Assembly: GCA_015061365.1 (NCBI GenBank)
Contig: SUWS01000032.1
Location: forward strand, 1 to 32,643
Length of the DNA: 32,643 nucleotides
Origin: Lentimicrobiaceae bacterium
GTDB lineage: Bacteria > Bacteroidota > Bacteroidia > Bacteroidales > F082
Reading direction: 5' to 3'
This document shows, one piece after another, positions 1-32,643 of the stretch. The position numbers and the translations under genes are program-made. Every line of letters starts with the position of its first letter. Position 1 is the stretch's first letter. The notes beneath the pieces are model-generated. The model saw nothing but the letters and a program-made list of their open reading frames with translations. It was not told where the DNA came from and made no database searches.

Positions 1-1
1 C

Positions 2-103
2 TTGGGCGTATCAGTATTAGCTAAAACACCCATTCGAGAGTTGCTCGCAAAAGACCAACCAATAATCGAAAACCAAAATGTCAAAGAACTAAAATTATTT
101 TAA
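2..103 (+). CDS. 3' end of an unidentified protein (partial)
   Basis: An open frame enters from the left edge and reads 33 residues (starting LGVSVLAKTPIRELLAKDQ, ending VKELKLF) before a TAA at 101-103. The stretch has ordinary protein composition, and the frame closes before the AT-rich spacer, so it is probably the C-terminus of a real gene. The fragment is too short to assign to a family and I do not recognise it. It is transcribed toward the minus-strand cluster, so the two units converge. Confidence 0.45.
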   Translation: MGVSVLAKTPIRELLAKDQPIIENQNVKELKLF

Positions 104-147
104 TAAAAATTTATTGCATCAGTAGTAGTTGAAAATTGAAAATTTTT

Positions 148-204
148 GTAGAGACGTGTCACATTACACCTTTAAAATTAAACACGGTGTAATTGGTGCG
201 TCTC
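148..204. repeat. Palindromic GAGACG/CGTCTC repeat, solitary type A copy
   Basis: The element starts GTAGAGACG and ends TGCGTCTC. Internally, ATTACACC on the left faces GGTGTAAT on the right, so the whole 57 bp can fold into an imperfect hairpin. It is the same sequence as the copies at 11798-11854, 11982-12037 and 12038-12136, about 11.6 kb away, so this is a dispersed family. Confidence 0.8.
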
Positions 205-214
205 CTGACTTAAA

Positions 215-254
215 TTCTAAAATTCTAAAGTTCTAAAATTCTAAAGTTCTAAAA
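215..254. repeat. Octamer tandem array (TTCTAAAA/TTCTAAAG), five units
   Basis: Five consecutive 8-mers alternate strictly between TTCTAAAA and TTCTAAAG (40 bp). The reverse complement (TTTTAGAA) is the word found at 18667 and 21889. The array lies just downstream of the hairpin that terminates the minus-strand cluster and supplies part of its T-run. Confidence 0.85.
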
Positions 255-286
255 AAAAGTGCTGGCACGTTTCACAACGCGCCAGC
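251..286 (-). terminator. Rho-independent terminator of the surface-protein cluster
   Basis: 261-270 (GCTGGCACGT) and 277-286 (ACGCGCCAGC) form a GC-rich 10-bp stem with one mismatch and a 6-nt loop. Read on the minus strand, the stem is followed directly by AC and a run of eight T. It lies about 130 nt past the stop of the 79-residue gene, so it would end the minus-strand transcription unit. Confidence 0.85.
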
Positions 287-335
287 GAGAAAGTTAAATA
301 AAATTAATAATATTAAAAACTACTCCGTAGAGTCA

Positions 336-375
336 ATTTAGAACTCTGGAATTTTGGAATCTTAGAACTTTAGAA
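336..375. repeat. Octamer tandem array (nTTTAGAA), five degenerate units
   Basis: Five phase-locked 8-mers: ATTTAGAA, CTCTGGAA, TTTTGGAA, TCTTAGAA, CTTTAGAA. It has the same length (40 bp) as the array at 215-254 but the opposite orientation, so the two flank the terminator hairpin as inverted copies. Confidence 0.75.
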
Positions 376-415
376 GTTTTTCTGATTCCTTGATACCAGA
401 TTGAGATGCCAATGA

Positions 416-655
416 TCATTTCTCTTTTCTTCTGAGAGCGTAAGCCGCTCCCATACCTGCTAACAACAACAAGCCTGAACCAAGTGGTGCAGGTTGGTCA
501 CCATGTATGTTTAGTCCTGGCATTCCTGGAGTGACTGTGACACCGTTACGTTGTTGATTATCGACATCACTGTATGAGAAGAAAGCGTCGCTCTGTGCAC
601 TTGCACCTAATCCTAATGTTAATACGAGTGATATTGTTACTAAAACTTTTTTCAT
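416..655 (-). CDS. Small exported protein with a PLGSG-type C-terminal anchor
   Basis: A 79-residue protein. Residues 1-20 form a signal peptide (MKKVLVTISLVLTLGLGASAQ region). The middle is short, polar and proline-rich. The C-terminus is tripartite: PAPLGSG at about 55-61, a hydrophobic stretch LLLLAGMGAAYAL, then the basic tail RRKEK. This architecture (short motif, one hydrophobic helix, positive tail) resembles sorting signals such as LPXTG or PEP-CTERM. PLGSG tails of this form occur on small Bacteroidales proteins, but I know of no proven processing enzyme. It is the last gene of the minus-strand cluster, 95 bp after the 724-residue T9SS protein, and probably shares its transcript. The start is preceded by an A-rich leader without a Shine-Dalgarno site. 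Function unknown. Confidence 0.8.
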   Translation of the reverse strand: MKKVLVTISLVLTLGLGASAQSDAFFSYSDVDNQQRNGVTVTPGMPGLNIHGDQPAPLGSGLLLLAGMGAAYALRRKEK

Positions 656-681
656 TTTTATTCTTTTATTTTTCTGGCTTC

Positions 682-743
682 GAGCCTTGAGCCATGAGTT
701 ATGAGCGTTTCATGCTTGCCCATTGCTCATTGCCCATTGCTCA
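682..743. repeat. Two heptamer arrays (TGAGCCN and TTGCYCA words)
   Basis: 682-706 holds degenerate TGAGCCT/TGAGCCA/TGAGTTA units. 716-743 is exactly four heptamers, TTGCCCA, TTGCTCA, TTGCCCA, TTGCTCA, in strict alternation (28 bp). They fill the spacer between the 724- and 79-residue genes. The TGAGCCN word recurs at 2963-2983. Confidence 0.8.
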
Positions 744-750
744 GAGCAAT

Positions 751-2925
751 TTATTCAACAACTATTTTTTGTACCTTAACTCCGTTTTCGTCTGACATTC
801 TGATGATATAAACGCCAGCTGCAAATTCCGATGTAGAGATGTTTGCCGATTCAGCTACATTATATTCAGCTACCGGACGGCCTGTAACGTCATAGATATT
901 GACAACGCCTTGACCTTCGATGTTGTAGATATACATCATGCCGTTGTTGATGAATGCGAAGTTTTCGTTAACATCGCCATTGCTGTTATCCATAGCCAAC
1001 TTGATGATGAAACGTTCTGCGCTGTCGTTCGACTTAGCGATGAATGTATAATCTTCTAACAACAAGTTTGTTTCGATACCTGTGAAGCGGTCGACGAGAG
1101 TCATCATTGCGTATTCGCAATCTTGTGCTTCAACGCCGATTGTATATTCGCCCATTGTTGCTGCTTGGAATGATACAGGGATTTCTGTAACGTCTTGGTT
1201 CATCATTGCTATAGCATAGTTTACGCCATCAACAGGAACATAAACCATCGGGATTTCTGCGTTACGGTGACCAATCTTGTTAAGACCTTTACCATCGTTG
1301 AATGAAACGTAAGCCACATCGCTGTAGTTAGCATTAGCGACATTGATTTCCAACTGACCATTGTTGATTTCCGATCTCTTGCTTGCTGGAGATACGACAT
1401 TATTGATAGTTAATTTTGTTTTTGCATCAGTTTGAACCATTACAGATTCCATAGGAGCTATGACCGCATTCGCAGGTCTTACAGCAATAGCACCATCTGG
1501 TGATACAACATAGAAACCATTTGAAAGTCGTGCGCCATTAGTAGTTACGAAGTGAGCTTCACTGATATTGTGTGCAAATGGATTACCAACGAAATTGAAA
1601 CCGGCAAGATCTCCCATCTCTGGTGTATAAGTAATATTTAATTCAACTGGTTCTACATTAAGTGTACCTGTCAACTCAATGGTGATATCTTCTTTATTTG
1701 CGTAGAGATAACCTTGGCCTAATTCGAATGTGCTGAATGGTTGGCCCGCATTCTCGCCATTCTCGTTTGTGTAGTAACGCCACATTGCAGTTTTCTCTTC
1801 ATACATATAAAGGTCGTGGTTTTCGTTTGCAGGGATATTGACGTTTGCAATTGGAGTGCTGATAGTTCCCCAACCTTCTGTTTCGCCAACTTCACCACTA
1901 ACTTTTTCAAAAGATTTCTTTGCTACAATAGGAAGAGCAGCATTTGTGTAAAGCTCACCGCCTGAAAGTTCTACTATACCGCTGATAGTACTTGTTGCAT
2001 CGAGTGTTACGACAGGAGCTGTATAGCTTGCATATTTGCAAACATCGAATGCGAAAGATTTGGTTCCGTCATTATTTGCTTTGATTGTTGAATTGCTGAT
2101 GCTTACATTACCGCTGTTATTTGAAAGAACGTAAGAATCGCCATCGGTTGCTGACCACATATCCAAGTTAGTACCGTCTAACTTCATGTTCTCAACTGTG
2201 AGGTTTGAATAGTTTTGAATTAAGATATAGAAATCATCTTTCGATTCTTCATCTACGTTCAAAGCACCGTTTTTCAAAGTGACAGTGTTACCGGCGAGGA
2301 TTTGGAAACCGTTAGATTTTGTTGGAGTATCGCCTACGCCTTCTTCAACGAAGGTATAAGTGTAAGTGTTGAAATCTATTGTTATATTTTTGTCTATTAC
2401 GATACCCTTACCTTCAGCGTTGCGGAGAAGAGTGATTTCATTATTACCTTCTGTTGCTGCTTCAACTGCTGCTGCGAGAGTGTTGTATTCTGTATTTCCA
2501 ATTTTAGCTACTGGTTGAGAAGTGGTGAAATAAATTTTGTATGGATCCCACGGACCAGGACCTAATACTTGTTCATCCAGATAAATTGCAGTTTCTTCTG
2601 CAGTCAATTCTTCGTTTGTTAAATGATTGAAAACTTTAAATGTAATTTCTGAATTATCAAATTTATTTGCACCTCCAATAGTAAAACTCTTTAATGCGTC
2701 GCTAATTCCTAATTGGCGTCCATGTACTTCATTATTGATGAAAGCAGCGATTTCAATGTAGTCTACATTTTTCTGAATAGAGCCATCAATATAAACTTCT
2801 CCATATCCAATACGCATACCTGCGCCTTCCCAAACTCCTGGTTGATCGAAGTGATAATCATATTGCCCGAAGGCATACGAACAAAGTGTAATAAGTAATG
2901 TTAGTGTTGTTAAAATTTTCTTCAT
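751..2925 (-). CDS. T9SS-secreted protein with a beta-helix module
   Basis: 724 residues. 1-21 is a signal peptide ending YAFGQ. About 22-130 is a beta-rich domain (IEIAAFINNEVHG, then ITFKVFNHLT) that also occurs at the start and near the end of the giant neighbour. About 137-170 carries the module header VAKIGNTEYNTLAAAVEAA, followed by beta-helix-like repeats to about 330. A middle domain has GFNFVGNPFAHNI. The last 75 or so residues (VVNIYDVTGRPVAEYNV to GVYIIRMSDENG, ending KIVVE) form a type A T9SS sorting domain, predicting export across the outer membrane and attachment to the cell surface. It follows the giant gene on the same strand after 133 bp of repeats. No -7 element is evident directly upstream, so co-transcription is likely. 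Ligand or substrate unknown; a surface or adhesive role is an inference. Confidence 0.85.
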   Translation of the reverse strand: MKKILTTLTLLITLCSYAFGQYDYHFDQPGVWEGAGMRIGYGEVYIDGSIQKNVDYIEIAAFINNEVHGRQLGISDALKSFTIGGANKFDNSEITFKVFNHLTNEELTAEETAIYLDEQVLGPGPWDPYKIYFTTSQPVAKIGNTEYNTLAAAVEAATEGNNEITLLRNAEGKGIVIDKNITIDFNTYTYTFVEEGVGDTPTKSNGFQILAGNTVTLKNGALNVDEESKDDFYILIQNYSNLTVENMKLDGTNLDMWSATDGDSYVLSNNSGNVSISNSTIKANNDGTKSFAFDVCKYASYTAPVVTLDATSTISGIVELSGGELYTNAALPIVAKKSFEKVSGEVGETEGWGTISTPIANVNIPANENHDLYMYEEKTAMWRYYTNENGENAGQPFSTFELGQGYLYANKEDITIELTGTLNVEPVELNITYTPEMGDLAGFNFVGNPFAHNISEAHFVTTNGARLSNGFYVVSPDGAIAVRPANAVIAPMESVMVQTDAKTKLTINNVVSPASKRSEINNGQLEINVANANYSDVAYVSFNDGKGLNKIGHRNAEIPMVYVPVDGVNYAIAMMNQDVTEIPVSFQAATMGEYTIGVEAQDCEYAMMTLVDRFTGIETNLLLEDYTFIAKSNDSAERFIIKLAMDNSNGDVNENFAFINNGMMYIYNIEGQGVVNIYDVTGRPVAEYNVAESANISTSEFAAGVYIIRMSDENGVKVQKIVVE

Positions 2926-2962
2926 TTTTTTGATTTTGATTTTTAAATTAATTTTTTTGCTG

Positions 2963-3012
2963 TGAGCCGTGAGCTATGAGCACTTCGACAAGCTCAGTGT
3001 CTGGTGCTCATA
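2963..3012. repeat. Heptamers plus hairpin around a TTCGACAAGCTCAGTG element
   Basis: 2963-2983 is three heptamers (TGAGCCG, TGAGCTA, TGAGCAC). The last part, TATGAGCAC (2975-2983), is the perfect inverse of GTGCTCATA at 3004-3012. The loop contains TTCGACAAGCTCAGTG, a short string I recall as recurrent between genes in Bacteroidota, though I could not check this. The hairpin lies between two surface-protein genes and could act in mRNA processing. Confidence 0.6.
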
Positions 3013-3029
3013 ACTCGCTACTCAAAGCA

Positions 3030-3061
3030 ATTATGAATTATGCATTATGCATTATGAATTA
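3030..3061. repeat. Heptamer array (ATTATGA/ATTATGC), four units
   Basis: Four heptamers, ATTATGA, ATTATGC, ATTATGC, ATTATGA (3030-3057), are followed by ATTAC, which runs into the stop codon of the giant gene (complement of 3059-3061). The array therefore begins exactly where the reading frame ends. Almost the same word recurs at 17406-17426. Confidence 0.8.
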
Positions 3062-6000
3062 CTTAACTACTAATCTGCAATTTTGTACATTGCCGTCGTT
3101 AGTGATTCTAATTACGTAAATACCTGCTGTTTCAAGAGCATCGATAGAATCAACATTTTGGTATTCTGCAACCTTAACGCCGAGTGCGTTGAACACCTCA
3201 ACAGTGTCGCATACAGCTTCTAAGTTGATTTCTGTACCAGTTGTTGTTGGGTTAGGATAGATATTGACTTGGCTCATTGCAGCGTCGCCAATACCTGTAG
3301 TACCGCGTGATAATACGTATGGTTCATTTACTGAACCAACCATAGCGTTGTTAGAATAGTCGATTCTGTTTACGAGATCATATTCTTCACCTGTTGTAAG
3401 GTCATAGTATTTGAATGAGACTTCTTCAACATTGTCGCCGCTGATTGTGAGGAAGAGCATATAAGCGTCTAATACTTCAACGTAGACAGGACGTGCGCTG
3501 CCGCGTACTTCGCCGTTTACTAATGCTGCCACTTCGTAGTTGTCGCCAATAGCACCGTCAACAACAGCTGTCATTGTCATGTTGAATGGATACTTGGTGT
3601 AGTCAACACTGTAGTGAGTTGCGACTTCAGTCTCATTATTACCTCTTGTTGTTGCAGGAACAATATTGTATGTGAAAGTCTTAGTTTCTCCCGATGTGTT
3701 GTTGTACATATAACCTTTTGTAGGTTTCATATTACCGTTACCAAAACTATAAGTCAACCACATACTTTGACCTTCATAATCATAGTATGAAGCAAATGCT
3801 CCTTGAGTTTTGATTTCGTCACCATGTGAAGGTTGCAATCCGTCAAGTGCATCTTCAAGTCTTACTTCAACATTAGATGGATATCCTATCCAGTTCCAGC
3901 CTGGGTTCAAAGTGATTGTGATTGTTGATGCGTCAACTAAATTGCCTGAGAGAGCTAATTCACATGCTTGTGATGTTTCAATCATATACATCTTTGATAC
4001 ATCGAATATATGTGATTCATAACCCCATCCATAATCAGTACCATCATTTACACCATAATATGTTGCGCTCCATGTTGAATTTTGAACTATTGATTTACCA
4101 TTAGTGCCGAGAGCACCTAATAAGTTTTCTGTAGTTATATTCAAATAACTTGAATACCAGTTCCAGCCTTTTACTAAGTTTTGTTTTTGTACTGGCATTA
4201 CTTCCCAGATATTTGAACCTGCTGCTGTTTCAACAGCACTGTGGCCTGGAGCGCAGAAGTTTGTATTTGCACCTTCAGCTGCGTTGTTTTCTGGATTGAA
4301 ACCGTGGAATGTACCGCCATAAACTGCTATAGTAGTAACATCGCGGGTTGCATCGTATTCGTTAAGCAAGAAGTTAGCATCATCACCTTCTTCTACTTGG
4401 AATGTACCGCCGTTGATTACAGCATGTCCGTTATTGATTACATATACTGCTTCTATATTTCCTACATAGTTACCGCCGTCGATAGTTACAGTACCATTGT
4501 CTACATACACAGCTTGTGTACCGCTTACTGTACCTTCACCGTCGATAGTTACTTCAATGCCTTCACCGTTAAAGTAAAGAGCTGTTCCGTCTACACGAGT
4601 GATGTTGAATTGACCTAAGTTAAGGTTAACAGACTTACTGATTGTAACGTATGTAGAAAGTTCTACGTTATCAAGCAATGTTACTGTTGTAACGTAAGTA
4701 TCATCATGGTTGTATTTAGCAGCTGCTGCGAAAGCTTCCTCAAGTGATACAAAACCTACTTCGTTGGTGTACCAATTTCCAGATTTATGTTGCTCATCGA
4801 CGTAAGCTACAGCGTCTTCCATTGTCCACAATTCTTCAACAGCATCATATTTGAGAGCCTTCTCTTTCTGAGCCATCACTTCAAATGGATAGTATTGATG
4901 GAGAATGTCATCGTTGAATGTACCGCCGTTGACGATGATATTCTTTGTATTCTGTCCTGAAGCGTTGAAGATCCATGGTGAGCCGTTATCTAATTCACCG
5001 ACATTTCCAAGTATGAACTTACCACCGTTGACAGTGACAGTTTCATCTTGTTGAGAATATATCATACCACGGCCATTTCCACCATTCTTGAGATTGTAAT
5101 TACCGTTTTCAATTGTCATTGTACCATCATAACAGAAAAGCAATGAATACACAGAAGAGGCTGCTTCATTTATCACTTGTCCGTGTCCGTTGAGACCATC
5201 AGTTTTTATTGTCAAGTGACCGCCATTCGCAACTGCAAAGACGTTATACATAAAGTCTGCAGCAACTGCTGTTGAGTAAAGGATGTTGTCGTTCAAGTCT
5301 ATCGTCACCGACTTGCCAGAGACTGTATACAAGGCTCTGTATGAGACACCGCCACTCACCAATATCTCAGTAGTGTTATCATTATTTACCTCTGTTACAT
5401 AAATACTCTTAATCAAATCAATTTCATCACCATCTTGTGCTGCGTCGATAGCTGCCTGGAGTGATTCGTATTGAACCTCACCTATAGCTGCTACGTAATC
5501 AGGTGCTCCGAGGTAGTATTTGCCGTCTGCGTAATATACTTTAAGACCTTCAACTGTTGTTGTAACATTATAACCTTCTGGAGCTGTGAGTGTAGCTTCA
5601 GCTGTTGTGAGAACTAACTTGCCATAAGTTGTAGTAGATACACCTAACTCTCCATCAAATGTATTTTCGCCTTCAAAGTTGAAAGTAATGATAGATGTTC
5701 CTTTCTCCCAAATATAGACAGGTTTTGTTGCAGAAATATTGCAGCCTACAAATTTAATAGTTTTAGCGGCTTGATTCTGAACCATAAGACCATGTGCACT
5801 ATTCTGTACTGTTACATTTTCTAATGTTGCACTATTAAGAGATGTGAAGTGTGCTACACCATACTCACAATTATCAACTATTGAATTTCTGACAGATACA
5901 GTATTGGTTGATTTATTGGTATGGATGAGTCCCCAGCTGTTCTTTATGTTGCAGTTATCGAATACGTAATTTCCGCCTCCACCAGTAACTTTTACAAAGT

Positions 6001-9000
6001 AACTATTAGCACCGTCAATGTTGAAGTTTTTGAATGTGTATGTAACGTTCTTATTTGTGCTGATTAAACCTGTTGAATTATGGCCGTCACCGTCAATTGT
6101 CAATTTCTTGTCAACTGTAACGTTTTCGTTTATGTCAGCGAGGAGAACGATAGTGTTACCTGCTGATGCTGCATCGATAGCTGCTGCGAGTGATTCATAT
6201 TTTGTTTCACCGATTTGAGCTACGTAGTTGGGCAGTCTGAGGAAATATTTTCCATCAGCGTAGTCTACTTTATAACCTTCCACGTCAGTAGTGACAGTGA
6301 TTTCATTTGGAGCTGTGAGAGTTGAATTTACGTCAGCTAATTTGAAGTTGTCGAGTTCTTCTTCGATAATAAATTGATCAACAGTATTTGCACCTTCAAA
6401 TACGTAGGTTGTCTTTATTGTGTTGTTTCTTTTCCATGTACCGAGGATGCTGAGATCGCTATTCTTGATAGTGATAGTCTTTTCGCCGTAGTTTGAATTA
6501 AGAACAGCGGCTACTGCGCAATCAAGATTTAGATTTTCAAGTACAACAGCATTGCTATAGTCAACCTTGACACCGTAATTCATGTTGCTTACTGTAACGT
6601 CCTTAATAGTTGTGAGGACATTGCCTGAGGCTAACTGAATGAAACCGTAGTAGTTCTCGGCTGTACAATCTTCAACAGTAATATAATATGCTCCGCGTGA
6701 TTCAATAGCATAACCGTTATAGCCCTTACCGTCAAAGTTTACATTCTTAACTGTAATGTCAGCTTTATTAGTCATTTCCATTTTACCAGTGTAGTTCTTT
6801 TCTGCGCCATCAATAGTAACGTTCTTGCCAACTGTAACGTTTTCTGTGATGTCTTTAAGAAGAACGATAGTGTTACCTGCTGTCGCTGCAGTGATAGCTG
6901 CTGCGAGTGATTCATAATACGTTTCACCGATCTTAGCAACACCTTTGATTACGTTATACTCGTTGTCAGATTTCTTAATTACTACGTATGGAGTAGTTAC
7001 GTAAGCTGAAGGATCTTGGTCGAATGTACCGCCAGTGACTACTAAAGTACCAGCTGATGCAAGAGTGTTGTTCTTACCGCCTGAGAAGTCTCCGCCCTCG
7101 ATGGTTACTGTTGCGCCTGATTGTACATTAACTGCTGATCCGCTGTCGGCTGTTGTTCCCTTAGGACCTACGAATGTACCAGCTTTGATTGTTACGTTAG
7201 CAGCATCGGAGACGTTAATAGCGTGACGTGTTCCTTCTGTCTTTCCACCATGATATTCACCGCCGTCGATTGTTGCTGTAACAGCACCGTCGATACGTAC
7301 GGCATGACGTGCAGAAGCGATGTTAACACCATTCAAGTTAAGTTCACCAGAGGTGATTTCAATTGCACTGGCGCCTGAATTTGTGTTATTGATTATACCG
7401 CCATTGATTGTCAAGTTACCTTCGAATGGAGCGAAATAACCGTTTAATGTTACATTTTCAGCAAATGTGAGAGTGATGTCAGCATTGTCAGCAATTGTGA
7501 TGTTTTCTTCTGTTGTAGTTCCAACTACATTGATTTGAGTTGTTGTAGTTCCAGCGGCTGTAATAGCTCCTTGTAATGTGTTATATTCTGTTTCACCAAT
7601 CTTAGCTACTGTTGTTGGAGCGAGTACAACTACATTGTCAACTATAACTGTGATGTCGTTATTTACACCTTGGTTACCTTTCTTGTTGTTCCATAAGCTT
7701 TCGCCAGAAACATTACCAGAACCGAATCCAGTTGCTGTTGTTTCTCCGTCAATTGTAAGGTTGATACCAGCTGATAATGAAGAATCCATTTCGATAGCTG
7801 CTTTTCCTTCTACTGGAGCTGAAGCGATAAAGTCACAATCTGTGACAGTTACTGTATTGAAAGTTGTTGCACTTTCAGTATAAATCAAAACTGATTTACC
7901 AGCTGAGTTGAAAGTACATTCGTTGAAGACGACTTCTTTAGCACCGTATGTCCATACGTTGTAAGCGTCTGCGCTGTTTTGGTTGAAAGTACAGTTGTTG
8001 AATGTTTCGCTTGTACCATAGAGGAAAGGTTGTCCTTCAAAAGTACATTCGTTGTAAACCAAATTGCCTGAGTGTTGGAGACCTGTATAGTTTACGTTTG
8101 GATAGTAGTCGAATGTAACATTGTTGAAAGTGACGTTTGCACTACCCATGTTCTTAGCGCCGATGTTGTCGAATACGACACCGTCAACTGCGCCAGTGAT
8201 AGTGATGTTTTTGCCTGAAGTGTTGAGAGCGTAAGTACCAGCAGCGAGGATTTTTACTTCGTCACCGTTTTGAGCTGCTGCGAAAGCATCAGCGAGAGTT
8301 TTATAATATGTTTCACCAACTTTAGCTACTGCAAGACCGCTAACTTGTACAAGACCGTTAGCATCTGCTTCACTTGTTGCATAACCTTCTGCTAATAATT
8401 CGTCTGCATATTCAGCTTTAACTTTGATGGTGTTTGCATTTACATTAGTACTACCATCCAAGAAGTTGGTTGCTTCAATGACGCCAGTAACTGTGATTTC
8501 GTTACCTTCTGATTCTACAGATATTGCTAAATGGTTTTCTCCGACAGATTTAAGTATGCTGTTAGCGTCTAATGTCACAGTAACATTTTTTTCTTCTGTT
8601 GCTATAGTAGCGAAGCTGTTGCCTTCAACGTCATTAGAGCCTATGTCGCCCTTGAGTGTTGATCCTTCAAACTTAAATTCAGATTCTTCTGAACCTTCTT
8701 TAACATAAAGAGCTGAATAACCTGAAAAGTTTGAATCTGTAGCTTTTAAATTTGTTTTGACGAAAGAAATGATAGCATAACCTGTTGTACCAGCATTGAT
8801 ATTGACATTTGTCATGGTAACCTTGGTGCCATTATCAGAACCACCTATTGTCAAAGGTTGTTGGTTTAGGTGTGTACTATAGTAAGTAGGAGCTTCTAAT
8901 GTTACATCTGTTAATGTCAATTCAACATTTTTACGTGTGTCAACGCAACGTTGTTGTGACCAGATTGTACCGTTCTTGATTGTAGCGTTAGCATGTACTT

Positions 9001-11119
9001 CAAATGCTTTCTTGCAGTTAGCTGTTACAGTCTTACCATTAAGGTCGATAACGACTGCCTTTTCAACTTTAATAAGTTCTGAAGTCTCTACGTTTCTAAG
9101 AAGTTTTACGGTAGCTTTGCTATCACCGCCTGCTCTGTTGACAGCGTCTTGGAGAGTAGAACATCCGTAGAAATCTGAAGCACCTTCGTAGATAACTACT
9201 GCAACAGTAGTTCCAGTATTACCAGTTACTTGAGTAGTTCCGCTAATATTGATTTCACCTGTTGCGGTAGCGTTGGTTGCTGCAAAAGAAGGATCTCCAT
9301 TTTCATCCTTTGCAGTGATTGAACCGCCTGTGATGTTGATTACAGTACCCTCAGCGCTATCTGTTCCGTTATTGTTTAATTTAACAGCTGCATAGTTTTC
9401 TGTTTCAGCATTGTCGACAGAAGTGAAGTGTGAGTCAGTAGCATTGATTTCTGCATCTGCACCCCATACGTTGAGAGCTATCTTACCAGTAAACTCAGAG
9501 TTTGTGATGGTTACTTCAGCATTATCTGAGTTGCTTGGTAAATTGAGTGCGTATGTTACTACGCTTGAACCATTAACTGTAACATTATCGAGAGTAAGAT
9601 TTCCATTTTCGTTATAGTTAATACCGCGTTGGCTATATCCCGATGTGAAGTTCAAAGTAAGGTTCTTTATTGTTACGTCTTCAACTTTATTGCTTTCGTT
9701 ATAAATATCTATAGCGCGGTCTGTACCTGTATAAGTCAAAGTCTTGTCGTTACCATCGAGTGTGATAGATTTTGCTATAACGAATTTTTCGTTTATGGTG
9801 ATATTGTCGAGAAGAGTGATAATTTGACTATCTGTTGCAGCGGTATAAGCTTCAGCGAGAGATTGGTATCCTTTTGTTCCTATCTTAGCTACATAAACAG
9901 GGAATACGTTAAGTTCTGTACCATCAGCGATAGTCAATTGGAAGTCACCTGTTGGAGCTTCGTAAGTTCCGTCATCGCCTTTTGTGAAAACAACGTGATA
10001 ACCTTCAGTGTTGGTAGCTGTATAATTATTATGAGTACCGTTTATATCAAGTTTATAATCACCGGTAGTTTTACGTATAACAACTGGAAGTTCAGCTGAG
10101 ATAGTGTTGTCGGTTAATGTCATTTCGTAAGCACCTGAACCGTCAGCGCGAACACCATAGCCTGAAACTGTAATCGTAGAATTTTCTACGAGTAATGAAT
10201 TTGCGCCTGATGCTGAGATTCCGCTTTTGCAATCTTTTATTGTTGCACCTTCAACATTGATGCCTAATGTACCGTTCATTTGCATTGCTGAATGCAAACC
10301 TTCGAACCTAGTTCTTTTAACATTAATGTTTTTACCTTGACGGATACGCAAAGCTACTGCTGAGTTTACAGCATCACCTGTAGCTACGAAATAACAATCT
10401 TCAACAGTTACATTGTTTGCATAACGGCCTGGAGCGTTTTGGCTGTCGGACCAAATGAAATCATGTCCACTTTCTGAAGTGACAAACTTAACAGCTTTAA
10501 TTGTTAATGTTTCATTTCCATAAGTGCTGTTGCCTACGATATTGATTGTACCTGAATATTCTTTTTCCATACCGCCGTCAATTGTAATATTGACATCAGT
10601 TGTTTCAGATATTTCAACATCATCACTTATGTTAGCGAGAAGTTTGATAGTGTTGTCACCTTCTTTACAAGCATTGATAGCTTTTTGGAGAGAAGGATAA
10701 ACTACGTCAGCAATTTGAGCTACAGAATAGAAGTTGATGGTTGAATAATTTGGATGATCTCCAATGTTGACATTTACTTCAAAAGGGAATTCTGTCTCTG
10801 AAACATATTCTTTTGTTCCGTTGAAGAATTTGAAGTAAATGTTACCCATGCTGTTGTCTCCATATATTTGGAGATGTACATGATAATTGGATGTTGTTCC
10901 TTGGAAAGGAATGATTTCACTGACTGCGAGAAGTTGATCGCCATGAAATGCAGCAACTTGGTAGTCGTCTGTTTGAACTACGTTGTCTAACTTGACCTGT
11001 GCGTAGACAGTCATTGAATTTTGGTATCCAAGAGTTCCTGGATCCTCCCAATGTTGTCCGAATAAAAACGGACTTGACATCATCATCAGAAATGTCAGAA
11101 TAAATGTTTTGATTTTCAT
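3059..11119 (-). CDS. Giant modular beta-helix surface protein with T9SS signal
   Basis: 2686 residues. Order: signal peptide 1-21 (ends PFLFGQ); beta-rich domain about 22-130 (YQVAAFHGDQ, IYFKFFNG); then nine modules of roughly 240-280 residues starting near 133, 411, 653, 931, 1173, 1393, 1633, 1876 and 2105. Most modules open with a header like VAKIGETYYESLAAAITAA, then TIxLLxDIxExVTV, then TIDG, then ladders of short T/N/I-rich repeats typical of right-handed parallel beta-helices (pectin-lyase-like fold). Two GWNW motifs follow (about 2320 and 2406, the second GWNWIGYP), then a second copy of the N-terminal-type domain (YEVAALVNGEVRGSA, about 2523), then a T9SS type A sorting domain from about 2618 (VNIYPNPT, AGIYVIRI). 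No catalytic motif stands out. Likely a cell-surface adhesin-like protein; this is inferred from architecture. Confidence 0.85.
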   Translation of the reverse strand: MKIKTFILTFLMMMSSPFLFGQHWEDPGTLGYQNSMTVYAQVKLDNVVQTDDYQVAAFHGDQLLAVSEIIPFQGTTSNYHVHLQIYGDNSMGNIYFKFFNGTKEYVSETEFPFEVNVNIGDHPNYSTINFYSVAQIADVVYPSLQKAINACKEGDNTIKLLANISDDVEISETTDVNITIDGGMEKEYSGTINIVGNSTYGNETLTIKAVKFVTSESGHDFIWSDSQNAPGRYANNVTVEDCYFVATGDAVNSAVALRIRQGKNINVKRTRFEGLHSAMQMNGTLGINVEGATIKDCKSGISASGANSLLVENSTITVSGYGVRADGSGAYEMTLTDNTISAELPVVIRKTTGDYKLDINGTHNNYTATNTEGYHVVFTKGDDGTYEAPTGDFQLTIADGTELNVFPVYVAKIGTKGYQSLAEAYTAATDSQIITLLDNITINEKFVIAKSITLDGNDKTLTYTGTDRAIDIYNESNKVEDVTIKNLTLNFTSGYSQRGINYNENGNLTLDNVTVNGSSVVTYALNLPSNSDNAEVTITNSEFTGKIALNVWGADAEINATDSHFTSVDNAETENYAAVKLNNNGTDSAEGTVINITGGSITAKDENGDPSFAATNATATGEINISGTTQVTGNTGTTVAVVIYEGASDFYGCSTLQDAVNRAGGDSKATVKLLRNVETSELIKVEKAVVIDLNGKTVTANCKKAFEVHANATIKNGTIWSQQRCVDTRKNVELTLTDVTLEAPTYYSTHLNQQPLTIGGSDNGTKVTMTNVNINAGTTGYAIISFVKTNLKATDSNFSGYSALYVKEGSEESEFKFEGSTLKGDIGSNDVEGNSFATIATEEKNVTVTLDANSILKSVGENHLAISVESEGNEITVTGVIEATNFLDGSTNVNANTIKVKAEYADELLAEGYATSEADANGLVQVSGLAVAKVGETYYKTLADAFAAAQNGDEVKILAAGTYALNTSGKNITITGAVDGVVFDNIGAKNMGSANVTFNNVTFDYYPNVNYTGLQHSGNLVYNECTFEGQPFLYGTSETFNNCTFNQNSADAYNVWTYGAKEVVFNECTFNSAGKSVLIYTESATTFNTVTVTDCDFIASAPVEGKAAIEMDSSLSAGINLTIDGETTATGFGSGNVSGESLWNNKKGNQGVNNDITVIVDNVVVLAPTTVAKIGETEYNTLQGAITAAGTTTTQINVVGTTTEENITIADNADITLTFAENVTLNGYFAPFEGNLTINGGIINNTNSGASAIEITSGELNLNGVNIASARHAVRIDGAVTATIDGGEYHGGKTEGTRHAINVSDAANVTIKAGTFVGPKGTTADSGSAVNVQSGATVTIEGGDFSGGKNNTLASAGTLVVTGGTFDQDPSAYVTTPYVVIKKSDNEYNVIKGVAKIGETYYESLAAAITAATAGNTIVLLKDITENVTVGKNVTIDGAEKNYTGKMEMTNKADITVKNVNFDGKGYNGYAIESRGAYYITVEDCTAENYYGFIQLASGNVLTTIKDVTVSNMNYGVKVDYSNAVVLENLNLDCAVAAVLNSNYGEKTITIKNSDLSILGTWKRNNTIKTTYVFEGANTVDQFIIEEELDNFKLADVNSTLTAPNEITVTTDVEGYKVDYADGKYFLRLPNYVAQIGETKYESLAAAIDAASAGNTIVLLADINENVTVDKKLTIDGDGHNSTGLISTNKNVTYTFKNFNIDGANSYFVKVTGGGGNYVFDNCNIKNSWGLIHTNKSTNTVSVRNSIVDNCEYGVAHFTSLNSATLENVTVQNSAHGLMVQNQAAKTIKFVGCNISATKPVYIWEKGTSIITFNFEGENTFDGELGVSTTTYGKLVLTTAEATLTAPEGYNVTTTVEGLKVYYADGKYYLGAPDYVAAIGEVQYESLQAAIDAAQDGDEIDLIKSIYVTEVNNDNTTEILVSGGVSYRALYTVSGKSVTIDLNDNILYSTAVAADFMYNVFAVANGGHLTIKTDGLNGHGQVINEAASSVYSLLFCYDGTMTIENGNYNLKNGGNGRGMIYSQQDETVTVNGGKFILGNVGELDNGSPWIFNASGQNTKNIIVNGGTFNDDILHQYYPFEVMAQKEKALKYDAVEELWTMEDAVAYVDEQHKSGNWYTNEVGFVSLEEAFAAAAKYNHDDTYVTTVTLLDNVELSTYVTISKSVNLNLGQFNITRVDGTALYFNGEGIEVTIDGEGTVSGTQAVYVDNGTVTIDGGNYVGNIEAVYVINNGHAVINGGTFQVEEGDDANFLLNEYDATRDVTTIAVYGGTFHGFNPENNAAEGANTNFCAPGHSAVETAAGSNIWEVMPVQKQNLVKGWNWYSSYLNITTENLLGALGTNGKSIVQNSTWSATYYGVNDGTDYGWGYESHIFDVSKMYMIETSQACELALSGNLVDASTITITLNPGWNWIGYPSNVEVRLEDALDGLQPSHGDEIKTQGAFASYYDYEGQSMWLTYSFGNGNMKPTKGYMYNNTSGETKTFTYNIVPATTRGNNETEVATHYSVDYTKYPFNMTMTAVVDGAIGDNYEVAALVNGEVRGSARPVYVEVLDAYMLFLTISGDNVEEVSFKYYDLTTGEEYDLVNRIDYSNNAMVGSVNEPYVLSRGTTGIGDAAMSQVNIYPNPTTTGTEINLEAVCDTVEVFNALGVKVAEYQNVDSIDALETAGIYVIRITNDGNVQNCRLVVK

Positions 11120-11560
11120 AATAAATAAATTTTAAGTGGTTAAAAAATTATTGTTAAAACTATTAAACAAGTTATTTCTGCAATTAAAATTCCTGAATGA
11201 AAATGCGTGATGCACCGAGTACATCAGTTTCTTGGCAGTTCTGATCGCTGATGAGCAATGGTAATAGAAATCCTTTCCGACAACGCCTGAATGAGACATC
11301 GCGGACAAGACTTCATTGTTAATTATGTTGTTGTTAAAATGTAGGCTGGAGGATTTGGTTTTGGCTGACGTCTGACAGCTGATAGCTGAAAACTTGAAAT
11401 TACATGAAAAAGGAGATTCGCAAATTAGAGATTCTAATTTACCCCCCCCGTAGGGCTAATTGACTGATAGTCAATATGATATGTAACATCTTATCTTTCA
11501 AGTCCTTAATTGTTTTAATAAACGTTATTTGCTATGCTTTCGTACTAATTCTTGAGCCTA
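11120..11560 (-). other. Long leader of the giant surface-protein gene
   Basis: About 440 nt between the likely promoter at 11561 and the start codon, with no credible reading frame. It holds four heptamers at 11364-11391 (GCTGACG, TCTGACA, GCTGATA, GCTGAAA), a run of eight C at 11442-11449 (G on the transcript), and a perfect hairpin ATTGACT-GAT-AGTCAAT at 11459-11475. An untranslated leader this long is atypical for this genome, where other mapped -7 elements lie about 20-75 nt from the start codon. I recognise no riboswitch class. Confidence 0.5.
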
Positions 11561-11568
11561 CAAAAGTA
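11561..11568 (-). promoter_or_regulatory. Likely promoter of the surface-protein cluster
   Basis: CAAAAGTA on the plus strand reads TACTTTTG on the minus strand and fits the Bacteroidota -7 consensus TAnnTTTG. A CAAA (TTTG on the minus strand) about 17-20 bp further upstream, near 11586, is suitably placed for the -33 element. It is the best match between the giant gene and the repeat array. Confidence 0.5.
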
Positions 11569-11664
11569 TAAAGAATTTTGATATGTCAAACAGTTTAATT
11601 AAAAAAAATTAAGAATTTTTATCAACAACTCAGGATTTTATATATACCTATTAATATTAATGCA

Positions 11665-12136
11665 GTCTCCTGACACATTACACCGATGAAAAAAATAATT
11701 TTTGAGACGCACCATAATATGGTTGAAATATGTTTGCGTTGTTTTAATATGTAGAGGGAACAACCATATTAGTGTCACGTCTCTACGGATGTCAAATGTA
11801 GAGACGTGACATATTACACCTGAAAAAATGAACACGGTGTAATTGGTGTGTCTCCTGTCACATTACACCTATGAAAAATATAATTTATGAGACGCACCAT
11901 AATATGGTTGAAATATGTTTACGTTGTTTTAATATGTAGAGGGAACAACCATATTAGTGTCACGTCTCTACGTTTACCTCTGTAGAGACGTGACACATTA
12001 CACCTTAAAAATAAACACGATGTAATTGGTGCGTCTCCTGACACATTACACCTTAAAAATAAACACGATGTAATTGGTGCGTCTCCTGACACATTACACC
12101 TATGAAAAATTAAACACGGTGTAATTGGTGCGTCTC
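11665..12136. repeat. Array of nested GAGACG/CGTCTC palindromes, types A and B
   Basis: Type B hairpins are at 11704-11783 and 11889-11968. Each starts GAGACGCACCATAATATGGTTG-like and ends CAACCATATTAGTG then CACGTCTC, around an unpaired centre of about 35 nt; the two copies are nearly identical. Type A hairpins (GTAGAGACG, ATTACACC, then GTGTAATTGGTGCGTCTC) are at 11798-11854 and 11982-12037. Two further A units without the left GAGACG arm follow in tandem, with right ends at 12085 and 12136 (48- and 51-bp steps). A and B units alternate and share their GTCTCCTGACACATTACACC edges. The array fills the spacer downstream of the TonB-receptor gene. There is no coding frame, so these look like non-autonomous MITE- or REP-like elements. 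Confidence 0.8.
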
Positions 12137-12149
12137 ACTTCTTAGATTT

Positions 12150-14459
12150 CTAAAGTCCTAACTTAACTCCTAAGAAGAATGTCCTTGGCAATGACGGTCC
12201 GTATATGTATCCGGCATCGCGGTCGGCTCCTTGGTCGAAGTCGTCTTGATATGAGTTGAAGACATTCTTCACTCCGCCGTTGAATTGTAAGGTTGTCGTA
12301 TTCGACAGTTTGACATCGTATGCGACTTTTATTCCCATATCGAAGAAGTCTGGAGTCACCACTTCTTCGTCTTCTGCCACGTAACCGGCGAAATGCTGTA
12401 CTAACATACTGCCGGTGTAGATTCCTGAGAGGGCGATGTTCAAGTTGTTGAACATTGTATAGTCGACGGTGAGGAATCCGTAATGGTCTGGTGTTCTGAA
12501 CATACGTGTCTGCGGTTTGATGTCAGGATTTTCCGACCATACCTCAGGTTCTTTGTAGCGGCTTTGCTGGAAGGTATAACCGAGTTGCATATTGAGGTCT
12601 TTGACAGGAGTATATGTTGCTTCCAAGTTGACACCTGCTACGTAGGCTCCCGATCCGTTGGTGCGTTCCATCAGGATGTTGCCTTGTGCGTCGGTGCCGT
12701 TTTCTTTCAGGATGAAGACGTCGTTTAATGTGGTGTAGAATCCTTCCGCCAAGATGCTGAATTCGCCGCCTTTTATCTTAGATGAGAAATTCAACGATCC
12801 GCTGAAGCTGTTGGAATATTCAGGTTTGAGTTCAGGGCTGAGTGTGATGATAGCTACTTCACCGCCTACAGCCATGATATGCAGGTCTTCATCGAAAGCC
12901 TGTGGTGCGCGGTAGCCCGACGAATAGCTGAGACGTCCCGTGAGGTTTTCCAAGAAGACGTAACGGAAGTTGGCTCTCGGACTGACGACGACATTGTCGA
13001 TGAGATTATGTTTGTCGACTCTCGCACCTATCAGAAGCCCGACTCTTGAGTTCTTCCATTCGTTCTGTGCGAAGACGCTGGCGATATTGATGTTCTGCAC
13101 TAAGGTTCTGTCGTAAGCTAATTGAATATCTTCCAAGTTATTTATAGAATATTCCACACCTGCCACGAATTCCGACGGCATGAATATGAGCTTGTCGAAC
13201 GATTGGTTGAATTGTCCGCCTGTCACCCAGCTGAAGTCGTTGGATGTTCCGTATGCGTTGATGTCGTATTGTGTTCCGTAGTAAGTGTTACGATCCACTT
13301 TCTGTAATGATGTGAAGAGAGAGAAGCGGGTCTTGAGGTTTTTAGCTATATAGTCGTATGTAAGTCCTCCGCCGTGTATGTAATGTTCGGCTTGTTCTGC
13401 CACAGTGACTTGGTGAGGCATCATATTGATACTGTCGCCGCCTCTGCGGAACTCGTGCATGGCGTGATATTCTGCCGTGATTTTGGCTTGGTTGGAGAAT
13501 CTGTAGTAGGCGCGCATACCGAGTGAGGTTCCTTTCAGCATTCCGAGTTCGGTGTATCCGTCGTCGTCGTGGTCGTAGCCTTGACGGTCGCGGCTCATTC
13601 CGAAGATAGACGCGCCGGCTTTACGGTTAGAACTTACGAGAGCGGCATTCATGGAAGTGACGTTGTCCCACGACTTACCGCCGATGAGTTGCGTGGTGTT
13701 AGAAATGTCCAATGAGTTGCGGTAAGGCTCACGGGTGATGATATTGACCACTCCGCCTATAGCGCTCGAGCCGAATATGGCGGAGCCGCCGCCTCTTATC
13801 ACCTCGACGCGATCTATCATCGAGACCGGAATTTGCTCCAATCCGTAGACTCCAGCCAACGAACTGAAGACAGGACGACTGTCGATGAGTATCTGAGAAT
13901 ATTTACCTTCAAGGCCGTTGATACGTACCGCGTTGACACCACAGTTCTGACAGGTGTTCTCAACACGTAATCCAGGTTGGTAGTTGAGACCCTCGGCGAG
14001 GTTCACCGAATTGGTGGTGGTGAAGATTTTAGGTGTCAACACGTTGACGATAGTGGCGGCTTCTTTCCTATTTACTTCATAACGATTGGCGGAGACGACC
14101 ACATCTTTCATAAGTATTGTATTTTCTTCAAGGGTGAAATTCATCTCCACAGAGTTGTTAGCCTTGAGTGTCACTTCTTTTTCAACGGTTTTATAACCCA
14201 TGAAAGAGGCTACCACGGTATGAGTCCCGACGGGAAGGTGTTCTAATATGTAGTGACCGTTTTCGTTGGTAGCGGTTCCTATGGTCGTACCTTTTATATA
14301 AATATTGACGTATGGAAGATGCTCGTGATTCGAGGCATCGAGGACGTGACCATAGATGTTGGCTTCGCTCTCGCTGTTCTGGGCAAAAGACGTTAAACTT
14401 AAAATAGAGACAAGGCTTAATACAAGCATCAGTCTGAGTGAAGATGATTTCTTTGTCAT
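12150..14459 (-). CDS. TonB-dependent outer-membrane receptor
   Basis: 769 residues. 1-27 is a signal peptide ending SFAQ. About 33-112 is a carboxypeptidase-regulatory-like beta domain (IYGHVLDASNHEHLPYVNIYIKG, later GHYILEHLPVG), typical of Bacteroidota receptors. A TonB-box-like segment lies at about 118-125 (MKDVVVSA). The plug runs about 130-245 with the hallmark DRVEVIRGGGSAIFGSSAIGG (around 216-236), and the 22-strand barrel follows to a C-terminal Leu (FLGVKLGL). The plug contains CQNCG (C170, C173), a possible metal-binding or disulfide pair. It transports a substrate across the outer membrane with TonB energy. The divergent feoAB operon and neighbouring metal permease suggest iron, heme or another metal chelate, but the substrate cannot be read from sequence alone. 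Confidence 0.9.
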   Translation of the reverse strand: MTKKSSSLRLMLVLSLVSILSLTSFAQNSESEANIYGHVLDASNHEHLPYVNIYIKGTTIGTATNENGHYILEHLPVGTHTVVASFMGYKTVEKEVTLKANNSVEMNFTLEENTILMKDVVVSANRYEVNRKEAATIVNVLTPKIFTTTNSVNLAEGLNYQPGLRVENTCQNCGVNAVRINGLEGKYSQILIDSRPVFSSLAGVYGLEQIPVSMIDRVEVIRGGGSAIFGSSAIGGVVNIITREPYRNSLDISNTTQLIGGKSWDNVTSMNAALVSSNRKAGASIFGMSRDRQGYDHDDDGYTELGMLKGTSLGMRAYYRFSNQAKITAEYHAMHEFRRGGDSINMMPHQVTVAEQAEHYIHGGGLTYDYIAKNLKTRFSLFTSLQKVDRNTYYGTQYDINAYGTSNDFSWVTGGQFNQSFDKLIFMPSEFVAGVEYSINNLEDIQLAYDRTLVQNINIASVFAQNEWKNSRVGLLIGARVDKHNLIDNVVVSPRANFRYVFLENLTGRLSYSSGYRAPQAFDEDLHIMAVGGEVAIITLSPELKPEYSNSFSGSLNFSSKIKGGEFSILAEGFYTTLNDVFILKENGTDAQGNILMERTNGSGAYVAGVNLEATYTPVKDLNMQLGYTFQQSRYKEPEVWSENPDIKPQTRMFRTPDHYGFLTVDYTMFNNLNIALSGIYTGSMLVQHFAGYVAEDEEVVTPDFFDMGIKVAYDVKLSNTTTLQFNGGVKNVFNSYQDDFDQGADRDAGYIYGPSLPRTFFLGVKLGL

Positions 14460-14487
14460 AATGTGAAAGTGATGTTAATTTATGGCG

Positions 14488-14495
14488 CAAAATTA
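14488..14495 (-). promoter_or_regulatory. Likely -7 element of the TonB-receptor gene
   Basis: CAAAATTA on the plus strand is TAATTTTG on the minus strand, matching TAnnTTTG, 29 nt before the start codon. No clear -33 TTTG is seen at standard spacing. Confidence 0.45.
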
Positions 14496-14507
14496 TTGTT
14501 AAAAAAC

Positions 14508-14527
14508 ATGATGGCATATCACATCAT
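14508..14527. promoter_or_regulatory. Inverted repeat between receptor and feoAB promoters
   Basis: ATGATG (14508-14513) and CATCAT (14522-14527) flank an 8-nt centre just upstream of the receptor's -7 element. A related string, TGATGCCATAT, occurs near 14642-14652, upstream of feoAB. Placement in a divergent metal-uptake spacer suggests an operator for a metal-responsive repressor such as Fur or a DtxR/MntR relative; this is an inference. Confidence 0.35.
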
Positions 14528-14667
14528 TTTGGTAAAAACAAATTTTTAGTTTAACTATAAATTGTGATATGAGAAGAGAAGCTTATATTTCTAATTCCTA
14601 ATAAGTGGGTATGCTCATATTTCTATTATCACTAAAAATAATGATGCCATATTATTAATATATCACC

Positions 14668-14675
14668 TATTTTTG
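14668..14675 (+). promoter_or_regulatory. Likely -7 element of feoAB
   Basis: TATTTTTG matches TAnnTTTG and lies 22 nt before the FeoAB start codon, implying a short leader. It supports the annotated start. Confidence 0.5.
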
Positions 14676-14697
14676 TTATCGTTATTAATAGGCTATT

Positions 14698-17190
14698 ATG
14701 AAAGACAACATACATAACTCGACGTACGAAGGTCAGCAGTCTTTGTCGGAGATGGCGACGGGTACTAAATGCGTCATCGTGAAAGTTAACGGTCATGGCG
14801 GTCTTCGTCACAGACTGATGGAACTTGGTTTTGTGAAAGGCGAAACCGTCACTGTCATCAAGAATGCGCCTCTGATGGATCCGGTGGAATATCAGGTGTT
14901 GCAAGCTCATATCTCGTTGCGCCGTAGCGAAGCCGACAAGATTGAGGTCGTAGCTTTAGATGATGAGAGATACCATTCTTCCGATTTCAACGGAACCATA
15001 GCCGACGACATCATCGCCGATGTCATCAAGGAGAAGAGCAACAATATCACCGTGGCTCTCGTCGGCAACCCTAATGCAGGCAAGACATCATTCTTCAACC
15101 ATGCCACGGGACTTCACGAAAAGGTAGGTAACTACGGCGGCGTCACCGTCGATTTCAAGGTAGGAACTTTCCATCATAAAGGTTATACCATCAACCTCGT
15201 CGACTTGCCCGGCACTTATTCCATCACCGAATATTCTCCGGAAGAGAGATACGTGAGAGAATATCTTACCAAGAACAACCCCGACCTCGTGCTTAACATC
15301 GTCGACGCATCTAACTTGGAACGTAACTTTTTCCTTACCACTCAGCTCATCGACATGAACGTGCGCCTCGTCATGGCCCTTAATATGTATGACGAGATGA
15401 CAGCTAAAGGCGACAGATTCGACTATAAAGCTCTCGGCAAGATGCTCGGATTACCTATCGTGCCAACGACAGCCGTCAAAGGAATCGGAATTGATGATGT
15501 GTTGGAAACCATAATCGATGTTTACGAGGAGAAGAAGAATCTCAACAAACATATCCATATCAACTACGGTCGTGACATCGAGGATGCCATCGTGCCGATA
15601 AAGAGAAAAATTGAAGTCAATAAAGACATCATCAATATTTATCCTGCGAGATATATCGCCATCAACGTCTTGGAAAATTCACAATCAACTATCGAAGAGA
15701 TAAAGAATCTTCCTAACGGTGATGAGATTGTTGCGGAAGCAGATGAGAAACGCCGTAGTTTAGAGAAAGCTTACGATGAAGACGTCACGACTTTGATTAC
15801 CAACGCCCGCTACGCTTTCATCAGAGGCGCGTTGAAAGAGACATATAAAAAGGGTGCGAAGAAAATCAAGAACCATGCATACAAAGCCGACGATCTTCTT
15901 ACTAACAAATGGTTGGGTTTTCCTATCTTGATATTATTTGTATGGCTCATGTTCCAAGCCACCTTCACCATCGGGGCTTATCCTCAAGAATGGATTGAGG
16001 CGGGAGTCGCGTGGTTCGGCGAGTTGGTAGGCTCGTGGATGAACGACGGCATCTTGCGTGACTTGATTGTAGACGGTATCATCGCGGGTGTGGGCGGAGT
16101 CCTTGTCTTCCTCCCTAACATCCTGATATTATTTTTCTTCATCTCCATCTTGGAAGATACAGGCTATATGGCACGTGCCGCTTTCATCGTCGACAGACTA
16201 ATGCATAAGATAGGACTTCATGGCAAATCGTTCATTCCTTTCATCATAGGATTCGGATGTTCGGTGCCAGCTATCATGGCGACACGTACCTTGGAGAATC
16301 GTAAAGACAGGCTGCTCACGATTTTAGTCACGCCGTTCATGTCGTGTTCGGCTCGCCTGCCGGTATATCTTCTCTTTGTGGCGGCATTCTTCGAACGTCA
16401 TCAAGGCTTGATTCTGATGAGCGTCTATGCCATAGGCGTGCTGTTCGCCATAATAACCGCCATGATTCTGAATAGGACGGCTTTTAAAGGATTGTCGGAA
16501 CAATTCGTGATGGAACTGCCTCCGTATCGCGTACCTACGACACGTAACACATTAATTCACATGTGGGACAAGAGTGTGCAATATCTGCAAAAGATGGCTA
16601 CTGTCATCCTTGTGGCTTCAATTATAATATGGGCTTTAGGATATTTCCCGAGGACGTGCGAGGAAGCCGAACTGATAGCTCAGGAGATAGAACTCGTTGA
16701 GGCGAAGACAGATATTTCTGAAGAAGAAAAAAACGTTGCCGTCGAGCAACTGCAATATGAACAAAGATCCGTCCTGAATGAGAATTCATATATAGGACGT
16801 TTCGGTCATTTCATCGAGCCTTTTGTGCGTCCTTGCGGCTTCGACTGGAGAATGGGCGTCAGTCTGACTACTGGTATCGCGGCTAAGGAAGTCGTCGTCT
16901 CAACTCTCGCGGTTCTCTTCCAGACATCGGAAGAAGACGGTGCCAAACTCGTCGATAAGGTCAGGACACAGGTATGGACCGACGGACCTAAGAAAGGAGA
17001 GCTTCTGTTCACACCGTTAGTGGCTTTCGGATTCATGTTGTTCGTATTGTTGTCGACACCATGTTTCGCGACGATAGCGGCGGTACGTCGTGAAGCCGGC
17101 TGGAAAGGTGTAGTGTTTACGATCTTCTACAACACTGGCGTGGCGTGGATCGTTTCGTTTTTAGTATATCAAATAGGATCATTTTTTTAA
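14698..17190 (+). CDS. feoB: Ferrous iron transporter, FeoA-FeoB fusion
   Basis: 830 residues. About 15-88 is a FeoA (SH3-like) domain (RHRLMELGFVKGETVTVI). Then comes the FeoB G domain: G1 GNPNAGKTS at 123-131, G2 threonine in GGVTVDF near 150, G3 DLPGT at 169-173, G4 NMYD at 229-232. A GDI-like linker runs to about 390, and the membrane core follows, with two Gate-type regions including GFGCSVPAIMATRT and FMSCSARLPVYLL, each carrying a cysteine. The protein imports Fe2+ across the inner membrane, with the G domain controlling gating. The fusion is the usual form in Bacteroidota. It is divergent from the TonB receptor, and the small Cys-rich partner follows after 4 bp. Confidence 0.97.
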   Translation: MKDNIHNSTYEGQQSLSEMATGTKCVIVKVNGHGGLRHRLMELGFVKGETVTVIKNAPLMDPVEYQVLQAHISLRRSEADKIEVVALDDERYHSSDFNGTIADDIIADVIKEKSNNITVALVGNPNAGKTSFFNHATGLHEKVGNYGGVTVDFKVGTFHHKGYTINLVDLPGTYSITEYSPEERYVREYLTKNNPDLVLNIVDASNLERNFFLTTQLIDMNVRLVMALNMYDEMTAKGDRFDYKALGKMLGLPIVPTTAVKGIGIDDVLETIIDVYEEKKNLNKHIHINYGRDIEDAIVPIKRKIEVNKDIINIYPARYIAINVLENSQSTIEEIKNLPNGDEIVAEADEKRRSLEKAYDEDVTTLITNARYAFIRGALKETYKKGAKKIKNHAYKADDLLTNKWLGFPILILFVWLMFQATFTIGAYPQEWIEAGVAWFGELVGSWMNDGILRDLIVDGIIAGVGGVLVFLPNILILFFFISILEDTGYMARAAFIVDRLMHKIGLHGKSFIPFIIGFGCSVPAIMATRTLENRKDRLLTILVTPFMSCSARLPVYLLFVAAFFERHQGLILMSVYAIGVLFAIITAMILNRTAFKGLSEQFVMELPPYRVPTTRNTLIHMWDKSVQYLQKMATVILVASIIIWALGYFPRTCEEAELIAQEIELVEAKTDISEEEKNVAVEQLQYEQRSVLNENSYIGRFGHFIEPFVRPCGFDWRMGVSLTTGIAAKEVVVSTLAVLFQTSEEDGAKLVDKVRTQVWTDGPKKGELLFTPLVAFGFMLFVLLSTPCFATIAAVRREAGWKGVVFTIFYNTGVAWIVSFLVYQIGSFF

Positions 17191-17194
17191 AGAT

Positions 17195-17353
17195 ATGTTT
17201 CAAACGATAATCGCATATATAATAATAGGTGTGGCGTTGGGATATACGATTTATTCCATCGTAAGGATATTATCACGCAAGAACGTCCCTTCATGCGGAG
17301 GCTCTTGCGAGGGATGTAGTATCAAGAAATGTTCTAAGTCAGTTAAAATCTGA
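17195..17353 (+). CDS. FeoB-associated Cys-rich membrane protein
   Basis: 52 residues, start ATG four bases after the feoB stop. One N-terminal membrane helix (IIAYIIIGVALGYTIYSIV, about 5-23) is followed by a short cytosolic tail with four cysteines at 34, 38, 41 and 46 (CGGSCEGCSIKKC). Size, helix-plus-Cys layout and position match the FeoB-associated Cys-rich family (Pfam FeoB_associated). It is presumed to help FeoB function or handle Fe2+, but its mechanism is not established. The stop codon TGA (17351-17353) lies inside the first unit of an octamer array, so the repeat abuts or has overwritten the end of the gene. Confidence 0.9.
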   Translation: MFQTIIAYIIIGVALGYTIYSIVRILSRKNVPSCGGSCEGCSIKKCSKSVKI

Positions 17354-17381
17354 GAAACTGAAAATCTGAGAAACTGAGAAA
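17350..17381. repeat. Octamer array (CTGAGAAA/CTGAAAAT), four units
   Basis: CTGAGAAA, CTGAAAAT, CTGAGAAA, CTGAGAAA, exactly 32 bp. The first unit contains the stop codon of the preceding gene. The same word occurs at 23913-23944, and its reverse complement at 18715-18746, 21957-21980 and 25540-25571. Confidence 0.85.
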
Positions 17382-17405
17382 TTAAAGAATGCTAATGTTA
17401 AATTG

Positions 17406-17426
17406 TGAATTATGAATTATGAATTA
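17406..17426. repeat. Heptamer array (TGAATTA x3) spanning a start codon
   Basis: Three identical TGAATTA units. The ATG at 17412, which opens the permease frame, is created by the junction of units one and two, so residues MNYEL are encoded by repeat sequence. Confidence 0.8.
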
Positions 17427-18662
17427 AATAACGCTCTGTTGACATTCGTAAATATGTTAAGTCAGATGGCTCCATATCTGCTGTTAGGATTTCTGATGGC
17501 GGGAGTGTTACATGTTTTCGTGCCTAAGAATTTTTTTGAGAGGTATCTTTCCAAAGAGAATTTCAAGTCTGTTTTATTGGCGGGTCTTATAGGTATTCCG
17601 CTGCCTTTGTGTTCGTGTGGTGTCATTCCGACAGCCATCTCCTTGAGGAAAGACGGTGCTTCACGCGGTGCTACGGTAGCCTTTATGATTTCCACTCCGC
17701 AAATTGGCGTCGACTCTATTATCGCGACATATTCTATGATGGGGCTGCCTTTTGCCATAGTGCGTCCGTTAGTGGCTTTGCTGACTTCGATAGCAGGCGG
17801 TGCCGTGACGACATGGTTCTCGAAAGATGAGATTGTGGTTCGACAAAACTGCGCATGCGAGAATGAAGTCAAGCCAAGAAACAGCTTCGTCGAGTTGTTA
17901 AGATACAGCTTCATCGAATTGGTACAGAACATTGGCAAATGGTTAGTGATAGGTTTGATAATAGGAACATTGATAACCGTCTTGATACCGGATTCGTTTT
18001 TCGCCGACTTGAATCTGCCTTCTATAGTGACGATGTTGATAGTCTTGGCTGTCGCCGTCCCGATGTATGTATGTTCGACGGGCAGCATCCCTATTGCGGC
18101 GGCTTTAATCATGAAAGGGTTGTCGCCTGGTGCGGCATTAGTTCTGTTGATAGCCGGACCTGGAGTAAGCGTCGCCTCTTTGTTGGTAGTAGGCAAGTCG
18201 TTAGGCAGAAAACAACTGCTGTTTTATCTTGGGTCGATAATCATAGGTTCGATAATCGGCGGGTTGTTTGTCGATTATTTGCTTCCGAGAGAATGGTTTA
18301 CGATAATGTCGTTATGTGAAGCGGGCGGACATTGCGCCATCGAAGGAAGCGCGTTGACAGCCTCATGGATAGAGATAATATCAGGAATTATTTTAGTGTT
18401 ACTTTTAATAAATGCATTTATGTTAAAATTATTTAAGAAAGAAAAAGAAGTTGCCGATAATCAAGTGATATATCGTATCGACGGAATGTCGTGCAATCAT
18501 TGCAAGAACTCTGTTGAGAAAGCCATCAGAGGATTGGAAAACGTTGAGGATGTAGAAGTCGTCTTAGGAAAGAAAGAAGCCGTTGTCACAGGCAGACCAT
18601 CTGACGATGACGTAAAGAAAGCCGTCGAGGAATTAGGATTCGACTTCAAAGGAAGAAGATGA
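17412..18662 (+). CDS. Cu/Zn-type efflux permease with C-terminal HMA domain
   Basis: 416 residues. Two homologous membrane halves of the DUF318/ArsP-like permease family: the first has LCSCGVIP (Cys67, Cys69) and STPQIGVDS (94-102); the second has VYVCSTGSIPIAAAL (219-231) and IAGPGVSV. A cytosolic loop between them carries NCACE (146-150). A soluble heavy-metal-associated domain follows at about 352-416, with GMSCNHC (CxxC at 361-364). This combination matches the SO_0444 family of Cu/Zn efflux transporters. The HMA domain would bind or deliver a soft metal. It lies 58 bp after the FeoB partner and may share the feo transcript. The upstream start lies in a heptamer repeat; the paralogue at 24949 suggests the ancestral N-terminus was close to the FxNMLSQMAPYL segment. 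Confidence 0.85.
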   Translation: MNYELNNALLTFVNMLSQMAPYLLLGFLMAGVLHVFVPKNFFERYLSKENFKSVLLAGLIGIPLPLCSCGVIPTAISLRKDGASRGATVAFMISTPQIGVDSIIATYSMMGLPFAIVRPLVALLTSIAGGAVTTWFSKDEIVVRQNCACENEVKPRNSFVELLRYSFIELVQNIGKWLVIGLIIGTLITVLIPDSFFADLNLPSIVTMLIVLAVAVPMYVCSTGSIPIAAALIMKGLSPGAALVLLIAGPGVSVASLLVVGKSLGRKQLLFYLGSIIIGSIIGGLFVDYLLPREWFTIMSLCEAGGHCAIEGSALTASWIEIISGIILVLLLINAFMLKLFKKEKEVADNQVIYRIDGMSCNHCKNSVEKAIRGLENVEDVEVVLGKKEAVVTGRPSDDDVKKAVEELGFDFKGRR

Positions 18663-18666
18663 ACTT

Positions 18667-18746
18667 TTTTAGAATTCTAGAATTCTAGAATTTTAGAATT
18701 TTAGAACTTTAGAATTCTCAGGTTTTCAGATTTTCAGTTTTTCAGA
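18667..18746. repeat. Ten phase-locked octamers, two words joined
   Basis: Six TAGAA-type units (TTTTAGAA, TTCTAGAA twice, TTTTAGAA twice, CTTTAGAA) pass without phase shift into four CAG-type units (TTCTCAGG, TTTTCAGA, TTTTCAGT, TTTTCAGA). The 80-bp block begins 5 bp after the permease stop. The same two words appear in the same order at 21889-21980. Confidence 0.9.
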
Positions 18747-18820
18747 TTTAAAAAAAACTCATAGTCTTTATCTTACAAAAAAAATAATGACAATTAGTTC
18801 AAAAGATGAAATAATTTTGC

Positions 18821-18828
18821 TATCTTTG
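18821..18828 (+). promoter_or_regulatory. -7 element of the DUF177-rpmF operon
   Basis: TATCTTTG matches TAnnTTTG exactly and lies 21 nt before the start codon. TATCTTTGCA is also found before the DEAD-box helicase gene (22029). Confidence 0.65.
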
Positions 18829-18848
18829 CACCCCGATTTTGGAGTATA

Positions 18849-19376
18849 ATGAATACAATGCACGATTACATATTGCCTATAGCAGGATTATCAATAGGTT
18901 ATCATGATTTTGAGTACGATATCGATGATAAGTTCTTTGATAATTTTGAGTTTTCAGAGGTGAAAAAAGGCAACGTTAAAGTAAATTTGAACGTAGAAAA
19001 ACATGAAAGAGAGTTCGTTTTGACGTTTAGATTTGCGGGTAATGTGCTTATTCCGTGCGACAGATGCAACGACGAATATGAACAGTCTATCGAAAATGAG
19101 GTCGTCATATATCTGAAATATGGACATAGTTATGAGGAGGAATCGGATGACGTGATCGTCATTCCATCTGAAGAAGGTGAGTTCGATGTGTCTTCTTTGA
19201 TTTATGAATATATCATCTTGTCGCTGCCGATACATAGAGTTCATCAAGACGTGAGCGAGTGTAACCAGGAGGTTATCAAATATCTCGAAAACTCGGCTAA
19301 TAATATCGTTGAAGAAGATGAGGAGATAGATCCTCGCTGGAAATGTTTAGAAGAATTGAAAGAAAAAGATAATTAA
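18849..19376 (+). CDS. DUF177/YceD family protein
   Basis: 175 residues, acidic and soluble. Central motif LIPCDRCNDEY carries the family's CxxC (C70, C73), followed by YLKYG. The C-terminal part has EYIILSLPIH and ends with WKCLEELKEKD. DUF177 (YceD) proteins are nearly always encoded directly upstream of rpmF; they have been linked to 23S rRNA or large-subunit biogenesis, but the biochemical role is unsettled. Here rpmF follows after 23 bp. Two in-frame ATGs (residues 1 and 4) are possible starts; the first fits the promoter spacing. Confidence 0.92.
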   Translation: MNTMHDYILPIAGLSIGYHDFEYDIDDKFFDNFEFSEVKKGNVKVNLNVEKHEREFVLTFRFAGNVLIPCDRCNDEYEQSIENEVVIYLKYGHSYEEESDDVIVIPSEEGEFDVSSLIYEYIILSLPIHRVHQDVSECNQEVIKYLENSANNIVEEDEEIDPRWKCLEELKEKDN

Positions 19377-19399
19377 TTAACAACAAAAAATAGTGTAAA

Positions 19400-19585
19400 A
19401 TGGCACATCCTAAGAGAAGACAGTCTCATACAAGAGGCGCAAAGAGAAGAACACATTACAAAGCAGAAGCTCCAACATTGGCAGTATGCAAAGAAACAGG
19501 TACAATCCATGTTTATCACAGAGCTTACTACGTTGACGGTGACTTATACTACAAAGGTAAGTTAGTCATGGAAGGTGCTAAGTAA
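19400..19585 (+). CDS. rpmF: 50S ribosomal protein L32, zinc-free form
   Basis: 61 residues, beginning MAHPKRRQSHTRGAKRRTH, the invariant basic start of bacterial L32. The zinc ribbon found in some L32 proteins (two CxxC pairs) is absent: only one Cys (C30) remains in LAVCKETGTIHVYHRAYY. This Cys-poor form is common in Bacteroidota such as flavobacteria. Its usual downstream lipid-synthesis partners (plsX or fabH) are missing and recG follows instead. Confidence 0.97.
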   Translation: MAHPKRRQSHTRGAKRRTHYKAEAPTLAVCKETGTIHVYHRAYYVDGDLYYKGKLVMEGAK

Positions 19586-19596
19586 TAATTTAGCAA

Positions 19597-19659
19597 CTTC
19601 ATCAAACGAGTTTTTGTTTACAGAATAAATTTGTTTCGTCGAAGAAATCTTTGATGAAG
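19597..19659 (+). terminator. Hairpin and T-rich tail after rpmF
   Basis: CTTCATCAAA (19597-19606) and TTTGATGAAG (19650-19659) are a perfect 10-bp inverted repeat around a 43-nt loop that holds a smaller TTCG-T-CGAA stem. A T-rich tract follows (19664-19675). The position fits a factor-independent terminator for the DUF177-rpmF operon, although the loop is unusually large. Confidence 0.65.
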
Positions 19660-19709
19660 CAAATTTTTCTTTTTATATATCTTGAAGAAGAGTTATGTAA
19701 ATACAATTA

Positions 19710-19744
19710 TTAATTGTAAATTGTTAACTGTTAATTGTAAATTG
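19710..19744. repeat. Heptamer array (TTAATTG/TAAATTG/TTAACTG), five units
   Basis: TTAATTG, TAAATTG, TTAACTG, TTAATTG, TAAATTG, exactly 35 bp, lying upstream of a near-consensus -7 element TATCTTTA (19750-19757). It supplies TTG every 7 bp in the region where a -33 element would sit. Confidence 0.85.
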
Positions 19745-19783
19745 TTTCGTATCTTTACCAACCAAAATTTATTTCGATTGAGC

Positions 19784-21886
19784 ATGGTCAATATTCTTCA
19801 AACAAAAATAGAATTTCTGAAGGGAGTAGGTCCGAAACGCGCTGAGCTTCTTAATAAAGAACTCGGTATATTTACCTTTCAAGACCTTTTGGAGTATTTC
19901 CCTTTCCGCTATGTCGATCGAAGTAAAATCCATAAAGTAAACGAAATATACGATGACACAGTCTACTATCAGCTTGTCGGGACGGTGTCTAATGTGAAGA
20001 CTCACGGCGAACCTCGCATGACGCGTGTCAGCGCAACTTTCTCCGACGAGACAGGCTCGATAGAACTCGTATGGTTCAAAGGACTCAAATGGATTAAAGA
20101 CAAGTTCAAGTCTGGAAAGAAATATCTCCTCTTCGGCAAGGCTAACGTATTCAACAACAGATTCTCTTTCACACATCCTGATATAGAGGAATACGACCCT
20201 AACGATAGAGTGGTCGGCGAAAGTCTTCAAGGTGTATATAACACAACAGAAAAATTACGTAACGCCGGACTCGGTACGAAACAGATAGCTAAAATTATCA
20301 AGACCTTAGTGTTGCAATGTTGGGAGACGATACCAGAGAATCTTCCGGCGTCGTTGATTGCTCAGGACAGACTACTCTCGCGTAAAGCGGCATTCTATAA
20401 GATCCATCTTCCGCAGAACAGCAACGACATTCATCTTGCGACGACACGCCTAAAATATGAGGAACATTTTTTCTTCCAACTGAAACTGCTTCTTAACAAA
20501 AAGGAAAGGACACTCAACACCCGCAGCGTCGTCTTCAACACTGTCGGCGATTATTTCAATACGTTCTATAACGAACATCTTCCGTTCCCGCTTACCAATG
20601 CGCAGAAACGTGTCATCAAGGAGATTCGCAGCGACCTCAAGACAGGTTTCCAGATGAATCGTCTTCTGCAGGGCGATGTCGGAAGTGGCAAGACTATCGT
20701 CGCTCTTATGGTGATGTTGCTCGCCCTTGACAACGGATTCCAGGCAGCCCTGATGGCTCCGACGGAGATACTAGCAAACCAACATTACGAGACTATTAAA
20801 AAAATGCTCGGCGACATGAAAGTCACGGTGGCTCTGCTCACTGGCTCCACGAAACAGAAAGAACGTAAGACGATACTGCCGGCACTCGAAAGCGGCGATA
20901 TCAATATCGTTATCGGCACTCACGCTCTCATAGAAGAAACGGTAAAATTCAAACAGTTAGGACTTTGTATCGTCGACGAGCAACACAGATTCGGTGTGGC
21001 ACAGCGCGCCCGTTTCTGGGAAAAGACACAATATCCGCCTCATACCTTAGTGATGACGGCGACGCCTATCCCCCGAACACTCGCCATGACACAATACGGC
21101 GACTTAGATGTTTCAAAAATCGATGAACTTCCACCTGGACGAAAACCGATTCAAACAATCCATCTCTATCATGAACAACGACTGCGACTTCTTTCTTTCA
21201 TGAAAAAAGAAATAGCAGAAGGTCATCAGATTTACGTCGTCTATCCTCTGATTAAAGAATCTGAAAAGATGGACCTGATAAATCTTCAGGAAGGATATGA
21301 GTCGTTGCTGCGCGATTTCCCGGAACCGGATTATAGAATATGCGTCGTCCACGGACAGATGAGCGCGGAAGATAAAGATTTCGAGATGCAACGTTTCGTG
21401 AAGAATCAAGCACATATCATGGTGGCGACAACGGTGATAGAAGTCGGCGTCAATGTGCCTAACGCTTCCGTGATGATTATTGAAAACGCCAACAGATTCG
21501 GTCTGTCGCAGCTGCACCAACTCAGAGGCCGCGTAGGTCGTGGAGCAGAACAATCGTATTGTATCTTGATGACAGACCACAAGATAACAGGCGAAGGCAA
21601 AAAAAGAATGGAGACGATGGCGCGTACCAACGACGGATTCGAGATCGCTGAAGCGGATCTGCAACTGAGAGGACCTGGCGAGACTCAAGGTACACGACAA
21701 TCAGGAATGTTAGAGATGAAGATAGGCGACTTCGTGAAAGACGAATCGATAATACGTCACACTAAAAGAATGGTAAATCTTCTTTTAGATAACGACCCGA
21801 CATTGTCGAAACCAGAACATCAGGCCACGAAAGATTATTTCAACAAAAACCTCGCAGCAGGCTTCGATTGGGGAAGGATAGGGTGA
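19784..21886 (+). CDS. recG: ATP-dependent DNA helicase RecG
   Basis: 700 residues, the normal RecG length. N-terminal wedge/OB region (FLKGVGPKRAELLNKELGI, FPFRYVDRSKI, then an OB fold to about 170). Helicase core: Walker A GDVGSGKT near 296, Walker B-type DEQH near 396, motif III TATPIPRT near 424, and the C-terminal helicase half with the RGRVGRG motif and the LRGPGE...GTRQSG region. It remodels stalled replication forks and branched DNA. I chose ATG 19784 because the longer frame from 19682 would translate the heptamer array and cross a likely promoter (TATCTTTA at 19750-19757). Confidence 0.95.
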   Translation: MVNILQTKIEFLKGVGPKRAELLNKELGIFTFQDLLEYFPFRYVDRSKIHKVNEIYDDTVYYQLVGTVSNVKTHGEPRMTRVSATFSDETGSIELVWFKGLKWIKDKFKSGKKYLLFGKANVFNNRFSFTHPDIEEYDPNDRVVGESLQGVYNTTEKLRNAGLGTKQIAKIIKTLVLQCWETIPENLPASLIAQDRLLSRKAAFYKIHLPQNSNDIHLATTRLKYEEHFFFQLKLLLNKKERTLNTRSVVFNTVGDYFNTFYNEHLPFPLTNAQKRVIKEIRSDLKTGFQMNRLLQGDVGSGKTIVALMVMLLALDNGFQAALMAPTEILANQHYETIKKMLGDMKVTVALLTGSTKQKERKTILPALESGDINIVIGTHALIEETVKFKQLGLCIVDEQHRFGVAQRARFWEKTQYPPHTLVMTATPIPRTLAMTQYGDLDVSKIDELPPGRKPIQTIHLYHEQRLRLLSFMKKEIAEGHQIYVVYPLIKESEKMDLINLQEGYESLLRDFPEPDYRICVVHGQMSAEDKDFEMQRFVKNQAHIMVATTVIEVGVNVPNASVMIIENANRFGLSQLHQLRGRVGRGAEQSYCILMTDHKITGEGKKRMETMARTNDGFEIAEADLQLRGPGETQGTRQSGMLEMKIGDFVKDESIIRHTKRMVNLLLDNDPTLSKPEHQATKDYFNKNLAAGFDWGRIG

Positions 21887-21888
21887 GG

Positions 21889-22021
21889 TTTTAGAATTTT
21901 AGAATTTTAGAACTTTAGAATTTTAGAATTTTAGAAATTTTTTAGTTTTTTTTCAGTTTTTCAGATTTTCAGTTTCTCAGATTTAAAAAAATCTGTTGAC
22001 TGTTGATTGTTGACTGTTGTC
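21889..22021. repeat. Stack of octamer, octamer and heptamer arrays
   Basis: Three words in series: six TTTTAGAA/CTTTAGAA octamers (21889-21936); a T-rich gap; CAG-type octamers with CAG ending at 21956, 21964, 21972 and 21980; then exactly four heptamers TGTTGAC, TGTTGAT, TGTTGAC, TGTTGTC (21994-22021). The block begins 2 bp after the recG stop and ends 7 bp before the next promoter. Confidence 0.9.
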
Positions 22022-22028
22022 TTTTTAT

Positions 22029-22036
22029 TATCTTTG
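22029..22036 (+). promoter_or_regulatory. -7 element of the DEAD-box helicase gene
   Basis: TATCTTTG fits the consensus. The heptamer array just upstream provides TTG triplets at 22003, 22010 and 22017, around where the -33 element is expected, so the repeat may contribute to the promoter. The 5' leader would be about 30 nt. Confidence 0.65.
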
Positions 22037-22073
22037 CAAATTATTCATTTAATTATTTAATCGACTGATATTT

Positions 22074-23909
22074 ATGTCACAATTTCAAGATTATGGTTTG
22101 AACCCGGCTATACTGAGGGCTATTGATGAGCTGGGTTTTAAAGAACCTATGCCAATTCAACAGGAGACTTTACCTGTGCTCCTCTCACAAAAGACAGACT
22201 TAGTTGGTCTCGCCCAGACAGGTACCGGAAAGACAGCCGCCTTCGGACTCCCGCTTCTTCAGAACATCGACGCCTCGCAACGTTGTGTGCAGGCTCTGAT
22301 ACTTTGTCCGACTCGCGAGCTCTGTGTTCAGATTTCAAAAGACTTGAAAAACTATTCAAAATATATCCCTGAGATATTAGTCGTGCCTGTTTATGGCGGA
22401 GCAAGTATCGAGGTGCAGTTTAAAGAACTTGCTAAGAAACCTCAGATTATTGTCGCGACTCCAGGTCGTCTCGAAGATATGATACGTCGTAACAAGATAG
22501 ACTTCTCTAACGTAAGAACTATCGTCCTCGACGAAGCCGACGAGATGCTTGATATGGGATTCCAGGAAGATGTCGATGCGATATTAGAATATATGCCTGA
22601 AGAGAAAAACATTCATCTCTTCTCAGCGACCATGCCGGTGGAAGTGGAGAAAATACTCAACCATTATATGACTGACCCAGTGAGAATTTCTATCGGTCAG
22701 AAAAATTCGGGAACGGCTAACGTGCGTCACATACATTATTTAATCAGAGCCAACGACCGTTACCTTGCATTGAAACGTTTCATCGACTACACTCCTTCGA
22801 TTTACGGTATCGTATTTTGTAGAACGAAACTCGAGACTCAGGAAGTCGCAGATAATCTCATTCACGATGGTTATAACGCCGCATCACTTCACGGCGACCT
22901 CTCGCAAGCTCAACGCGACCTGGTGATGAATCACTTCCGTCAACGTTATCTGCAAATTCTCGTTGCTACTGACGTGGCAGCTCGCGGTATCGACGTCAGC
23001 GACCTTACACATATTATTAATTACAATCTTCCTGACGAGACTGCCGTCTATATCCACAGAAGCGGTCGTACAGGTCGAGCCGATAAGACAGGCGTTTGTC
23101 TCAGCTTGATACACTCTCGCGAGAAACATAAGATCAAAGCTATCGAGAAACAACTTGGTCAGACTATCGAAAGAGCGATGGTTCCATCGGCGAAACAAGT
23201 GTGTGAGAAGCAGCTCTTCAATCATATCGACCGTCTTGAAAAAGTCGATATCATGCGTGCCGACATCGAAGATTATCTTCCTATAGCTTTCAGAAAACTC
23301 AACTGGCTCAGTCGCGAAGACTTGATAGCGAGAGTCGTGGCACTTAACTTCAACCGTTTCTTAGATTATTATAAAGATGCCAAAGACTTGAACTTCGACG
23401 ATACTAAGCCAGAGAAGAAAGAGAAAAAAGCTAAAGGCGAGAAGAAAGAATACGACGACAGCGGATTACAAAGGTTGTTCTTCAGTAAGGGTAAGAAAGA
23501 CAGAATCAAACCTAACAGCATCATCGGTAAGATTAACGACGTTACAGGAACTAAGGACATTCGTATTGGCAGAATCGACATGATGGAGAACTTCTCTTTT
23601 ATAGATGTCGATGAGACACAGGCACAATTCATCGTCGATTGTTTCGCTGACGAAAGAAGAAATAAGGAAGGAATCCGCGTTGAGATAACGACCACCGACC
23701 CTAAGCCAAAGAAGAGAAAAGAGAAGAAACAATTCGACGACGACCGACCGGAACGTAAGAACCGCGACAAGTTCGGCGACAGAAGCTACAAACCTGAAGG
23801 TAAGAAGGAAAGGAAGAAAGAAGGTCGTAAAGATTCAAGGAAAGATTCTAAGAAAGACCGCAGAGACAGGAAAGATTCAGGACGTAGAGGAAAGGGAAGA
23901 AGCAGGTAA
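22074..23909 (+). CDS. deaD: DEAD-box RNA helicase with C-terminal RNA-binding domain
   Basis: 611 residues. Q motif (GFKEPMPIQQ, 21-30), Walker A AQTGTGKT (47-54), PTREL (79-83), TPGRL (129-133), DEAD (153-156), SAT (184-186) and HRSGRTGR near 328-335 give a complete DEAD-box core. After a charged linker, LQRLFFSKGKKDRI to about 540 is a DbpA/CsdA-type RNA-binding domain. The last 60 or so residues are a very basic, repetitive K/R/D-rich tail (GRKDSRKDSKKDRRDRKD), likely disordered and RNA-binding. This layout matches CsdA/DeaD, which acts in ribosome assembly and mRNA turnover, often in the cold. It stands alone with its own promoter. Confidence 0.92.
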   Translation: MSQFQDYGLNPAILRAIDELGFKEPMPIQQETLPVLLSQKTDLVGLAQTGTGKTAAFGLPLLQNIDASQRCVQALILCPTRELCVQISKDLKNYSKYIPEILVVPVYGGASIEVQFKELAKKPQIIVATPGRLEDMIRRNKIDFSNVRTIVLDEADEMLDMGFQEDVDAILEYMPEEKNIHLFSATMPVEVEKILNHYMTDPVRISIGQKNSGTANVRHIHYLIRANDRYLALKRFIDYTPSIYGIVFCRTKLETQEVADNLIHDGYNAASLHGDLSQAQRDLVMNHFRQRYLQILVATDVAARGIDVSDLTHIINYNLPDETAVYIHRSGRTGRADKTGVCLSLIHSREKHKIKAIEKQLGQTIERAMVPSAKQVCEKQLFNHIDRLEKVDIMRADIEDYLPIAFRKLNWLSREDLIARVVALNFNRFLDYYKDAKDLNFDDTKPEKKEKKAKGEKKEYDDSGLQRLFFSKGKKDRIKPNSIIGKINDVTGTKDIRIGRIDMMENFSFIDVDETQAQFIVDCFADERRNKEGIRVEITTTDPKPKKRKEKKQFDDDRPERKNRDKFGDRSYKPEGKKERKKEGRKDSRKDSKKDRRDRKDSGRRGKGRSR

Positions 23910-23912
23910 AAT

Positions 23913-23944
23913 TTGAGAATCTGAAAATCTGAAAATCTGAGAAT
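23913..23944. repeat. Octamer array (CTGAAAAT/CTGAGAAT), four units
   Basis: TTGAGAAT, CTGAAAAT, CTGAAAAT, CTGAGAAT, exactly 32 bp, starting 3 bp after the helicase stop codon. Confidence 0.85.
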
Positions 23945-24091
23945 CTGTTTGACGTTGAGATGTATTCCTCAGATTTCCAGTATCGTTTTCACATATAAGA
24001 TACATAATACTTAATATTGTAAAAAACTATGTTATGAAAACAATAAAAGATTTCTAACATCGTTTTTTATGAACAAAGAAAAATAATACAA

Positions 24092-24817
24092 ATGAATCTG
24101 TTGTTGCAAAAAAACAAGAATTTTTTCCTCTATTTAGGATACGGTGTTGCAGTGTTATGTCTTGTGCGGTTGCTCGCAATGATGATAACTGCAAATGTAT
24201 GTGAGTCGATACCAGAGTCGTATAAACTGGAGTATATGACGCATGTATTGAAAGGAATACCATTTTATATAATGGAGTCATTAGTTTTTTTATGTCCTTC
24301 ATGGTTGATTTTTAAAAAGATTAAATCTATATCTAATCAATCATTGTTCTGGATAATAGCAGGTTTACATGTGTTATTTATCTCTTTAATAAACGGATTT
24401 AGAATATACAATATAGGAGAGTTATTGATTCGGATATTTCAGGTTGCTGAGATTTTGCTGTGTATAACACAGTTTGTTATATTTGTATTAATTCCATTTG
24501 GAAAATACAGGAAAGCAGGATCTGTTTTTAATCAAAGATTAAAGACATACTTACATATTTTTGGGGATTGTATAGTCTATGCGATATGTCTTGTGGTATT
24601 CTATTTTTCCGCAGTTTTAATAATATTTGCTTTATGTGATGGATTATACTTAAATTTTGATGAATATGGTGATATATATAGTGATTTAGGTCCTGCAGGA
24701 GCGTGGCTTTTCTTTTATATTGTAATTCCAATAGTATTTATTCTTAGTACTTTCGTCATGAATATGATTAAAAAAACAATTGATGATGAAATGAAAGAAC
24801 AAATGATAAATAATTGA
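24092..24817 (+). CDS. Unidentified six-helix membrane protein
   Basis: 241 residues. About six hydrophobic helices: near 11-32, 51-69, 78-97, 106-131, 147-175 and 193-220. A polar loop between helices 5 and 6 is acidic and tyrosine-rich (NFDEYGDIYSDLG), and the C-terminus is short and charged. I see no catalytic or transport signature and do not recognise the family; resemblance to small DUF2975-type membrane proteins is only in layout. Codon use is more AT-rich than in the flanking helicase gene. The stop codon (24815-24817) lies in a TTGAAAA heptamer pair (24814-24827). No clear -7 element precedes it. A real gene is likely because of consistent membrane topology across the whole frame. 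Confidence 0.7.
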   Translation: MNLLLQKNKNFFLYLGYGVAVLCLVRLLAMMITANVCESIPESYKLEYMTHVLKGIPFYIMESLVFLCPSWLIFKKIKSISNQSLFWIIAGLHVLFISLINGFRIYNIGELLIRIFQVAEILLCITQFVIFVLIPFGKYRKAGSVFNQRLKTYLHIFGDCIVYAICLVVFYFSAVLIIFALCDGLYLNFDEYGDIYSDLGPAGAWLFFYIVIPIVFILSTFVMNMIKKTIDDEMKEQMINN

Positions 24818-24867
24818 AAATTGAAAATAAATGACCAAAGACTAAAGTTTTTTTGAATTGGAAATTG

Positions 24868-24875
24868 TATATTTG
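24868..24875 (+). promoter_or_regulatory. Likely -7 element of the mini-permease gene
   Basis: TATATTTG matches TAnnTTTG, 73 nt before the start codon. The predicted leader would contain the four-heptamer array and the inverted repeat next to the start codon. Confidence 0.5.
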
Positions 24876-24891
24876 CCATAAACAAAATGAC

Positions 24892-24919
24892 TGTTGTCCG
24901 TTGTTTGTTGACTATTGAC
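24892..24919. repeat. Heptamer array (TGTTGTC word), four units
   Basis: TGTTGTC, CGTTGTT, TGTTGAC, TATTGAC, exactly 28 bp. It is the same word family as 21994-22021 and, on the other strand, the array inside the aldehyde dehydrogenase gene (28170-28197). Here it would lie in the transcribed leader. Confidence 0.85.
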
Positions 24920-24946
24920 CTATAAATAACTTATAACTATTTATAG
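24920..24946 (+). promoter_or_regulatory. Perfect inverted repeat abutting the mini-permease start
   Basis: CTATAAATA (24920-24928) and TATTTATAG (24938-24946) are perfect 9-bp arms around ACTTATAAC, ending 2 nt before the ATG at 24949. It starts directly after the heptamer array. It could be an RNA hairpin limiting ribosome access or a protein-binding site. The full-length paralogue has no counterpart. Confidence 0.5.
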
Positions 24947-24948
24947 TT

Positions 24949-25485
24949 ATGATCACTTTTATAAATATGTTAAGTCAGATGGCTCCTTATCTGCTGTTGG
25001 GATTTCTGATGGCGGGTCTGTTGCATGTCTTCGTACCGGCTAATTTCTTCGAGCGTCATCTGTCGAAAGAGAATTTTAAATCGGTATTACTCGCCGGATT
25101 GATAGGGATTCCGCTGCCTTTATGTTCGTGCGGCGTCATACCGACAGCAATATCACTGAGGAAAGACGGAGCCTCACGCGGAGCGACAGTTGCCTTTATG
25201 ATTTCAACTCCGCAAATCGGTGTCGATTCAATCATCGCGACTTATTCCATGATGGGACTGCCTTTCGCTATAGTGCGTCCGAACCAAGTCATCTATCGCA
25301 TTGATGGAATGTCGTGCAATCATTGTAAGAATTCTGTAGAGAAAGCCATCAGAGGATTGGAAAATGTTGAGAATGTGGAAGTCGTTTTAGGAAAGAAAGA
25401 AGCTGTTGTCACAGGAAAACCATCCGACGAAGATGTAAAGAAAGCCGTCGAAGAATTAGGTTTCGATTTTAAGGGAAGAAAGTAA
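24949..25485 (+). CDS. Internally deleted Cu/Zn permease fused to HMA domain
   Basis: 178 residues. Residues 3-111 match 11-119 of the 416-residue permease at 17412 with only four substitutions, including LCSCGVIP and STPQIGVDS. Residues 112-178 match its HMA domain (350-416), again with four substitutions and an intact GMSCNHC. The junction (VRP then NQVIYRIDG) removes exactly 230 residues in frame: the loop, the whole second membrane half and the linker. DNA of the two copies differs at many sites, mostly third codon positions, so it is not an assembly echo. The product would be half a transporter joined to a metallochaperone-like domain. It may have its own promoter and leader. It could be a functional small membrane metal binder, a partner for the full-length protein, or a decaying copy. 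Confidence 0.75.
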   Translation: MITFINMLSQMAPYLLLGFLMAGLLHVFVPANFFERHLSKENFKSVLLAGLIGIPLPLCSCGVIPTAISLRKDGASRGATVAFMISTPQIGVDSIIATYSMMGLPFAIVRPNQVIYRIDGMSCNHCKNSVEKAIRGLENVENVEVVLGKKEAVVTGKPSDEDVKKAVEELGFDFKGRK

Positions 25486-25539
25486 TTCGGCTGTTGAACT
25501 TTTCTTTATAACAAATTGTAATAACATTATTAGAAACAG

Positions 25540-25571
25540 TTTCTCAGATTCTCAGTTTTTCAGATTCTCAG
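25540..25571. repeat. Octamer array (TTTCTCAG/ATTCTCAG), four units
   Basis: TTTCTCAG, ATTCTCAG, TTTTTCAG, ATTCTCAG, exactly 32 bp, with a fifth degenerate unit (AGAAACAG) in phase just before. It lies downstream of the mini-permease. Confidence 0.85.
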
Positions 25572-25587
25572 ATTTGAATAATGTCTG

Positions 25588-25649
25588 TCCGTAATTATAT
25601 TTAAATTAATAGTTACGGATATTTAATTTTATTTTATATTGTCCGTAAC
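25588..25649. promoter_or_regulatory. Likely operator with three TCCGTAAY half-sites
   Basis: TCCGTAATTAT (25588-25598) and ATAGTTACGGA (25609-25619) form an inverted repeat with one mismatch in 11. A third half-site, GTCCGTAAC (25641-25649), overlaps the -33 TTG of the ATPase promoter. Multiple sites overlapping a promoter suggest repression, but no regulator is encoded next to it. Confidence 0.55.
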
Positions 25650-25668
25650 TCTATTTTTTTTATATTTG
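25639..25668 (+). promoter_or_regulatory. Promoter of the AAA ATPase gene
   Basis: TTG at 25639-25641, a 19-nt spacer and TATATTTG at 25661-25668 give the best complete Bacteroidota promoter in the window. The start codon is 22 nt downstream. Confidence 0.7.
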
Positions 25669-25690
25669 CGGACGAATAAAAATTTTTGAT

Positions 25691-27112
25691 ATGAATAATA
25701 ATATTGTCGGGAGAATCCAAGAATGTAATATTTTAAAGAGTTGTTATGAGTCTGACAAAGCGGAACTCGTAGCGGTTTATGGAAGAAGACGTATAGGAAA
25801 GACATTTTTGGTTAAGAACTACTTCAAGGATAAGTTCGATTTTTATATTACAGGAATTTATCAGGGGTCAAAGAAAGAACAGTTAGGATTTTTCAACAGA
25901 CAATTATGTGAATATTCAAAGATGCTTTATCCCAAAGTTGACGATTGGTTTGATGCGTTTGAACAGTTGAAGCATTACATCTCAACACTGAAAAAAGAAA
26001 AGATAGTCGTCTTTATAGATGAGTTCCCATGGTTAGATAGTCCAAAATCACGTTTCCTAAAATCTTTTGAGTTGTTTTGGAATAGTTGGGCTTCTGACAG
26101 ACCCCAGATAAAATTGATCGTATGCGGTTCTGCAACAACATGGATGATGTCGCATCTGTTAGGAGATAAAGGCGGACTTCATAATCGTGTTACAAGAAGA
26201 ATAAAACTAGCGCCATTTACGTTAGGCGAGACGGAATTGTTTTTAAAGAAACAAGGTATTGTATGGAATCGTTATCAGATTGCGGAGGCATATATGACTT
26301 TGGGAGGTACGCCATATTATCTTCAAATGCTTCAGAAGCAGTATAGTCTCGCTCAGAATATAGACCATCTTTTCTTTTCCGAAAACGCTGAACTGAGAGA
26401 TGAATATACATTTTTGTTTCGTTCTCTTTTCAATGATTCCGCAATATATCGTAATGTTGTTGAATTGTTAAGTAAAAAGGCAAAGGGAATGACTCGCGCA
26501 GAGATGATGAGCTGTTTGAAATTATCTGACGGAGGTAATTTTACTAATGTGCTTGAGAATCTGTGTAACTGTGATTTCATTCGCAGATATTCAGCTTTTG
26601 GTAAAAAAGAAAGAGATGTCTTATATCAACTTACTGACTTATATACACTTTTCTATCTGAAATTTGTAAAAGACAATAATGGCAGAGACGAACATTTCTG
26701 GACCAACATGATAGATTCTTCAGAAAGAAGAGCATGGTGCGGATATTCTTTTGAGCAGTTATGTCTTCATCATATTCCTCAGATTAAAAACAAACTTGGT
26801 ATCAGCGGAATTCAAAGTGATATATGTTCATGGAGTACGCAAGCTACAGATGAGCATAGAGGAGGACAAATCGACTTAATCATTGACAGGAAAGATCAAA
26901 TTATTAATCTATGTGAGATGAAGTTTTCTGTCAGTGAGTTTGAGATAAGCAAGAAATATGATGAAGAGATGCGAGAACGCAGAGAGTTATTTCGTAATAT
27001 TTCGAAGACAAGAAAGGCTTTACATCTCATTATGATAACGACTTACGGACTGAAACAGAACACATATTCAGGCATGATACAAAATGAAGTCGTTTTAGAT
27101 GATATGTTTTAG
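25691..27112 (+). CDS. AAA-type ATPase with C-terminal nuclease-like domain
   Basis: 473 residues. Walker A GRRRIGKT (31-38), Walker B VVFIDEFPWLD (D110, E111), a sensor-like IVCGSATTW near 148-156, then a winged-helix region. The C-terminal domain has GGQIDLIIDR and CEMKFS near 396-420, the D-(x)n-ExK pattern of the PD-(D/E)XK nuclease fold found in the archaeal-type ATPase/DUF234 family. Such ATPases are common, often solitary, in Bacteroidota and archaea; their function is poorly known, and some sit near mobile or defence genes. Here the gene stands alone, with a strong promoter and a likely operator. Confidence 0.85.
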   Translation: MNNNIVGRIQECNILKSCYESDKAELVAVYGRRRIGKTFLVKNYFKDKFDFYITGIYQGSKKEQLGFFNRQLCEYSKMLYPKVDDWFDAFEQLKHYISTLKKEKIVVFIDEFPWLDSPKSRFLKSFELFWNSWASDRPQIKLIVCGSATTWMMSHLLGDKGGLHNRVTRRIKLAPFTLGETELFLKKQGIVWNRYQIAEAYMTLGGTPYYLQMLQKQYSLAQNIDHLFFSENAELRDEYTFLFRSLFNDSAIYRNVVELLSKKAKGMTRAEMMSCLKLSDGGNFTNVLENLCNCDFIRRYSAFGKKERDVLYQLTDLYTLFYLKFVKDNNGRDEHFWTNMIDSSERRAWCGYSFEQLCLHHIPQIKNKLGISGIQSDICSWSTQATDEHRGGQIDLIIDRKDQIINLCEMKFSVSEFEISKKYDEEMRERRELFRNISKTRKALHLIMITTYGLKQNTYSGMIQNEVVLDDMF

Positions 27113-27188
27113 AAAGATGTCATATTCTAAAATTTGAACAAAGTCTGTATCCCGTTGTCTTTAGTCAGTAGTCATAAAAAAATAAATC

Positions 27189-28580
27189 ATGAATACCATC
27201 GAATCAATAAATAACATCGTCTCGCAACAAAGAGAGTTCTTTTTGACAAACGAAACCAAGTCAATCGATTTTAGATTGAAACAGCTGAAGAAGTTGAAGC
27301 AAGTCGTTGTGAAATATCAAGATGAGCTTTATGATGCTTTGTGGAAAGATCTGCATAAATGTAAGGAAGAGGCTTTCCTGACGGAAATCACGATTGTGTT
27401 AAATGAGATTAACGATCATATAAAAAATATTAAGAAATGGGCGAGACCTGAGAAGGTTAAGACTCCCGTTTATCTCATGCCGTCGAAGAGTTATGTGACG
27501 TATGAGCCTTTCGGCGTAGCATTGATTATCGCGCCTTGGAACTATCCTTTCAACCTGATGTTCACTCCTTTGGTCGGGGCAATCTCTTCTGGTTGTTGCG
27601 CTGTCTTAAAGCCTTCGCCTTATTCTCAAAACACTTCGGATGTGATGCAGAAAATGATAGACGAGACCTTCGATAAGAATTATATCACGATGGTTCAAGG
27701 TCATAGAGACGTAAATCAGGCTTTGTTGGCACAGAAGTTCGATTTCATTTTTTATACGGGAAGTCCGGATATGGGCAGAGTCGTGATGGAGGCTGCTTCT
27801 AAAAATCTCACGCCATTGGTTTTGGAACTCGGCGGCAAGAGCCCGTGCATCGTCGATAAAGACTGCAATATCGACTTCGCAGCGAGAAGAATAGTCTGGG
27901 GTAAGACGATAAACGCGGGACAGACCTGTGTCGCTCCCGATTATCTCATGGTGCATCAAGATGTTAAAGACGAATTGTTGAAAAAGATGATTTATTATGT
28001 CGAGAAATTCTATGGCGACGACATGCAGAAAAGTCATTGTTTCTGTAGGATTATCAGCGACAAAGCATATAACAGATTGGTCTCTTATCTCGATGAAGGA
28101 AAAATCATCTACGGCGGAAAATGTGACAAAGATGAAAGATATATTCAGTTTACCTTGTTGGGATTAGGTCAACAGACAACAGACAACGGACAACAGACCT
28201 CTAATGTGATGTCAACAGAAATATTCGGACCGATACTTCCTGTCATAGAATTTGACAATATTAATAAGGTATCGGAATTTATCATGAATCGTCCTAAGCC
28301 TTTGGCGTTATATTATTTCGGTGACGATGAAGGCACTGAAGATATTTTGCGGACAACGACATCAGGAGGAGTTTGTCTGAACGACACTATCTTACATGTT
28401 GCCAACGAGCATCTGCCTTTCGGCGGAGTAGGGGAGAGCGGCATGGGAAAATATCACTCCAAGGAAAGTTTTTTGGCGTTCAGCAACAAAAGAGCCGTTT
28501 TGAAATCATCAAATCGAATCGACTTCATGATGAAATATCCGCCTTACGATAAATTGGAAATGATAAAGAAGTTGATGTGA
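27189..28580 (+). CDS. NAD(P)-dependent aldehyde dehydrogenase
   Basis: 463 residues, the length of class 3-like, YwdH-type aldehyde dehydrogenases. IIAPWNYPF (113-121) and FYTGSPDMG (188-196) are cofactor-site motifs. The catalytic glutamate is in LELGGKSP (E213) and the catalytic cysteine in NAGQTCVAP (C247). EIFGPILPV is at 344-352. It oxidises aldehydes to acids; substrate unknown. Odd: residues about 325-337 (GLGQQTTDNGQQT), just before the conserved VMSTEIFGP segment, are encoded by a 28-bp intergenic-type heptamer array, making this loop about seven residues longer than usual. Loose GTCTTTA/GTCAGTA heptamers (27157-27177) precede the start, and no clear -7 element was found. Confidence 0.93.
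   Translation: MNTIESINNIVSQQREFFLTNETKSIDFRLKQLKKLKQVVVKYQDELYDALWKDLHKCKEEAFLTEITIVLNEINDHIKNIKKWARPEKVKTPVYLMPSKSYVTYEPFGVALIIAPWNYPFNLMFTPLVGAISSGCCAVLKPSPYSQNTSDVMQKMIDETFDKNYITMVQGHRDVNQALLAQKFDFIFYTGSPDMGRVVMEAASKNLTPLVLELGGKSPCIVDKDCNIDFAARRIVWGKTINAGQTCVAPDYLMVHQDVKDELLKKMIYYVEKFYGDDMQKSHCFCRIISDKAYNRLVSYLDEGKIIYGGKCDKDERYIQFTLLGLGQQTTDNGQQTSNVMSTEIFGPILPVIEFDNINKVSEFIMNRPKPLALYYFGDDEGTEDILRTTTSGGVCLNDTILHVANEHLPFGGVGESGMGKYHSKESFLAFSNKRAVLKSSNRIDFMMKYPPYDKLEMIKKLM
28170..28197. repeat. Heptamer array inside a coding sequence, four units
   Basis: CAACAGA, CAACAGA, CAACGGA, CAACAGA, exactly 28 bp: the reverse complement of the TGTTGTC word found between genes at 21994-22021 and 24892-24919. 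28 is not a multiple of three, yet the frame stays open, so the array must have arrived with a compensating change. Confidence 0.9.
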
Positions 28581-28616
28581 GAAGATGACAGTTGTTAATA
28601 ATCTTTTAATAATAAA

Positions 28617-28646
28617 ATCAGCCGCCACTGTAATCTGACGGCTGAT
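28617..28646. terminator. Bidirectional terminator between convergent genes
   Basis: ATCAGCCG (28617-28624) and CGGCTGAT (28639-28646) form a perfect 8-bp stem between the aldehyde dehydrogenase (plus) and flavodoxin (minus) stop codons. A/T-rich tracts lie on both sides, so it could serve both transcripts. Confidence 0.7.
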
Positions 28647-28658
28647 AATTTAAAACTA

Positions 28659-29201
28659 TTATTTCTTAACTTCCTCGATCCACGACTTCAGTTGTTCTTC
28701 CGTAGCTCCGTTGAGCAGTTTCGCTTCAACCCAGTCGATTTCAGGATACGCGGCTTTGAACTCTTTGAGAGCCTTTTCGGGAGTGCTGCCACCTGATGTC
28801 GCAAACATCACGACTTTCTTTCCTTCAAATCCGTATTCTTCAACAAACGAATTTATAATGGTAGGAGCGGTGTACCACCAAATTGGGAAACCGATGTAGA
28901 TGACGTCATAGTCATCGTGGTTTTTCAAGTCTTTGATGAAAGCAGGACGGAAGGAGCGGTCGTTCATCTCAACGCTGCTCCGTGAAGTCTTGTCTGTCCA
29001 GTCAAGGTCGGCTTGCGAATAAGGCACTTCAGGTCTGATTTCAAAAATGTCGGCACCTGTGATGTCGGCAATCTGTTTCGCTACGGCTTCGGTGTTGCCC
29101 GTGGCGGAAAAATAAGTCACTAACGTTTTCATGTTCTTGTCATTTTGAGCGCAGCTTGTTAATGTTGTTAATATCACTGCAAAGATTAATGTTCTTTTCA
29201 T
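28659..29201 (-). CDS. Lipoprotein flavodoxin
   Basis: 180 residues. The N-terminus MKRTLIFAVILTTLTSC is a lipoprotein signal with lipobox LTSC (Cys17). The flavodoxin domain begins at about 25; the FMN-phosphate loop is SATGNT (32-37), and later parts include YIGFPIWWYTAP and FATSGGS, both typical of short flavodoxins. It is predicted to be a membrane-anchored FMN electron carrier facing the periplasm. I chose ATG at 29201 and not the frame opening at 29294 because it gives the lipoprotein signal and because a consensus -7 element lies between the two. An alternative cytosolic start is the Met at residue 24. Confidence 0.88.
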   Translation of the reverse strand: MKRTLIFAVILTTLTSCAQNDKNMKTLVTYFSATGNTEAVAKQIADITGADIFEIRPEVPYSQADLDWTDKTSRSSVEMNDRSFRPAFIKDLKNHDDYDVIYIGFPIWWYTAPTIINSFVEEYGFEGKKVVMFATSGGSTPEKALKEFKAAYPEIDWVEAKLLNGATEEQLKSWIEEVKK

Positions 29202-29238
29202 AAAACAAAAGTGTTTAATAAATTCTTCATTGAAAGTA

Positions 29239-29246
29239 CAAATATA
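29239..29246 (-). promoter_or_regulatory. -7 element of the flavodoxin gene
   Basis: CAAATATA on the plus strand reads TATATTTG on the minus strand, a full match to TAnnTTTG, 38 nt upstream of the chosen start codon. Confidence 0.6.
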
Positions 29247-29361
29247 ATTTTTTATTGTTTTAGATAAAAAAACTAATCGATTATTTCTCCACACTCCACA
29301 TTTTCCCTCCTCATTTTCTCAAAAATAACCAGAAAAAATTTGTTATATAAATGTTTATCTG

Positions 29362-29369
29362 TATATTTG
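29362..29369 (+). promoter_or_regulatory. -7 element of the trkH-trkA operon
   Basis: TATATTTG, 30 nt before the ATG at 29400. It lies inside the longer possible frame opening at 29340, which argues for the shorter TrkH. Confidence 0.6.
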
Positions 29370-29399
29370 AGCCCAAAAATTTTACCATTTAAAAGCTCA

Positions 29400-31220
29400 A
29401 TGAAAAATAACATCTTAGATAATATCATAACACAAACGTTGAAGAATAGAATCTCCTTCTGGTATAAGTTGATAATATTCCTTATTTCTGCTCTCAACAT
29501 AGCGGCTTGCGTGATAGACTACGGCTTCGTGCTTAACGACAAGGAACAGAATGTAATCTTCAATATTTACAATATCGCGTGGTGGTGCTATTTCATTACG
29601 TTTTTCGTCCGCATTGTCTTTCAGTGGAAAATGATAAATCGTAAGACAATATCACTCACGACAATTACCGGCTTACTTTTGTTGTTCTCTGCATTACCTA
29701 AGTTCATTCCAATAACAGAAGCGAGTGCTCTTTATAATATATGGCAGTTTTTCAGTAACAAACATTTCATCATATTGACATTACTTCTCTTCGCGGCTTT
29801 AGAAGTGTCGAGCGGTATTATCAATTTCATAAATAAAAAGACCAATCCAGCTTTGCTGATGACAGTCTGCTTCGCAATCATAATATTATTCGGCGCCTTG
29901 TTACTTCTGCTTCCGCGTTCTACTAAAGAACATATCGTGCTTCCTGTTGCAGATGCCATCTTCATATCCACTAGTGCGGTCTGCGTTACAGGACTTTCCA
30001 CAGTCGATATTGCCCAGACATTCACCTACGAAGGACAAATTGTCATCGCGCTTCTCATACAGATTGGAGGTCTCGGCATCATGACGATAACAAGTTTCTT
30101 CGCCATCTTCTTTATGGGTGGCACAGGACTCTTCAACCAATTTGCTCTACGCGACATGATCGGCAGCGAGACATTCAGCTCTCTCATCTCTACCTTATTA
30201 TATATATTAGGTTTCACTTTCATCATCGAAGCCATCGGAGCATTTTTTATATGGCTCAGCATACATGGCACCATGAACATGAATCTGCATCAAGAGATTT
30301 TCTTCTCCATCTTCCACTCCATATCTGCTTTCTGTAACGCAGGCTTCTCCACCTTGAGTGGCAACCTCGGTAATCCGACCATAATGTATAACCATAATGC
30401 CTTCTATATCATTATATCAACCTTGATAGTACTCGGCGGCTTAGGTTTTCCTATCTTAATGAATTTTAAGAAAATGCTTTCGTATAAGTCAGGAAAGTTT
30501 TTCGACAAGATTTTCAAAAGAAAGAAACAGAGACCGTTCTACTCGCATATCGCTAATATCAATACGAAGATTGTTCTGAGTATGACAGCAATCTTAATCG
30601 TAGTGGGAACCATAATCATCGCTATCAGCGAATGGAACAGAGCATTTGCTGGTATGCCGTTTTTTGATAAGATCGTACAGTCTCTTTTCAATGCCATAGC
30701 TCCAAGGACAGCAGGATTTAACAGCATCGACTTGACTCAGTTCTCGTTGATAACGATAATATTCTACTCGTTTCTGATGTGGATAGGCGGAGGCTCGCAA
30801 TCGACAGCTGGCGGTATAAAAGTAAACACCTTCGCAGTGGCAATGGGGAATTTCTTCTCTGTGATAAAAGGTCAGAAAGACGTACGTCTCTTTAACAGAG
30901 AGATAGAAAGCGACTCCATCCGCCGAGCCTCAGCCGTAATATTCGGTTCTATGCTCACAATATTGATTTTCTTCATAGGTCTCGTGATAATGGAACCCAA
31001 TATATCAGCGAAAGGTCTGCTGTTCGAGACAATTTCAGCATTTAGTACCGTAGGTTCAAGTCTCAACGTAACTCCACTACTATCAGACGGCAGCAAGATA
31101 TGGGTCACGATACTTATGTTCATAGGTAGAGTCGGCTTGATAACAGTGTTAATGAGTTTCATAAAACATTCAGAGACGCCTAAATACAGATTACCGAAAG
31201 ATAATGTAATAATAAATTAA
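29400..31220 (+). CDS. trkH: Trk-type potassium uptake channel subunit
   Basis: 606 residues, the usual length in Bacteroidota. An extra N-terminal membrane region (about 1-130) precedes the four M1-P-M2 repeats. The pore loops, each with the filter glycine, are SAVCVTGLST near 190, SAFCNAGFST near 310, APRTAGFNS near 434 and SAFSTVGSS near 545. It forms the K+ pathway in the inner membrane, gated by the TrkA/KtrA ring. The trkA-like gene follows after 8 bp. I chose ATG 29400 from the promoter position and because the upstream codons look non-conserved. Confidence 0.93.
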   Translation: MKNNILDNIITQTLKNRISFWYKLIIFLISALNIAACVIDYGFVLNDKEQNVIFNIYNIAWWCYFITFFVRIVFQWKMINRKTISLTTITGLLLLFSALPKFIPITEASALYNIWQFFSNKHFIILTLLLFAALEVSSGIINFINKKTNPALLMTVCFAIIILFGALLLLLPRSTKEHIVLPVADAIFISTSAVCVTGLSTVDIAQTFTYEGQIVIALLIQIGGLGIMTITSFFAIFFMGGTGLFNQFALRDMIGSETFSSLISTLLYILGFTFIIEAIGAFFIWLSIHGTMNMNLHQEIFFSIFHSISAFCNAGFSTLSGNLGNPTIMYNHNAFYIIISTLIVLGGLGFPILMNFKKMLSYKSGKFFDKIFKRKKQRPFYSHIANINTKIVLSMTAILIVVGTIIIAISEWNRAFAGMPFFDKIVQSLFNAIAPRTAGFNSIDLTQFSLITIIFYSFLMWIGGGSQSTAGGIKVNTFAVAMGNFFSVIKGQKDVRLFNREIESDSIRRASAVIFGSMLTILIFFIGLVIMEPNISAKGLLFETISAFSTVGSSLNVTPLLSDGSKIWVTILMFIGRVGLITVLMSFIKHSETPKYRLPKDNVIIN

Positions 31221-31228
31221 GATTATAT

Positions 31229-31645
31229 ATGAAATATTTAATAATAGGACTTGGAAATTTCGGCAAGACATTAGCCGAAGATCTTACCGATAACGGCAAT
31301 GAAGTTATTGGTATCGACAACGATGAGCGTAAGATAGAAGATGTAAAGGACAGGATTTCACTTTCTTATATCATGGATGCAACAGAAGTAAGTGCTTTGA
31401 GATCGTTGCCATTAGATGAGATCGACTGCGCCATAGTAGCAATCGGGCAGAGTATGGAACATTCGCTGAGGACTGTAGCAGCCTTGAAAGAATTGTCGGT
31501 TAAGAATATATACGCCCGTGCTATAGACAATACGCATAGATCTATTTTGAAGGCGATGAGCATCAAGAAGATCTTTATTCCTGAGAGCTATGCCGCACGA
31601 TTGTTCTCGAGAATGCTCAGCGATGAAAACAGCGTGATGGAATAA
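31229..31645 (+). CDS. trkA: TrkA-like regulator, RCK_N domain only (truncated)
   Basis: 138 residues. The Rossmann RCK_N domain is complete: GLGNFG (7-12), acidic ribose-binding residue in GIDND (D30), and AIVAIGQ. The frame ends just after the PESYAARLFSRML linker, at SVME. TrkA/KtrA proteins are normally about 220-230 residues, with a following RCK_C domain. None of the three plus frames after the stop encodes RCK_C, and the downstream DNA is repeat sequence from 31657 onward. The nucleotide-binding half could still form a ring with TrkH, but RCK_C-dependent regulation would be lost. It probably shares the trkH promoter. Confidence 0.85.
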   Translation: MKYLIIGLGNFGKTLAEDLTDNGNEVIGIDNDERKIEDVKDRISLSYIMDATEVSALRSLPLDEIDCAIVAIGQSMEHSLRTVAALKELSVKNIYARAIDNTHRSILKAMSIKKIFIPESYAARLFSRMLSDENSVME

Positions 31646-31656
31646 GTCTCATCTAT

Positions 31657-31698
31657 ATTAATTAAGGTGTAAAGGTAATAAAGGTTTTAAAGGTAATA
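31657..31698. repeat. Left copy of a flanking direct repeat
   Basis: Begins ATTAATTAAGGTGTAAAGG and continues with AAAGGTTTTAAAGGTAATA. A similar string lies at 32262-32305 (ATTAATTAATAAGGTGTAAAG, GAAGGTTTAAAGTTAATA). The pair brackets the non-coding block that holds the 173-bp direct repeats and the GC-rich segment. Confidence 0.6.
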
Positions 31699-31755
31699 CT
31701 TATAACTTTTAAAGGGACTTCTATAAATTGCTTTACATGTGATTTATGAATTTTT

Positions 31756-32034
31756 CTTTGAGAATCTTTTGTCTTTCTCAAAAGAGCAAAGCAAGCTAAG
31801 TGAATGAAACATGTAAACTTTCAAACTTAATAACTTTCAACTTTAAAACTACTCTAAACTATCAACTCTAAACTATAAACTTTAAGGGGATTTCTATAAA
31901 TTACTTTGCGAGTGGTCAATGTTTTTAACTTTGAGAATCTTTTGTCTTTCTCAAAAGAGCAAAGCAAGCTAAGTGAATGAAACATGTAAACTTTCAAACT
32001 TAATAACTTTCAACTTTAAAACTACTCTAAACTA
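31756..32034. repeat. Tandem direct repeat, two copies, 173-bp period
   Basis: About 106 bp at 31756-31861 recur essentially unchanged at 31929-32034. Each copy starts with a hairpin (CTTTGAGA facing TCTCAAAAG), then GAGCAAAGCAAGCTAAGTG, then AACTTTC-type heptamers. The preceding CTATAAATTnCTTT boxes (31721 and 31894) are also shared. Each copy ends in CTCTAAA/CTATAAA heptamers (31852-31886 and 32025-32059). No reading frame of substance. Either a duplicated non-coding element or a relic of a mobile one. Confidence 0.75.
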
Positions 32035-32061
32035 TAAACCTTCAACTCTAAACTTTATAAT

Positions 32062-32261
32062 GAGGGCGTTCCGGCTATGCCGTCGGGCTTTCCGCTGTAT
32101 CTTCGCTCGCTATGTATCCGTCCCGCCACTAATCCCTTCTCACAATCTTCGTTTCCGTTCCCGCTTTGAAAACCCTGCTGGCTCGCGAAGGATGCCGCTT
32201 CAATCCCTAACGCGTGGAGGCTGCTGTCATAAAGGGCGCTACCCGGAACATCCGCGCCGCT
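32062..32261. repeat. GC-rich palindromic segment in an AT-rich spacer
   Basis: About 200 bp, sharply richer in GC than its surroundings. It begins GGGCGTTCCGG and contains CGGGCTTTCCGCTGTATCTTCGC-like sequence facing GCGAAGGATGCCGC (32196-32209), then ATCCCTAACGC. CTTCGC/GCGAAG and ATC/GAT pair to form a long-range hairpin. I recall similar GGGCGTT...CCCTAACGC segments as dispersed repeats in Bacteroidota, but have no name for them and could not search. A 97-codon frame crosses it but looks accidental. Confidence 0.55.
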
Positions 32262-32331
32262 ATTAATTAATAAGGTGTAAAGTTATAGAAGGTTTAAAGT
32301 TAATAGTTGATGGTTGATAGTTGATAGTTGA
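32262..32331. repeat. Right flanking repeat plus four heptamers
   Basis: 32262-32305 is the right copy of the direct repeat described at 31657. It runs into exactly four heptamers, TAGTTGA, TGGTTGA, TAGTTGA, TAGTTGA (32304-32331, 28 bp). Confidence 0.7.
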
Positions 32332-32643
32332 GGATGTTGTGTTATAAGTTTTCAATGAACGTTTATCCTCTGCGTTCACTGCTACTTTGCGGGAATTTCA
32401 CCTTTTGATTTGTTGTCTTTTTACCCTGCCGCCTCAAAAAAAAAACGTGCTGAAATCGCTCTGTTTTCCGTAGTTTTTTCGGATTTTGTGATATTTTTCC
32501 GTCCGGACCGGTCCTGAAATGGAGTAAAAAAGGCGAAAAAAGGCGAAAAAACGTAATAAAATTACATAAATTCGAATATTTTTCATTATGTAAAACATTG
32601 GCAATCAGCTAAAATAAAAATAATTCAAAAAAAGTGAAAAAAA
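32332..32643. other. Gene-free A/T-rich end region with several palindromes
   Basis: No coding frame. Visible structure: TGAACG/CGTTCA hairpin around 32355-32377; overlapping palindromes GTCCGGAC and GGACCGGTCC at 32501-32514; repeated AAAAAAGGCG just after; TTACATAA (32562-32569) facing TTATGTAA (32586-32593) around a central TTCGAA; then runs of A to the window edge. It resembles the upstream region of a strongly expressed unit, possibly an rRNA operon, lying outside the window. Confidence 0.4.

Follow-up and report, generated by a model that had tools for sequence, protein, structure and literature searches.

The window, that is, the whole stretch of 32,643 nucleotides that was analysed, belongs to the source genome, labelled G000 here (relatives are labelled G001, G009, G027 and so on), and carries short tandem arrays of 7- or 8-base units. 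Beginning at its left end, these are an octamer array of five units, TTTTAGAA/CTTTAGAA (212–254, −), a degenerate five-unit octamer array of the TTTTAGAA type (336–375, +), a heptamer array of four TTGC(Y)CA units in strict alternation (716–743, +), a weak heptamer array of three GCTGTGA units (2959–2981, +), and four (M)ATTATG heptamers plus five bases (3029–3061, +), whose right end supplies the stop for the gene at 3059–11119 (−). A degenerate heptamer array of four GCTGA(Y)A units (11364–11391, +) and a four-unit octamer array of CTGAGAAA, of the AATCTGAR type (17350–17381, +), are followed by four AATTATG heptamers with at most two mismatches (17401–17428, +), overlapping the called start (17412) of a permease gene. 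Six TT(Y)TAGAA octamers (18667–18714, +) begin 4 bp past the stop at 18662 and are adjoined on their right by four octamers of TCAGATTT (18718–18749, +). Six heptamers of AATTGTA/AATTGTT (19705–19746, +) lie at the uncertain 5' end of a RecG-like ORF; the array at 19712 is within the ORF as called, the start of which (19682) is a TTG and hence doubtful.

Further to the right, six octamers of TTTTAGAA (21889–21940, +) are placed 2 bp past the stop at 21886, followed by four octamers of TTTTTCAG (21949–21980, +) and four (Y)GTTG(W)C heptamers (21994–22021, +), after which comes TTATCTTTG, resembling a Bacteroidetes -7 promoter box. Two AATCTGA(R) octamer arrays have four units and a partial one, the first beginning directly after the stop at 23909 (23910–23947, +) and the second at 25537–25574 (−); between them are a short TTGAAAA array (24812–24828, +), within which the gene ending at 24817 has its stop, and a decayed (Y)GTTG(W)C heptamer array of four units (24892–24919, +). 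Another (Y)GTTG(W)C array (28170–28198, −) is located in frame within an aldehyde dehydrogenase gene (27189–28580) and encodes QQTTDNGQQT. A heptamer array of the AACTATA type (31857–31885, +) and five TAGTTGA heptamers with at most two mismatches (32297–32331, +) complete the set. At gathering scores, and over six sources, the arrays matched no Rfam family, the only matches being two tRNAs and two Flavo-1 RNAs.

The original prediction of at least 17 short arrays in the window is borne out, with 18 counted at a score of at least 10. Unit numbers, recounted with at most two mismatches per unit, agreed with those predicted at 11 of 12 starts: four units at 716, 3030, 11364, 17350, 21994, 23913, 24892, 25540 and 28170, and five at 215 and 336. 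The array at 32304 has five units instead of the four claimed, and two octamer arrays of six units are also present (18667–18714 and 21889–21936 in the recount). Where a length of exactly 28 bp had been proposed, the four units hold, but the length is better taken as that of four units and part of a further one, approximately 31–36 bp. The description of arrays in nearly every spacer was too strong, since they occupy 7 of the 14 window spacers between called ORFs and 118 of 440 spacers in 728 kb of the genome.

Base composition does not give as many arrays by chance. At score 12 the window contains 7 period-7 and 8 period-8 arrays, against means of 0.00 and 0.02 in 50 order-3 Markov simulations, and intergenic DNA from a 328 kb sample contains 64 and 24, against 0.2 and 0.0 in the Markov control; a chance origin is thus ruled out and the arrays are real. 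Nearly all tandem arrays in the 728 kb have period 7 (27.2 per 100 kb) or 8 (7.1 per 100 kb), no other period between 4 and 13 exceeding 1.1 per 100 kb. A single word occurs at many loci: overlapping matches to (YGTTGWC)x3 numbered 308 in G000, 149 in G027, 29 in G009 and none in the remaining 57 of the 60 genomes; the reversed pattern gave 15, 15 and 3 in these three, with a further 12 in G057 alone among the rest.

Unit number peaks at four for several words. Among (Y)GTTG(W)C arrays of G000, 55 have four units, 7 two, 8 three and 4 five; (M)ATTATG and TTTAA(R)G also peak clearly at four, AATCTGA(R) near-equally at two and four (13 and 12 of 33), and TTGAAA(R) likewise (12 and 11 of 37). The surplus of four over three units in G000 is significant for YGTTGWC (55 to 8, one-sided P 4.9e-10), MATTATG, TTTAARG and AATCTGAR (P 4.9e-10 to 0.018), and not significant for TTGAAAR, AATTRAC and AAAGYTC, nor for TTTAARG in G027. 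The (Y)GTTG(W)C peak is repeated in G027 (26 of 41) and G009 (6 of 8), and with other words 16 of 30 period-7 arrays in G034 span 29–35 bp, as do 19 of 40 in G023. It had been argued that random copy numbers are what slippage on its own would leave. For the main words, with their four-unit peak, the argument is supported; counts are broad for AATT(R)AC (up to 15 units), AAAG(Y)TC (up to 12) and TT(Y)TAGAA.

The order of unit variants is close to independent. Across 81 arrays of four units, 54 different orders of variants occur, where 58 (range 49–65) are expected if positions are independent, so the arrays are not copies of a few masters, and a single master element copied whole is ruled out. 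Identity of adjacent units is no higher than chance in four of five species (G000, G027, G023 and G034), the exception being period 7 in G009, with 28 of 67 identical neighbours against 19.0 expected, which is a slippage signature. Units three apart in G000 are identical in 95 of 260 cases against 76.6 expected (P 0.003).

Arrays are commonest close to gene 3' ends. Over all words, density is lowest in divergent spacers, 1.01 per kb, against 3.91 per kb in convergent spacers, and 88 of the 189 arrays facing a gene 3' end begin within 12 bp of that end. Arrays within ORFs amount to 36 of 250, some of them in frame. We take it that the stop codons often furnished by arrays are a consequence of where arrays are tolerated, not their purpose.

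Congeners show the same array pattern with other vocabularies, while samples of 11–20 kb from each of six order-mates contained zero period-7 arrays. Orthologous DNA between the species is approximately 76% identical, so array boundaries are blurred, and no target-site duplication was seen at the orthologous sites compared, the edges of which are blurred by the same divergence of approximately 24%. Locus synteny could not be compared because the DbpA neighbours differ between G000 and its relatives. Array-free or shorter orthologous sites do occur: L048:14705-14780 has 74 bp against 10 bp in G027, and L244:11959-12082 has 122 bp against 20 bp. Of 398 arrays, 37 could be placed in another species, the site there being classed as array-free in 22 cases, as holding another word in 11 and as holding the same word in 4. 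Several of the 11 arise via dispersed repeats, and a decayed array is present in some of the 22, for which reason reliance was placed on ORF-internal sites read by eye. The aldehyde dehydrogenase loop holds an array in G000, a differently ordered array in the first G027 copy, a palindrome in the second, and neither in G009. At one ORF site G000 and G027 share a word and G009 has a different one; at a second, G000 and G027 carry different words. At L037:9030, units are TCTGTTG/TCCGTTG in G000 and GCTGTTA/GCTATTA in G027, and the G009 octamer TTGTTGTC resembles the heptamer TGTTGTC carrying an extra base in each unit.

The cyanobacterial STRR, heptanucleotide repeats reportedly described by Mazel in 1990, share with these arrays the tandem 7-base units, the many loci and the several words per genome, and TGTTGAC is common to both: among the matches listed for TGTTGAC x3, 73 of 80 GTDB stretches are titled cyanobacteria. 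Octamers set the two apart, at 2.8 per 100 kb in the cyanobacterial loci and 43.1 here. The overlap in other words is small, 11 of 66 against 5.0 expected (P 0.0045), and for words occurring at least twice it is 2 against 1.3 (P 0.38). The 73 cyanobacterial loci show a broad array length and a surplus of identical neighbours, as slippage leaves; as they were chosen for TGTTGAC x3, this selection bias was tested by omitting that word, and the excess persisted (359 of 749 against 294, 0 of 1000 permutations). Here, several words have their four-unit peak and four of five species lack that surplus, the exceptions being period 7 in G009 and the broad words AATTRAC and AAAGYTC. The resemblance to STRR in form thus extends to unit length and one word, and not to copy number or unit order.

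Paludibacter propionicigenes is a member of the Bacteroidales. It is one of five Bacteroidetes in which, besides marine Beggiatoaceae and Cyanobacteria, TAACTGA direct repeats were reported, in those Bacteroidetes alongside other heptamer repeats (MacGregor 2015, PMC4679880), so the earlier claim of no described equivalent in this order has to be withdrawn. A literature search, mostly of freely accessible papers, found no such Bacteroidales arrays beyond that study. The TAACTGA repeats, as described there for BOGUAY, have one dominant word, mostly just upstream of start codons, whereas the present arrays have a dozen or more words per species, include octamers and are commonest at 3' ends; they do not follow the pattern of that unit, mostly forward and closely upstream of starts, and none of the 422 period-7 arrays sampled from the genus is built on TAACTGA. 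GTAG/CGTC REP elements, reported as dispersed, 20–40 bp long and mostly between tandem and convergent genes but also within genes (PMC3733652), are alike in size range, dispersal, spacer preference and occurrence within genes. REPs are described as palindromes, many tied to a tyrosine transposase (PMC3733652), whereas aligned four-unit arrays and their flanks gave direct repeats and no palindrome with a GTAG or CGTC tag. Borg tandem repeats are likewise reported as many, independent, fast evolving and present in spacers and ORFs, but with perfect units that in ORFs are divisible by three (PMC9879509); here the units are of 7 or 8 bases, imperfect, and still found in ORFs. The GGGAATC arrays of Xanthomonas and GGGGA(C/T)T arrays of Nostoc are also intergenic, heptameric and over-represented in their genus; unlike the present ones, they have one G-rich word, discussed as quadruplex-forming, and they differ in length and sequence among close relatives (PMC4692102).

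Several explanations were weighed. Ordinary microsatellites, seeded by chance and then expanded and contracted by replication slippage, are unlikely to account for the set. Mrazek (2007) is said to have related period 7 to the length of DNA that the polymerase holds. In that study heptamers outnumbered every other class in most genomes, according to MacGregor (2015, PMC4679880), and slippage agrees with the broad words AATTRAC and AAAGYTC, with the period-7 signature in G009 and with an AAAATTG array within a repeated palindrome-bearing sequence of G000, the length of which differs from copy to copy. Slippage would leave no internal copy-number peak, however, and one is found for YGTTGWC, MATTATG, TTTAARG and AATCTGAR in G000; the same word occurs at many unrelated loci, and the excess of identical neighbours seen in cyanobacterial arrays is missing from four species.

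A second possibility, which we hold to be rather unlikely, is that a DNA- or RNA-binding protein recognises each word as a set of four sites, with degenerate letters as free positions and words shifting as the protein shifts; one example would be a cold-shock-like protein, as suggested for TAACTGA (MacGregor 2015, PMC4679880). The arrays keep unit number and degenerate positions fixed while their variants follow a near-random order, as would be expected of a functional motif. Some (Y)GTTG(W)C arrays stand immediately 5' of TTTTTATTATCTTTGC, this word is found in 7 divergent and 2 convergent spacers in G000 (3 and 3 in G027), and of the 161 arrays in G000 that face a gene start, 26 are no more than 12 bp away. 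In tandem spacers several words favour one strand relative to transcription (TTGAAAR 16:0, AATTRAC 10:1, AATCTGAR 10:2, and YGTTGWC 13:1 in G027, with a non-significant 19:9 in G000). This bias could be read in the same way, but it tracks the strand bearing stop codons: judged from their sequence, MATTATG and TTTAARG carry stops on both strands, and they show no bias in G000 (7:7 and 9:9). Binding is also at odds with the arrays within ORFs, with the lowest density being in divergent spacers, and with a dozen or more words, each needing a reader. REP/BIME-like hairpins or terminators with arrays as arms are very unlikely. In several spacers an array and its inverse do flank a short loop (for example L047:9293-9379 and L050:8512-8608), and enrichment downstream of genes is reported for REPs (PMC3733652), yet neighbouring arrays of the same period at most 120 bp apart comprise 10 related inverted, 8 related direct and 36 unrelated pairs, so hairpins are not general and a general hairpin function is unsupported. 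Moreover, G027 and G001 bear arrays but gave no match to the Y1 transposase (RAYT) that accompanies REPs.

Our preferred reading, to which we give a probability of roughly 0.45, treats the arrays as numerous, very small and dispersed elements that a length-limited process copies in trans. The element would typically measure approximately 31–36 bp, four tandem 7- or 8-base units and a partial unit, each species drawing on at least a dozen words. Arrays would be written into new places, mostly by gene 3' ends and at times in frame within protein loops, by copying or insertion in trans with a product limited to approximately 30 bp, and words would change jointly across all units of one array. The sequences themselves show the two periods, the four-unit peak of several words, the recurrence of a word at many loci, vocabularies specific to each species, arrays present or absent and words exchanged at some orthologous sites, and the enrichment at 3' ends. 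We infer both that copying acts in trans and that the copying step, rather than later selection, sets the length. The non-quantised words, the slippage signature of G009 and the excess identity three units apart in G000 also speak against such copying. Profile matches count against it as well: Y1 transposase gave one match each in G000 and G009 and none in array-bearing G027 (91% complete) and G001 (89%), and RVT_1 gave one each in G000, G001, G009 and G023 (in the set without G024–G035) and none in array-bearing G011 and G015 (100% and 99% complete). No enzyme tracking the arrays was found among these matches, and neither Y1 transposase nor reverse transcriptase is supported as the required machine, being missing from some array-bearing genomes.

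A more specific and quite unlikely form of writing would be reiterative, with a 7- or 8-base template read roughly four times over to give a product of approximately 30 bases, which then enters the chromosome; in form this would recall telomerase, but with a dispersed product. If true, it would cover the two unit lengths and the near-constant product length together, and would explain words changing in all units jointly, as at L037:9030 between G000 and G027, the G009 octamer, and variant orders without master copies.

Heptamer direct repeats are already known from Cyanobacteria and some Bacteroidetes; the four-unit rule, the octamers and the turnover of words are new here. Explanations of bacterial heptamer arrays in the literature, as far as the sources cited go, are slippage, regulation or transfer, offered as guesses. 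This genus is a cleaner case, with a near-fixed length for several words, the slippage signature mostly missing, and vocabularies that differ within one genus; together with comparable sites, these features allow slippage, selection and copying to be told apart. Should copying be the answer, a process by which bacteria write short DNA repeats, reshaping gene ends and protein loops, awaits discovery.

Arrays of 7- and 8-base units were detected with Tandem Repeats Finder, and also with a custom scan, in the 2.94 Mb draft genome (G000) of which the window is contig C88. The called intergenic part (42.8 kb) of a first sample of 327,627 bp contained 64 period-7 and 24 period-8 arrays, and 0 to 2 for each remaining period within 2–13; order-3 Markov controls of this part (mean of five) gave 0.2 and 0.0, respectively. 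The called coding part contained 24 period-7 and 4 period-8 arrays, versus 1 and 0 in one simulation. In an enlarged sample of 727,627 bp, densities were 27.2 and 7.1 arrays per 100 kb for periods 7 and 8, and at most 1.1 for every other period from 4 to 13. The original prediction of array unit numbers in the window was correct at 11 of 12 coordinates; the array at 32304 has five units.

Overlapping matches to three units of YGTTGWC numbered 308 in G000, 149 and 29 in its congeners G027 and G009, and zero in the other 57 of the 60 genomes searched; the reversed pattern gave 15, 15 and 3, and 12 in genome G057. Period-7 arrays with other words occurred, unevenly, in most sampled congeners (37 arrays in 272,727 bp of 14 congeners), two of the 14 having neither period-7 nor period-8 arrays in their samples. 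Samples of six order-mates from other families (111,283 bp) yielded no period-7 and one period-8 array. Vocabularies are species-specific: AATTAGG is a common word of both G027 and G009 but lies outside the 25 commonest of G000, G009 has the extra octamers AACAAGAC and AAGACTAC, congener G023 uses AAAACGG, AAAGTGG and AATGCGG, and congener G034 ACTCCTC and ACCTCTC. Distinct consensus words (score 12), many of them mutual variants, numbered 55 (G000), 45 (G027), 26 (G009), 13 (G023) and 14 (G034), with 33, 15, 8, 9 and 8, respectively, present at least twice. The 21-mer (TGTTGAC)3 was found in at least 104 stretches of GTDB genomes, records close to G000 possibly being excluded. Among the 80 matches listed, 73 had cyanobacterial titles and seven others (Bacteroidales, Paludibacteraceae, Dysgonomonas, Thiotrichaceae, Caldilineales, Chloroflexi and Woesearchaeota); beyond TGTTGAC, overlap in vocabulary with those cyanobacterial loci was weak.

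Units were counted from a seed of two perfect adjacent units, edges being extended with at most one mismatch per unit. Arrays of (Y)GTTG(W)C, bracketed letters being degenerate, had two, three, four and five units in 7, 8, 55 and 4 cases in G000 and 8, 5, 26 and 2 in G027; G009 had two of three units and six of four. The excess of four over three units was significant (one-sided P = 4.9e-10 in G000 and 9.6e-5 in G027), as it was for (M)ATTATG (four units in 12 of 21 G000 arrays; P = 0.0065), TTTAA(R)G (15 of 22 in G000; P = 0.0012) and AATCTGA(R) (two units in 13 and four in 12 of 33; P = 0.018). It was not significant for TTTAARG in G027 (6 versus 5), TTGAAAR (two units in 12 and four in 11 of 37; P = 0.059), AATTRAC (P = 0.19) or AAAGYTC (P = 0.77); the spread was broad for AATT(R)AC, AAAG(Y)TC and TT(Y)TAGAA. 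Edges of four-unit arrays were reproducible: GWC(YGTTGWC)4, with C preceding the array in 99% (n = 81), (MATTATG)4MATTA (n = 12) and TTTRG(TTTAARG)4T (n = 21). The length rule was repeated with other words in G023 and G034, where 19 of 40 and 16 of 30 period-7 arrays measured 29–35 bp; in G009 the 22–28 bp (10/26) and 29–35 bp (8/26) classes were about equal.

Slippage is expected to leave an excess of identical neighbouring units, and copying of master arrays would give repeated unit orders. The main pattern of the genus fits neither. In G000 and G027 together, 54 variant orders were seen among the 81 four-unit (Y)GTTG(W)C arrays, versus 58 expected under column independence; the final unit had A at W in 67 arrays, and there were eight C-C neighbours at Y versus 23.8 expected. 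When units were permuted within each array, identical neighbours were rarer than expected for (Y)GTTG(W)C (28/243 versus 44.0; P = 0.0005), TTTAARG (13 versus 20.1; P = 0.0045) and MATTATG (11 versus 14.9; P = 0.046), and no different for AATCTGAR and TTGAAAR. Over all period-7 words there was neither an excess nor a clear deficit in G000 (177/634 versus 187.7), G027, G023 and G034. An excess was found in G009 (28/67 versus 19.0; P = 0.001), and in G000 units three apart, the first and fourth, were identical in excess (95/260 versus 76.6; P = 0.003). Cyanobacterial heptamer arrays are known as STRR. Cyanobacterial loci showed a strong neighbour excess (619/1232 versus 482), which persisted without the selecting word (359/749 versus 294). 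Slippage is an improbable origin of the genus arrays.

Placement classes are approximate, since ORF calling used a simple length criterion: of 250 G000 arrays, 184 were intergenic and 36 inside ORFs, with 15 each at the 3' edges of ORFs and near uncertain ORF starts. Arrays were present in 118 of 440 sampled G000 spacers, at 3.91 per kb in convergent, 2.93 in tandem and 1.01 in divergent spacers; (Y)GTTG(W)C departed from this trend (divergent 7 versus convergent 2 in G000, 3 versus 3 in G027). In G000, 189 arrays faced a gene 3' end; 88 of them overlapped the stop codon or began within 12 bp of it (61.5 under uniform placing) and 39 contained it; in G027, 29 of 87 did so (21.5 expected) and 14 contained it. 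A gene start was faced by 161 G000 arrays, 26 of which lay within 12 bp of it. In tandem spacers, the sense strand had stops in more frames than the antisense strand in 66 G000 and 22 G027 arrays, and in fewer in 31 and 5. Within ORFs, (Y)GTTG(W)C lay in its stop-free direction in 23/24 (G000) and 8/11 (G027) cases. An AATTATG array supplies the stop codon of a 2686-aa beta-helix protein (window 3059–11119), which matches a secretion tail weakly, scoring under the curated cut-off.

The aldehyde dehydrogenase gene at 27189–28580 carries an array in a loop near residue 328, coding QQTTDNGQQT. One G027 copy has another unit order (QQSTDNRQQS), the second (locus L083; 93% DNA identity over 2.1 kb) a palindromic GTAGAGAC...-like element at the array site, and the G009 gene neither. 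This palindrome, REP-like in form, lies in frame in coding regions, also in putative sorting-domain genes of loci L047 and L240. In a set of G000 paralogues an array codes the loop STDNGQQTTV of what we take, from motifs such as YPNP, to be a type IX sorting domain; in one paralogue another word encodes the equivalent loop (SAVSYQLSAV), and a G009 array occupies a different loop of such a putative domain. At one site of a long ORF on contig C38 (locus L037), G000 and G027 share a word and G009 has another; at another site, G000 has TCTGTTG units and G027 GCTGTTA units between flanks 92.6% identical. Sites can thus persist through word change.

Other repeats and rearrangements were also observed. 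A 173-bp sequence with AAGGGGACTTCTATAAATT-like ends is present in roughly two tandem copies at 31701–32057. It often adjoins ACTATAA or TTTAAGG arrays and is probably a MITE-like repeat, since pieces of it match some 30 sites in G009, many of them no more than about 200 bp from where a contig ends. Three 48-bp tandem copies lie at 11991–12136; in related sequences at other places in G000, a palindrome-like insert contains TTTTCAA arrays of differing lengths. Two Flavo-1 RNAs (RF01705; L047:16405-16496 and L050:6620-6696) lie between heptamer and octamer arrays. Gene order differs much among species of the genus: genes of window 12100–32000 have other neighbourhoods in G027 and G009, and when the G000 and G027 samples were aligned, 15 of the 36 pairs of adjacent alignments were non-collinear, some simply because a piece or contig ended there. 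The ArsP/HMA permease gene (17412–18662) has a second, shorter copy at 24949–25485, with about 690 bp missing at 25281 relative to a G027 copy.

The arrays are real. They come in two periods, unit number peaks at four for several words, and words recur at many loci. Some sites hold an array in one species and none, or a different word, in another, and over all words arrays are enriched at gene 3' ends. Copying is the reading we tentatively favour (probability about 0.45): arrays would be copied in trans up to a limit near 30 bp, and units within an array may change in concert. Y1 transposases and reverse transcriptases did not track array presence across the genomes compared; RVT_1 had one match each in the array-rich G000, G001, G009 and G023. 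Selection for a four-site binding motif could also yield a fixed unit number and random order. It is unlikely, though slightly less so than slippage, because arrays occur within genes as well, divergent spacers have a low density when all words are taken together, and the number of words is large; hairpins are the least probable explanation.

Heptamer arrays are already described from Cyanobacteria, Beggiatoaceae and a few Bacteroidetes (PMC4679880) and from Xanthomonas (PMC4692102); no earlier description of the four-unit rule appeared among the titles listed by the literature searches. The genus arrays are likewise dispersed and short-unit, but their copy numbers and neighbour identity are unlike those measured here for cyanobacterial arrays, and they are therefore judged a variant of the known heptamer arrays.
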